Part shown: piece after piece, positions 1-64,000 of the stretch
How the letters are laid out: each line of letters begins with the position of its first letter
Position numbering within the stretch: position 1 is the first letter of the stretch
Assembly (NCBI RefSeq): GCF_921293095.1
Contig: NC_060258.1
Span: 5,456,001-5,520,000 of the forward strand
DNA length: 64,000 bases
Reading direction: 5' to 3'
Origin: Ischnura elegans
Taxonomy: Eukaryota > Arthropoda > Insecta > Odonata > Coenagrionidae
Program-made: the position numbers and the translations under genes
The notes under the pieces: generated by a model
The model's input: the letters and a program-made list of their open reading frames with translations, nothing else
Told to the model about the DNA's origin: nothing
The model's database searches: none

Positions 1-56
1 TTTCGCATAAATTAGCACTTTAACTTTCAATATCAGAATTTGAAAGAGCTTTTCCT

Positions 57-1208
57 TTATTTACCTCGCGGCGTCGGAGGTGGCTGAAAAATATCCGGAG
101 TCGCGGGAAGACTCAACTCCTCCGACTCAAAGAAAATTATGAGGTCATAAATGTATCCCTAACAAGATAAAGAAACCCAAAGTCAAATTTTTGCTTATAC
201 TGGTTCGGGAATATGAAAAGTGGAATTTGGATGATTTCCATGATATGCAATAGGTATTTTTCTAGTCTATCAAATATAAATTTAACATTAACTCACAGAT
301 TCTCCGACATCTGCCTCCTGTCCGGGAACCTCGACTCTGTCCTAAGATATAGATGAAGAATGAACTAAGGCATTTGCAACGGATGTTTGCATGATTTGAA
401 AATGGTGAAGTGGAGTGTACACTGTATACATATAAAAAACCTCTCATATATTTCTATTATCATCCAAGTAATCTGCTCACCACAGGCAACGCTGTCTCCT
501 CCGTAGATTCAGAGTACTGAAAAGGAAAACGTAACGTTACAGGCCGTACATTAAAAAGCTTCATGGGATAAGAGAAGTGTCCTGTATACTATAAAAAGTG
601 TAAATAACTCATTGACTCACATCCGGAATATTTTCAGCTTCCGTCTGGAGGAGAGCTGACGGAGGCGAAATTCCCACTTCCTCCCTTCTTCCGATGTCAG
701 CGTTCTAAAAAAGAAAACATAATGTCAATGGGGATATCGTTAACAATTTTCCACTACCGAAAACGACGAAGAATATTTATGAAAAAATAGTATATATCAT
801 GTCTCCATGGAGGACGACCCGTCACTTACTCCGTCAAAAACCTTATCCTCCTCCACCCTGCATGCCTCCGGGAGGGATATCCCCGATGGGATTACTTCCA
901 CCCCGAGGCATGCGAGGCTCTCCCTCATTTCTTGTGGGGAGTCCCTCCACAGGGCCCCAAAAGATCTCAACACACAGTGCTCCGGGTACCCATAAGTGCC
1001 GCTTGCCACCAGCCTGGTGATACCCCGGGAGCACTTGTCGACCACGTCCCTGCCATATCTCTGAAATATGGCAGGGTGAACTTTTGCGATGTGGCGGGAT
1101 AATTGCGAAGTAAATCTCTTTCCACATATCGGGCACGGCTTGGGCGTGCCACTGCCCTTTTTTCTCGTTACCATCTTCCATATTACGGTTTTGTTATTTT
1201 CCATGTTT
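57..1208 (-). CDS. unit 1 finger gene, five exons
   Basis: Function unknown. Exons in minus-strand order: 1208-830, 704-621, 516-481, 341-297, 125-57. Exon 1 follows an acceptor (TTTTTAG) and has an ATG four bases in. It encodes a short C2H2-like finger (C-x2-C-x10-H-x4-H) and then a conserved block (YGR, CSRG-T, FG--W-DSP, ESLACLGVEVIPSGISLPE). The next exons are in phase 0 with GTAAGT, GTGAGT, GTGAGC and GTGAGT donors and carry many acidic and proline residues. The last exon ends PTPRGK-stop, and its AATAAA overlaps the stop. The 10-residue finger loop is shorter than the classical 12. A nucleic-acid-binding role is inferred only from the finger. An upstream exon may exist. Confidence 0.6.
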
Positions 1209-1349
1209 CTAAAAATAGAAGAATATTTATTTAAATAGACACGAACGTTTGCAAAGGAAAAGCAAAAACTACAGCCTGCCTACCCGGAAATAACATTATA
1301 TATTTTACTATGTCTATTTGAAAGAAAACCGGTGTTCGCAGAAATGGTA

Positions 1350-1701
1350 TTAATACAAAGTTAATAACCAAAAATTGTTAGGGATTACTTCAACCCCGAG
1401 GAATGCGAGGCTCTCCCGCATTTCCTCTGAGGAGTCCCTCCATGTTTCACCGAATAAATTCAATATGAAGGGCTCCGGATACCTGGTTATGCCTTTTGCA
1501 ACCAGGCCCGTTACTCCCCGGGAGCATTTGGCTATCACTTCCCTTCCATATTTGTGGTATATTGAAGGGTGAACCAACTTGATGTGGCGGGCTAATTGGT
1601 TTGAATACCTTTTGCCACATATAGGGCAGGGTTTAGGTGTTCCCCTGCCCTTAGTTCTCGACACCATCTTCCAATTTATTTTTTTATTCATTTCCATATA
1701 T
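1350..1701 (-). pseudogene. truncated second finger exon, unit 1
   Basis: This is a second, diverged copy of the finger exon, lying just 5' of the unit 1 gene on the minus strand. It keeps an acceptor and ATG, the C-x2-C-x10-H-x4-H finger and the CSRGVTGLVAKG block. It then stops being homologous right after VEVIP and reads into a short tail and a stop. The missing part includes the conserved donor, so it probably cannot splice like the complete exon. The same truncated copy recurs in units 2 and 3, so the truncation predates the tandem duplication. It could still act as a short stand-alone open frame of about 115 residues. Confidence 0.6.
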
Positions 1702-1859
1702 CTAAAAAAAGAAGAATATTTATTTATATAGACACGAACGTTAGCAAAGGCGAAGCAAAAACTACAGCCTGCCTCCCTGAAAATAACATTATTTAATTTA
1801 CTAAGTCTATTTGAAAGAAAACGTGTGTTCGTAGAAATGGAATTAATAAAAAGTAAATA

Positions 1860-2559
1860 ACCAAATATAAATTTTTACATATGAGTGATGGTAGGTCAAA
1901 CGTGTGAGATTAATAGCGTTAATCTATCCTATTTTGAGCTTAAATTTCTCAAAATTTGTTAAAGATTCGACAATGACCTTCAGTATATCATATAAGAATT
2001 TGTATTCTATGGCATATTAAGATTCGTATTTTTCTTTCCATTTGCTTTTTGTTTCAATGCATTTTAAGACCAATAGGGCCTTTATATTCTAATTTGGGAC
2101 ACCTTTATTACTTGAGCCACTGGAGGTCCGAATTAAAATTTTGAAAATACTTACTTATAAATCGAATGAATTGTATACTCTCATTGGTAATAAAAATGTA
2201 TCGAATATATATGCATATATATTTTTTTATTTAAAAAATAGAGACACTCTATAAATATTTTAAATACAATTTATAAATACAATAACTATTTTAAAAATGC
2301 AGAGATAAACTACACTTAATATTTTTAAAAAATACACAGATAAAATACAATAAATATTTAAAAAACACAGATATTAAATGTAATAAATATTTTTTAAAAT
2401 ACAGACATTATATGCAGTAAATATTTAAAAAACACATATTAAATAAGAAAAATATTTAAAAAATACAATTCTAAAAATTATGTGAATTCCTTTATAAAAT
2501 TCATAGAAAATTAATCTGGGAAATGTCCTTCCTGAAATTAAGAAAAACCTAGGTAATAA
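1860..2559. repeat. AT-rich unit tail with degenerate minirepeat
   Basis: No gene seen. From about 2220 to 2480 the sequence is a degenerate minirepeat built on words such as ACAATAAATATTTAAAAAAC followed by ACAGAT. Homologous tails lie at about 4690-4930 and 7150-7390, and a remnant lies just before 11035. The segment 1870-2090 matches the open 76-codon frame of unit 2, but here the frame is broken by a stop. Confidence 0.7.
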
Positions 2560-2615
2560 TTTCGCATAAATTAGCACTTTAACTTTCAATATCAGAATTT
2601 GAAACAGTTTTTCCT

Positions 2616-3628
2616 TTACTTACCTCGCGGCGACGGAGGTGGCTGAAAAATATCCGGAGTCGCGGGAAGACTCAACTCCTCCGACTCAAAGAAAATTATG
2701 AGGTCATTTATGTTCACAGATTCTCCACCATCTGCCTCCTGTGCGGGAACCTCGACTCTGTCCTAAGATATAGATGAAGAATGAACTTAGACATTTGCAA
2801 CGGATGTTTGTATGATTTGAAAATGGTGAAGTGGAGTGCAAACTGTATACATATAAAAAAACCTCTCATATATTTCTATTTTCATCCAAGTACTCTACTC
2901 ACCTCAAGCAACGCTGTCTCCTCCGTAGCTTCAGAGTTCTGAAAAGGAAAACGTAACGTTACAGGGCGTACAGTAAAAAGCTTCATGGGATATGAGAAGT
3001 GTCATGTATACTATAAAAAGTGTAAATAACTCATTCACTCACATCCGGAATATTTTCAGCTTCCGTCTGGAGGAGAGCTGACGGAGGCGAAATTCCCACT
3101 TCCTCCCTTCTTCCGAGGTCAGCGTTCTAAGAAAGAAAACAATGTCAATGGGGATATCGTAAACAATTTTCCACTACCGAAAACGAAGAAGAATATTTAT
3201 GGAAAAATGGAAAGTATCATGTCTCCATGGAGGACGACCCGTCACTTACTCCGTCAAAATCCCTCTCCACCTCCACCCGGCATGACTCCGGGAGGGATAT
3301 CCCCGAAGGGATTACTTCCACCCCGACGCATGCGAGGCTCTCCCTCATTTCTTGTGGGGAGTCCTTCCACAGGGCCCCAAAAGATCTTAAAACATAGTGC
3401 TCCGGATACCTATAGGTTCCGTTCGCCACCAGGCTGGTGATACCCCGGGAGAACTTCTGGATAACATCCCTGCCATATCTCTGAAATATGGCAGGGTGAA
3501 CATTTTTGATATGGCGGGATAATTGCGTGGAAAATCTGTTACCACAAATCGGGCACGGCTTGAGCGTTCCCCTGCCCTTTTTTCTCATAACCATCTTCCA
3601 TATTACGGTTTCGTTATTTTCCATGTTT
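2616..3628 (-). CDS. unit 2 finger gene, intact copy
   Basis: This is the only array copy I could read from start to stop without a break. Exons: 3628-3250, 3126-3043, 2938-2903 and a fused last exon 2762-2616. The protein is about 214 residues: finger (C-x2-C-x10-H-x4-H near residues 22-41), the CSRGIT to PSGISLPE block, then an acidic and proline-rich tail ending PPPSPRGK. Compared with units 1 and 4, the intron before the last exon has shrunk from 171 to 33 nt. Its donor reads GTGAAC, and the remaining 33 nt stay open (VNINDLIIFFE). It is therefore probably translated rather than spliced. Function is unknown; DNA or RNA binding is only an inference from the finger. Confidence 0.65.
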
Positions 3629-3803
3629 CTAAAAATAGAAGAATATTTATTTAAATAGACACGAACGTTTGCAAAGGAAAAGCAAAAACTACAGCCCGCC
3701 TAACCGAAAACAACATTATTTAATAATTATATATATATAATAACATATATTATATAATTTACTAAGTGTATTTGAAAGAAAACGTGTGTTCGCAGAAATG
3801 GTA

Positions 3804-4153
3804 TTAATAAAATGTTAATAACCAAAAATTATTAGGGATTACTTCAACCCCGAGGCATGCAAAGCTCTCCCGCATTTCCTCTGGGGAGTCCCTCCATGTT
3901 TCACCGAATAAATTCAATATGAAGGGCTCCTGATACCTGGTTATGCCTTTTGCAACCAGGCCCGTTACTCCCCGGGAGCATTTGGCTATCACTTACCTTC
4001 CATATTTGTGGCATATTGAAGGGTGAACCAACTTGATGTGGCGGGCAAATTGGTTTGAATACCTTTTGCCACATATAGGGCAGGGTTTAGGTGTTCCCCT
4101 GCCCTTAGTTTTTGACACCATCTTCCAATTTTTTTTTATTCATTTCCATATAT
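3804..4153 (-). pseudogene. truncated second finger exon, unit 2
   Basis: This is the unit 2 counterpart of the truncated copy at 1350-1701. It has the same truncation after VEVIP. A GAA-to-TAA change just after the YGR motif also stops the frame after the finger. The A-run near the expected start differs in length between copies, which shifts the upstream frame. Treated as dead. Confidence 0.6.
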
Positions 4154-4294
4154 CTAAAAATAGAAGAATATTTATTTATAAAGACACGAACGTTAGCAAA
4201 GGAGAAGCAAAAAGTACAGCCTGCCTCCCCGAAAATAACATTATATAATTTACTAAGTCTATTTGAAAGAAAACGTGTGTTCGTAGAAATGGAA

Positions 4295-4525
4295 TTAATA
4301 AAAAGTAAATAACCAAATATAAATTTTTACATATGAGTGATGGTAGGTCAAACGTGTGAGATTAAAAGCGTTGATCTGACCTATTTTGAGCTTAAATTTC
4401 TCAAAATTTGTTAAAGATTCGACAATGACCTTCAGTATATCACATAAGAGTTTGTATTCTTTGGCACATAAAGATTCGTATTTTTCTTTCCAATTGCTTT
4501 TTGTTTCAACGCATTTTAAGACCAA
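4295..4525 (-). other. 76-codon open frame, unit 2 only
   Basis: An open frame lies in the otherwise noncoding tail. It encodes a lysine- and leucine-rich, probably helical peptide (WKEKYESLCAKEYKLL near the start). The homologous DNA in units 1 and 3 has a TAA at the YES-stop position, so the frame is open only here. It may be the relic of an ancestral exon or chance. No acceptable splice pair was recognised. Confidence 0.25.
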
Positions 4526-4689
4526 TAGGGCCTTTATATTCTAATTTGGGACACCTTTATTTCTTGAGCCACTGGAGATCCGAATTAAAATTTTGAAAAT
4601 ACGTACTTATAAATCGAATGAATTGTATACTCTCATTGGTAATAAAAATGTATCGAATATATATGCATGTATATTTCTTTATTTAAAAA

Positions 4690-4990
4690 ATAGAGACACT
4701 CTATAAATATTATAAATGCAATTTATAAATACAATAAATATTTTAAAAATGCAGAGATAAACGACACTTAATATTTTAAAAAAATACACAGATAAAATGC
4801 AATAAATATTTAAAAAACACAGATTTTAAATGTTATAAATATTACTTAAAATACAGGTAATATATGCAATAAATATTTAAAAAACACTGATATCAAACAA
4901 GATAAATATAAAAAAATACAATTCTAAAATATATGTGAATTCCTTTATAAAATTCATTGAAAATTAATCTGGGAAATGTCCTTCCTGAAA
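4690..4990. repeat. AT-rich minirepeat, unit 2 tail
   Basis: Homologous to the minirepeat of unit 1. It is built from degenerate ATAAATATTTAAAAAACAC words with small indels relative to the other units. Nothing coding was seen. Confidence 0.65.
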
Positions 4991-5068
4991 TTAAGAAAAA
5001 CCTAGGTAATAATTTCGCATAAATTAGCACTTTAACTTTCAATATCAGAATTTGAAACAGTTTTTCCT

Positions 5069-6080
5069 TTACTTACCTCGCGGCGACGGAGGTGGCTGAA
5101 AAATATCCGGAGTCGCGGGAAGACTCAACTCCTCCGACTCAAAGAAAATTATGAGGTCATTTATGTTCACAGATTCTCCACCATCTGCCTCCTGTGCGGG
5201 AACCTCGACTCTGTCCTAAGATATAGATGAAGAATGAACTTAGACATTTGCAACGGATGTTTGTATGATTTGAAAATGGTGAAGTGGAGTGCAAACTGTA
5301 TACATATAAAAAACCTCTCATATATTTCTATTTTCATCCAAGTACTCTACTCACCTCAAGCAACGCTGTCTCCTACGTAGCTTCAGAGTTCTGAAAAGGA
5401 AAACGTAACGTTACAGGGCGTACAGTAAAAAGCTTCATGGGATATGAGAAGTGTCATGTATACTATAAAAAGTGTAAATAACTCATTCACTCACATCCGG
5501 AATATTTTCAGCCTCCGTCTGGAGGAGAGCTGACGGAGGCGAAATTCCCACTTCCTCCCTTCTTCCGAGGTCAGCGTTCAAAGAAAGAAAACAATGTCAA
5601 TGGGGATATCGTAAACAATTTTCCACTACCGAAAACGAAGAAGAATATTTATGGAAAAATGGAAAGTGTCATGTCTCCATGGAGGACGACCCGTCACTTA
5701 CTCCGTCAAAATCCCTCTCCACCTCCACCCGGCATGACTCCGGGAGGGATATCCCCGAAGGGATTACTTCCACCCCGAGGCATGCGAGGCTCTCCCTCAT
5801 TTCTTGTGGGGAGTCCTTCCACAGGGCCCCAAAAGATCTTAAAACATAGTGCTCCGGGTACCTATAGGTTCCGTTCGCCACCAGGCTGGTGATACCCCGG
5901 GAGAACTTCTGGATAACATCCCTGCCATATCTCTGAAATATGGCAGGGTGAACATTTTTGATATGGCGGGATAATTGCGTGGAAAATCTGTTACCACAAA
6001 TCGGGCACGGCTTGAGCGTTCCCCTGCCCTTTTTTCTCATAACCATCTTCCATATTACGGTTTCGTTATTTTCCATGTTT
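5069..6080 (-). pseudogene. unit 3 finger gene with stop in third exon
   Basis: Almost identical to unit 2, with the same exon positions (finger exon 6080-5702, later exons about 5580-5497, 5392-5357 and 5216-5069) and the same exonised 33-nt intron remnant. A GAG-to-TAG change at 5373-5375 in the 36-nt exon stops the frame about 42 codons after the finger exon starts its tail. The finger exon itself is open. The protein would lose its acidic, proline-rich end, so this copy is either non-functional or makes a short form. Confidence 0.65.
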
Positions 6081-6255
6081 CTAAAAATAGAAGAATATTT
6101 ATTTAAATAGACACGAACGTTTGCAAAGGAAAAGCAAAAACTACAGCCCGCCTAACCGAAAACAACATTATTTAATAATTATATATATATAATAACATAT
6201 ATTATATAATTTACTAAGTGTATTTGAAAGAAAACGTGTGTTCGCAGAAATGGTA

Positions 6256-6605
6256 TTAATAAAATGTTAATAACCAAAAATTATTAGGGATTACTTCAAC
6301 CCCGAGGCATGCAAAGGTCTCCCGCATTTCCTCTGGGGAGTCCCTCCATGTTTCACCAAATAAATTCAATGTGAAGGGCTCCGGATACCTGGTTATGCCT
6401 TTTGCAACCAGGCCCGTTACTCCCCGGGAGCATTTGGCTATCCCTTCCCTTCCATATTTGTGGCATATTGAAGGGTGAACCAACTTGATGTGGCGGGCCA
6501 ATTGGTTTGAATACCTTTTGCCACATATATGGCAGGGTTTAGGTGTTCCCCTGCCCTTAGTTTTTGACACCATCTTCCAATTTTTTTTTATTCATTTCCA
6601 TATAT
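6256..6605 (-). pseudogene. truncated second finger exon, unit 3
   Basis: Third copy of the truncated finger exon. The finger Cys and His positions are kept, but the first tract reads CHICGKRY instead of CPICGKRY. A nine-A run puts the upstream ATG out of frame, leaving a start at MVSKTKGRG. It ends after VEVIP without the conserved donor. Confidence 0.55.
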
Positions 6606-7149
6606 CTAAAAATAGAAGAATATTTATTTATATAGACACGAACGTTAGCAAAGGAGAAGCAAAAAGTACAGCCTGCCTCCCCGAAAATAACATTATATAA
6701 TTTACTAAGTCTATTTGAAAGAAAACGTGTGTTCGTAGAAATGGAATTAATAAAAAGTAAATAACCAAATATAAATTTTTACATATGAGTGATGGTAGGT
6801 CAAACGTGTGAGATTAATAGCGTTAATCTATCCTATTTTGAGCTTAAATTTCTCAAAATTTGTTAAAGATTCGACAATGACCTTCAGTATATCATATAAG
6901 AATTTGTATTCTATGGCATATTAAGATTCGTATTTTTCTTTCCATTTGCTTTTTGTTTCAATGCATTTTAAGACCAATAGGGCCTTTATATTCTAATTTG
7001 GGACACCTTTATTTCCTGAGCCACTGGAGATCCGAATTAAAATTTTGAAAATACGTACTTATAAATCGAATGAATTGTATACTCTTATTGGTAATAGAAA
7101 TGTTTCGAATATATATGCATATATATTTTTTATTTAAAAACTAGAGACA

Positions 7150-7461
7150 CTATAAATATTTTAAATACAATTTATAAATACAATAACTATTTTAAAAATG
7201 CAGAGATAAACTACACTTAATATTTTTAAAAAATACACAGATAAAATACAATAAATATTTAAGAAACACAGATATTAAATGTAATAAATATTTTTTAAAA
7301 TACAGACATTATATGCAGTAAATATTTAAAAAACACATATTAAATAAGAAAAATATTTAAAAAATACAATTCTAAAAATTATGTGAATTCCTTTATAAAA
7401 TTCATAAAAAATTAATCTGGGAAATGTCCTTTCCTGAAATTAAGAAAAAACTAGGTAATAA
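7150..7461. repeat. AT-rich minirepeat, unit 3 tail
   Basis: Homologous to 2220-2559. It resembles unit 1 more than unit 2 in indel pattern (for example the shared CAATAACTATTTTAAAAATG stretch). This suggests unequal exchange or gene conversion between units. Confidence 0.65.
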
Positions 7462-7517
7462 TTTCGCATAAATTAGCACTTTAACTTTCAATATCAGAAT
7501 TTGAAACAGTTTTTCCT

Positions 7518-8667
7518 TTACTTTCCTCGCTGCGTCGGAGGTGGCTGAAAAATATCCGGAGTCGCGGGAAGACTCAACTCCTCCGACTCAAAGAAAATTT
7601 CGAGGTCATTAATGTATCCCTAACAAGATAAAGAAACAAAGTCAAATTTTTGCTTATACTGGTTCGGGAATATGAAAAGTGGAATTTGGATGATTTCCAT
7701 GATATGCAATAGGTATTTTTCTAGTCTATCAAATATAAATTTAACATTAACTCACAGATTCTCCGACATCTGCCTCCTGTCCGGGAACCTCGACTCTGTC
7801 CTAAGATATAGATGAAGAATGAACTTAGGCATTTGCAACGGATGTTTGTATGATTTGAAAATGAAGTGGAGTGCAAACTGTATACATATAAAAAAAACTT
7901 CTCATATATTTCTATTTTCATCCAAGTACTCTACTCACCACAGGCAACGCTGTCTCCTCCGCAGCTTCATAGTTCTGAAAAGGGAAACGTAACGTTACAG
8001 GGCGTACAGTAAAAAGCTTCATGGGATATGAGAAGTGTCCTGTATACTATAAAAAGTGTAAATAACTCATTGAATCACATCTGGAATATTTTCAGCTTCC
8101 GTGTGGAGGAGAGCTGACGGAGGCGAAATTCCCACTTCCTCCCTTCTTCCGATGTCAGCGTTCTAAAAAAGAAAACTATAATGTCAATGGGAATATCGTA
8201 AACAATTTTCCACTACCGAAAACGACGAAGAATATTTATAAAAAAAATGGAAAATATTATGTCTCCATGGAGGACGACCCGTCACTTACCCCGTCAAAAT
8301 CCCTCTCCACCTCCACCCCGCATGCCTCCGGGAGGGATATTCCCGAAGTGATCACTTCAACCCCGAGGCATGCGAGGCTCTCCCGAACTTCCTCTGGGGA
8401 GTCCCTCCATGCTTGACCGAATGCACTCAAGATGAAGGGCTCCGGATACCTGTTTACACCTTTCGAAACCTGGCTGGTTACTCCCCGGGAGCATTTGGCT
8501 ATCACTTCCCTTCCATATTTGTGGTATATTGAAGGGTGAACTAACTTGATGTGGCGGGCCAATTGGTTTGAATACCTTTTGCCACATATAGGGCAGGGTT
8601 TAGGTGTTCCCCTGCCCTTAGTTTTCGACACCATCTTCCAATTTATTTTTTATTCATTTCCTTATAT
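7518..8667 (-). CDS. unit 4 finger gene, hybrid finger exon
   Basis: Exons: 8667-8290, 8162-8079, 7974-7939, 7800-7756, 7586-7518. The finger exon begins like the truncated copies (MVSKTKGRG, CPICGKRYSNQL) but runs on through ITSGISLPEACG to the conserved donor. It probably represents the parental full-length form of the truncated copies, or a recombinant. The usual ATG is lost and an A-run is one base short, so translation would start at MVSKTKGRG. The donor after the 84-nt exon is a weaker GTGATT. In the last exon the GT after CGAG is GA, yet the RGK-stop is kept. This argues that this exon is terminal in all units. Confidence 0.5.
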
Positions 8668-8846
8668 CTAAAAATAGAAGAATATTTATTTAAATAGACA
8701 CGAACGTTTGCAAAGGAAAAGCAAAAACTACAGCCTGCCTCCCTGGAATTAACAATTTATAACAAAATAAGCTTATTGGAAAGAAAATATGTGTTCGTAG
8801 AGAAAGATCTCAAACATAGTAAATAACCCGTAGACTCGTCGCTTAC

Positions 8847-9099
8847 CTCCTCTTCATTTCTGTCGTCATCCACCCCGCATTCCTCCTCGAGGGATAACCC
8901 CGAAGAGATTACCTCTATCCCGAGGCATGCAAGGCTTCTTGACATCTCCACTGGGGAGTTCTTCAACTGATCCCTAAATAAATTGAGAATAAAATGCTCC
9001 GGGTACATATACACCCCCTTCCCACTCAAAGAGGTGACGGCCCTGCTACATCTCTCCACGGTTTCTCTTCCGTGTTTCTCAAACACGGAACGGTGAACT
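8847..9099 (-). pseudogene. diverged finger-family exon without its finger
   Basis: An exon-like frame between a possible acceptor (AAATTCAG) and a donor (GTAAGC). It keeps the post-finger block of the family (HGRETVERCSRAVTSL, MYPEHFILNLF, SLACLGIEVISSG) and an acidic end. The two finger cysteines and first histidine are absent; only the RVH at the finger's end remains. It is either a fingerless paralog or a 5'-truncated relic. No upstream exon supplying the finger was found. Confidence 0.4.
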
Positions 9100-9360
9100 C
9101 TGAATTTCAAAGGTATAAAGATAATAGATAAAAACATCAATGCATAATTTACTAATCAATGTGGAGGATATAACTTAAATTACGCATAAAATGTGAGCAT
9201 ATGTTTGCAATTAAGGCAAGAACATCAAAAAGCATGTTTAAACATCCACCATTTGCTTAAAAATATTTAAATATGTCAGTGTAATTTCTCTTGAGGTTTG
9301 CAGGTAATACCTCCCGTATCTCATTCATAGCCCTTGAGGGTGGAAAAGGCAAGGTACCTG

Positions 9361-10631
9361 GTATATCGAACTTTGTGCTGGCAACGGTAGATCCAATTCT
9401 CAGTACTGGCAGGAGGTCAATGAAAGATTCCTATGAAAGAAAAAGAATCCCATAATCATAAATTGTAAATAACGGTTCAAGACAGTTAAAAAAGTATCAC
9501 AATAGGTGACAAGTTTGATTGACTCACAGAGGTATTTAACTGAGACTCCAAGTAATCACCTCTTGTTTCTTCCTCAGTTTCACTATCTCCGTGTCTTTAA
9601 ATATGAAAGAAGCATAATGAGAGAAATTTCCAACATATGTATGTACGAAGATAATACAAAGTTGGATAAAACCTGGGAACAAAATTTGAAACCCGTCCAC
9701 CAAAGATGTCTCAGCATCCTAGAATTGTGAAAATAAAATTGTCGGGGATGAACTATGTTTCCGCATAAGGAAACTGGTGAATTTGAGTGATAAGCATGGA
9801 ATAAAATAAGTATCCCTCTAGTCCTATTATCAAGTGAGAATAAATGGTTGACTCACGTAAATAGGGCATTTTGCGTCCATCTCCCCGTCCAAAACAACTG
9901 GTGTGTCCTCCATTCCAACCGAATGCGTTTCCCTATACTTTATAAAAAAAAAGAAACTAGACAGTTTTAACTAGTGTTTTTTCAAATGATAAATGAAGAA
10001 GTTCAATGAAATCGAAGCACTTATTAACAACTCTCCTCTTCGATTTCTACTGTACACCTGTCTTTAACTCACCCGAGGCAATGGCGATGGTGTGGGGATC
10101 CCTTCTTCCTCGATATCTCGGCGCCCTAAAAAAGTAAAGTATGACATTTCCTGCGATAACGAACAACTCTCATTTGAAAATTACAATAGAAATCCATGAT
10201 AAGGTGTTCTTAAGTCGCCCTATGTCTTGTCACTTGCCTTTTCGAATGTGCCACAGGCTGCATCCAGAGTGGTGCCTTATGGGGTGACTCCGACCCCTAA
10301 ACTTATATCAATTCATCCTTTTTTGTGTCCAATTATCCCGAACATTTTCAGGATAAAATGCTCTGGATATCTAGATATACCCTTGCCAAATAGTAATGGT
10401 ACGGCCCTTGTGCATGCTTCGACCCTTTTCTCCCCTAGGGGTTTTGGCTCTTGCTTGTGGACATTTTTAAATGCCTCATTGGTGGTCATTTTTGTCCTTC
10501 CCCGTATACGAGGTTCATTCAGGTTCTATGGCTGCCAATATTTTTTCTCCAGACTGGAAACAAATAGAAATATGTCTATTGTTTTTCTAAGGAGTCCACA
10601 CTTTTTGTCAATACCTGAAAGAGATGGCTGA
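9361..10631 (-). pseudogene. old diverged copy of the finger gene
   Basis: Exon-by-exon homology to the array genes survives in the same order. About 10500-10330 has a finger-exon remnant (ISRYPEHFILKMFG) ending in a stop and lacking the finger. 10125-10074 reads RRDIEEEGIPTPSPLPR with AG and GTGAGT borders. 9936-9856 and 9592-9528 are short acidic exons with GTGAGT donors. 9431-9361 resembles the last exon. Several small exons remain open although the finger exon is dead. Boundaries are approximate. Confidence 0.4.
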
Positions 10632-10639
10632 ACTGTAAG

Positions 10640-11035
10640 ACAAGTCTTTCGGCAGCATCTAGAATGAAAAATGTTATAGATACTGGAAATGACGGCGTTT
10701 TTCTCACACGAACTGCGTGCTATCATTCTTTTCTGCACTCGGGTGGTGTGACATCGATTGAAGTTCATAGACAACTGAAGGAGATATTTGATGGTACGGT
10801 AATGGATATGTCAAAATAGCGTCAATGGGTGCTATAATTTAATGAAGGTAGAACATCGAGTGACAACAAACCAGAACAATGAAGGCAATTTTCCAGTGGT
10901 CAAAACAGACTTCAAAAGAAGCCTTCGCCTCGGCCATGGAACCTCGGTGTCGACATTGTAAAAAACGTGTACATCTGCGAGATTAAATACAATAAATATT
11001 AAAAAAAAATACAATGATAAATTTAATTATTATTG
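10640..11035. other. spacer, no gene recognised
   Basis: Nothing supported is seen here. The last 50 bases match the AT-rich minirepeat of the array units. This places the following Penelope-like and R2-like sequences inside an array tail. Confidence 0.4.
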
Positions 11036-11560
11036 AAGAAATTCTTCTCTGGTTTTCCACCGGTTGAGGCTTTGCATGGCCGACGTTTCGAGGCTCGACT
11101 CGAGCATCGTCATCAGGGTAGTTGAATGTCGGACTGAGGGTTTTATTCTCTTATGAACCCTGCTTGGAGGTCACGTTACACGTGATTGGTTGAGGACTGG
11201 TCTCTTGGCAGCCAATCCGTTGATCCTTTTGCTTTTTAGATCTGCAAAAAGGGGTTTCCAGGTGTTGCTGATGGCATAGCCTGCGTCACGGTTGAATTTT
11301 TTATGGTAAAGTCGAATTTCTATGGCCTCCTTTACGACTCTATCCCAGTATTTGGTGGAACGCGTCAGGATCTTGGCATCATCAAACTGGATGACGTGGG
11401 CGTGTTGTGTGCTGTGTTCAGCTATGGCCGATTTCTCCGGTTGTCCCAACCTTAGGTCCCGCTTATGCTCCTTCAGCCACTTTTCGATGGTTCGTCCAGT
11501 TTCCCCAATATAGGCTTCGCTTCGACTGTAGCAAGAATGTTTGTCCTCTCCTTCCCGTCA
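11036..11560 (-). mobile_element. Penelope-like element 3' fragment
   Basis: The minus-strand translation gives the GIY-YIG endonuclease signature region (AYIGETGRTI then KEHKRDL) followed by the typical Penelope C-terminus (SAIAEH, FDDAKIL, YWDRVVKEAIEI, FNRDAGY). The open part ends at 11171. Downstream is the terminal-repeat-like segment with a hammerhead-like core. The reverse transcriptase half is missing, so the copy is 5'-truncated. It abuts the end of an R2-like open frame at about 11556. Penelope elements are reverse-transcriptase retroelements related to telomerase. Confidence 0.8.
11070..11125 (-). ncRNA. hammerhead-ribozyme-like motif of Penelope element
   Basis: On the minus strand, CTGATGA (11116-11110) is followed by a stem-loop of about 21 nt (with one mismatch) closing on GAAAC (11089-11085). 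This is the conserved core arrangement of a hammerhead ribozyme with stem II. Hammerhead motifs are known in the terminal repeats of Penelope-like elements, and the position just 3' of the GIY-YIG frame fits. I could not confirm stems I and III or the cleavage site. Confidence 0.6.
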
Positions 11561-13810
11561 TTCCCCGTAGTCCATAAAGCATGAGAGCATATTCAGGCTT
11601 GCCTTTAGGGTTTCAAAGGACAGCGTGCGTAGAATCCCTCTCATTCCTGGGCCGAGCCCAGCAAGGTTATCTTCAGTTTGCATTGGAAGAGCACCTCGGG
11701 CACCTACCACTGTTGGCAGCACTTTTGCCCTCTCCGTGGTGAACATGCAATGTACCTGCATAGCAAGAACTTCGTACTTGAGGACCTTTTGGGCATGAGC
11801 TTCGGCTAGAGATCCGTCCACCTCCAACCTGACAGTAACGTCGACGATGTAAGCTACTCCTCTGAACGCCATCACCAAGTCGGGCTTCAGTTTCTCGTCC
11901 CCTTGCTCAATGCGGAAAGTTTGCTCCTTCGCCCACCGTACCTCCTGGGTCTCTCTCAAGCGGTCACATAGGTAATTGACGATAAAGCCGTGGCGTCTAA
12001 TACGAAGGCCTTTCACCGCGAAGCACTGACCCAAGACATGGCCCAGGGTTTCAATCTGAGCATTGTATCTTCGGCAAATGGGCTCTCGTCCATTGTTCGG
12101 TCTTCCACGGCTAATAGCCTCTTGCGTGGCAATGGTGTTCGTCCGTAGTTTGATCGCCTCTATCTTTCCCTGCAAGGAGAGAGGGTCTCGCCCACTAGAA
12201 GCCAGCAGTTGGAGATGGGGTCGTCTACAAAGTATGCAACGCCCTTGCCCTGACACTTCCTCTGCTTCCACTCGAATATCTCCCTTCGGTTAAGGATTTC
12301 CTTGTACTTCTTTACCTCTGCAAAGCTTGAGGGCACGTCTTTTCCTAGGCCGCGGGCCAAGCCCCGAATTCGACCGTCATTCCTCTGCGTACTCAAGGAT
12401 CGGATCGCGGGATCGTCTGACCCTTTTAGGTGAAGCATCGATCTCATGCTCCTTAGCAACACTGCGTTCCGTAACCGGGGGAGCCCCAGCCCTCCATCAC
12501 GCCTTCTCGCGTAGAACACGTTCGAAATGACGAAATTCGGATGGTGAAGAATCTCACGATAGACGATCCCCAGCCGAAGATCTAGTCTGTTTAGAGCCGC
12601 GACCGACGGTGCTGCTGCGCCTAGTCTATACATGAATGATGAACGTGCGGATTAGATGGAGTTTTTCCGCTGGCTTGAGTTGCAATCGAGCCCTGCGTTC
12701 AACGCTTCTTAGCAGGCATTCAGAAGCGTTCTTCAGCCCAATCCCCAACCATGGGCTTATAGGCATTCCGAGGTAAGTAACCGAAGTTTCTGCATCGACA
12801 GTTTTGACTTGCTCCCCCGCTATAGTCAGGGTCGGTTCCTCCAGAACAAAAGTCTTTCCCAAACTCCTGGCAGCGAAACAAGCACATTCACTCGGGTTTA
12901 CTTCCATCCCAACGAACAGGAGGAATTCCACCACCGTGCTTAATAGAATCTGGCATTCATCATGGGACTCTCCGAGGAGGACGAGATCGTCGGCATCATC
13001 ATAGTCGGACGAGATCATTCAGCAAGAAAAGTTGTTGAAGCAGCCATTCCCCGATACGAAGCCCTTCTGTCTGCGGGACAAGGGTACCGTCTCGCCCAAT
13101 CGTTGGGCAATCAGGCCCGAGCAAACCCGCGACAATAGAGAGCTAGTCGTTATCGGCCGCCAGTTCTCAGGTTTTCTCGTATACTTGCACTCCTACGGAA
13201 GAAGTGTCGTTTGGTTTCGCTTCCATTTGTCTGGGAAGTGGCCAGCAGTAGGTTATAGAGCTTGCACAATGCAACATGAATGCCCGGAATCTCCGCCAGA
13301 TGGCGCCGGCTAATACCGTCGTGTCCTGGGGCGCTTCCCCACCTCACTCTCTTAACTCGTTCCCACACCTCACTCCTTGAGATGAATGTCGTTCCCTCGA
13401 TAGGATGGAATCTGGCACCCCTAGGACAAGCAAATCCATGACCGGGTTTTCCCAGAGTTTCTCATAGAGGGACCGAGCTGCCGAAGCGGTCGGTTTCTCA
13501 ATTCCGTCTCCTCTTTGGTGCTGCACGGGCTGAGGGCCAGCGTCCCGTGCCATCCGAGGCACTAAATCTGTGCTTGTATTCATCATTGAGAGTTTAAGTT
13601 TCGGGCACGCGTCTGTCCTGGTAGTCCAAACGTCTCAAGAAGGTCCGGTCAAAATCTGTGTGGGCGCGGGATACTCTAACCCGGGTTTCTCGCACACTAG
13701 AGACCCGGTTGGCCCGTGAAGATTCTTTACTTCAAGGCTTCACTTCCGCGAGAATGCATCGTTCCATTTTCCCGGCTTCATTCCCTTCCCCCGAGCATCC
13801 GTCAATCAAG
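11556..13810 (-). mobile_element. R2-like RLE retrotransposon, copy 1 (decayed)
   Basis: Read on the minus strand, with shifts between frames. It starts with a reverse transcriptase N-part (APGHDGISRRHL, about 13330), followed by a deletion of the catalytic core. The remaining thumb region comes next (LVLLGE, GMEVNPSE, SVTYLGMPISPWLGIGL). Then comes the C-terminal Cys-His motif (C-x2-C-x8-H-x4-C near 12080) and the restriction-like endonuclease (KPDLVMAFRG-AYIVDVTVRLE). The frame ends MDYGE-stop at about 11558. Such elements normally reverse-transcribe their RNA at a nicked target, and R2 itself targets 28S rDNA. This copy sits in a finger-gene array tail. The left side abuts the Penelope fragment; the right junction with array DNA is near 13810. 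Confidence 0.85.
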
Positions 13811-13846
13811 GTCTTCCCCTGAAATTAAAAAAAATCTAGCTAAGAA

Positions 13847-15357
13847 TTTTGCTTAAATTAGCACTTTAACTTTCAATGTCACAATTTGAAACAGTTTTTC
13901 CTTTACCTACCTTGCGGCGTCCGAGGTGGCTGAAAAATGTCTGGCGTCGCAGGAAGACTTAAATCCTTAGATGAAAGAAAAACTGTCAAGTCATTTATGT
14001 ATCCCTAACAGAGGATAAAGAAACCCAAAGTCACATTTTGCTTATGTTAGTTCGGGAAAACGAAAAGTTGAATTGATGATTTCCGTGATATGCAATAAGT
14101 ATTTTTCTAGTCTAAGTATAAAATATAAAAATAGCATTAACTCACAGATTCTCCGACATCTGCCTCCTACTGGTGAACCTTGACTCTGTCCTATGATATG
14201 AATGAAGAATGAAGTAGGACATATCATGTAAGACAGAATATGAAGTGGAGTGAAAACTGTATCCCTATAAAAAAACCTCTCATTTATTTCTATTTTTCAT
14301 TCAAGTACTCACCTCACTTCAGGCCATGCTGTCTCCTCTGCAGCAGTACCTTCAGAGTTCTGAAAAGGAAAACGTAAAATTACAGGGTGTAAAGTGAAAA
14401 ACTTCATGGGATACTAGAAGTGTCCTATATACTAATAAAAAGTGTAAATAAATCATTGACTCACATCCGGGAGATTTTCAGTCTGAACCTCGAAGAGGGG
14501 TGTGGTAATACGTGATGGATTGCAGTTGGCAATTGAATGAATTTCATAATACAATTTCGAATAAAATAATATGTGCGATATGAATATTAAAAAATACATA
14601 GCATTAATATAATAAATATTTAGTAAGTGATACCCAGGCTGTTGTAGAGGCATCCAACTGTGTCCTTTGATATGAAAGAAGAAAAGAATGAGACAATTGA
14701 AACCATTGTTTGCGCATATGCAAAGCGGTTTATTGGAGTAAAATCTAGGCTCTCAATGGCAGAAACTTTTTTTTGGTACTTTTTTTCCGCTGCCATGAAT
14801 CCACCTGAAGAAGCGATGACGACGATTCTCCTACCTCTTCCGATGTCTCAGCGCTCTAAAATGGAGAACATGGAGTCAATGGGAATAGCGCAAACAATTT
14901 TCTACTACCAAAAACGACGAAGTTTATTTATGAGAATGAAAAATATCATGTGTCCATGGAGGACGACCCGTCACTTACCCCGTCAACATCCGTCTCCTCC
15001 TCCACCCCGCATGCCTCCGGGAGGGATATCCCCGAAGGGATTAATTCAAACCCGAGGCATGCGAGGCTCTCCCTAATTTCTTCTGGTGAGTCTCTCCATA
15101 TTGTACCGAATGCATTCAAAATAAAATGCTCCTGGTACCTGCTTATACCTTTAGATACCGGAGGAGTTACTCCCCTGGAACATTTTTCAAAAACATCCCT
15201 TCCGTGTTTTTTATACAATGAAGGGCGCATCTTCTCTATGTCGCGGACTAATTGGGTGTCATATCTTTTACCACATATAGGGCAGGTTATTAGTGTGCCC
15301 CTTCCCTTATTTTTGGAAACCATCTTCCATTTGATTTTGGTATTCATGTCCATATAT
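13847..15357 (-). pseudogene. unit 5 finger gene, finger destroyed
   Basis: A fifth, diverged array unit. The exon 15357-14979 is open and ends in the conserved GTAAGT donor. Both zinc-binding histidines are replaced: the family's RHI--VHP reads RDIEKMRP here. The two cysteines remain (CPICGKRYDTQL). Downstream exon remnants are seen near 14860 (SAETSEE) and 13975-13905 (LSLPATPDIFQPP), but the middle is disrupted, including an unrelated stretch near 14480-14800. Without the histidines the domain should not bind zinc in the C2H2 manner. The unit is cut off at 15515 by R2-like copy 2. Confidence 0.55.
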
Positions 15358-15514
15358 CTAAAAATAGAAGACTATTTATTGAAATAGGCACGAACGTTTG
15401 CAAAGGAGAAGCAAAAAACTACGCCTGTGTCCCCGAAACTAACAATTTATAATAAAATAGGCTTATTGGAAAGCAAATGTGTTCGTAAAAAATGAAATCA
15501 AACATAGTAAATAA

Positions 15515-18510
15515 CTCTCGTTCCTAGGCGGAGCCCAGCAAGGTTCTCTTTCGTTTGCTTAGGAAGAGCACCTCGAGCACCTACAGCCTATTGGCAGCAC
15601 TTTTCCCCTGTTCATGGTGAACATGCAATTTACCTGCAGAGCAAGAACTTCGTACTTGAGGACCTTTTGGGCGTGAGATTCGGCTAGAGATCCGTCCACC
15701 TCCAACCTGACAGTAACGTCGACGATGTAAGCTACTCCTCTGAACGCCATCACCAAGTCGGGCTTCAGTTTCTCGTCCCCTGGCTCAATCCGAAAAGTTT
15801 GCTCCTTCGCCCACCGTACCTCCGGGTTCTCTCTCTAGCGGTCACATTGGTAATCGACGATAAAGTCGTGGCGTCTCATACGAAGGCATTTCACCGCGAA
15901 GCACTGACCCAAGACATGGCCCAGGGTTTCAATATGAGCATTGCATCTTCGGCAAATGGGGTCTCGTCCATTGTTCGGTCTTCCACGGCTAATAGCCTCG
16001 CGCGTGGCAATGGTGTTCGTCCGTAGTTTGATCACCTCTATCTCTCCCGGCCAGGAGAGATGGTCTCGCCCCCCAGAAGCCAGCAATTGGAGATGGGGTC
16101 ATCTACAAAGTATGCAACGCCCTTACCCTGAGACTTCCTCTGCTTCCACTCGAGGAACCCCCTTTCGGTTGATGAGTTCCTTGTACTTCTTCACCTCTGC
16201 GAAGTTTGCAGGTGCAGCCATTCTGAGGCTGCGGGCCAACCCCGTATTCGACCATCATTCCTCTGCGTACTCAAGGACCGGATCGCGGGATCGTCTGACC
16301 CTTTCAGGCGAAGCATCGATCTCATGCTCCTTAGCAGCACTTCGTTCCGTAACCGGGGGAGCCCCAGCCCTCCATCACGCCTTCTCGCGTAGAACACGTT
16401 CGAAACGACGAAATTCGGATGGTGAAGAATCTCACGATAGACGGTCCGCAGCCGAAGGTCTAGTCTGTTAAGAGATGCGACCGACGGTACTGCTGCGCCT
16501 AGTCTGTACATGAATGATGAACGTGCGTATTAGATGGAGTTTTTCCGCTGGCTTGAGTTGCAATCGAGCCCTGCGTTCTACGCTTCTTAGCAAGCATTCA
16601 GAAGCGTCCTTCAGCCCAATACCTAACCATGGGCTTACAGGCATTCCGAGGTAAGTAACCGAATTTTCTGCATCGACAGTTTTGACTGGCTCCCCCGCTA
16701 TCGTCAGTGTCGGTTCCTCCAGTACAAAAGTCTTTCCTAAACTCCTGGCCGCGAAACAAGCACATTCACTCGGGTTTAGTTTCATCCCAACGGACTTGAG
16801 GAATTCCACCACCGTGGTTAATAGAATCTGGCATTCAGAAAGGGTTTCTCCGAGGAGGACGAGATCGTCGGCGAAAGCTAGTACCGACAGCCGACCCGAT
16901 GGAATATCAACCCCAAGGACGGACGAGTCCAGCCGTTGGAGAGGAGGATCAAGCACGACGTTGAAAAGCAGAGGGGACAGGGGATCCCCTGCTTCGCCTC
17001 CCGGAGAATGTTCAGTCGGATCTTCCTACTGAATCCGCCAATCTCTGTCCATGCGCCCCTATACATCCCAGGGACAACGCAACAGGGACAATACCTGGTG
17101 AGGCACCGAATCGAACGCATTGGAGATGTCCAATAGGGCCGCCGTCGCACCGCCATTTCTCTTCGCGTGCCTTACCGCCTCATTCAGCAAGAAAAGGTTG
17201 TTAAAGCAGCCATTCTCCGATACGAAGCCCTTTTGTCTGCGGGACAAGGGTACCGTCTCACCCAATCGTTGGGCAATCAGGCCCGAGTAAACCCGCGACA
17301 AAAGAGAGTTAATCGTTATCGGCCGCCAGTTATCAGTTTTTCTCGTATCCTTGCACTCCTACGGAAGAGGTGTCGTTCGGTTTCGCTTCTATTCGTCTGG
17401 GAAGTGGCCAGTGGCCAGCAGTAGGTTATAGAGCTTGCACAAAGCAATGTGAATGCCCGGAGTTTCTCGTGGAGGGACCGAACTGCCGAAGCGGTCGGTT
17501 TGTCAATACCATCTCCACCTGCCCGTAACGAGCTTAACTTTTCATTCACGATCAAACTGGCGAGTTTTCCGGGGCAATTCAGATACATGTCCGAAGTTCT
17601 TGCGTACTCATAGCGCTTTCGAGCTGCTCCATGAGCTTTCTTTTTCTCGGCCTCCCCTTTTCGGCAGGTCCTACTGCGTCGACATTTCGTCCGATCCTGG
17701 GGCTTTGCCTCCCCCTCGTCCTCTGTGCCTCTTAGGATCGGATGCAGCTATTCAGTTACAAATTTGTCAATTCCAAGATGTGTGACCGCTTCGGGTGCTC
17801 CGAAGATCGCCTTGGCGATCACAACATCGATTTTTGCGCACAGTTTGCGTACCGTTTCCCCTTTTGGTATTCGCAAATGCAGCGCCTTTTTAAGAATAGA
17901 ACTCTGCCAGCGGTGCAATTCCCCTTCGGGGCTGTACGCCGACTGACGAATAGCTTCTTCAGTCAATTCCGGGTATACCTCGTTGTCTCGTGCCACCTCG
18001 CACGCAACGATTCCTCTTCCAACCTTTTCGTCCTCTCCCGGGTTCTGATCGGAGCAAGTCGATTCCTGGCCTTCGACTGCCGTCACGTCACGCATGGTCT
18101 GGTTACTGGGATCTTCCGAGGAGATCGCGGAGGTATTCGTCAAATCCAAGTTTCTCTCTTTCTGCTTCCCACCAAGCAAGACTCGCCGTCGAGCTCGCAC
18201 CTGCTGAGTTGTTTTCGAGCCCAACTCAGCGGCGATCTTAGCGTAAATGCGATCGTCTCCAGCGTATTTCACAAGCAGTCTCTCTAATTCCTTTGTCTCT
18301 AACTCCTTCCAGACGTACTCCTTCCGGCCCCTCGGTTTGAAGACCTTGGGGACTAGGTTCGCTAAGAGGCGCTTTTCATTTCGCACCTCACCGTGAGTGT
18401 GCCGCTCGTGAGTCGACAGACCTCTTCGCGAGGGGAAAAACCTGGGACACACCTCGCAAGTGAAATCGCCTTCGCCGGTCACTCTGGCGTCAATGGCGGC
18501 GCTGAACATT
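15515..18510 (-). mobile_element. R2-like RLE retrotransposon, copy 2 (more complete)
   Basis: The minus-strand frames, in several registers, give the full domain order. First is an N-terminal C2H2 finger and Myb-like region. Then come the reverse transcriptase blocks: QKGFVSENGCFNNLFLL, LLDISNAFDSVPH (motif A), then LAFADDLVLLGE (FADD catalytic motif C), and SVTYLGMPVSPWLGIGL. The C-terminal Cys-His motif (near 15950) and endonuclease (AYIVDVTVRLEVDGSL) follow. The last roughly 80 nt of the frame present in copy 1 are missing; the boundary at 15515 abuts array DNA (AAACATAGTAAATAA). Multiple frameshifts make it non-coding as it stands. A single N-terminal finger resembles the single-finger R2 lineage, but 28S flanks are absent. 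Confidence 0.87.
17748..18509 (-). CDS. R2-like ORF N-terminal part: C2H2 finger plus Myb-like
   Basis: A 253-codon open frame starting MFSAAIDARVTGEG. Residues about 19-40 form a standard C2H2 finger (CEVC, then HERHTH). Residues about 67-110 look like a Myb or SANT-type helix bundle (WKELETKELERLLVKY, IAAELGSKTTQQV). In R2-family proteins these two domains bind target DNA. The next part is low-complexity and then helical. The frame is lost at about 17748, where the reverse transcriptase continues in other registers. The start is chosen at the first ATG before the finger; an upstream short frame MVYRLI ends just before it. Confidence 0.75.
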   Translation of the reverse strand: MFSAAIDARVTGEGDFTCEVCPRFFPSRRGLSTHERHTHGEVRNEKRLLANLVPKVFKPRGRKEYVWKELETKELERLLVKYAGDDRIYAKIAAELGSKTTQQVRARRRVLLGGKQKERNLDLTNTSAISSEDPSNQTMRDVTAVEGQESTCSDQNPGEDEKVGRGIVACEVARDNEVYPELTEEAIRQSAYSPEGELHRWQSSILKKALHLRIPKGETVRKLCAKIDVVIAKAIFGAPEAVTHLGIDKFVTE

Positions 18511-18936
18511 TAAATCAGTCTGTAAACCATGGTTTTGGTCGTGTTCTGTTATTCTCCCATCATTCCGTTTCCTTCTTCGCCTTCTTTTTTGCCTTCCTCT
18601 CATCGTTTGGCTCCTCCTCCTTGGCTCCATTATTGACAGTGCGGGTACTGACAGGCTACTGATTGATAGGTTCAAAACTCAGTAACACATTTCGCACAGC
18701 GAGGAATAGTTTCCTCAAGGTCAGTGGGTTTACTTGGCAAGTCCAGCAGAACTGATAATAAAGGGGAGGAGTGGGAGGGGTACAAAAGGTCGTTCACCAC
18801 CCGTACATTTTTGTTGCGACATGCTCATAAAATTTCCAACTGCTCGAGAAAATCCAACTTTTTACCTTTACAAGGATTGTGGAGAACCTTAAGCTGAACA
18901 TTTGAATCAGTCTGAAAACCATGGTTTTGATTCAAA
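18494..18936. repeat. ~40-bp direct repeat flanking R2-like 5' region
   Basis: The sequence GCTGAACATTTRAATCAG followed by TCTGWAAACCATGGTTTTG occurs at about 18500-18540, over the start codon of the R2-like frame, and again at about 18891-18933. About 390 bp separate the copies. It could be a duplicated 5' end, two overlapping insertions or a tandem 5'-UTR repeat. Confidence 0.7.
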
Positions 18937-19255
18937 TATTTTTTTTATTTGTTTCTTTTTCTCACTTGGTTTACAAAGGTATTTACAAGAAAGTATGATT
19001 TTCATTCATGGTCTGAAAATATTTTTCATTTAGGTTGGTTTTACATTTGAAATAACCAATACATAAGAGATAGATGTTATGTCATAAACCTCGATAAAAG
19101 TGAAAGTACATTTTTCTAACAATGAGAGTTGTTATTTGTACGAGGCACAGACAAGTCAAATAAACAAAAAAAGGACCAATACAGTTTATCCAGTGAAAAT
19201 CAATAAGAGTGTAAAGGGAGAAAAAGAGAAAAATAACCAGAATAAATATCTCTGC
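18937..19255. other. spacer, nothing recognised
   Basis: AT-rich sequence between the R2-like 5' region and the tRNA-like end of the minus-strand non-LTR element. No frame or repeat was recognised. Confidence 0.4.
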
Positions 19256-19257
19256 TG

Positions 19258-19326
19258 AGGGAATCGAACACTTGAACTTCCCATCTGAAGCCGCATTCGG
19301 TAACCACTGGGCTGTTACCCGCTTGC
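19258..19326 (-). other. tRNA-like Pol III head near LINE 3' end
   Basis: The minus strand shows an A-box-like word (TAACAGCCCAGTGGTTACC) and a B-box-like GTGTTCGATTCCC about 45 nt downstream. It does not fold as a convincing complete tRNA. It is most likely a tRNA-derived SINE head or a tRNA-like 3' part of the element. Confidence 0.45.
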
Positions 19327-20290
19327 GGAACTACTTCGGAGGTTGACAAACATATTCATTCTTGAGATATACATACATTTTAAAACATTTACGACAGCGT
19401 AAAACAATGTCTTCAAAGGCAAGTTAACATGTTCAAATACAATAAAAACAGTCGTACATTTTTAAAAAATTTGTTGAAATTTAAAATCCCTCCATGAAAG
19501 AGATGCAGTGTTTAAAAAGGAAATAGTCCAGAGTATTGGTGAAAACTCTTGTATCAATTCTTGTTTTATTTCCTTGTTTTGTATGTTGTCGATGTATTCT
19601 GTTAGGTGGGCTATGTAGTTATTCTTTTTGATCTTCTCTTCTAGACTTAGTTTTACAAATGTGGCAATTAATCTGACAAGGACATCTCTCCTCGAGGACG
19701 GGAAGATGTGGAAGTTTAACTCCAACAGGTCTTTGTTTGCGATGTTTCCTCCACCGAAGGTGTCCAATTTCTTGTGTATGGTCTTTATTTTGTGCTAGAA
19801 GATATTTTTTCTTGCGCAGCCTAGAATTTTATGCTCTATGTCCTCCGTGGATTTGAATTTTTCACAATTTGGTGTTTTCATAATCCCGCATTTGTACTTC
19901 ATTTCATTTGTCACTATGGTCTTGCTCATGATGCAGTAAAGATGGCTTCTCTGTTCTGTTGTTAGTTTTGTTTTCCCGAAGTTTCCCTAAGCCCTGGCTC
20001 CCGGCGGCGGGGTCCCCAGTATCTTGCTTCTTTCTTCCATCACTTTCACGTATTCTTCTTTAACCGTCCTGTAGGCGTATCTTGTTTTTTCACGGTGTTT
20101 CTTAATCTCTGCCTTGACGTTTTTCAGGTGGGGGTTCTTGCTGCCATGTTCTATTGCACTCTCCAACAGGTTAATTCTTGGTCTATTTCCGGAGGTGTAT
20201 ATTTTGTTTATGTTGTTTAGGTATATGATTTTGGCTTTTGTGTTGGCGTCCTCTAATCTTAGGCCTCCTTTTTCATGCGGCATGTAAAGT

Positions 20291-22668
20291 CTTGGAGGCC
20301 TATTACGAACGGCTTACCGCATGCGGTGAGATACCGCCTGCGGTATCATACCGCCCCGAAGCGCGTTTACCGCCCCCGAGCGATTACGAGTGGCCACCGG
20401 TCGGTATCATACCACGGCTTAGGGGTCGGTATGATACCACGGCCAGCTACCCCGGTGGTGAGATACCGACCCCCTAATGGCGGACGTCTGTTTACATTTT
20501 TCGGGTCGAGCTGGCGTTTTTAAAACAAAATATCCGACGATAGAAACTCGGAAGCTATCATATTTTGTTTTATTTATAATATTAATGTCTGAGTAAGCGT
20601 ATAAAATACAAAACTGGAGCCGACTGGAGCAGTTGAACAAAAATAGTATAATACCCATATAACAACAACGTTGTAGCCGTCTGAGATGAGAGAGAGAGAG
20701 TCACGGCCGTAGGAGATGGATACGTTGATTGTAAGTTGACCCTCATTCATTTATTTAATTAGAACAATTTGGATGTTTTTTAATGTCCGCAATGTTTTTA
20801 TATGCAATAACATCTTCCATTTCTTCATAGGTGCCGGAAAATTCGTCGTTAAGGACTGCCTGTGCTTGTATTGTATGGTGAATACAGCTGTTGCTCGCCG
20901 CTTGGAGATTTCTACGAACATCTTTTGTGGCAAAATATTATTTTTTCAACGTGACAACTTCTTGTATTGCAAGGTGAATACTACTTTTGCTCGCTGCTTG
21001 GAGATTTCTGCGAACATCTTCTGTGCCAAAGTAGTGTTATTTTCAACGTTATAACTGCTTGAATAGTGAGGTGAATGTAACTTTTGCTCGCTGCTTGGAG
21101 ATTTCTACGAACATGTTTTGTTTCAAAATAGTGTTATTTTCAATGTGACAACTACCGTTAATCACAGTACCAGTGGTTGTAATGCACAAAGTTTGACGAG
21201 GTTGACAAACATCTGCCAAGAGCTGTAGTTATCACTGTTCCATTGTGGTTGGTTTTTAAACAGTGGTTTACGCTATCGAGAAGTGTCTGATAGTAATGTA
21301 AAGATTGTCAGTGGCGTTTATACCTTCGTCATTCACCGCAGAGATAACATTTCACGATCAAGCTATCAAGTTCAAAGTCATGTGTGAAATTTGTTTATAT
21401 ACTAGTATATCAATTTAGTACCAAGGAATTGTAGTGAGAAAAGTCACCTGTGCCACTTGCGTAGGATAATGTGAGGCTTAAAATCAGTGATTATATAGTT
21501 GTTTTCATCATAGCGAGCTCTTGATTGTAATGTTTACGTGATGAATATAAGAATGGTAGTGACTTCCAGTTTTTGATGATCGTATTTGCCTGTTTACCAT
21601 TATTTATAATCGTGTGAGCTTGTATCGATTGTGGATTTTACCTGAAATATTGAAATAAGTTGTAGCCTGTGTGTGTGATTGCCGAGGAACCGATTCGCGA
21701 TCTCACATGTTTATTGTGGGCAGACTGTTTTGCTGTGGTTGTGTACCCGTGATTAAACCAAAGAAATGGTGAAACTCTGTCACATTATTTTGAAATAAAA
21801 TTTTATTGTAACCAGAAGTGAATATCTTGTGTTTTTTAGTTCTCCATTGCTTTTCATAGATAACAGCCAAAAAGTTATTTTTCATTATTTTTTAAAGTGC
21901 CTTTCTTGTTCTCTGAATTTGCATTAGGTTTCCAAACCCCGTTACTAATACGAAAGGAATGCAGAGCAACAGATATTTTGTCATTTCACAGATGTTGAGT
22001 GTCATATTGTCTGTGATTAAGGCTCTCCAGCTAAGTATTCGTGGTGGATTTTCATATATTTTTTAAGAATGGACATTTCGGTCAAAGCTCTAATGGAATT
22101 GGTGGTTCACCTTGCCCGTTGGCCCTAAAAGTACTTCTATCGTAATTTTTTGATGGTCTGCCACGCAATTTGTCACTACCTGCGTCTGCTCATACGTGAT
22201 TTTTTTATGATATCTTCCGCAGGTCACTGCTAATTATTGTTTTATTCAACTTTTTATCCTATAAGTAAGAATTGAGGAGCAAAATTCGTTCATTTGTCAA
22301 ACTTTTAAGGTGAATTAACGAAGAACACATCCTTATTAATCCATAAATACCACTAATTGTCTTTATAGACTGCCAACAACTCTTGCCGAAATATTCGTCT
22401 GCTTGGAACAGTTGCCGCGGAATTGGAACACCGCACGCCCTTGCCATTGGCTACACCATTTTCGGGCTGAAGGAGCTCAGAATTTTTCATACAAACGTCA
22501 CTTCCGCCGCATCGCTCCTTACCGACCCCCTGACACGTACTCTCCGCCCGGCGGTGACTTGCCGACCGTCCCATTCGTAATCGCAAGGGGCGGTATGATA
22601 CCGTATACCGAACGAAAACTCCGCCCGGCGGTAGCGTACCGCCCGCTCGTTCGTAATAGGCCCCTTGG
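20291..22668. mobile_element. 2368-bp inverted-repeat DNA element with 5-bp TSD
   Basis: The element occupies 20296-22663 inside LINE ORF2. The ends are inverted: AGGCCTATTACGAACG on the left, and GGGCCTATTACGAACG from the complement of the right. CTTGG directly flanks both sides (20291-20295 and 22664-22668). Removing the element and one CTTGG restores the LINE frame exactly (ARPR then LYMPH). Both ends are packed with GGTATCATACC-type palindromes. No transposase was recognised inside, so it is probably non-autonomous. The superfamily is not assigned; 5-bp duplications occur in more than one. Confidence 0.88.
20887..21150 (+). repeat. ~97-bp tandem repeat inside the DNA element
   Basis: Three copies begin with TTGCTCGCYGCTTGGAGATT at about 20891, 20987 and 21084 (periods 96 and 97), with the following ACGAACATCTT segment also conserved. 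They are not coding. Internal tandem repeats are common in non-autonomous elements. Confidence 0.8.
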
Positions 22669-22800
22669 TCTTGCTGTTTTTATTACGAAGCCTTTCCATA
22701 TGAAGTTGTTGGTGGTTTTTATTATTATTGCATGATGATTGTTCGGGAGCGGCCAGGTTCTAGCATAAAACCACAGAATGGGATATATCTGCTGGTTTAT
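22669..22800 (-). other. LINE ORF2 resumes after the insertion
   Basis: Frame continuity supports the insertion model. The residues before the insertion (NNFIWKGFVIKTARPR) are typical of the region after the reverse transcriptase palm and thumb in LINE proteins. They join directly to LYMPHEKGGLRLED on the other side. Confidence 0.6.
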
Positions 22801-25231
22801 AATTTTTACTCTCGCTGCAATCGGGAGTTGTTGCAAGAGTAAGATTCCACACTGCCACTTTACTATGTTTGTTGCTATATTCCAGTTTTTGTTGATTGTT
22901 GTATTTAGGTCTTTTTCCCAAATCATGCCTAACATTTTTAACGAATGTGCAGTGGTCCAGTTGTGTGTGTTTTCTATTTTTTGTAAGGGGAGTAGCTTTG
23001 ATTTCGTTCTGTTAATTTCGATTCCTATTGCTTGATATTTTTTTAAGATTTCGTTTGTTTTTTTCCAATTCTTCCTCGGATTTCGTGAGGATAGTAATAT
23101 CATCTGCATAAACAATTGTGAAGAAAAGTTCTCCTCTTCTATATGTTCCTATTTTCTTGTGGTTTATCTCTCTGGTGATAGGGTCTAGTGCTATTGCATA
23201 TAGTAGCATTGACAGTGGGCATCCTTGTCGCACGGAGTTTTTGACTGCGAATTTTTTGGAATATGTATCACGATAGCGGATCTGCGCGGAAATGTTTGAG
23301 TATATGTTTTTAATTGATTTGATTAGTATGGTGGGCAGGTTAATTTGTTCCATGTTGTAGAGGATCCATTCGATGCGTATAATATTGAAGGCTTTTTCTA
23401 GGTCCACTGCTAGAATGCCTGGTTTGGTATCCGTGACCCCTGGGCCTGAGATGAGTATATCTCTGAGGGTGTTGATTGCTTCTGTTGCTTTCCGGTTTTT
23501 AATTCCTGCATACTAATTATGGTGAAGGAGCTGGGTGGTTAGAGGTTCTATTTCATTCTTTAATATGTGGGCGTATATTTTATAGTCTGTGTTTAGAAGT
23601 GATATTGGCCTATAATCTTCTATCTTCTTCGGGTTTCTTGCCTTTGGTATTAATGTTATTATTGCAGTCTTCATGTTTTCCGTTAAGCCGTTCTCCTGTA
23701 CGTGGTTTAATACCTTGGTGAGGGCTGGTTTGAGCTCTCTCCAGAATGTTAGGTTACACTCATATGGGATGCTGTCCGGACCAGGGGATCTTCCTTTCTT
23801 CAGCTTATCTCTTATGTCTTCTATATCTTGTTCCATTATGGTGTGGTTGTATTGAATTTTGAATTCTGAGGTTAATTGTTCGTGTATCGTATCGGGCGGT
23901 GTGTGGCTATTGTTCCATGGATTGTATTTATTGTATTGGTGCCTAAAATATTTTTCTGCTGCTTCTACGAAGTCTTCTGAGCTCGTGTTTTTTCCGTTCT
24001 CGAGGATGGGTTGGGTGACGTTTTTTAGGTCGATGCTTTTCTTCAATGTGGCGAGGGTTATAGGCCCCCAGTCATCCTTTGCAATCTCCTTCTGCCATCC
24101 TCTAGCTGCATATTTTTTTACATCCAATTTCTGTATTTGATGTTTTAGTTTTTTAAATGTGCATTATTCCGTGTTTTTGTTATTATTGATTTTGTTTGTC
24201 AGTATATCCCGGTAGAAGTTAAGTGTGTTTGTTTCTGTCTCGTTCATTTCTTTTGTGATCTTCTGTAGTATTTTGGTGATCCTGGGTTTGAATGTTTTTT
24301 CCCACCAGATTGCAGTTTCTCCGTCTACTGATGGATGGTTGAGGAGCTTCATGATGTGACTGCTTATTTCTTTCCGGGCTTCTGGTGAGTTTAAGATACT
24401 GTCGTCCATTCTCCATGTTCTTGATCTCTTCTTCATTATGGTTGTGGTTTGGTTGTTTAGTGTGAGTATTACAGCGTTGTGGTCAGATGTGGACATTGGA
24501 TATGTTTCGAGGTTTAAAATGTTTTGTTTTAGCTGTTTTGAGGTGAAGATGTAGTCTATCCTGTTTTTAGATGTGGGTCCTGTTCTTGTGTAGCCGGGGT
24601 TGTCTCCGTTTATGTGTATTGCTGTGTCTATTGCTTGTTACTGTTGACTAGGGTTCTAAGCGGTTGAGAGATTTGGTATGATATGTGTTCCGTATTCACG
24701 CTGCTGTCATTTTTCCTATAAATGGCATTTAAGTCTCCTCCCAGTATTGCTTTTTTGTGGAAGCATTGCATGTATGGGGTTATGGTTTTCATGAAGAAAA
24801 TCTCTCTTTCCTTACGTTTTTCGCACCCTGATGGTGCGTATGCGTTTACTCTAGTAAGGTCATTATACATGATGCTCAGAATCCTTCCGGATTCGTGGTG
24901 TCTGATATTTGTTGCTGGTAAGGATTGTTTGATTAGAATACATATCCCCAACGAACCCTCACCAAAATTTTCGTATGTCTTATAACAAGGATCAGACCAG
25001 ACAGCGTCTTTGTGTATTTCCTGTAATAATATTACGTCTGCTTGTAGTTGTTTTAACGTATTCAAAACTATATTTATTTTTGCGGGGTTAATTATTCCCG
25101 CTGTATTAAAAGTTATAATTTTCATAATGGTTAAGAGTTGATAGAAAACACCCCAATATATCGTGTAAGTTTGAATACCAAAAATAAGAACGAAAAATAA
25201 CACGTAAAAAAACACATCTTTAAAAGTCTAT

Positions 25232-25315
25232 GCAGGGGTTCGAACACCCGATATTCCTCAAGCTCTGCTTAAAGTCGGCGACACATCCCCTGGGCCAACT
25301 GGGCACATGAAATAT
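25232..25315 (-). other. tRNA-like Pol III head between LINE ORF1 and ORF2
   Basis: The minus strand has A-box-like TGCCCAGTTGGCCCAGGGGA and B-box-like GGTGTTCGAACCCC, about 45 nt apart. This is standard tRNA spacing. It lies about 100 nt upstream of the ORF2 start. A full cloverleaf was not evident. Confidence 0.45.
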
Positions 25316-25329
25316 CCTCCGAATATCTG

Positions 25330-25915
25330 ATGTTAAGTCTCTCTCTTAGAGTATGATGTTCTTTTGTTTTCAAATTTAACACGTAATGAAGACATATTAT
25401 AGTAGTATTTACAAAGAACATAGATAAAACCATGATTGCACTTTCTATTTTTAACATATGTGTATATTTGCATATTATAAAATCAGTTTTTTTTCCTTGC
25501 CTTGATTTCGGTTCGTCTCGGTTCCTGCGTACTTGTGTCGGGAATATCTCAGCCGGCTGGCAGCAGGCTGGCGATGCTCCTCGCCCGTATGTAGGTCGGC
25601 TAACGGGACTTTCCCGGCGCTGAGGCTAAAAATAGCCCCAAAAGTCGGTCTGCTCTGGCCTCTGCAGCTCAGCTAGCCAAACTTGCCGTGCTGAAACGAT
25701 GCTCTCGCCGCTTCGCTACTCTCCATGCTCCCGTCACTGCTTTTCTCGCTCCTCCTGGCTGTCTGCATTCTCGTTCTTTGTTGATTTTTTTGCCTGTATA
25801 AAATAAAGAAAGGGGTCTTAGCTCTTTACATTTCCTTTTCCACCCCTCCCTCAATTTCTCTGCTCCTTTCCCGAGGAAGAGGAGAAGACGTTAATTTCTT
25901 TCTCTGCCCTAGACC
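25330..25915. other. LINE inter-ORF linker, no gene recognised
   Basis: Nothing supported beyond a GC-richer stretch at about 25500-25780 that resembles a leader region. The short frames here are fragmentary. Confidence 0.35.
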
Positions 25916-27277
25916 CTATTGGTCTTGGGCATCTGCTTTCGTCCTTTTTTTCCGTTGAATAGTTCTTATCTCACTCCCCCTTGGCGGGGATACTGAGCTT
26001 TCAAATTCGGTGGAGAAGTCTGTTTTTCCTATTTTTTGATCGTGATCTCTCTGGTCTTTTTTCCGTCTCCGTAGCACTCTCAGGGTCTCCTTCTGCACCT
26101 TCAATCGTAAACGTATTTCCTCCTGTTGCTGACATTTTTATTTTAAAATTTTCCCATGCTGTACCTATCGCTGGTTGTTCTTCGTGCTGTGTTTCTGCCT
26201 CTTCGATCAGCATCTTTTCTTCTTCCTTTTCCTCTTCTTCCGAAAAAGATATTTGTATGAGGTAACCGCCCCCTGTCTCACTTTCCGATGTCCCGACGCG
26301 ATCGCCTTCTATACTTCCCCCTTTTGTTTTGGTCTTCCCTCTTCTGCCTCCCCTCCTTGTGGCTTTCTTTTCTTTTTCTTTTCCTCCCCCCTCACTGCCC
26401 CCTGCCTCCTCTACCCCTGAATTCTTCTTTTCTTGTTCCCCCTCTTCCTCTCTTCTCTCGTGGCTGTTCGGTTGGCTCTCCTGATTTTCTGTTCTGATCC
26501 CTTCTTCCACCCCTTTTTCCCCTTTGTTTTCGCCTTCTTCTTTTCTTCTTCTTTCTCTCCTTCCCCTACGGTGGCTGTCTCCCGTTGCTCTGTTGCACTA
26601 TTGTTTGCTTCCTCTTCCATCTGCGTTAGCTCCCTCCCGACATCCATATCCTCGACATCTATCCCCTGGTCTTTTTCTACGTCCCTGACTCTGTTGGCAT
26701 ATGTCTGCCTCCCCATCTGAAACAGTAGGGGGCAGTTTAGCCTTAGGTGTTCTGTGGCACCGCACCTCGAGCACGTGGGCTTCTGTCCGGTGTAATAAAT
26801 GGCCGCACGGTACCTGGCTACCTGTATGTATGAAGGTATTTCCTTAGTTAGCTCCATTTTTACAGTTCTTGCTCCGGTATACGCCCCTGCGAGGGTTTTC
26901 GGTCCAGACCAGGTATTCAGGTGATAGTCAAGTATCTTGCCGTAGGGGGCAAGTGCATTTACCACTTCTTCTTTGGGCACTTCTACATTTAATAAGTGCA
27001 CCTTCACCAGGGTTATTTTCTTACTTGCTGACGTAACAAGCACTTTCCTCGATCCCCACTGGTGCCATTCTCCTTTCGCTAGCAGGCTGTCCATCTTTTC
27101 TTCTGATTTAACCTTTAAAAAAACAGTTCTCCTTTTGTTCGTTATAATTACTGCAACAGCTTCTCCTGCCTGCACCCCGAGCTGCGACATGATAAAATCA
27201 TGGATCTCTAGGGGTGCAGGGGGCTCTTCACTATTACTTAATTGGATACACAGGGTATTCACTTTTGCGTATTCCAT
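25916..27277 (-). pseudogene. LINE ORF1 with one CCHC knuckle
   Basis: The start MEYAKVNTLCI at 27277 is chosen because the plus-strand homolog begins MEVLRANTIIV. An alpha/beta region, perhaps RRM-like, is followed by a zinc knuckle (CSRCGATEHLRLNC: C-x2-C-x4-H-x4-C) near residue 180. A very acidic and lysine-rich C-terminus follows. The first frame ends at 26411. The next register (26510-26001) continues the charged tail and a third runs to 25916, so at least two frameshifts are present. ORF1 proteins of this type bind RNA and package the element transcript. Confidence 0.75.
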
Positions 27278-27685
27278 TTTTCTTCGAAAGATTCCAAGTA
27301 TAACACGAAAGTTCAAGTCCAAATGTTTTCATGCCAAAGCACGAAAACTAAACAAAACATGCTCTAAAGCGCACTCAGAGAGTTCGCTCTCACTCACTGG
27401 GGCCCAATTCAATTCAGGCTCCCGGCGATCGCGCGGGCGGTCGCCGGGGCAAGGTTCGCGTTCGCACTCGGTAGGAAAATCAAGGAGCTCGCTCTCCGCA
27501 CAACCTTCCTCGCCGAGTATTCAACGTGGTATTTTTTTAATAAAATTTATTGCCAGAAATAACATAGTAATACAATATCAGGTCAATTTCACTTGCATAA
27601 CAAAATATTTAGAATTGAGAAAATATATTACAATTGAATTTTGACCAATTTCGCTCTTTCACTTTCTTCTTTAATCTTGAAGATT

Positions 27686-27775
27686 GGAGGCCTGGGGACT
27701 CGAACGCCCGGCCACAACATTTCACTAATCCACTCACTGGCCGGACGTCGATCCACCAGGCCACCGTCACTTGAT
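27686..27775 (-). other. tRNA-derived SINE head, copy 1
   Basis: The minus strand has an A-box-like TGGCCTGGTGGAT and a B-box-like GCGTTCGAGTCCC. The T-stem and acceptor stem do not pair well, so it is not annotated as a tRNA. Confidence 0.5.
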
Positions 27776-27967
27776 GCTCTTTCTCACAAAAATATACACT
27801 AAGAGCTTTTCTTTACGTCCTCTATGGTCAATAAAATACAAAGGTTGACACGAATTTACATTAACACAAGTTTACAGTAGAATTTAAAATTCTTTTTTTT
27901 TCGCGTCATATATAATCACAATGAATACAGAAGTACAATATACAGAAATAATCCTTCTATCTTGAAG

Positions 27968-28058
27968 CTCGGAGGCCTGGGGACTCGAACGCCCGGCCAC
28001 ATCACTTCACTCATCAACTCATCGGCCGGACGTCGATCCACCAGGCTACCGTCGCTTG
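27968..28058 (-). other. tRNA-derived SINE head, copy 2
   Basis: Second copy, with A-box-like TAGCCTGGTGGAT, closer to the consensus, and the same B-box-like GCGTTCGAGTCCC. Confidence 0.5.
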
Positions 28059-28296
28059 ATGCTCTTTCTCACAAAAATATACACTAAGAGCTTTTCTTTA
28101 CGTCCTCTATGGTCTATAAACAGCTAATTTTGAAAAAATTGTAATATGTATAAATGTCATTGAAAGGAAAATGATAATTTATAAATTAATTGTAAACAGA
28201 AAAAGGAATTGTTTTAAGAAAATCTAAAATGAAATAAGCTGTAAAAAAATTTGTAAACCTATAAGATGAAAATAAAAACATTATTAAAAAAAAAAG

Positions 28297-28400
28297 ACAC
28301 CGGTTCTCGTCCGATCACCGAATTTAAGCAACGTCGGGCCCGGATAGTACTTGGATGGGTGACCGCCTGGGAACACCGGGTGCTGTTGGTATTACTTTTT
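28297..28400 (+). pseudogene. 5S rRNA fragment (5'-truncated) with T-run
   Basis: From CGGTTCTCGTCCGATCACCG to the closing GTTGGT the sequence follows animal 5S rRNA from about nucleotide 25 to the end. It includes the internal control region (TAAGCAACGTCGGGC, GGATGGGTGACCGCCTGGGA). A T-run (TTACTTTTT) that could end Pol III transcription follows at 28391-28400. The first 24 or so nucleotides are replaced by an A-run (28286-28295). It is either a 5S pseudogene, a 5S-derived SINE head, or the downstream half of a 5S gene left by a 3'-polyA retroelement. Confidence 0.85.
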
Positions 28401-28715
28401 AATTTTTTTCCTCACACTAAGGAGAACGCATTACACTTTTCCGTCGAAATTTATGCGTAGTAGGGTTTGCATAACATTTTGTTTCACGCACAATGGAATT
28501 ATTCACATTTCCTTCCAATGAAACGATTTCAAGTCGCACCGTTCAATATTCTACAATTCATTACCTGCCTTGGTATTGGGAGAGAGAAATGAAATAAAAA
28601 AAGAAATTAAGAATACAGCGAAAAAGATTTTGTTCCACGAACAATGGAGACGATTTTGCACACCTTGCATTGCAAGCAATTATTTCTGTATCTGGTTTGC
28701 TGCATTCATAACCTA

Positions 28716-28770
28716 TTACTCCAGACACCGGACTTAACACCGTCGAGCCCGGTAAATGTGGATGAAGAAT
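28716..28770 (+). repeat. possible second, diverged 5S-like piece
   Basis: CAGACACCGGACTTAACACC followed by GTCGAGCCCGG lines up with the 5S middle (GATCACCGAATTTAAGCAAC then GTCGGGCCCGG). Similarity is limited to about 50 bases and may be fortuitous. Confidence 0.3.
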
Positions 28771-28799
28771 TTCGAACGCCAAGCATTATCTTTCTCAAA

Positions 28800-29545
28800 A
28801 TGATTCCCTTAGGAGAATACTATTTTTCCTATCCGCATTACATAATCCCCTATTGCCTACTAATTTCTTTCAATAAATAAATGCAACCCTTGTGTCATGT
28901 CTATCATGAAACAGTTGACACAACACACAAGCACACCGTTACTGAGGACATTTTTCAGTAACGCATTTTCAAAGATCGAATACAAGAAATACCGGAATTG
29001 AGATTTACTTTAGCATCATGGGACTACTGCCTGAAAGTAGTAGCTGTCAAACAGAATTTAATGCAAACACACTCGCGAAGAAACCACATCTTCCATCGAT
29101 TCTCAAGTAGCCACGATCATGATAACTTTTTAAGGATTCGGTTATGTACTCGCCAACGGCTATCCGAACAGTGCAGACGTGTTTTTGGGGTGCTCTGATA
29201 GTCCGACCCGAGATAGGACTCCCGGCAGGGAGGCCTGCCTCGGCCGCCCGCAAGAGACGACGATCGCCCGTCCCGACGATCGGCATTTGGTTTTTCCCGA
29301 TCGCCGAACTCGCGAAGAACGCGAAATGTGACGTGTGCATCGCACTTAGTGGGCAAATTGCTGGTTTTTAGGCAATACTGAACAGTGCTAACAGTGTATT
29401 CTATTGTTTTATTGAAATTTGTGCCTAAATTAGTTTGTTTTAAGGAAGTTTAGGGCAGCGGGAAGTGCCCCTCGTGGGCTGGGGGCCCTTTGTGCCCCCC
29501 CTAGTGTATCCTTGTGTTCCCTTGTTCTTTGTGCGTCCGTGACCC
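28800..29545. other. leader of plus-strand LINE-like ORF1
   Basis: AT-rich to about 29150, then GC-rich (29200-29350). It is comparable in position and base composition to the leader upstream of the minus-strand ORF1. No gene was seen. Confidence 0.35.
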
Positions 29546-29549
29546 CATC

Positions 29550-31069
29550 ATGGAGGTCCTACGTGCGAATACTATAATTGTCAATACAGAAGAAAGTTTT
29601 CGTTTCGCCTCGCCGCTTGAGGTCAATTTGTTCATCCGAGCAACGTTGGGCCTCGCGGCGGAGGATGTGGAAGGAGTAGAGATTGGTTAAAACCGTCGCC
29701 AGATATTCTTAAAATTGAAATCTCCAGAAGTGAAAAAGCACTTATTAGAAAATAATGTGACACCCCTCCCCTTCCCCACAAAGGAGGAGAAGATAACGAC
29801 GGCCACACTTGAATCCACAGAAGATGCCCCCAAATTGGTGAAAGTGATGTGTCTCCCATTCGAAATGCCCATAGCAGTGGTTTTCGAGGAGCTGAGCCGC
29901 TTTGGAGACGTGCGATCGTGCTGGGAGGCGGTGTGGAGAGGGAGAGACCTCCTCGCGGGCACGAAGATGGGCACCTTTATGGCGAAAATGGTAATCAAGA
30001 AAAATATCCCCTCGTACATGACCTTCAGGGGTCACCGGGGCCTGATTCTATACGAGGGCCAAAAAAAGACATGTGCCTGATGTAACGAGGAGGGTCACGT
30101 CCGTCGAGATTGTCCTCGCAGTGACATTGGCAGGCGTTTCGCGGACGTGGCGGCTCGTTCCCTCTCCACGCCCGTGGAGGACGAGGAAATTTCAGCAGGA
30201 ATTGCTCAGCAGTTGTCAAATATTGAAGCAGAGATAGACACAGACATCGTCCCTACGTCAAAAAGACGCCCCTCTGCCGCTGAATTTTCTCCCCCCCCCC
30301 CCAGAATAAACCAGAGAGTGTTAAAAAACAGAAGACGATCGCCACATCGGTCGAGGCCATGGATATTACGTCGTCGGAATCATCTCTCCCTCTCCTGATT
30401 TCTTCCTCTCAACGAGAGCCGGTCCCGGTTAGCGAAGGGGGAAGTGGGGAGGGTACATTTGAAAAAAAAGAAAGAAAAGAAAGAGAGAGAAGGCGGAAGA
30501 GAGAGTTGAATTGGAATTTTGTGGCGGGGCTAAATCTCGATTACCCCAAAAAAGAAGAAAGTGACACGGACGAAGAGTTGGGGCGAGAGACCTTTGTACA
30601 TGGCGCAGAAGTGGATCATTGGGGGAATAGAGCCAGAATCACACCTCCCTACACCGATTCAGAACTTGATATGAGCTGCATTTATCTGGATAATTCCATA
30701 AAGAAAATAATCAAAAATTTCGGAACATGGAAAGAAGGTAGAGAGTACAGAAGATGGGAAGAATGGACAGAGAAGAACAGAAGACGAAAAGATAAAGTTG
30801 AGAACTCCGATGACGAGATGAGAACTATTAGCGTTGGCTCTTCCTCCCTTTCTGAAATCTCCCTTTCTCATGACCCCCCGTCCCCCGACATCACTCGCAG
30901 AAAAGAGGACGCTCCCTTCCATTCCCCGTCCACGCCACCAGTGAAGCATGACGACAAACAGTCGCCGGCTCCCTCCTTCTGCCGGCCGTCTCGGTCGACT
31001 AACCCCCGCGGCGGGGGACAAGCTGGCGGCGCACGTAGAAACGAATTCTTCATGGAACTTTTGAGAAGT
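29550..31069 (+). pseudogene. LINE ORF1 homolog, in frame with BEN gene 1
   Basis: The start MEVLRANTIIV aligns with the minus-strand ORF1. Shared blocks include PLEVNLFIRATLG, NRRQIFLKLKS and IPSYMTFRGHRG. The CCHC knuckle reads CA-stop-CNEEGHVRRDC, with TGA at 30078-30080 between the two cysteines. TAA also interrupts at 29688-29690. A C-run at about 30290-30301 shifts the frame. After it, a charged and serine-rich tail is open (PQNKPESVKKQ, then MDITSSESS) and continues without a stop into the first exon of the BEN gene at 31070. No ORF2 follows. An ORF1 that keeps its 5' side but lacks its 3' side is not a normal 5' truncation. Confidence 0.7.
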
Positions 31070-32902
31070 ATGGAGTATGACGAGAGCTCACTGGAAAGTT
31101 GGTGCTCCAACTCCAGCATCCGGAGGAGCGAGAGGGAAAGGCGGCAAAAAAGTGGAGTGTTACACTTTTACAGCGACAGCACGACGGCTGCCGTAAAAGA
31201 TTTAGGCAGGTATATTAAGGACCCCATAGTCAACGAGGACTTCAATATAACTTGGGAAGGTCGCGAATAAAGAGTTCGCGTTACTCAATGTGGCGGTAAG
31301 TATTTAAATTTTTACGAAGTATAGTGTGTGCGGCAAAAATTAAGCGGCCTTAATTGCAATAAATATTGGTTTTGCTTTCCTTAGGATCAATGGAGGAAGC
31401 CAAGGAGTCTCAAATGTATTTCGAGAGGCTCATGGCAGTCAATGTGCCCATCAAAGAGGCCATTGAGCTGTGCTGCTACCCCGCACATGCTAATATGCGC
31501 ATTAGGAGGGAGAAAGCTAAGTACACGACAAACGCGAGACGGCAGGAGTGTGTGGCGGCAATACCGGCCGGAGATGCCGTAATTGGGAGCCCCGTGCCGC
31601 TTCCAAAGCCTGACGCTATTTCCGAGCTGACGGAGGAATTGCGGAATGCGGGTAAGTGAAATATTTATATACATGTATATGTAATGGGCGAAATTCAACC
31701 TAGATCATTTACAAATTTTTTCCAATTCCATTTATATTTTCATTATTCTTTCCTATTTTAGGGAGTGAAGCGCAGAAGGGAAACATACGCTTAAAATATG
31801 CAGCCATATTTCATGGCGGTGGAGAGGAAAAGGTAAGAATCATGTCATTTATGGGGTCTGAGTGAAGTCCTCCATTCTGTAACAAACCTAGTGGAATTAT
31901 CATGTAACCTTGTCAGGGGCACTGACATTGTGATGATTATATGCTGTGTTCCTTGCTATCCTTCTCCTTAGCGAGATAGATCGATATGACCCCACTGTGG
32001 TTAGTCTAGTTAGCTATCTATTCTTCATGTTGTGAAGGTTTTTATTCCTTCCGCGTAATACATTTGCGGGAGCAAGCCATTGTCTTGCACCTCCCTTTTA
32101 AAGGCATATTGCGGTATCTAGTGCCTTAAAGTGAATTTACTCAATTACTCATGCCTATCTTTCAGGTTGTACTGTACCCAGGGTACAAAGTTACCATCGG
32201 ACGAAATGCGAAGGCGAAAATTGTCCATTCTGCAGCGGGGAATCCGGCGAAAATGCAGTGGCAGTTGCTATTGGAATTTAAAGGGAGGGAGTACGTTATG
32301 AGCCACTCGGCCACAGGCCAGAGGTTTGGCGCAGATAAAAGTGCACTCCCGCCAGCGGACAAGGATACCTTGAGTGCCGTGGAACGTGAGTTCTTTCTAT
32401 TTTTCTGCAGTATAAGGCTGCAACTTATTCAATTGTTAAATGCTAATTATTATCTCTCAATCATAAAGATGCGTGCCATTTTTTGTGGTGTTAACGCAAA
32501 TCTACTTTTTTCACAGTGTTCGTGAAGTTCAAATGCTCGGGGGTGCCCACTCCAGCGGTGGCCTCAACCTTAAACAAATTGGCGGGGAATCTCCGGATGT
32601 ATGGCCAGCGGAGGGAGGGCAAGAAATACAGCTACCCCCGAAAGTCGACGAAGTAAGTTATATTTCATAAAGAATTATTACTCGTTACTTTATACAATTA
32701 AAGAAGTACAGTTCATTCAAAATAACTGGTAATAAAAGGTCTAGCTCGCCGCAAACCTAAGTCCGTTTTATCCAAATTTGAAATTCATTGGGTGTTTTGT
32801 TATTTGAGGCCCGCTGCAGCCACCATGAAGGCAGCCGATATCCCCGAGGACGTGCGGAGGATGTTAGAAGGTTTGGAGGAGGACGGCGAAAATTCTATCT
32901 AA
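31070..32902 (+). pseudogene. BEN-domain gene 1, six exons, one stop
   Basis: Exons: 31070-31295, 31385-31651, 31762-31832, 32166-32385, 32517-32652, 32809-32902. All but the last two junctions match gene 3 in phase, and all match gene 2. Exon 1 has the family start MEYDESSLESW and VLHFYSDSTTAAV. The BEN domain lies in exons 4-5: VVLYPGYKVTIG, WQLLLEFKGREYVMSHSATG, KSALPPADKDTLSAV, then a basic end. BEN domains bind DNA or mediate chromatin contacts. A TAA at 31268-31270 in exon 1 interrupts an otherwise open reading (EGRE-stop-RVRVTQCG). The gene is dead or starts downstream. It ends with TAA at 32900 and AATAAA 74 bases later. Confidence 0.72.
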
Positions 32903-32975
32903 ATTGCATGTATCTCATTGAAATGTATAAATTGTCACCACTCGTGTTATTTTTTAAGTGTTTTTTTCATTTCAA

Positions 32976-32981
32976 AATAAA
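32976..32981 (+). terminator. polyadenylation signal of BEN gene 1
   Basis: AATAAA lies 74 bases after the stop codon of BEN gene 1. Confidence 0.6.
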
Positions 32982-33109
32982 TGTGTGAAGAGTATATGTT
33001 GTTTTATTGTAATGCAATACTTGCGTTAAGTTAATGCAGTGAAATCACTCCCTTATCATTAAGGCGCGATTGTCTTGCCGAGTGTAATTATAGTTTGATG
33101 GAGGAGATT

Positions 33110-33560
33110 CTATAAGAAAGTTGGGTGAGTACTGTGAGTCCATCAGTGAATTTTAAAAGTGGAAGTAACTCGTAGGTGGTGAGAATCTAGTCGCAAACTG
33201 GACTTAACTCTGTAAGAAGGTGGAAAACAGATTCACAGTAGCAAAAGTGGGAAAACCAGATTCAAACCTGTAGGATGGTGAAAATCAGATTCAAAGTAGT
33301 AAATATGGGGAAAGAGATTCAAATCTGTTGAACGGTGGAAACCAGATTCAAATCTGTCGAATAGTGGAAATCAGATTCAAACCACCCGTGAAGGAAATGA
33401 GTAGGAAAACAGCCGCCATATTGGATATTTCCAACTGTCTTCCTACTGCTTTCCAGCTGTTTCAATTTTCAAAACAGATTCAAATCGGAGGGAAATCCGT
33501 GCGTCAAACCTGTTGGAAATCAGTGTCAAATCTGATGGAAATCAGTTTTTCTTTGCTGGG
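33110..33560 (+). repeat. terminal array 1 (CAGATTCAAA repeat)
   Basis: About a dozen degenerate copies of a 25-30 bp unit with the core AATCAGATTCAAATCTGT lie between about 33170 and 33540. The array ends in CAGTTTTTCTTTGCTGGG at 33560. It lies just after BEN gene 1 and 345 bp before the 3' end of transposase gene A. Subterminal arrays are typical of CACTA/EnSpm transposons, where transposase-related proteins bind them. Confidence 0.7.
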
Positions 33561-33904
33561 TTCTGATTCAATTTTATTTACTCTTTTACTGCAGAAAAAC
33601 TTCCCTTCTACAGAACATAATATACACACATCTAAAATTTTATTGATATCAATATTTTCAAATTCATGACTTTCAATTAATTCAAACAAAAAAATCATTT
33701 TTTGGAAGTCCTTTAACACACACAGTGGAGCACTTGTTTACAATTGCTTTAAATTTGCATTCACAGATGCAAGTACTCTCACAATCACAAAGTTAATACT
33801 TCACAAACATTTTCACAGTAGCAAAAGAATTGTCACCACAAAGGACCAGAGATGAATCATTTTTTAAGCCACCACTGCAGACATAGTCCCTCTTAACAAT
33901 AATA
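33561..33904. other. spacer between terminal array 1 and transposase A
   Basis: AT-rich; no gene or inverted repeat partner was recognised. It may contain the 3' untranslated region of transposase A. Confidence 0.35.
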
Positions 33905-36900
33905 CTATTTTCTTTTCCTATTTTTATTAAAAATCCAAACTTTTGGCACATTTTCAACATGGCAGATATCCATAAGCATTTCAATAGTTTCCATTAAAAA
34001 TGCACTTGGTTGAAGTACTGATCTTAAGTGTCCCAAAACAAATGTTGTGCCGTCAATCTCTTCCGTAAATCTTATGCCGTGATGCAGCCTTGTCACGTAA
34101 TTCTTAGAAGTGGAATCATAGCAAAGCTCATTTATGGCTGCAGGTAAGCACTTACGCAGCTGAAAAGACTCAGCAATTTTTACTTCTGCTAATCGAGTTC
34201 CTGTGACCTGGGCTTTAATTTGGCCCAGTAGGGACTCCAAGGGAAAGCAGGAACTTTCATTGCCGGGTCTATGTAGACGTACGTAATCTGCCAAATGGGT
34301 CAGGGCATGAAGATGAGCAGACATAAACCTTTCTCCATATATAGCAGAAAACTCTTGAACAAATTTCTTAATGCGTACCTAACTCCGCAAGATCAACTGC
34401 CCGAACAACATTTTGGTTGAGCAGGTACATAGCTTCAACCAACAGAAAATAATGACAAAAAACTTCAGGAATTAGCATGTCATGCAAAACAGGGATGGAA
34501 AAGTAATATAACCAGCTTTTATACTCAGCAGTTTTATAAAATGGCATACATGTTTCAACGCTCCTAGGAGGGCGAGTGATAAATATATGGGGTTTGAGTT
34601 GTCTTAGTCTCTTGTCAATGACTTTGACTTCACTGTTTATATTACATCTAAGCTCTTTGAAACAGGGTTTCAACCACAGTTCCATCAAGCGCTTTGACAC
34701 ACCAAAAACACAGTGCATGAAATCAATTTTAGAGCCAGAAATGAAATCTGGCATAATTTTCGATTGTTGAAGCACACCTTTAAAACCAAAAACAGGCTTC
34801 CTCGTCTTTTCAGCTTCAAGGCAGTGCCTCTTTGAGGCTTTTGCAGTTCGCAGGGGTGCAATTTCATTGTATTCATAACAGAAAACTCTACTTTTGCATG
34901 AAAGTAGTACAGACTTGCCTTTATTAAGGCACTTAATACAGCCAAAAAAACCATTGAAATTTTTCATACTATACATAATCGCCTTGGCTGGCATATCAGC
35001 AATGCTACTTAGCACAAAGCTCCTCACTGTTTCCAAAGACCTATCACAAATAATCATTGACATACCATTCTTGAGTGTTTCAAACACTTCTATGAAATGG
35101 TGCAAAACAGCGAATGGTGAAATCAGGTTTGGCGGAACCATGCCATAAGCCACCTAGCACAATGTTTTCCATCAAAAATCTTTTAGAATAAGGAAGTTCA
35201 TTTATCACAAATGATATGGGCCATAAAGTAATTTTGGAAGAGTTAAATAATCGCATCCCATCAGTATAAACCATGAATGTGAAATCATAAGCACCCTATA
35301 AGTACTTATTGAGTTGCTTATACAATCTACTATCAGTACACAGTTGCAATTTATCATCATCTCCCCTATTACTGTGAAATCGATGAGTTAGAGCAGAACA
35401 GAAATCACTTTGGAGAAATAGTTCCTTGATCTGTGCTTCTACATCAAATATAAGTGCATTGGCTGTTTTTACATGGGTGTCACAGTCTCTAGCATTATTG
35501 CTGACCAGTTTCTCACACTGAGCACAATACTGCATCTTACTGAAAGATGGAGTTTTACCTTTAAAAATGCTTTTCAGCTTAAATGTGGAAGTCACCATTT
35601 TGTTACCAGATGGCAAATGCAGTGAAAGTAGCTCAAGCAACTTATCCGTGCAGGCATTGGACAACTTAAAATGCAGGTAAAATGAAATCAGCATAATACT
35701 ACTTTCTAACACAGTAATCACAGAACCTTCATACAGTTTGTCATTCACTGTGATCCCTGGAGGTGATTCTTTGTAGTCGTTTTTATCAAAGCTTGCTTCA
35801 TCGTCTAGGGAGTAGTAACTGCAAGTCTCACTGCAATCAGACTCTTCATCTGAATTCTCCAAGAAGTCATCATAATCTGAAATTATTTAATGGTGGATGT
35901 TAGGCATCACCCACTTCATCTTAACATGGACTGCCATGACTGTAAATGTCACCTTATTCACCCAAAATTTAGCTTATAAATGCCATGCAATACACATAGT
36001 CAGTGTTCAATCTATTGCCATCTCATGGGAGGCTAACAGCAAATACAGGATATACAGCGAAGACGGTCATGTGGATTACACTTGTAAAAGAACATAAGTC
36101 TCATGAGGCAACTAATATGGAGAAAACTCAGCTTAAAAAATTTCATGATAGGGTATGTAGATGGAATAGCATTTAAATCACTTAATTACAGGGCAGAGGC
36201 ACAGCAAGGAATTAAGGATGGGGGGGTTTCGGTGCAATTAATACCAGGGTGTGTGGGGGTATGGTATACCCACCTGGATAAGTGGTAGGAGAGAGATAAA
36301 TAAATTTGCGGAATTTTAAGATAAATGGACCAAAATGGTGAGTTTTACGGCTTTCTCAGGGATATTTTATTAACCCTTACACAGTTCTATTAGTAATATC
36401 AATCCAGTTAAGTAAAATGGATTAAACTTAAAAATTTCTCTGAGCTCTGGGGGGTTTTTCATCCCCAAACACCCCCCCCCCTTGCTGTGCCACTTTTCTG
36501 GGGAGTATATAGAGCTCAGAGAAAATATGTAGAGGGAAAAATTGTAAATGAAAAAAGAAACAATTTTAATACTGCAATCAAGAGGACCCTGAAATAGTGT
36601 AACCTCATCCGAACAAAGACAAATGTCGGCCTCCCAGTAGAATTACTTCAGTTCTTTCGCTGGAGTGGGCAATGCAACGGATTATTATTACATCGGTAAC
36701 TTGATCTGAACGAGCTTCTATGGAATAATATTAATAACGTATTACCTTCTTCCATATTATAACATTCTTCACGCTGAGCTTGCTCGATATCCCCAACCAT
36801 TCTTGGAGTGGTCAAGGGAGGTTCTGAAAGAAATTGGATCTTAAATTATTTCGGCATCTTAAGAATTATATTAGGAAACTATGATGGAAATTCTAATTAT

Positions 36901-37165
36901 CTGGAACGCCATTAATTAATATTTGCATGGAAACGCATTAATGCATATACGGAATAACTAATTACGAATGCAAACATGCAACTTTAGGAAGATGATGAAA
37001 GAAGTCATCCTGCAAGTGAGACACGTACGAAACTTCATCTTCTTCGCGGTAAACATCGTCCGACATGTATAACTGCTCACTGTCCACAGAGGAGTTCTGA
37101 TATTGCCTCTTCTTTCTTCTCCACTCGGTTGTTCTCGACAATCCACAATACAGTCGTGTAGACAT
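33905..37165 (-). pseudogene. transposase-like gene A (CACTA/EnSpm-like)
   Basis: Exon 1, from about 37165, has MSTRLYCGLSRTTEWRRKKRQ, a basic segment shared with gene C. A small exon spans 36823-36746. The main coding exon starts at 35876: an acidic stretch, a Cys-rich segment (YCAQC near 35520), TDGMRLFNSS, GGLWHGS, FGCIKCLNKG, MPDFISGSKIDFMHCVFG, SWLYYFSIPVL, YGERFMSAHLHALTHLADYV and FPLESLLGQIKAQV. These resemble the TNPD/DUF4218-type transposases of CACTA elements, an assignment by pattern only. Damage: TAA at 35296-35298, a frameshift near 35115 and another near 34370. It is divergently placed to BEN gene 2. Confidence 0.72.
36197..36492. mobile_element. ~295-bp MITE with G-rich inverted ends
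   Basis: GGCACAGCAAGG at 36198-36209 is matched by its complement CCTTGCTGTGCC at 36480-36491. Runs of G (left) and C (right) lie just inside. It sits in an intron of transposase gene A. No clear TSD was read. Confidence 0.6.
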
Positions 37166-37665
37166 TATTAAGCACAAGTATACTATTCCACCAAATCCCA
37201 AAGTTTGATACACCGCCACTGAACCGCGAGGACCGGAAGTCATATTCGCACTAAGCGATTATTTTTTGCGATTTCATATTTTAAATACAACAATATGTGG
37301 CTAATTATACGCTTAATTTTATTAATAAATTTTTAATCCAGTATTAGGGTTTGGGATGAGCTCTGTACACTTCAATCTTACGAGAGAGAATTTTCAACTT
37401 GACTCATAAAACCAGCATAAGTTTTGCCAACATACGATATTTATCTACCGGATAAGTACGGAATCCATTTTGGCAGCGGTGATGTATTTTTCTAATATAG
37501 GTGTTGGCAGCACGGATATCTTTTCCCGCTCAACGCTTTTATTCGTTGACTCCCGTCGCCATTACTTCTTGTTGAACGAGGTCGCGTGTTCTGGCGTGTT
37601 CGTTCTTGACTCGTAAAGCCGAAGGGCCGAAGGCAGATACAGATAGTATATCGCGTGATTTAATT
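37166..37665. promoter_or_regulatory. divergent promoter region, transposase A / BEN gene 2
   Basis: The minus-strand transposase A and plus-strand BEN gene 2 start about 500 bp apart, facing away from each other. No clear TATA box was identified. The same head-to-head layout is seen at 49660-50441, so the intervening DNA likely drives both genes. Inferred from position only. Confidence 0.45.
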
Positions 37666-39221
37666 ATGTTTAGCGAAGATTCCATGGATTCTGTGGAGAG
37701 CTGCCAGAGGAAATCGCAGAGATCTGGGAGGGAGAATCATCGCATCCTCTTCCACTGCGAAGAGGATGATACATATATGTTAGAGGATGATTATCGTAGG
37801 TATTTACCCGATACTTCACCTGTTGTGAACGGGAAATACAAAATCGACATTAAAGTGAAGGGGAGAACGAGGTTGGTGGAGGTGACGGCCCTGAAAATTG
37901 GAGGTAAGCGTTTTAACATATCTGATGGCATGGATTTTCCTTCCACGTTCAGCTTTGTGAATTTTGACGTTGAATTCGCGTTTTAATCCAGGCAGGGTTA
38001 AAGATTTCGAAGAATTAATGAATGAGGAGCCCGCAATGTCCATGATGAAGAAGAGGGAAGAAAATCCCAGGATCTTGAAGCCGTCGCCAATGAATTCGTT
38101 GAACGCCGTGGCGACTGCTGTGCATTTCTCCTGCATGATGGATGAGCAAGAGAATGCTGCACCGAGTATCAATCCTGCACCATCTGTCTCTCATCCTTGG
38201 GACAAGAGCGAGCTGGAGACAGCCTTCGACGAAATTAGGAACGCGGGTGTGCCTTGCTAGTGTTATTTACATTTAGATGTATGCCCATTTCATGAAAATA
38301 TATGCCCCAATAACTTCATTTTTTGTTTGTATGTACGTTTGCTATGCCATATGCGATCGGTATTTTCATTGGAATAAATTCCACGTTGCCTAGCAGCATG
38401 AATATTTAACTTAAATGTGGTATTTCACTATTGCAGGAAACCAAAACGCCATGGCCGACGCCACGTATCGGCTGTTCCTGCGCCTAAAACCGACAGGCTG
38501 GGATGAGCAGATAAAGCAACCATTAAGAGTATTTAGTTGCAGTTTGCTTCACGTGGTACACTGTTTTAAATTTCTTGGAAAAAAGGCCTATAATGAATTG
38601 CTAACATCTTTTAATCATTCTCTCCTGTCAGGTCGAGGTTTTTGCGGGGTCTAATGTTTGGATCAAAAGGAGGGACAAGATTGATACCCTGGAGAGAGAC
38701 CGAGGCAATCCGAGAAAACTGCAGAACTTACTCCTCACCAAAGTCTTCGGTGAGGAGTACATTCGTTGCCATTGCGCCACAGAGCAAAGGATCGAGTGCA
38801 ATGGCAACCTTGGAGCGGATAAAAATGTGCTGCAGGCTACTTCAAGTAAGGCTCTCTGTATTACTGTGACTCCTTTATAGTCAAGATTCCTTTAGGTAGT
38901 TGTAAAACTTTCACAATTCACTCAGTTTTGAATGTCATACCCTTAATGTATTACAATTATACTTGCTTTAGTCTTTTAAAGGGCTTCATTTTTGGAAAGT
39001 GATTGGGTTGAGCATTGTAAATTAATTTCTTCGTTCTCTCATCCTTTCTTTTTAGATTTTGTCCGCTGCAAGTTCCGCGGCGAAAAGAATTTCACCACAA
39101 TTAATCATGCTTTCAACACTCTGTCCAATAATCTGCGGGTGAAGCAGAGAAGGAAGATGGGACGGTCCCAAAGGCGATCTTCCTTCCCGGCGATTTTGAA
39201 ACGGTCCCAAAGGCGACCAAA
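37666..39221 (+). CDS. BEN-domain gene 2 (last exon not found)
   Basis: Exons: 37666-37903, 37992-38246, 38437-about 38514, 38632-38845, 39056-39221. Junction phases equal those of gene 1. The start MFSEDSMDSVES is chosen by homology to the other two genes. Exon 4 carries the BEN core: VEVFAGSNVWIKRRDKID, NPRKLQNLLLTKVFGEEY, CHCATEQR and GNLGADKNVLQA. Exon 5 gives FRGEKNFTTINHAFNTLSNNLRV and a basic tail with an RSQRR repeat. Two oddities: the donor of exon 2 is GTGTGC, and exon 3 has no GT at the expected end (AAAG then CAACC). The final exon after 39221 was not recognised. The frame is open throughout, so it could be functional if exon 3 splices. Confidence 0.65.
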
Positions 39222-40683
39222 GTAAGTCTTACTACATTCATAGTTGTCATCTGCAGATGTCAGTGCTTAGATTATTAAGGCAAATGATTTCCTCTGGAAT
39301 ATTATGGAACAGAATTTTAATTATTATTTGTATTAGGTGCATCTAATTTTGTTTGTAGTAATAGGCAAAAAATTAATTTACATATTGTATACTCAAATAT
39401 CTAGAAATTCATTAACTAACTGATGTAAAATGTCAGTAACTGCTTGTTGACTGAAGGTTTTAATTTTTTGGTCATCATGGAAACTGTTCTAAGTGCCCTT
39501 AATTATTAGAATTAAAGATAATACTTGCACCTAGGCTGAAAGTTTTGCATCTAGCCTATTTTTAATGAGAATCTCAACCTAGCTGAAATATGTAATGAGA
39601 TAACTTCACTCGTAGACCCTACCCTTTAAAATTCTAAGTATGTACACATTTCGGTACAAAAAACATGGTGATGCTGAAGGCGATGTTGGCATTTGATTCG
39701 CCCAATCCTCAACCGTTGTTCAATACTGATTGGGGGAAATCTTTATTCCTGATTAGGGTGAATCCCAATGTTCATGCAATCCCTGATCTTAAACTATTTG
39801 TGATTTATTGTGAAATCCATTGTTTGCAGCATGATTTTTTCATCTAAAATTGGTATTATTCTGACAAGGAGACATCGCCAAAGTGATGTCGGGATCTGCA
39901 TGCGGATGTTATATTCTGAAACTATATAGGTAAGGTAGAAAAAGTGTCACGGCTTTCTTCCACATAGGCCCGGGTTCGAGAGATATTCGCTCTTAATGAT
40001 TTCGCGCAGCATGACATCCCTTGAGTAATCGCTCCCTCTTACTTACTGCCGTGTTTTTCTCTCTTCTAATTTTTTATATCACTGTTACATTTTATCCCCA
40101 TTCGTTTTATTTAGTTACTTCGCGATTTTTTAAATTTAACACAAATTTATGGATTTTAAACGAAACTCCGAATTGTGCCTTACCACGGCGATTACAAAGC
40201 AATACTGTCGAATCTCGCATTTAAAAATATATATTTTTTGTTAAAACCACGTCTAAAATATTGAAATTATAAAAAAAATAAACTAAAGCAATATATCAAT
40301 AAAAACATAGATAAACTGGACAAACAAACAATTATAAGGTAGGAGTCGAAATGACTCCATTTGGTAGTTCTAGGGGGGATGTCAAGTCCGGTATTCCTAG
40401 TGTTAAGATGCCTAGTATCTTTCTCATTTGAAATAATTGACGGTTAGACGTCCTTCGTTTGATGGTGGTATGAATGCAGTGTAATTAATGAGGGAAACAA
40501 CGGTTCTGTGTTTTAATGTCATTTGATTTTTTTTGCAAACAATTGTGTGATCATTATGCTTTCACTGGTTATCTTATCATATTCGACTATCTATTTTAAA
40601 ATGTGGTTTTGAGTTATGTCATTTGTGATTCATCAGTTATTTTTCTTCTCTATGGCAGGAGCGCCCAGCTTCCATAATATATT
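39222..40683. other. spacer, nothing recognised
   Basis: AT-rich non-coding DNA after BEN gene 2. It should contain the missing last exon and the 3' end of that gene, but no confident homology was seen. Short frames here look random. Confidence 0.35.
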
Positions 40684-40685
40684 TA

Positions 40686-40939
40686 CAGTCTGATCCGGAT
40701 TTGAGGTTTTCGCATTTAATGTTTTTCCGCATTTAGTGTTGATTTTTTGGGGTCCCGATTCATTCCCTATGCGAGCAATGTAAAAATTATCCTCATTTAG
40801 TGTTTCCGCAAATATATAATATTTATTAATTTAAAGCCATTCCAATCATTACAGACCCTAAAACCTAAAAAAATGGCTTGTGCTCATTTAGTTTTAAAAC
40901 TTTGTCCCCCCTGAAAAACGTTAAATCAGGATTCTATCG
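40686..40939. mobile_element. mariner/Tc1-type MITE, copy 1
   Basis: 254 bp flanked by TA. The left end CAGTCTGATCCGGATTTGAG matches the complement of the right end, CGATAGAATCCTGATTTAAC, at most positions. The ACAGT start and TA duplication recall mariner/Tc1 elements. No transposase is encoded. Confidence 0.65.
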
Positions 40940-41000
40940 TATTTATAATTATTGTTTGTGCATTTGATGTAATTGGTAATTCGTAGTAATAATTGATGTA

Positions 41001-41253
41001 CAGTCAGATCCGCATGTAAGGTTTTCGCATTCAATGTTTTTCCGCATTTACTGTTTATTTTTTGGGGTCCTGATTCATTCCCTATGCGAGCAATGTAAAA
41101 GTTATCCTCATTTAGTCTTTCCGCAAATATATAATATTTATTAATAAAAAGCCATTCCAATCATTACAGACCCTAAAACCTCAAAAAATGGCTTGTGCTC
41201 ATTTAGTTTTAAATTTGGTCCCCACTGAAAAGCATTTAATCAGGATTCTATCG
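41001..41253. mobile_element. mariner/Tc1-type MITE, copy 2
   Basis: 253 bp, flanked by TA on both sides, about 90% identical to copy 1. The left end is CAGTCAGATCCGCATGTAAG. Confidence 0.65.
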
Positions 41254-41544
41254 TATTTATAATTATTGTTTGTGCATTTGATGTAATTGGTAATAATAAT
41301 TGATGTAATTGATATTTTTCAATTTGTAATAAATTGTCTTTTGAAAACTGTTGTAGTCATTGCAGAAACAGCTATTGCTCACAATCACTTAAACACTTTA
41401 TCTTTCATCATGAATGCAACATAGTGGATGGAACCAATTATGTGATCAACCAATGTTGGCTAGGTTAAGCAAGGGGATTTATGGTGTTCCATATGATTTG
41501 ATGAGGGAATTTCAATGGATTGGGCAGGAGAATTGTATTCAGCC

Positions 41545-42294
41545 AAACAAGGGGGTTTCAGTCTGGGAGGCAAGGGAGTTTCAGTCTGGCAGGCAAGGGA
41601 GTTTCAGTCTGGCAGGCAAGAGAGTCTCAGTCTTGCAGGCAAGGGAGTTTCAGTCTGGCAGGCAAGGGAGTTTCAGTCTGGCAGGCAAGGGAGTTTCGGT
41701 CTGGTAGGCAAGGGAGTTTCAGTCTGGCAGGCAAGGGAGTTTCAGTCTTGCAGGCAAGGGAGTTTCAGTCTGGTAGGCAAGGGAGTTTCAGTCTGGCAGG
41801 CAAGGGAGTTTCAGTCTGGCAGGCAAGGGAGTTTCAGTCTGGTAGGCAAGGGAGTTTCAGTCTGGCAGGCAAGGGAGTTTCAGTCTGGTAGGCAAGGGAG
41901 TTTCAGTCTGGTAGGCAAGGGAGTTTCAGTCTGGTAGGCAAGGGAGTTTCAGTCTGGTAGGCAAGGGGGTTTCAGTCTGGTAGGCAAGGGAGTTTCAGTC
42001 TGGTAGGCAAGGGGGTTTCAGTCTGGTAGGCAAGGGAGTTTCAGTCTGGTAGGCAAGGGAGTTTCAGTCTGGCAGGCAAGGGAGTTTCAGTTTAGCCAGC
42101 CCAGTCGGCCAAGGGAGTTTCAAGGGAGTAGCTGGAGTACCTAATTGCACTGCTATTGCACTGCCATCCCTCTTCCAAACTCCACTGGTTTGTTTCAATT
42201 TCAATGCAGTTTCAGCATAGAAGCAAGGCAGTGAGTTTTAAGGTAGTTTCAGCCCAGTTTCAGTCAAGTTGCAAGGGAGAAATTTTTACCTGAG
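41545..42294 (+). repeat. terminal array 2: ~23 copies of a 23-bp repeat
   Basis: The unit is GGGAGTTTCAGTCTGGCAGG plus CAA, almost perfect from about 41555 to 42085, with a GGCAGG/GGTAGG variant alternating. Because 23 is not a multiple of 3, all three plus frames are open and give repetitive peptides; these are artefacts. Degenerate CAGTTTCAG copies follow, and the array ends in GAGAAATTTTTACCTGAG at 42294. It lies after BEN gene 2 and 332 bp from the 3' end of transposase B. Confidence 0.9.
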
Positions 42295-42590
42295 AGTCCA
42301 TTAGCTAACATTGTTCACCCACAGGAAGGTAAAATTCACAACAATTATCAATGGGAACACATATTAAGAACTCAAAAGAGTTATCTAATTGCCAGCTCAC
42401 TGAAGAGTCCATTAGCTAATACTGATCACCCACAAGAAGGTAAAGTTCGCAACAAATATCAATGGGAACACAAATTAAGAACTGGGAACAATCATCTAAT
42501 TGCCAGGACACTGAAGAGTCCATTACCTAGCATCGTTCACCCTCATGAGTGTAAAGTTAGCAGCAATTTTCATTGACATTTAAAGTATGG
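42291..42590 (+). repeat. three ~112-bp direct repeats after array 2
   Basis: GAGTCCATTAGCTAA, then TCACCCACARGAAGGTAAA and ATCAATGGGAACACA recur starting near 42293, 42404 and 42514 (period about 111). They lie between array terminus 2 and transposase B. Possibly the subterminal repeats of the opposite, left end of the next element. Confidence 0.75.
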
Positions 42591-42625
42591 CAATCTTTTA
42601 GGCTTAATATGTACACAATTTAAAC

Positions 42626-45600
42626 TCACAGTACAACCTCATGTCGGTTGGGCATTAAAATTATATAGTCTTCATGTACCATAACCTTGGACTTAAAACT
42701 ATGTACTGGAACCACCTTATATTCCTTTGTAAACGTGAAATTTTTCATTTGTTTTATGTTATATTTCAACTTTCGTATAACAAATCTGGAGTCTTGACTC
42801 ACTCGTAGAAGCTCTATCAAGGCAAAAATTGAATTTCAACTTGTTTTAACGTAGCAAAGAACTTTTCCATACTGTTGCTTCTCATCATTAAATACGATGA
42901 ATTCATCTCTTCTCTTTGTTGCTCGTGTGTACAGGGAACTTGTGCAATTTCCTTTGCCTTCAACTTGCACACGGGAGTGAAATACACTATGCTTGGGATC
43001 AAACTCACGTAAGGTACGCACAGCTCTTTCATTTAGAAATGTCAGTCCTCCAAGAATAGGTGCCCCCAAAGGTTTCACAACATCCATTTCAGGCTCTTGT
43101 TGCCCTTGCTTCAAAGCCTGCAGAGATGTTATTACACATGTTGATGCCAAAATTTGTTCACTAACAAATTGAGTGCCATGAACTAAAGACAGCAATTTAC
43201 CATTTTCATTCTCAAATGGGAAACATGAATTAGCCCATAAAGGGCCCCAATTCTTCACTCCCTGTGCTAAATGGAGTTATTGGTGGATGTTATAAGACAT
43301 GTGTCTCTCACCATACAACATCTCCATATCTCCACAGAACAAGTTAAGAAACTTATCTGCTGCATCTACTTCTGTGATATTTAGTTTTTCCTGCGACAGT
43401 ATGAATATGGCCGCAGAAAACAGCAGCCAATGTTCATAGTATGGCCTTGGCAATAAATGCTCAAGGCATATAGGGGAGTAGAACAGCAGGGTTATTCCAC
43501 TAATCGTATGGCCGGGCCATTAGTCGAAATCGACCATAACTACGGCCTCGAGACATGCGTATGGCTTCGAGCGATTCTACTCTGAGCGAAAGGCCATATG
43601 TCGGGCGGTAGCTATGGCCTAAAGGCCGCAACACTATGGCCTGCCTAGGAGGCGGTCACAACTCGGGCCATACGAAATAACATTGCTCGCCTACGGAGTT
43701 ATAGAAGAAATTTACGGAGTGTCGTCGATTATAAAGCGATTTAAAGTTTCAAGAAATATATTAATATTACGGGGGAGCACATATACGGATCCAAAGGGCA
43801 TTGGCTAGATATATAATATAAAGAAGCCGATTTCATCTGGAAAGGAGTATACGGGATACGTGTAATCCGTTCGCATACGATGATGGATATTTTAATTAAA
43901 TCTTTCCGCGCGTCAAAAGAAGTTGTTATTTAATTTGTAAATAGATATAGTGGATGAACTAAAAGTTCGCTTGTAGTTAAAAAGTTAGAAATACTTTTTT
44001 AATGGATGCTATGCTGCATATGTTAAAGTGATCGGAGGAACGGGCTTTTATTTGCTTTCTGTGCTACATTTGCTAGCAGATTTCTTACTTGTTTCGAAAA
44101 GCTGTAGGTAGCTAGAAATATCCGCTATTAAATGTTTTATGCTTAAGAATCTCGTAGCATTACGGTTCATGAGGGAGAAACATAGGGTAACACATTTTTT
44201 GGCAGTAAGGCTTCAGTAAGTCGATGCGTAAAGGACAAATGTTGTCCATAAATCAAGGAAAGAATGATAGTCTCATATTGATGTTTTAATTTTATACAGC
44301 TACCTAAGCATAAGCCACTGATAATAAAATTAATGAAACTTAAAGTTTCAATTTCATCTTTAGATTTCGTGCATTGGCTGGATTTCTACGGCTTTTGAGG
44401 GCAAATTATTGCAGCCATGAGACAATAGTTACACCATTGGAAGGAGAGAAAGAGGGTTAGAACTACAATAGGATGTCATGTTATAACTCTATCCATTACA
44501 TGCACAATTCACGAATATTATAATCATTATAATACTGTAGGGTACAAATTTCTTCTGCTTCTTCTCGTCCGTGATTTGCGTTCTTCACTTTTTTTTAAGA
44601 TCTCCAGCGTCTGCCGCCAGATCAGAGTTTAAAGAAAATCCAAATTTATCCTTTAATAAGAGTCCATTTCAGTTAAGGAACATAGAATTAATTTTGTATC
44701 TATGTTGGAACAAACTTCCTTCTCAAAAAATGATTAATGTTAAAAAAAGTGAACCCAACTTATAGTACCAATTATAATTCTCATACTCGCCTGCGGAAAG
44801 GGCGTTAAGACTTTTGGCCGGGCCATACGATATGGCCCCTCGAGAGTGGAATCGGTACAATTCGGTATAGGCCGTAATTTCGGGTCAGGCCATAAGAAAC
44901 TTACGGCCGGCCATACGTATGGCCCCGTTTAGTAGAATAGCCCTGCAGGAGCCATGACCGGAACTCTGGCGCTCTCCAATTACTCAATTCTTTTAAGCTT
45001 CTAGGTCCTCGCGTGATGGTACTTGGAGGACGCATAGTCAAGAGAATCCTATTTAGGTCTTCTGACACCCTGCCAATATACCACTGCTCTCTGGAATGCA
45101 TGCTGTCCACCCACAAATGAAGTAACTGCCTCACGACCCCAAGGTATACAGCATGCATAGCATGTGGGATGAACGAGGAGGACATGTCAATGGAAGGAAT
45201 CATAGAGATGACTGAAGGCCCAATGACACCCCGTACACGCTCACCTACTTTCACAGCCTCCTGAGCTTGTTTTAATATGTCCATGTGGCTTCTTAATTTT
45301 GGCTTGGGGTTCACGTAAGGATAAACAAGAACCCTACATTTTTCATTGATGATGTGCATGTGACCCTCATGCTCACAAAAAGAACATCCAAATTCACCGT
45401 TGCATGCCGTAATGTTTTGCATATCGCTTCTTGCTCTAGCATCCACTGATATTATTGGTGCTATAACCTTTGATTTAATTGTTACACCTTTTTTAGTGTC
45501 TCTCCATGCTAATCCTTGCCTATGCAGCTTCAATAAATTTTCGGTAAATGGCTTCAAAAATGTATTAATTTTTGGCTTTGAGTCACCATACCATAGACCT

Positions 45601-46893
45601 GCCAGAGTTCTTATTTTCTTCCGGGTAGCTGGCTTTGTGTTCGCAACAGAGTAAAGGATAGGCCACATTTGTTTCTTAGCACTTTTGACCACTGGAATTC
45701 CATCCGTATTCCATATCAATTGAATAGTATTAGGTGCAACAAGATTCTTTCGTGACATGGCACCATCAACGATGTCATTAACATGGTCCGTCCTACAAGG
45801 GTTGATGAAGTGCTTATAAATTTTTTTGGTCTCAAGAAGGTGTCTCAAACTGTCCTCCAGAGGAAGTTCCACAAAAAATGAATTTATCTTTTCATCTTCA
45901 CAGGCTGGGCACTTGACTACATTATCGGTGCATTCCCAATTACCAATATAAAACTGAAAAACTGTGCAATACCTGTGCTTGATGAATTTCATCATGGACT
46001 CTGAGTGCAGTTATAGCTTTAAAAATTTATATTTAGTGTCAGGGAAAGCCGCTGAGGCTGGCAAAATTTTCTTGATAATACCTAAAAGGCTGGAGAGTGC
46101 CGTTCTTGTCAACTTATGAGTCACAACAAATTCCAAAATATCTACATAAGTTTCTCCAAGGGTATACTCACTCCCACTGTACAAAGGGGCACTCCAAGGC
46201 AATCCATCCGTGAAAACAGACCTTACAGGTTCATCATCTCCTATGAAAGACTCTTCATCGTCCATTGCATCCAAAATCTCAGCACCACTCTCTGGGATGC
46301 CTTCAGTGTCCGTTGCATCCAAAGTCTCACCTTCACTCTCCAAGATGTCTTCCATACAAAAATCTTCAATTTCCATTGCATCAGATATCTCAGCTTCACT
46401 CTCCAGGATGCTATGAGGATCCGAGGGACTGACACCCGCAGAATCTTCATTTGCAATATTTGCATCGTCATCTGAAATAAATGACTCGACTTTTTACAAA
46501 ACGAAGTTCAGCATGAATATAATAAATAAACATTACTATTATTATTAACTGACTCTCCTACGAACTTCAAATCCCCATATGACATAATAGTACCACTCAT
46601 ATTAAAAGGATATTGAAATAAAAAGTTAACACAACTGGAATTCACCTGCGCTTTGCAACAAATGTGACGAGTCTCGGCTAGACACAACCGTTGTTGTACT
46701 TCCCCTTCCAGATTTGACGGAATGTATCCTCTGCGTAGTTAGCGGAACCTATTAGTGGAAAAGAATGGATGAAGTGCATACAGAATCATGCTACATTGAG
46801 CATTAATTCATATTTATTATCATTACACCTACCACTGTGTCAGCAGTAATATATTGACGGTAACGGCCGCGTTTGATTGACGGTGCACCCTCC
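42626..46893 (-). pseudogene. transposase-like gene B (CACTA/EnSpm-like)
   Basis: Exon 1 starts MEGAPSIKRGRYRQY at 46893. A second exon is 46748-46645, and the third begins at 46471 with three acidic repeats of the type LESEAEISDAMEIED. The core runs NTDGIPVVKSAKK, LAGLWYGDSKPK, GCSFCEHEGHMH, IDMSSSFIPHAMHAVYLGVV, APEFRSWLL. After a 1457-bp insertion it continues FYSPICLEHLLP, YGERHMSYNIHQ, GPLWANSCFPFENENGKL and ends MPNRHEVVL. Stops: TAA 46011-46013, TAA 43277-43279 and TGA 42836-42838. The best-preserved middle domain, but it cannot make a full protein. No BEN gene lies directly upstream. Confidence 0.75.
43488..44944. mobile_element. 1457-bp inverted-repeat DNA element in transposase B
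   Basis: The ends are AGGGTTATTCCACTAATCG (left) and, complementing the right, AGGGCTATTCTACTAAACG. Dense ATGGCC/GGCCAT palindromes lie just inside both ends. The flanks share GC, extendable to GCAGG (43486-43490 and 44944-44949) depending on where the end is placed, so the TSD is 2-5 bp. Excision joins SWLL to FYSP in transposase B, as in gene A (SWLLYYFS). No transposase was recognised inside. Its architecture resembles the element at 20296-22663. Confidence 0.85.
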
Positions 46894-47114
46894 ATTTCTG
46901 TTATCAGCAAAATATATATTCCCACTGTTATGTTTATAATTATAGGCAAGGATCGCTCAAACCTTCTGGAAATCTTCTCCTGGAAAACGTGATTGCTCCA
47001 CATCCACTTACAATTTATTTGCGAATTGCGTTCTTCATTTTTTATTTCACATGTGGCGCCAACCGCTCCACTCGAACCACGTGCAATTTAGTCGCCATGA
47101 CACACGTGAGTAAT

Positions 47115-47186
47115 GCCCCGTTTACACAACGATCGTCGCGACGTTGATCCGTACGATCGTAACCTCAAAACGTCGTGTAAACGCGC
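47115..47186. repeat. short inverted repeat with GTTTACAC ends
   Basis: GCCCCGTTTACACAACG at 47115-47131 is matched by the complement of CGTCGTGTAAACGCGC at 47171-47186. It resembles the ends of the MITEs at 50888 and 55090 and may be a deleted relative. Confidence 0.5.
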
Positions 47187-47189
47187 AGA

Positions 47190-48270
47190 GTTACCATCGT
47201 AGGCCTTAGTACCTAGCACTGCCGAACTTACGATGGTTAGCGCTAGTGTGCCAAGAAAAAAGAGTTAGGAAATGAAGATCGATGCATATACGATTCTTTC
47301 GCGCCGTTGCAATCTTGATACAATAATTGATATTTCATAAATAACTCTAATATATATAAGATATATGGCAACGATTGAAGACATTATTGAGCAGGTAATG
47401 GAAGGACGTAATGGGAAAGTTTTTTCTGATGGTCTATTTAGCAAATGATATCGGATATTCTATACTATACCAGTTTTATGCATTTCTTTATTCACAGGTT
47501 AACCCATAACCACGTATCCTTGTATTATACTTCACAGATGATGGAATATAACAAACATACTCAAAATATTAACCAATTAAAATCGTTGTATACAGGATTT
47601 CACGGTAAAATTCGCCAGAAATAACTAACATTTAGATGAGGACATGGAGAAATCAATACTTGTGCCGAATCAAGCCGAAATCTAAGCCTATTCTAGTTAA
47701 ATAATAACAGCAATATATACTGTCTTTAATGCGTGAATATTCTTGAATGTTTTGACATATTCTCTCAAAGAATTTAGATAACTAAAGGCTTCACGGACTG
47801 TTATGACTAGTTTTAGTTTTACCTCATCATTCTGGATAGCTGGGAGTTGAAGACATAATTTGCTCTATGGTAATTAAAAACAAGCAGGTGAGGATTTGTA
47901 TAGCTGTGACGGGATCCATTAAAATTTACTAATAGAGGATATAGGAACAATATAAATATTAATTGATAATTTTGTAGAGGAATAGGCTTTTGTTGGAGGA
48001 TCCTTGACGTGCAAGAGTTTTTAAATTGACTAGGGAAAGAATATATGAAGTGTTTTAATCAGACAGTGAGATTCCGAATTTGTAATCATTTAATTTGAGA
48101 AATTTATTTTGGACACGTAGCTAGAAGTCATACCTCCACTGCAGCATTTCACTTTAACAGTGAAGTATTTCAGCCACGTAGAAATTCCCAGACTCCATGG
48201 GCAGTTGAATTGCCTTGCACTTTATATCATTTGAACAACAAATGATTTCCTCAGACAAAACTTCAGCCAG
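47190..48270. other. spacer between transposases B and C
   Basis: No supported gene. A BEN partner for transposase B would be expected here by comparison with A and C, but no BEN exon was recognised. Confidence 0.4.
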
Positions 48271-48278
48271 GAAAATTC

Positions 48279-49710
48279 CTACTTTCTCTGAACATACAGG
48301 CTCAGAGTAGAAGTCCTTGATTTTTTAGCCTTTTTCCTTTGAAAGCTATTTTGGAATCTTTTTTCCCCTATAAATTCTATGGAAATTATTGATCCACAAT
48401 GCAGAACAGCACAGTTATTTGGAGAGCATGTAGGAAGCAAGTAATTGCTTACACACACTTTCCTAAATCCATGGCCACTGAAACCATCCGGAATAGGAAG
48501 GTTGCTTGGAGTTGGCTCTTGATGCGTTTGATCGGAGTTTTCTTTCATTCCCAAAGCATAACTCCTTTCGGACAACCTTCTCACTCTCTGCTGCAGAGGT
48601 CTTTCACTTTTCTTTCCTAATTTCTTCAGGCTTTGCAGGAAATTCTCAAATTTATATGCACTGAAGTCATCCAGAGGGCCATATCGTCTCGCATCCTCCA
48701 CAATGTGGATGAGATTATGGACATTGCGGGAGACACTCTCTCTCCCATACAATTTAGAGAAGCAGGAAACAAAATACTTCATCAGGTCATAGGCAGAGTC
48801 CAGGTACTTCCCCATTAGCCTTGATGAGAGTTAAACTCTCACAGCAGCATGCAAACAGCAGAAATGCATGAAGACATCGTCACTCAACACATTTTTGAAA
48901 GCGTATGGGCCCACAAGCCTGCATAAAGGTTTAAGCGTTTCTTTAGGTGGGAGACGGAGGGTATTTTGCTACCCCTCTTCAGAAAATGTGGAGTTGAGGA
49001 CTCATGAAAAGTCCTTGGAGCATTGTTCTTCTGCACTGCTGAATGGCACAACCACTGTTTTTGGGTTCAAAGGAGAGAACATGTTCTCTAAATTTGTTCC
49101 GGATTTCATAAATGGTTGTGGGATAGATACCATGCATTCAGTGTTTGCTGGTATTGGGGGAAAACGTTTGATGGAGTTATGGTTTAAATCAGCTTTCTGC
49201 ATTATTGTAAGACGTACCTCAGAGAGTACTAAAGGGCGCAACTTATAGTGAAGATTTAATGACAGAACAGATATTGCTATTTTCCACAAATTTACTTAAA
49301 TAAGTACCATTTAGGAAAATTGCCATTTCTCTTTTTCATTGAATCAGGATATCATTCCATTATATCTCGCCTGCCTCAGTTAATGTAACTATGGTCAACA
49401 CTTAACATTGGTTAATTAGCCCACCGTAAGTCTGCACTAGAATCCCAAATAAATACAATACTTTAATGCTCTAGATACCAGCATCAAATAATTATTAGAA
49501 GGCATTTACTATCCTGACCCCCTCACCTTTGTCGGAGCTAAGTCCGAAGTAGTCATTTTCCAAACTCTCACTCAGCACGAACTGTGAACGGAGTTCATTT
49601 TGCTCCTCATCCTGATAAGTCTCTTCAAGTGGATCGCCAATGGTTTCCTCCGCTTCCATAATTCTTCTCTTTCGCCAGATGGTAGTGCGTGATTGACCGC
49701 TTTACGATTT
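48279..49710 (-). pseudogene. transposase-like gene C with internal inversion
   Basis: Exon 1 (49710-49527, GTGAGG donor) encodes SRTTIWRKRR, matching gene A, then an acidic stretch. The C-terminal part (48815-48279, minus) has YGRESVSRNVHNLIHIVEDA, GPLDDFSAYKFENFLQSL and KPLQQ-type RVRRLSE, typical of the DUF4218-like region. The middle (FCYPSSENVELR, FGFKGENMFSKFVPDFINGC, IDTMHSVFAG, KRLMELW) is present at 48868-49248 but reads on the plus strand. An internal segment has therefore been inverted, so no full protein can be made. An upstream stop also precedes the first usable ATG (49659). Confidence 0.75.
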
Positions 49711-49719
49711 ACTCGCCAT

Positions 49720-50441
49720 GTTAACAACGGAATTTGGATTTTGAAACTCGCGGCATTCGTTTGCAGATAAATCGAAGATCGAAGGCCACCAGAAATGAAG
49801 CTTGGTAGTATCTTGGAATTAGCTGACAATGAAATTAATTATATATCCGAGATACTAAAAGACAATCTCTATGCTAATTATTTCTTAACTCTTCTAATTT
49901 GATTTCTGAATACACTGAATTGTGAGATATATATCATCAAACGATAGAATTCAACACGCAACGGCACTTAGCTTCCTTTGCTAAGCTAGTCGGGTAAAAA
50001 CTTTGCAATTAATTAAAAATGTTTAAATGGCTACATTCACGAAAAATAGCTATATTATAAATATATTTTTTTTATTGAACCTTTTTCGAAAAATTTGATG
50101 AGAAATTTAAAATGTCATCATTACATGCCGAACTTGAATAATGCGGTGCTCCATTAGTCAATATAAAGCTTTATCTTTAATACATATATCTGAAAATCGT
50201 GCAAAAGGGCAACATTTATCATTCGTAAACAAAATTAAATATTATGTTGTTATTAAAAGCATTATAGTGCAATGTAAAAGAAGTCATAAAATTGAACATT
50301 GGTTATCAAGAGCGCAACTTGAGTTAAGTTGCACTTCTTTCCGGCATATCCGGTCTTAGAAGAGCTTTCGTTTAGTTGTAAATTTACTCACACTTCTTGC
50401 ACGTGGTGAATAGAATTGTAGAGTCACACGTCTAGAACATC
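49720..50441. promoter_or_regulatory. divergent promoter region, transposase C / BEN gene 3
   Basis: Head-to-head starts of transposase C (ATG at 49659) and BEN gene 3 (ATG at 50442) repeat the layout at 37166-37665. The region is AT-rich, with no clear core promoter word. Function inferred from position. Confidence 0.4.
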
Positions 50442-53400
50442 ATGTCTAGAATAGTTGAGTACGATGAAGACTCGGTTGACAGCGTGCGATCATATACCAC
50501 TAGAAGTAAGCGGGAGAAGAGAATAAAGGCTGTGCTATACTTTACGTCCGATGAATCCACCGCCATTGTAGATCATCTTGCAGATTTCCTGCCTGAAGTC
50601 AAAAGTGTGCTGAGAGGGCAAGCACACCTAATTAAGTGGAACCCTAAAGCAGCGGAGCCCGACCAGGAGGTTCGAATTGTGAAGAAAAGAGGTAAGTATG
50701 ATAACCAATTCGAATCGACATTTTCCATTGTAATTTGGCCATTCATTGGCAATTCACATTAGCTATGCGAATATGTTGGTTCCTAAGATGGGCTGATGAG
50801 GAACGTACTGAATACTGTATTTCTATATTCAAGTAATGAAAATAGTGTCATCGCATGCGACGATGTCTATGATTGGATTACGTGATAAGGCCTGCTTACA
50901 CGGTACATTAACACGTACGGGTTAATGTCTAAATGTATGAACGCGAGAATGAACGCCAAAATGTACCATGAAACCACCCTACTTGTGCGAATGCATGCAC
51001 AAAGAATAGAACCTGTTCTAATTTGGTTTATGCATTCGTACATGTTCCGCTCCGGTCCACGAAAATCATTCACGCAAACGTACATTAACTCGTACGTGTT
51101 AATGTATCGTGTAAACAGGCCTATAGGAAAGTTTGATGCATTAGTCCAAGTGGAGCTCTTTCTCCATGCAAGTAAATGAGTATGGACTGCAGCGAATGTT
51201 CATGCATTGTGTGACCGGGGCTCCACCCCTGTCGTAGGATGTGGTTTTGGGTTTTGTGCGTGGGTTTCACCGTTGCTCTCAAGTGTGTCATGGTTAATTT
51301 CGACATAGTGTTACACTCGTCATTTTAATAAAATGAATGTTACCCATTGTTATTGTGGCTTAGAATAGTGTTGGTACGGAGAAGCTACATATGACTTTAT
51401 GCTTGAATTTTATGGTATCTTTTGTAAAAGTGACTAATTATCTTCCTTTTATATTCTAGGCACTAGGATAGAATGTGAGGAGGTCCGTGAGGAGTTTGAG
51501 GTGCTCACATGCTCTATGGGGGTAGATGAGGCCATAAACATTTGTGAAAAAACGCCCAACATGTTAAGCAAAAGGAAAAGCTGTCCCTCTACCCGGCCAC
51601 CACAGGCACACGGCACCGCTTAATTTTTGTAGTATTAAATGACAAGTGTGCTTTCTAATTTGATGCTTATTTGTAAAAGTTGCAATGATGCGATTTCTAG
51701 ATTCACAATTTTAAATGTTCATTAGTCAATCACGAAATATTCTTACCTTATTCTCAACGCTGTCTCAAGTAAATTTTTGGGAAGATGGTTAAATGGCATA
51801 TAACATTTAGTTCATTGGGGAATGTATGAAGTTATGTGTGGGTGTTCTTTGGAAGTGTTCATGATACTCAACTTGATACATCTTAGAATCTTTTCTCACT
51901 ATAACTCTTGAAGTACAATGGCAGTATGCCAAAGGTACGGACACGTGGCGTTACTAGGAATATTCTTTTGGGGAGGACTTGGGGGGGGGGGGCTACCCCC
52001 ACAAGCAACAAGGAGTCCAGGAAAATTTTTGAACAATAACATGCCTAGAAATGCTTTTTGCATAATTTTGGGAGTTCAAATTTAACTTAAGGCAGATACA
52101 GTTATTGGGTATGTCTAATTCAGGCAAGAGTTTTAAATATTTTTAAAATTTCTGAGGCTTTTGGGGTGGGGTAGCTATCCTCTCTCCCCCCCTCCAATAG
52201 TTATGCGAATGCAATGGAATTTTTAGTTTGTAATTTTGACCAAGAAAGCTATCAATTAAGGACCCAAGCTCCATTTTCCTAAGATAAACTGATCCAATCA
52301 TTTTGGCCCCTAAGCAGATTTCTTTCTAATATTAGCATTGGAAAAGAGTAGTGAATTTGCTCTGGTTTGTGTGGGCTTTAAATAGGATCTCAAATTTCTT
52401 TGTAAATACCATTTGTTTAAAAAAAAGTATTGTCTGTTAGGGTTATTTGTTGTTAGGCAAATGTTTTAAATTTCACTTGAAGGAAGTCCCCAGGGGGAGT
52501 AGGAATATTTGTTAATAGCTTTGTGTGTGAATTGTTTGTATTATGTACTATCAGGTTATGTCTACATCTGGTACAATAATATAGTTGATTTAGAAAGAAA
52601 TGAGTTCCATAGATGTAGAAATTATTTTCAGCATATCTTCCAAGGCAGCTTCGTAAGGTATCCAAACCTTTTAAAAAGCAGTTTTTATGGTGTACAAATC
52701 AGTTTCATAGCCAATTCCAGAGTAGTTACAAGGCAGTTTGGGTGGTGTACAAATCAGTTCCATTGCCAATTCCAAAATAGTTACAAAGCAATATGGATGG
52801 TGTACAAATCAGTTCCAAGGGTGGGTGAGTGGTACAACTCAGTTCCATTGCCAATTCTAAAGCAGTTACAAAGCAGTCTGGATGGTGTACAAATCAGTTC
52901 CACGGGTGGGTGATTGGTACAAATCAGTTCCATTGCCAATTCCAAAGCAGTTACAAAGCAGTCTGGATGGTGTACAAATCAGTTCCACGGGTGGGTGATT
53001 GGTACAAATCAGTTCCATTGCCAATTCCAAAGCAGTTACAAAGCTGTTTGGATAGTGTACAAATCAGTTCCACGGGTGGTTGAGTGGTAAAAATCAGTTC
53101 CACGGGTGGTTGAGTGGTAAAAATCAGTTCCATTGCCAATTCTAAAGCAGTTACAAAGCTGTTTGGATAGTGTACAAATCAGTTATAATGCTAATTCCAT
53201 ATGAGTTTCAAAGGTAGAAGAGATGAGGAAATGTATCCCAAAGCAGTTTCCATGGCAAATCCAAAGGAGTTGATGGCATAGGAGGAAGGTATGATGTCAT
53301 GAACTGCTGTGTACCTTGTTTCAATTCAACAGCAGTTGCACATACAAATCAGTGGTACAAAGCAAATAGATGGCAGTTCCAAATGGCTTACACAGCAGAA

Positions 53401-56121
53401 ATTTTTCCCTGAGTTGCGGTCGCTTTACACGTGGCGCCAATTAGTACATCCCGTTGAATTTAAATACTACTGAGGTATAGTATGCTTGATGGATTGGGAT
53501 TGGGATTTCCTACCGACGCGCGATCACAGATATATTAATTTTATATAAATGTGCGCGCGATCATGTCATTTTGCTATCATTCTCACCGTTGGAAACTTTC
53601 CACGATATGCCATGATATGCATTACTTCTTAAGTGGTTCATTTCGTTATTGGTGATGCCTATTGCAGGTCGATATGAATTATTTCCGTTGAGTTTATCGG
53701 TATCGTATTTTTATTATTTCCGGTCGCTTTGCACGTGGCGCCAATTCGTACATTCCGTGGAATTTAAATATTCCTGATGTATAGAATGCCCGATGGAAAG
53801 GGATTGTGCTGTTTTTGCCGTCGCGAAATCATGTAACTCTGCCACCGTTCTCACTGTAGGAAACTTTCCACGAGACTATTTCCCTGCGTGTGCGTAAATA
53901 CTGTGCAAGTCAGTGTCCCTCTTGAAAAGCCTTTAAAATATTTCAAGTGCCTTGATGAAGCCGTTTTTTATGTCTTTATCAGGTGATTGGTAGCGCTAGA
54001 AGGTCAAGGCCCCACTGAAGTGCCTTTTCTATTTAGGCGAATGCTTATTAAGGTCCGCTTCTGAGATCTTGATAAATGCTTTTATTTGTCTAATATGCAA
54101 CATTACATTTTCATGTTGTAGGTAAGGACCAGGACATGAAAGAGGCAAAGGAGGAATTCGAGCATCTGATGGGGAAGGAAAATATGTCGCCATGCAAGGC
54201 CATCATGGTTTTGCATGGTGAGCCTCCTGCTCCAAGCAGGAGGAGGAGATGCCCAAAGATGGGCAGTAATGTTACCAATCTGGCTCCCATTCGTTCTGGG
54301 GAAGATTTCCCCCCTCTAGCCGATGCTATTGGAAATGCCCTACGGATTCAAGGGGACGTCGATTGGTTCAATTCAGAGGCTATTGGGCCAAGAGTGCCAG
54401 AGCCAATTGGGTCAAGAGTGCCAGAGCCTGTTTCGATACAGCGCAACATTAATAATAGTTTGGCCAACATTGAAGGTAGACCATCAATCGATGCACTGTT
54501 GGCTAATGCCGGTAAGTTCTTCATGATTTCATGTTTTTTTTATTAAGAATAGTCATGGATAACTGATCACAATATAATATCCTGATTGTTTCCATTGGTT
54601 TTTAATAGATTCTTATTTCATTTTTAGCTGATGATTGTGAAAAAGGGCGCATTCTGCTGCAGCATGCACGGCATTTCTTGAAGAAAGGCCCTTCAGAGCT
54701 CACAGTAAGTCTTCTTGGTGTAGTACCTTTATATATATGTTCCAGTATCCTGTCACTGCATTCTATAAGCTAACATGTTATTTTCAGGCTTTATTGCATC
54801 CTTCGTACAACATTTATATGCAGAAAGTAGACAAGATATCTGCCATTACCATTGGAACGACACCTAAGAGACTGCAGGAGCAGCTATTGTTAAAATTGTT
54901 TGGGAGGGACTACATTGGAGGTCATTCTGCCAGCGGCCAAAGGAGAGGGAGAGGTGGGAACCCCGCTGCAGATGTGGAGACGATGGAGGCCGCCGATGGT
55001 AATTACTGATGTCGCATGGGAGGAATCAATATTCTAATTCTTCCCTTGGAATGATTGGGCATGTTAAATATCCATGGAATGTTGAGTAAAGGCGGTTTTA
55101 CACGATGCACGGAATTGCGCTATCTGATGTACATGCGAAGGCAGTCAAAATTGCGTCGTGCATAGCGGTGAATTGCTAGAACACATGCGTGGACGCTAGA
55201 CTGCGAAATAGCCCATTTTCCAATTTCGTTCATGCATTCCCACAATGCCACGCCATTTTAGAAATTGATGCAGCTCTAACCTGCGCAATTCCGTGCACCA
55301 TGTAAAACGGCCTTAAGACTTTCAACAGTCCTTGAACTCTTGTGGAACCACAATAGTCAATATTATATGTACCCATTTTTGTGTCAAGTTTGATGATAAT
55401 AATGTCAGTGCTACGAAAGAGCTGTTCACTGTGAAAGAAACATTTAACAATACTGCTTGTTTCCCAGCATCTAGTGTAGGTTTTTCTTTATTTTGATTAT
55501 GGTATTTTCCGGCCTGGTAACCCTTGAATACCCGCACATTCTTTGCCAGTTTATTATACGTTGTTGAAAGCCGTGGAACCTCTTGGCCTTTAAACTTAAT
55601 CTTGACATATGCTGAAATCAAAGTAATGATAATCTTAGAATATGTGTGCTAAATAAAGCCTGATTTTAGTTCTCTATGAGTAGTTACAGAGTAGGCTGAC
55701 ATAATGCATTCTATGAAAAGAGATGAAAATGTTGTGATGACACTAATTTGAAATGGATTTTTCTGAGAAATTGGGGATAGTTTTTGTAACAAATTTATAT
55801 TTTACATTCATAAAAATACTGCGCACAGTACTTGTCATTTTTTGGTAGCTGTAACCTGACATTTTTTTAACTTCTCAATGTATTGCTGTCCATCATTGAC
55901 ATTCTGTCATTTAAGAAATAAATGTACCTTAACTGATGGCTCATGACTGCAATGCTCTAACCAGTATCGCTATAGGGTTTTAAGGCACACAGCACAGCTA
56001 ATCCTTAAAAATTCCAGTTTTTCCTTTGAACTTTACATGTTCTAACAATATGATGTCTGCATTCTTTGTAATTTCAGGAAGGCAGCCAAAGAGGCATGTG
56101 GAACATCATCATGAAGATTGA
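50442..56121 (+). CDS. BEN-domain gene 3, intact when spliced
   Basis: Exons: 50442-50691, 54122-54511, 54628-54704, 54788-54998, 56078-56121, with junction phases 1, 1, 0, 1 as in gene 1. All donors are GTAAGT-like or GTAATT. Exon 1 holds MSRIVEYDEDSVDSV and VLYFTSDESTAIVDHL. Exon 2 is acidic and polar with a PEPIGSRV-type repeat. Exon 4 is the BEN core: LLHPSYNIYMQKVDKISAI, PKRLQEQLLLKLFGRDY, GHSASGQRR. The end is RHVEHHHED-stop, and AATAAA lies at 56365. No stop interrupts. The large first intron contains an alternative exon (51460-51623), a MITE and a terminal array. Alternatively the exons from 54122 on belong to a separate gene that lost its first exon. Confidence 0.65.
50888..51122. 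mobile_element. 235-bp MITE, TSD ATA
   Basis: Inverted ends of about 40 bp: AGGCCTGCTTACACGGTACA on the left and AGGCCTGTTTACACGATACA from the right. ATA flanks both sides (50885-50887 and 51123-51125). The 3-bp duplication suggests a Harbinger-like or CACTA-like origin. It lies in the first intron of BEN gene 3. Confidence 0.85.
51460..51623 (+). CDS. alternative second exon of BEN gene 3 ending in stop
   Basis: The acceptor ATATTCTAG and phase match exon 1. It reads TRIECEEVREEFEVLTCSMG and is a paralog of the start of the exon at 54122 (KEAKEEFEHLMGKENMS) and of exon 2 in gene 1. It ends at TAA 51621-51623. Its use would give a short protein without the BEN domain. It may instead be the remains of a complete BEN gene cut by the following terminal array. 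Confidence 0.45.
51630..52660. other. intronic spacer with a G/C-run inverted element
   Basis: Mostly AT-rich and unassigned. At about 51947-52207 a segment with G-runs on the left and C-runs on the right, bounded by loosely inverted GCGTTACTA and TAGTTATGC, may be a MITE; support is weak. Confidence 0.3.
52680..53413 (+). repeat. terminal array 3 (AAATCAGTTCC repeat)
   Basis: Composite repeats of about 55 bp (CAGTTCCATTGCCAATTCCA then AAGCAGTTACAAAGCAGTCT then GGATGGTGTACAAAT) alternate with a 30-bp version (CAGTTCCACGGGTGGGTGAT). The array ends in CAGAAATTTTTCCCTGAG at 53413. It lies in the long intron of BEN gene 3, or separates two genes. Open frames across it are repetitive artefacts. 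Confidence 0.88.
53414..53850 (+). repeat. ~100-bp direct repeat with CACGTGGCGCCAA core
   Basis: CGGTCGCTTTRCACGTGGCG followed by CCAATT-GTACAT and GTGGAATTTAAATA occurs at about 53419-53515 and again at 53723-53815. It begins a few bases after terminal array 3. A shorter CACATGTGGCGCCAA lies at 47051, upstream of transposase B. It could be promoter DNA of a lost exon or the start of another element. Confidence 0.7.
55090..55313. mobile_element. 224-bp MITE, TSD TAA
   Basis: Inverted ends AGGCGGTTTTACACGATGCA and, from the right, AGGCCGTTTTACATGGTGCA, with the shared CGGAATTGCGC just inside. TAA flanks both sides (55087-55089 and 55314-55316). A TAA duplication is typical of PIF/Harbinger elements. 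It lies in the last intron of BEN gene 3. Confidence 0.87.
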
Positions 56122-56364
56122 GTTGGAAGAGTAGAAGATTAGAGTCGGCCATTCTTATACCTTAATTAACTGTATAATTATGGATAATTGGATCCTTTAG
56201 ATTTAGAAAACTTAAAAAAAACTCTTAAGATAGCAGCAGGATCAACTGACAAATGTCGCTACGCATTCTGCGTATGGGTACGCTTTTGGTGTTTGTGGCC
56301 AGTTTCAGGTCACGCACCAGTACGCTTGTGGATGCGAATGTGTTAAAGGATTGTATTTGTATTT

Positions 56365-56370
56365 AATAAA
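56365..56370 (+). terminator. polyadenylation signal of BEN gene 3
   Basis: AATAAA about 245 bases after the stop codon of BEN gene 3. Confidence 0.5.
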
Positions 56371-56844
56371 TTTCTTTTGTATCCATATCTTACTGTCATT
56401 TATTTTGCTCCATAGTTACAATTTAAGCTTCAGCAGCATGAAGTACGAACGGCTCCTTTCAATGAATTCTATTCTACAAGCAATCTACCATGTGTGGGGA
56501 AATTCAACAAAAGCAATTTTGTAAATTTAGGTGCATTTCAGTTAGTGTCTGTTGATGCACAGAAAAAGTTTTTCTCACAATTATCAATCTTTTGAGTGCC
56601 AATTTTGTCTTAATAAGGAATACAGTTTACCCTTTCTTTGACAAGTTTAAATCTGGTCATTTCCGTCTGATATATCTTGATCTGTTCCTTTATCAACATG
56701 GATCAGTGATTCAGGATCTTTGCAAATTTGCCTATGCAGATTTAATTGTTTTGTCTGCTGCGTTAAAATACATACCGGGAATTCAATAGCCTTTTCTAGG
56801 CTTTCAATTATTGTTTCAAGGAAAGAGTATTATAATGAATCAAC

Positions 56845-57097
56845 TTGCTGCACTGAGACTGTGCTATGGCAACTGTACTGTGGCAACAGCCCTCTGACTG
56901 AGCTAGGGCAACTGCACTCTGACTGCGCTAGGGCAACTGCACTCTGACCATGCTAAGGCAACTGCACTCTGACCGTGCTATAACTGTACTGTGATGTTTC
57001 AACTCAAGTGCAGTTTAAGTAGAGTTACAGTACAGCCCTTTTAGCACAGTTACAGTGCAGATTTAGTGCAGTCACAGCACAGATTTTTTTGCCTGAG
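56845..57097 (+). repeat. terminal array 4 (CAACTGCACTCTGAC repeat)
   Basis: Around eight copies of a roughly 25-bp unit (GGCAACTGCACTCTGACYGT plus GCTA) followed by degenerate CAGTTACAGTGCAG words. It ends in CAGATTTTTTTGCCTGAG at 57097. It lies downstream of BEN gene 3. Confidence 0.8.
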
Positions 57098-57109
57098 TAT
57101 TCATCGGCT

Positions 57110-57740
57110 TCAGGGAAATGGGTGTTTCTTTGGATTGTTGTTACCAACACTGTTTTCTATGAAAGGAAAGCTATAGGAGATGCAGTCAATGGTCTTCCAC
57201 TATTGTGCCCCACTCATTACAGGTCTGAATATGAGCTTGCAGAATAGGTTCAAAACCTATTTCAGTCTTTCAGCGGAAGTCAATGATGCAATTTTGGCGT
57301 CTTGTACCCATCCCTTCTTCAGGATGAGGTGGATTCCAATCGACAGAGTGGAGTTACGAGCGCATCTACAGCAAATGCTAATAAATGCAGCCAAAAAATT
57401 AAATCCTGATGTTTTCTGCTCCAGAAATGATGGAAATTCTTCAGATGAGGACTTCTTTGCCTTTTCAAATGACCCGCGACATTCCTCATTCCATGTTGTA
57501 AAAGGAATGAAATTGAAGTATTACAATTTCTTGGTGACAAATCGAAATGTCTGTCAACGTAAAATGCATACCCGGCTGTAAAAAAGTTGTTTGTGCGTTA
57601 TAACACTGGCCTCACATCCTGTGCTCCTGTGGAAAGGTTATTTTCTTTTGCAGGATTTATTCACAATTGCAAAAGAAGTAATTTAGCAAACTGTGTTTGA
57701 AACACTATTGCTTCTGAAGGGTAATGAGCATTTTTTGTAA
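57110..57740 (+). mobile_element. hAT transposase C-terminal fragment
   Basis: The plus-strand frame reads FHYCAPLITGLNMSLQNRF, AILASCTHPFFRMRWIP and SSDEDFFAF. In another register it continues KKLFVRYNTGLTSCAPVERL, FSFAGFIHNCKRSNL and ETLLLLKGNEHFL. The last part is the hAT dimerisation domain. At least two frame changes and the absence of the BED finger and catalytic N-part show it is a dead 5'-truncated remnant. It starts immediately after array terminus 4. Confidence 0.82.
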
Positions 57741-57769
57741 GTGAGACTAGTGAAATAAACAAATTATTA

Positions 57770-58440
57770 CCATATATTCTCCATATTATTTAAGACATTT
57801 TGCCCTGGATAATGGTCTGATCGCCAATTACCTATAAATACGTTGTAAGAATGTTTGACCCTCTCATTCTAAAAATAGTTCGTATTTGAATTGATTTTAA
57901 TGTTTTATTGGTTAAGAACTTCGTTGAAGGTATGTATTTTGTATTTTAGGAATGTATTTTAAAATTACATTTGTATTTTGTATCGAAAATACAATTTTTA
58001 TAAGTAATTTGTATTTGAAATACTGATTTTTAAAGTAATTTGTATTTTGTATGTAAAATACATTTGACATGTATTTTGCCCATCTCTGTCTGATATGCAT
58101 TTGAGTCTCTGATATCTTTTTGGATATCTATTTCAGATAGAGATAACTTCCGTCTTGGTTTATCGTCTTACCTACTCTTTATTCTCTTATGCTATTAGTT
58201 AGTCGAAATAATTTAATTAAATCTAATTCCATACATATGATAATTCATCCAGTAATTCAGGGTGCTCCAAATTTCTTTCGCATAACTGAGTCATTTTAAT
58301 GATTCAGTATGTTGCTTTCTAGTTTTTTTTATTTCTACAAAGGCACCTAGGTTAATTCAATCTTAAGGTAATGGTGACTTATTTCCAGATGAATATGTCA
58401 CATACAGTAACAGATTTGGGGTATGTCATTTCGATACTGT
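57770..58440. other. spacer, AT-rich
   Basis: No gene recognised. A run of TTTTGTATTT-like words at about 57940-58080 is a simple AT-rich minirepeat. Confidence 0.4.
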
Positions 58441-58444
58441 TTCT

Positions 58445-58857
58445 AGTGCTGGGCCTGCGTCGCCTTCATGTCAAGTCTATGTCGGACTTAAGTTGATTTC
58501 ATGTCGAGCCGGGTTAAGGTCCAATGCCACGCTGACAGCGTTTTAATGTCGGACCGAAGTCGGTTTGGTGTCAGGCTGAAGGCTGTTTGATGTCGAGTCA
58601 ATGTCAGTTTGATGTAGGGCCGACAACATTTTGATGTCGGGGACAAAGTTGATTTTTTGTCGTGCTTAAGTCGGTTTGGCGTCGAACCGAAGTCAGTTCG
58701 ATGTACGACCGACATCGCTTTGCAAGTCGGCTGTAGCCTGGCTAAACGTTGTCATTTCGACGATCGACCGACTTCGGTTCCCGACGTCGGATCGACCCGT
58801 AGACGACCTATGTCGCCGTCGTATTGACATTGGACCGACATCAAAATGCTACCTGGG
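58445..58857 (+). repeat. terminal array 5 (GATGTCGGACCGAAGTCGGTT repeat)
   Basis: About eighteen degenerate 20-22-bp units built on GATGTCGG, GACCGAAGTCGGTTT and similar words. It ends in GACATCAAAATGCTACCTGGG at 58857. It shows the same polarity and style of end as the other four arrays. The start near 58449 does not carry a convincing inverted partner. Confidence 0.8.
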
Positions 58858-59017
58858 TTTGTATATAGATTTTGAGGACAAATAATTATCCTCTTTGAAT
58901 TGCATATGTACAAACTAATGATTTTGACGTGTCTTATATCTTGTACATTTCAAATGTACTTCTTGGGCAAATAAATACATTATTATTACTTTAAAACCCT
59001 TTTGTGAGCCAGACAGA

Positions 59018-59390
59018 ATGGTAGAAATGGCAGCCCCTGTCGCTGTAAGGGAAAATGAAACTCTTTCCATTGAAAGACCCGTGACTGATGTAAACATTGA
59101 TAAGAGCATTGAGGTGGACAATAAGGAGACGTCTGTGCCCCCTGGTGACAAAGATGTGTGTATACAACCCAGAAGAAGTAATCAGGTAAGGAAGCCAAAA
59201 CAAGTTTTTGACTTGTTAACAGGAGGTTATTTATGTGTTCTTTTTCTGTGTATAAATATCTTAGAGGGAGGATGTTGTCATATCGCAAAGGTTGGCATTG
59301 CTTGTTTTCTGTTTGGTTTATTATTTTTTGTTTTCTCCCCCTCCCGGAGATGGAGTGATGGAAGTGTAACATGCGAATTGCATCGTGTTT
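59018..59390 (+). mobile_element. possible LTR-retroelement pol tail / LTR fragment
   Basis: The open frame 59018-59390 contains PRRSNQVRKPKQVFDL, similar in style to the basic R-R-S-x-R-x-R-K-P end of integrase in gypsy- or copia-type pol proteins. A hydrophobic stretch follows. No reverse transcriptase, integrase core or paired LTR was found. Weak identification. Confidence 0.3.
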
Positions 59391-59399
59391 GAAATAAAT

Positions 59400-61480
59400 G
59401 TGGCTGTAAACATTAAGTTACAACAAATTACTCTTTACCATGCAGCTTATTTATTTTACAGGTAACTTATTTGAGTCGTGTTGGGGGAAATCAGCTTGCA
59501 GATGTAACAAAAAGAATGTTAACATGGTTTATTATATTGTCTGATGTGCAGAGTGTGTATCAGTGAAACTCTTCCTTAGTGGTGGTAAGGAAACATTTTT
59601 CTTTTTTATAGAACCCTCGTGTTGGTACGTAATGAGTGTAAATCTCACTCTTGAGCAGGCCAGAAAGCATCTTTAATGTTATTTATTATTTTCGGGACTT
59701 ATATTTCACATTTCATATTTATAAATCATTAGGCTTTCCCATCTTGAGGCTTCAGTCAAGAATTTCGACCGTAAACCGTGTTCCAAATCTCAATATTGTA
59801 ACTATGGAGGCACTCATGCGCTATATGAAAAACAATGCATACCATGTAGTCTGTCAGTATACTGCCTACCTGCCTGCATTGTTTATTTTGTTGCTGAGTA
59901 AGTATATGTATCAATATTCTTGTTTTCATGTATTTATATAATTTTAAACAGCCTCTTGCATGTCTTTACTTAAATTTTTAAAGTATATTTAGCATAACCA
60001 CCAGTTCTAAGTGTAAGATACACAAAAAAAGGGCGATTGCTAACATTACAGTATATTCATTGCGGATGCAGTGCATAGGAACCAACTGTAAAAGGATGCC
60101 TCAGAGAAAGACATCGAGCTGGCCATCTCTTTGTTGCACCGTCACCCTTTTAGTCGCCTTCTGCGACAAGCAGGGATACTTGTTGGACTCTCTAGTCCCC
60201 CATTCCCAGCGAATGCTCTCCTAATGAGAACGAACAAGAAATTGCAACCATCAGAACCAAGTCTATTGTGCTTTCATCATGTTTGCTTATTCGTAATTCA
60301 GCGTCAAAAATCATTCACAAAGTGGGATACTTAATACCAAAATGTTTTGACTCAGGTTAGAGCAGTGTAAAAAACTGATGTTCCTTATAGGAGAGTAGGA
60401 GAAGCAGTGTGAACCTAATAGCTATTTAATTATCAATTCAACCATTACATGGTATATTCCGTTGCTGTGCCACTATGTTGTAATAGTAGTTCAACCATTG
60501 CTACAGCATCCACCACACAGCCTAGAAGACCCATCTTCAAAGTAATGGATCCAATCATTTAACTCATTTGTGTCACGCAATGCTACGCCTTAGTAATGCA
60601 TATTCCCTCCACAAAGTTCAACCACCACCAGCACTCCACTTGAACCAAGAACATTCACCTTCACCACTATAATACCTTACTACTGCCCACGATGAATTCT
60701 GAATCAGTGATGGCATTGATAAGGATTAAAAAAAGTTGCATTGCAAATGAACTGCACTGCAACAAAGACAGTGAGGTGTGGGACAGAGAAAGTGATTTTT
60801 CTCAGATCTAGGCGATAGCAACAAAAGTAAAAAATAACTGTAATGATATAGATATTCATCAGTGATTCTTGGTTTTATTTCCTCGAGAGGGATGATATTT
60901 AATTTCATAATGTAAAAAATGCTATCACCTTGAGTTTTCCCATGCGATACCCAGATGTTCAGGATTTGCAATTGCCCACACTTTCAGCTCATAAAGAAGA
61001 CCTTACTACTGCTATCAGGCATCTAGAAGGTATTAAGAGCAATCTGTTTTCATTTAACTTGCCGAAAGACTTCTGTAATTAAATAATAATGCATTGAAAT
61101 TGCAGACATTTGTGAACTATTGTGGTTGGATATTAGGATGGCGATATTGATGCTTAAGGCAATAAATTCATGCAAAAAACATACTGGAACACTTAACTTT
61201 AGCAAATAATTTTTACTAATTCATGCCATGACAAAGTAATGCAACATTAAGAGGTAAAATTCGAATTTTTGTTTTCATTATTTACTTCCTCATGAGCCAG
61301 CACAAAAAATATGGGTTGCTTGAGATACACGAGGGCCCGGCTTACTTAAGTATATACTATCTCTTCACATTGTAATTCAGTTCCACACTGCATGTGTTAG
61401 CAGTGAGTTATATAGTTAACTGTTTTCTTGTATTTGCCGCTTCCATGACTATGATCCATTTCAATTTTTTTTACTTTTAA
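59400..61480. other. spacer with one hairpin-motif copy
   Basis: No gene recognised. It contains one copy of the motif described at 60142. Otherwise AT-rich. Confidence 0.4.
60142..60182 (+). repeat. dispersed hairpin motif, copy 1
   Basis: CACCCTTTTAGTCGCCTTCT followed by GCGACAAGCAGGGATACT. GTCGC and GCGAC form a short stem. Nearly the same sequence occurs at 61969. It recalls a conserved block of an animal SINE, but the family is not assigned. Confidence 0.5.
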
Positions 61481-61514
61481 AATTCAAAAGAAGATAGTAA
61501 GATCTATGCATTAT

Positions 61515-61832
61515 GACAGGTTCAGGAGCCACGGCCGCCCTCTTTTTAAAAAGTTAGAATTGCTTATGGTACCATGTATTTATATTTTATGTGCATGGGT
61601 TTTTACAAGGGAAAATTAATCTTTGTATCTGAAAAACATGTGCTACCAAGAACATAATACCAGACAAGTAACTGATCCATATCTTCAACAAAATTGTGAA
61701 GTCTCTTCTAGGAGGGACCAAGAGTTGTGTATTAAATTGCGCAATGCCCTTCCAGTGCATCTAAAAACACTCCAACAATGTCTGTATTTAAATGCCAGCT
61801 ATTGTCATTCCTATAGTCAAAGTTTTTTTTAG
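61515..61832 (+). mobile_element. non-LTR reverse transcriptase C-terminal remnant
   Basis: The frame gives RFRSHGRPLFKKLELLMVPC, an internal stop, then EHNTRQVTDPYLQQNCEV and LRNALPVHLKTL. The pattern (H-x-TR, then N-x-LP) is the usual end of Jockey/RTE-type ORF2 proteins after the reverse transcriptase. It has at least one stop and no palm domain. Confidence 0.6.
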
Positions 61833-61968
61833 AATGTGTAGGATAACTTCTTTTAGTTTTAATCTGACCTGTAAATTACATACTTGTAATGCCACCAGGA
61901 TGGAATAAATTATTATTTCCCATTTTTATTACATAGGAACAATAACTTTCATAGTTATTGTGATTCCA

Positions 61969-62012
61969 ACCCTTTTAGTCGCCTCTTACGACAAGCAGGG
62001 ATACTGCGGAGG
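61969..62012 (+). repeat. dispersed hairpin motif, copy 2
   Basis: ACCCTTTTAGTCGCCTCTTA followed by CGACAAGCAGGGATACTGCG. It is followed by CTCCGCAGGGAAT, which can pair with part of it. Confidence 0.5.
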
Positions 62013-62039
62013 TATTCTCAAATCCCCTCTCCGCAGGGA

Positions 62040-64000
62040 ATACTTTCCTAAACAGCTACTATAAAATACTTGTTACACTGAAGAGTAATTCTGTTGTTTT
62101 TTTCAAGAAAAATGTATATGCAGCCTAGGTCTTTTACTGTGAAACTTCAAAAAAAATAATAAGTTGCTAATTAAAAATCAACATTTTTATTACAACTGAA
62201 AGTAATGTTGCACATGAATTGCATATATTCTCTTCCAGAGTTAGGAGAAGAAGTGTGACTGCAATGTATCAGTAAAGGTATTCCAGTATACGCAGATTGT
62301 ACAAAAATTAACGTTTTAAGGAAACTGATTTGATGGCCCATTGTGGTGCAAGTATAGAGAATGAACACTTTCACAATCGAAGACCATGAAATGATCACCT
62401 AATTTAAACCTAATTTAATTAACAACCTAATTTAAATGACATTCTACAAATTAATAAAATTCTTACCTGCATACCTTGAAATTGCTGGGGTAATACTTAC
62501 TGAAAGTTACTTTGGTATAAGTCATCAAGTAAAATCAAGTAGTTGACATGCATGTAAGTATTGAAACACAGTTATGAGCAATTTACGGATAAAAAGATTA
62601 TTTTGCACAAGCAGAAACAAAGGAGAGATTAATCTTTATTCATCACAATCAATCGAAATTTTGTCAGCAAAATTTACCAAAGGTGTTTCACATTTTTTAG
62701 TGATTCGGGTAAAATAGTTCAAATTCAGGCCACTTAATCTCTTTCAACAACTATTTCACTCATTGCTTTCCTATTCCCGAGGTGAGATTTGTTAGGTAAG
62801 ATACTTTAACAGTGAAATACACAGGTGGACACCATGGGTTTCACCTCTTGATGCTTAGTTGTGTGCAGGGCAGATCCGGACTGCTGTCTTGCCATTAAAT
62901 CCAGTCTCTTCTGTGCCTGGATTAAGATGAATGTCTCATACTTAAGTACTTCTGGGTTAACATCCATACATCACTTAACAGCCTTGAGCTGAGCCTCTGG
63001 GACTCTTGAGGCATGGATCTCTTCAAAGTATCCATATGTTGTTTGGGTAGACAGAGGGAAGAGATTTCCAAATGTCCTAGTTTGCCTCTGCTCTGCCCTT
63101 TACATATCTTGAGAAATCCATCTGGAACAGTCAAGTAAAGAATACCTACATGAGAATAATTGGAAAAACAAACTGGATAAACTTAAAAACTGCTGCATAA
63201 AATTATATGTATTGGAAATGATGATTAAGATAATATCTATTAAGCATATTAGGAAATTTAATATTTTTATAATGTGGGTATACCACAGTTCTAAATAGTT
63301 AAGACCCTAGAGGCAATTCCACAGCTGGCGCTGATGAGACTACATAACCACTAACCACTTCTAGCCATTGCCTAGAGATGTTACAGCATTTTGCAGCCTC
63401 TTATTAATGGGAGCAGTGGGAAGGGAAGTGGATGAACAAGAGACTGTTCAGGCTTACTGAGGGTAGAGGTTATACCACAGGTTACATAGGTCAAATTCCA
63501 ATGCAGCAACACCACTTCAGTATATACCATATATGTATTCTCCAGTACATCTATGACCAAAGCCCTGGTACACCAATGCAGCTGCCAAAAAACTATTAAC
63601 CAAAGTAAATCTCTAAAGCACCATGTTGTGCTGAAGGATATGCATCAAATTTGCAGATAAAAATGGTGACTTGCAAAAAAAATACCACCTTAGAATATGA
63701 AGCCATCGCTGAGAGAATCATTGCATCTACAAGATGGTTGGTGGAATTACGGCTTCTGCAGGATGGAGAATGAAATGTGCTGACATAGAGATACAATTTT
63801 TATGCACATAGTACCTAACTACCATGCATATATTGTTGATAAATTAAAACAGAGAAATATTAAAAGAGACAATCCCTACTTAAGTGAGAGACAATACTAT
63901 GAATTATCAACTAGTCATGAAAAAACAAATGCATAAAATTCAACAAAAATTTAATTCATTTGATAAAAAATTTTGGTCGGTTACGCATACAACACGTTAA
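62040..64000. other. unassigned AT-rich sequence
   Basis: No coding region, RNA gene or repeat was recognised. The few short frames show no family resemblance. Confidence 0.4.

What the first reader, a model, noticed from the sequence alone, without database searches (positions are those of the whole stretch)
31070..58857. Cluster of BEN-domain genes, divergent transposases and same-facing terminal arrays
Three homologous BEN genes (plus) and three homologous DUF4218-like transposases (minus) alternate, twice head to head. Every BEN gene is followed by a tandem array of unrelated sequence ending in CTGAG or CTGGG. The layout suggests a CACTA/EnSpm-like element whose second gene is a BEN protein, perhaps the factor that binds the subterminal repeats, present as several head-to-tail, mutually diverged elements. 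The two-gene plan parallels plant En/Spm (a transposase plus a subterminal-repeat binder), but a BEN protein in that role is not something I know to be described.
Basis: partly seen in the sequence, partly recalled or inferred. Interest (0 to 1): 0.88.

Follow-up and report, generated by a model that had tools for sequence, protein, structure and literature searches.

The report
Transposons carrying a BEN-like DNA-binding gene
A group of cut-and-paste transposons in an animal genome carries, back to back with its transposase gene, a second gene for a protein resembling the BEN DNA-binding domain, which probably recognises the repeated sequences at the transposon's ends; the copies in this window are broken, but copies with both genes open exist elsewhere in the genome.

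Summary
The window holds broken remnants of several CACTA/EnSpm-like transposons; whole ones exist elsewhere in the genome. F1 (7.6-7.9 kb, two whole copies) has inverted tips CCCAGCAAAGAAAAAC, a 784-residue transposase frame and, divergently, an open six-exon BEN-like gene of 343 residues. F3 (9.6 kb) and F4 (10.9 kb) have the same layout. Of 64 BEN rows, 24 have a head-to-head transposase within 10 kb, against 0.17 after shuffling. BEN-linked transposases lie on one branch, 100/100. A gene-less derivative keeps only F1's 302-410 bp subterminal regions; 9 of 10 others show exact 2-bp target duplications. So the subterminal repeats are very likely cis-acting, and the BEN-like protein is the best candidate to bind them. 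Binding is not shown. BEN identity rests on borderline profile similarity below Pfam's cut-off. My nine literature searches found no such element described.

The parts
31052..32902 (+). BEN1: six-exon BEN-like gene of family F1 (exons 31052-31295, 31385-31651, 31762-31832, 32166-32385, 32517-32652, 32809-32902), stop codon in exon 1
   Evidence: alignment to the open L065 gene; 91-94% DNA identity of about 31032-33560 to three F1 copies
33210..33560 (+). F1 right subterminal repeats and right tip CTTTGCTGGG
   Evidence: the genome-wide tip scan places it at C13:5489536-5489560
33905..35886 (-). Transposase remnant of element E2 (BEN-linked branch), frames broken
   Evidence: Pfam DUF4218 E 4.2e-4; 43% to the F1 transposase; on the BEN-linked branch
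37666..39222 (+). BEN2: BEN-like gene of element E2, divergent from the 33905-35886 transposase; last exon not located
41548..42294 (+). E2 right array (23-bp unit) and tip ...AAATTTTTACCTGAG
42836..46493 (-). Transposase outside the BEN-linked branch (Transposase_21), interrupted by a roughly 1.4-kb insert (judged by eye)
   Evidence: Pfam E 1.7e-5; tree
48279..48830 (-). Third transposase remnant (DUF4218), broken; perhaps the partner of the next BEN piece
   Evidence: Pfam E 8.7e-4; pairing inferred from the layout only
50442..51620 (+). BEN exon 1 and a second exon of element X
   Evidence: splice patterns; homology of the second exon judged by eye
52687..53413 (+). Array of element X and tip ...AAATTTTTCCCTGAG
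53414..57097 (+). Right part of an F3 element: BEN exons 2-4 (about 54122-54998), an inverted segment holding exon 5, right array 56882-56980 and tip ...TTTTTTTGCCTGAG
   Evidence: 94% to L071/L072 over 53414-55499; exon 5 reversed; tip exact match

Best explanation
This is a lineage of CACTA/EnSpm-like (tnp2/DUF4218) DNA transposons that carry two divergently transcribed genes: a transposase of about 780-845 residues (main exon) and a BEN-like protein of about 340 residues encoded in about six exons (full model made for F1 only). SHOWN: whole elements with matching inverted tips, 2-bp target duplications, open genes, subterminal repeats that in F1 face inward at both ends, and a gene-less derivative that keeps only the tips and subterminal regions. 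INFERRED: the transposase cuts at the tips; the BEN-like protein binds the family-specific subterminal repeats, brings the two ends together and may regulate the element, the role played by TNPA in plant En/Spm. In the window several such elements lie truncated and abutting or nested.
For: Whole F1 copies of 7891 and 7638 bp with flanks TC/TC and TA/TA; whole F3 of 9620 bp with flanks TT/TT, and F4 of 10885 bp. BEN open over 343 codons with GT-AG introns in both whole F1 copies; dN/dS 0.10-0.12 in all 6 pairs of 4 F1 copies. Divergent pairing: 24 of 64 BEN rows against 0.17 shuffled; 20 of 33 transposase loci at 35% or more identity to F1 have a divergent BEN, 3 of 95 others. A tip of the correct orientation lies within 10 kb downstream of 13 of 64 BEN loci, 0.12 shuffled. 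BEN-linked transposases, 5 of 20 rows, lie on one branch, 100/100. Subterminal word TTTGAATC in F1: 2 left, 5 right, all inward, none in the interior. 238 F1 tip matches with up to 2 mismatches, none for the reversed control; among the 100 of 238 listed, 25 inward pairs, 0 outward, 2 same-strand, and 19 of the 25 are 2048-2106 bp long. One derivative keeps about 410 and 302 bp of F1's ends and has no frame over 84 aa. Of 10 more, 9 have exact 2-bp duplications and 0 have 3 bp. BEN similarity: with the trimmed profile the three best PDB sequences are NAC1 BEN (E 0.0092, 0.013) and BEND6 (0.042); profile-profile match to four Pfam-positive BEN exons of this host, E 2.7e-6 for that single comparison, probability 88.6. 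A BEN-like fold already reads transposon ends in bacterial Tn3 TnpA (PMC9579193, passage).
Against: No binding or expression data. No domain sequence reaches Pfam's BEN cut-off (best E 0.0039; 5 of 8 match at all), and the full F1 protein gives no Pfam match. 37 of 64 BEN rows have no detected transposase within 10 kb. Co-divergence of repeats and BEN is not clear: of ten family pairs, shared 7-base words exceed expectation in F3-F4 (52 against 30.9, BEN exon 4 64% identical), but also in E2-X (18 against 11.1, no BEN exon 4 in X to compare) and F1-F3 (47 against 35.9, only 47% identical); F1-F4 is slightly above and six are below. F4 lacks a target duplication; F3 and F4 subterminal words are less strictly oriented; and the F1 copy on C1 shows about four extra bases against a related uninserted sequence (by eye).
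Confidence: 0.62

Rival explanations
1. The BEN-like gene is a genuine element gene but acts on the host or on transcription rather than on the ends: for instance as a repressor or chromatin factor that shields or tunes the element, the subterminal repeats being bound by the transposase itself.
For: [quoted passage not shown] Related transposase groups without a detected BEN exist in the genome, so such transposases can apparently do without it.
Against: The F1 subterminal repeats are retained by the gene-less derivative, and BEN is tied to one transposase branch rather than scattered.
Confidence: 0.25
2. The BEN genes are host genes that happen to lie in transposon-rich DNA and were captured or duplicated with it.
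For: 37 of 64 BEN rows have no transposase within 10 kb; segmental duplication between C13 and C17 multiplies loci.
Against: Whole elements with both tips enclose the gene in three families; divergent pairing 24 of 64 rows against 0.17; 9 BEN loci without a divergent transposase have a correctly facing tip downstream.
Confidence: 0.06
3. The second protein is an unrelated helical DNA-binding protein whose similarity to BEN is chance.
For: All sequence matches are weak or borderline and below curated cut-offs; with the untrimmed profile kinesin light chains ranked above NAC1.
Against: With the trimmed profile the best PDB sequences are BEN domains of two different proteins; profile-profile E 2.7e-6; one Pfam-positive BEN of this host used alone finds no PDB BEN domain, so weak scores are not unusual in this family.
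Confidence: 0.12

Closest known systems
Plant CACTA elements (maize En/Spm, Antirrhinum Tam1, soybean Tgmt)
   Same: tnp2-type transposase; second protein beside it; family-specific subterminal repeats; deletion derivatives that keep the cis sequences (PMC2613891, passages)
   Different: Here two divergent separate genes rather than alternatively spliced transcripts; second protein BEN-like; tips CCCAG/CTCAG/CCCAT instead of CACTA; 2-bp duplication where Tgmt has 3 bp
Animal EnSpm/CACTA, Mirage and Chapaev (CMC) elements
   Same: Transposase_21/DUF4218-type transposase; four aligned transposases share invariant D and E residues that could be the DDE triad (assignment recalled, not tested)
   Different: No BEN gene is known to me in these (recalled); Repbase could not be searched
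Tn3-family TnpA (bacteria)
   Same: A BEN-like fold (DBD1) reads the transposon's inverted repeat (PMC9579193, passage)
   Different: There it is a domain inside the transposase; here a separate protein; presumably independent
BEND proteins, NAC1; bracovirus Ben genes
   Same: Profile similarity of the domain to NAC1 and BEND6; bracovirus Ben not compared here
   Different: Chromosomal or viral genes; no linked transposase is mentioned in the passages seen (PMC4574769; PMC10080584)

Membership tests
CACTA/EnSpm transposons | tnp2 / Transposase_21 and DUF4218 transposase | tested here: met
   F3: Transposase_21 8.3e-9 over cut-off, DUF4218 1.5e-5 just below; F4: DUF4218 2.8e-7 over, Transposase_21 below; F1 below cut-off for both
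CACTA/EnSpm transposons | Tips beginning CACTA (or CACTG) | tested here: not met
   Tips CCCAGC (F1), CCCATA (F3 on C6), CTCAGG (F4, window)
CACTA/EnSpm transposons | 3-bp target duplication (as in Tgmt; 2-3 bp recalled for the wider group) | tested here: not met
   2 bp in 9 of 10 gene-less copies, 3 bp in 0 of 10; TC, TA, TT, AA in four further elements, none in F4
CACTA/EnSpm transposons | Inverted subterminal repeats retained by non-autonomous derivatives | tested here: met
   F1 and one derivative read in full; spacing of further pairs
CACTA/EnSpm transposons | Second protein that binds the subterminal repeats | not testable with these tools
   gene present and constrained; binding needs an assay
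BEN domain family (PF10523) | Score over the curated Pfam cut-off | tested here: not met
   best E 0.0039; 5 of 8 members match at all
BEN domain family (PF10523) | Profile homology to known BEN domains | tested here: met
   borderline: PDB NAC1 0.0092 and BEND6 0.042 rank first with the trimmed profile, NAC1 fourth with the untrimmed one; hhalign E 2.7e-6 to 4 host BEN exons, 53 columns
BEN domain family (PF10523) | Five-helix fold with basic last helix contacting DNA | not tested
   structure tool switched off

The most novel reading that the evidence does not exclude
The BEN domain is a recurrent reader of transposon ends: in this animal lineage a free-standing BEN protein is the obligatory partner of a CACTA-like transposase, diversifying together with its element's subterminal arrays, and such elements are a source from which host BEN transcription factors could have been domesticated.
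Probability: 0.3. Interest if true: 0.82.

Novelty: new variant of a known kind. Interest (0 to 1): 0.68.

Why it matters
It gives animal CACTA-like elements a second protein that parallels plant TNPA but comes from a quite different domain, best known from animal chromatin and transcription factors. It offers a mobile home for BEN-like domains besides chromosomal and viral genes, makes a simple binding and excision test possible with copies whose genes are open, and, with Tn3 TnpA, suggests that the BEN fold has been used more than once to recognise transposon ends.

Tried and rejected
Rejected: that all three window transposases belong to BEN elements; that BEN genes are ordinary host genes (whole elements in three families); that the C14 pair L007/L008 is a single-gene element (their common stretch has no inverted tips). 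A scan of IMG/VR viral contigs with the F1 BEN protein found no relative. No other animal genome could be searched.

Literature, 9 searches. 'BEN domain' was combined with CACTA and transposon (1 paper), transposase and terminal inverted repeat (2), transposable element and domesticated (4), EnSpm (0), structural homology (4). I opened passages of PMC5704228, PMC9579193, PMC10781644, PMC4574769, PMC11075544, PMC10080584 and PMC2613891; none of these passages describes a BEN protein in a eukaryotic DNA transposon. Other listed papers (PMC5322367, PMC11732705, PMC13270666, PMC7642931, PMC8195511 and the four) were seen as listings only. Repbase and subscription papers are not held.

Left out or set aside: the pairs with L041, L047 and L049 were plainly misaligned and are not used; L044, L045, L046 and L048 do not show the exon excess and are reported. 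In one search one of 16 intended loci (L012) fell below my 350-residue filter. A first reading of the F1 copy on C1 as a clean empty-site proof was dropped: against the related uninserted intron at window 54720-54750 the right flank has about four extra bases, by eye.
Full report
WHERE IT LIES. The window is C13:5456001-5520000 of a 1.72-Gb genome in 110 contigs. [quoted passage not shown] The naming is my inference, partly from memory, and plays no part in the argument.

THE OBSERVATION. BEN-like exons on the plus strand, transposase pieces on the minus strand and tandem arrays are present. The broken transposase pieces match DUF4218 and Transposase_21 below the curated cut-offs. Four right tips lie at 33560, 42294, 53413 and 57097; scanning for the corresponding left tips found none. 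The 15-base tip pattern with 2 mismatches alone is not beyond chance (3 found, 1.7 expected, 26 of 100 shuffles as high). The 17-base form gave 5 matches within 3 mismatches against 1.23 expected, no shuffle of 100 as high; the three at array ends are the best of the five. The 25-base F3/F4 tip gave one exact match against 0.00 expected.

WHOLE ELEMENTS. Searching the genome with the window's transposase gave 114 matches and with a BEN exon 59; the tool calls such counts lower bounds. Three near-identical divergent pairs led to family F1. Two whole copies are C9:98948742-98956632 (7891 bp) and C1:107863756-107871393 (7638 bp), with tips CCCAGCAAAGAAAAAC and flanks TC/TC and TA/TA. Their transposase main exons are open over 784 and 790 residues (5' exons not modelled), and the BEN-like gene is open over 343 codons in six exons with GT-AG introns. 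The third copy (L066) has a frame-shifted BEN gene and the window's BEN1 a stop codon. F3 on C6 (9620 bp, flanks TT/TT) and F4 on C17 (10885 bp, flanks TG/GA, no duplication) have the same divergent layout with transposase frames of 844 and 787 residues; their BEN genes were seen exon by exon, not modelled whole.

PAIRING AND DESCENT. After merging, searches give 128 transposase loci and 64 BEN rows. 24 of 64 BEN rows have a divergent transposase within 10 kb, 3 only a convergent one, 37 none; random placement within contigs gives a mean of 0.17, maximum 3 in 500 trials (lengths of C2 and C15 were approximate). Of the 24, two (C13:5510788 in the window and C17:6344189) have as partner the transposase outside the BEN-linked branch, and two rows (C13:19670651 and 19672887) are exons of one gene; the two BEN genes at C1:107869976 and 107871446 were merged into one row. 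That leaves 21 distinct pairs, some of them segmental duplicates of each other. Of 33 transposase loci at least 35% identical to F1, 20 have a divergent BEN, 2 another BEN and 11 none; of the 95 others, 3 have a divergent BEN (two of them the cases just named) and 92 none. In one search, 13 of 64 BEN loci (merged slightly differently) have a tip of the right orientation within 10 kb downstream, against 0.12 shuffled (maximum 2), and 1 has only a wrong-facing tip; this used the 58 exact of 238 F1 tips and all 44 F3/F4 tips. A tree of 20 transposases puts the 5 that I labelled BEN-linked on one side of a branch at 100/100, and the window's 42836-46493 transposase (L005) among the others; I had labelled L005 as not linked because the BEN 8.8 kb away lies in the F3 piece. 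The tree is unrooted, the E2 and L005 rows are short, and the program warns of long branches. A BEN too diverged to detect in the other groups is not excluded.

CIS SEQUENCES. In F1 the word TTTGAATC occurs 2 times at the left and 5 at the right end, always reading inward, and not in the interior. F3 and F4 have subterminal arrays with other words and less strict orientation. The F1 tip, with up to 2 mismatches, occurs 238 times in the genome, 0 for the reversed control. Of the 100 of 238 places listed, 25 form inward pairs under 15 kb, 0 outward, 2 same-strand; 19 of the 25 are 2048-2106 bp long. One such copy (2053 bp, flanks AA/AA) shares only about 410 and 302 bp with F1, tips included, namely the two subterminal regions, and has no frame over 84 aa. 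In ten more copies the 2 bases on both sides agree in 9, the 3 bases in 0; one of these (C3:998269) has the same flanks as the C1 copy and is probably a duplicate of it. So these were very probably moved in trans, and what the one read in full keeps is the subterminal region.

IS IT BEN? Single sequences score weakly: the full F1 protein none; 4 of 6 and 5 of 8 domain sequences match Pfam BEN, best E 0.0039, all below the cut-off. A profile finds NAC1 (0.0092, 0.013) and BEND6 (0.042) as the best PDB sequences once the tail is trimmed, the NAC1 match covering profile positions 3-76 of 102. Before trimming, kinesin light chains ranked slightly above NAC1 (0.0018 against 0.0038) through short repeats, none of which passed alone. 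Against four BEN exons of this genome that pass Pfam's cut-off, hhalign gives E 2.7e-6, probability 88.6, over 53 columns; this E is for one comparison, not a database. One such host exon used alone does not find PDB BEN domains. I therefore call it BEN-like. A structure could not be predicted.

CONSTRAINT AND AN ODDITY. dN/dS of BEN among four F1 copies is 0.10-0.12 in all six pairs. But third positions of BEN exons diverge much more than the rest of the element: 20 of 344 between the two whole copies, against 5 of 780 in BEN introns, 19 of 784 transposase third positions and 50 of 2116 in the left noncoding part. With that neutral yardstick the constraint is weaker (dN 0.0088 against about 0.02). 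Fisher tests of third positions against introns give p from 6.1e-6 to 1.5e-15 in the six pairs, which are not independent. In F3, C6 against L035-L040 and L042 shows the same direction (5.8-11% against 1.7-4.5%), but against L044, L045, L046 and L048 the introns diverge about as much or more, and 3' noncoding DNA of C6 and the window differs by about 7%, so conserved introns in the close copies are an alternative. I have no explanation; exchange with a spliced cDNA of a diverged relative, or selection on the mRNA, are candidates.

MECHANISM. The best reading is a two-protein system like En/Spm, where TNPD is the transposase and TNPA binds subterminal repeats, both being required (PMC2613891, passages). 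Here the BEN-like protein would be the second. Its binding to the arrays is inferred from the anatomy. Co-divergence was looked at in five families only and is unclear: F3-F4, whose BEN exon 4 is 64% identical, share 52 seven-base words against 30.9 expected, but E2-X (18 against 11.1) and F1-F3 (47 against 35.9) also exceed expectation, F1-F4 slightly (32 against 27.6), and six pairs fall below (expectation from simple shuffles, no p-value).

KNOWN OR NEW. The transposase family is known; tips and 2-bp duplication depart from typical CACTA; a BEN-like partner in a eukaryotic DNA transposon was not found in my searches of the held library. The bacterial Tn3 TnpA has a BEN-like domain that reads the inverted repeat (PMC9579193, passage), so the idea of BEN as an end reader has a precedent.

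Noticed in passing
L065:5119-6950 with L067, L066 and window 31052-32902: Third codon positions of the BEN exons diverge 3.5-9 times more than the BEN introns between them in all six pairs of F1 copies, and more than transposase third positions in the three copies compared.
   Followed up: partly
window 28271-28391: A 5S rRNA gene or 5S-derived repeat (Rfam RF00001, 58.9 bits).
   Followed up: no
window 20291-22671 and 34603-37403 versus C17 (L074): Segmental duplication between C13 and C17, 93-98% identical; window 22671-34603 has no counterpart in the C17 stretch read.
   Followed up: partly
C13:5962477 and C17:4538257 versus window 33560: In three places an F1 right tip lies beside the 3' end of a transposase gene of the BEN-linked kind, suggesting one old insertion copied by duplication.
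   Followed up: no
window 55496-55824: The segment with BEN exon 5 is inverted relative to C6; exon 5 is also reversed relative to exon 4 in L036, L037, L038, L044 and L045 but not in L039-L043 or L047.
   Followed up: no
window 57177-57650: By eye a hAT-transposase-like fragment; Pfam gave no match at E 0.01 for the ORF tested.
   Followed up: partly
window 29550-31050: By eye a retrotransposon gag-like frame with a zinc-knuckle motif, running up to the start of BEN1; Pfam gave no match at E 0.01.
   Followed up: partly
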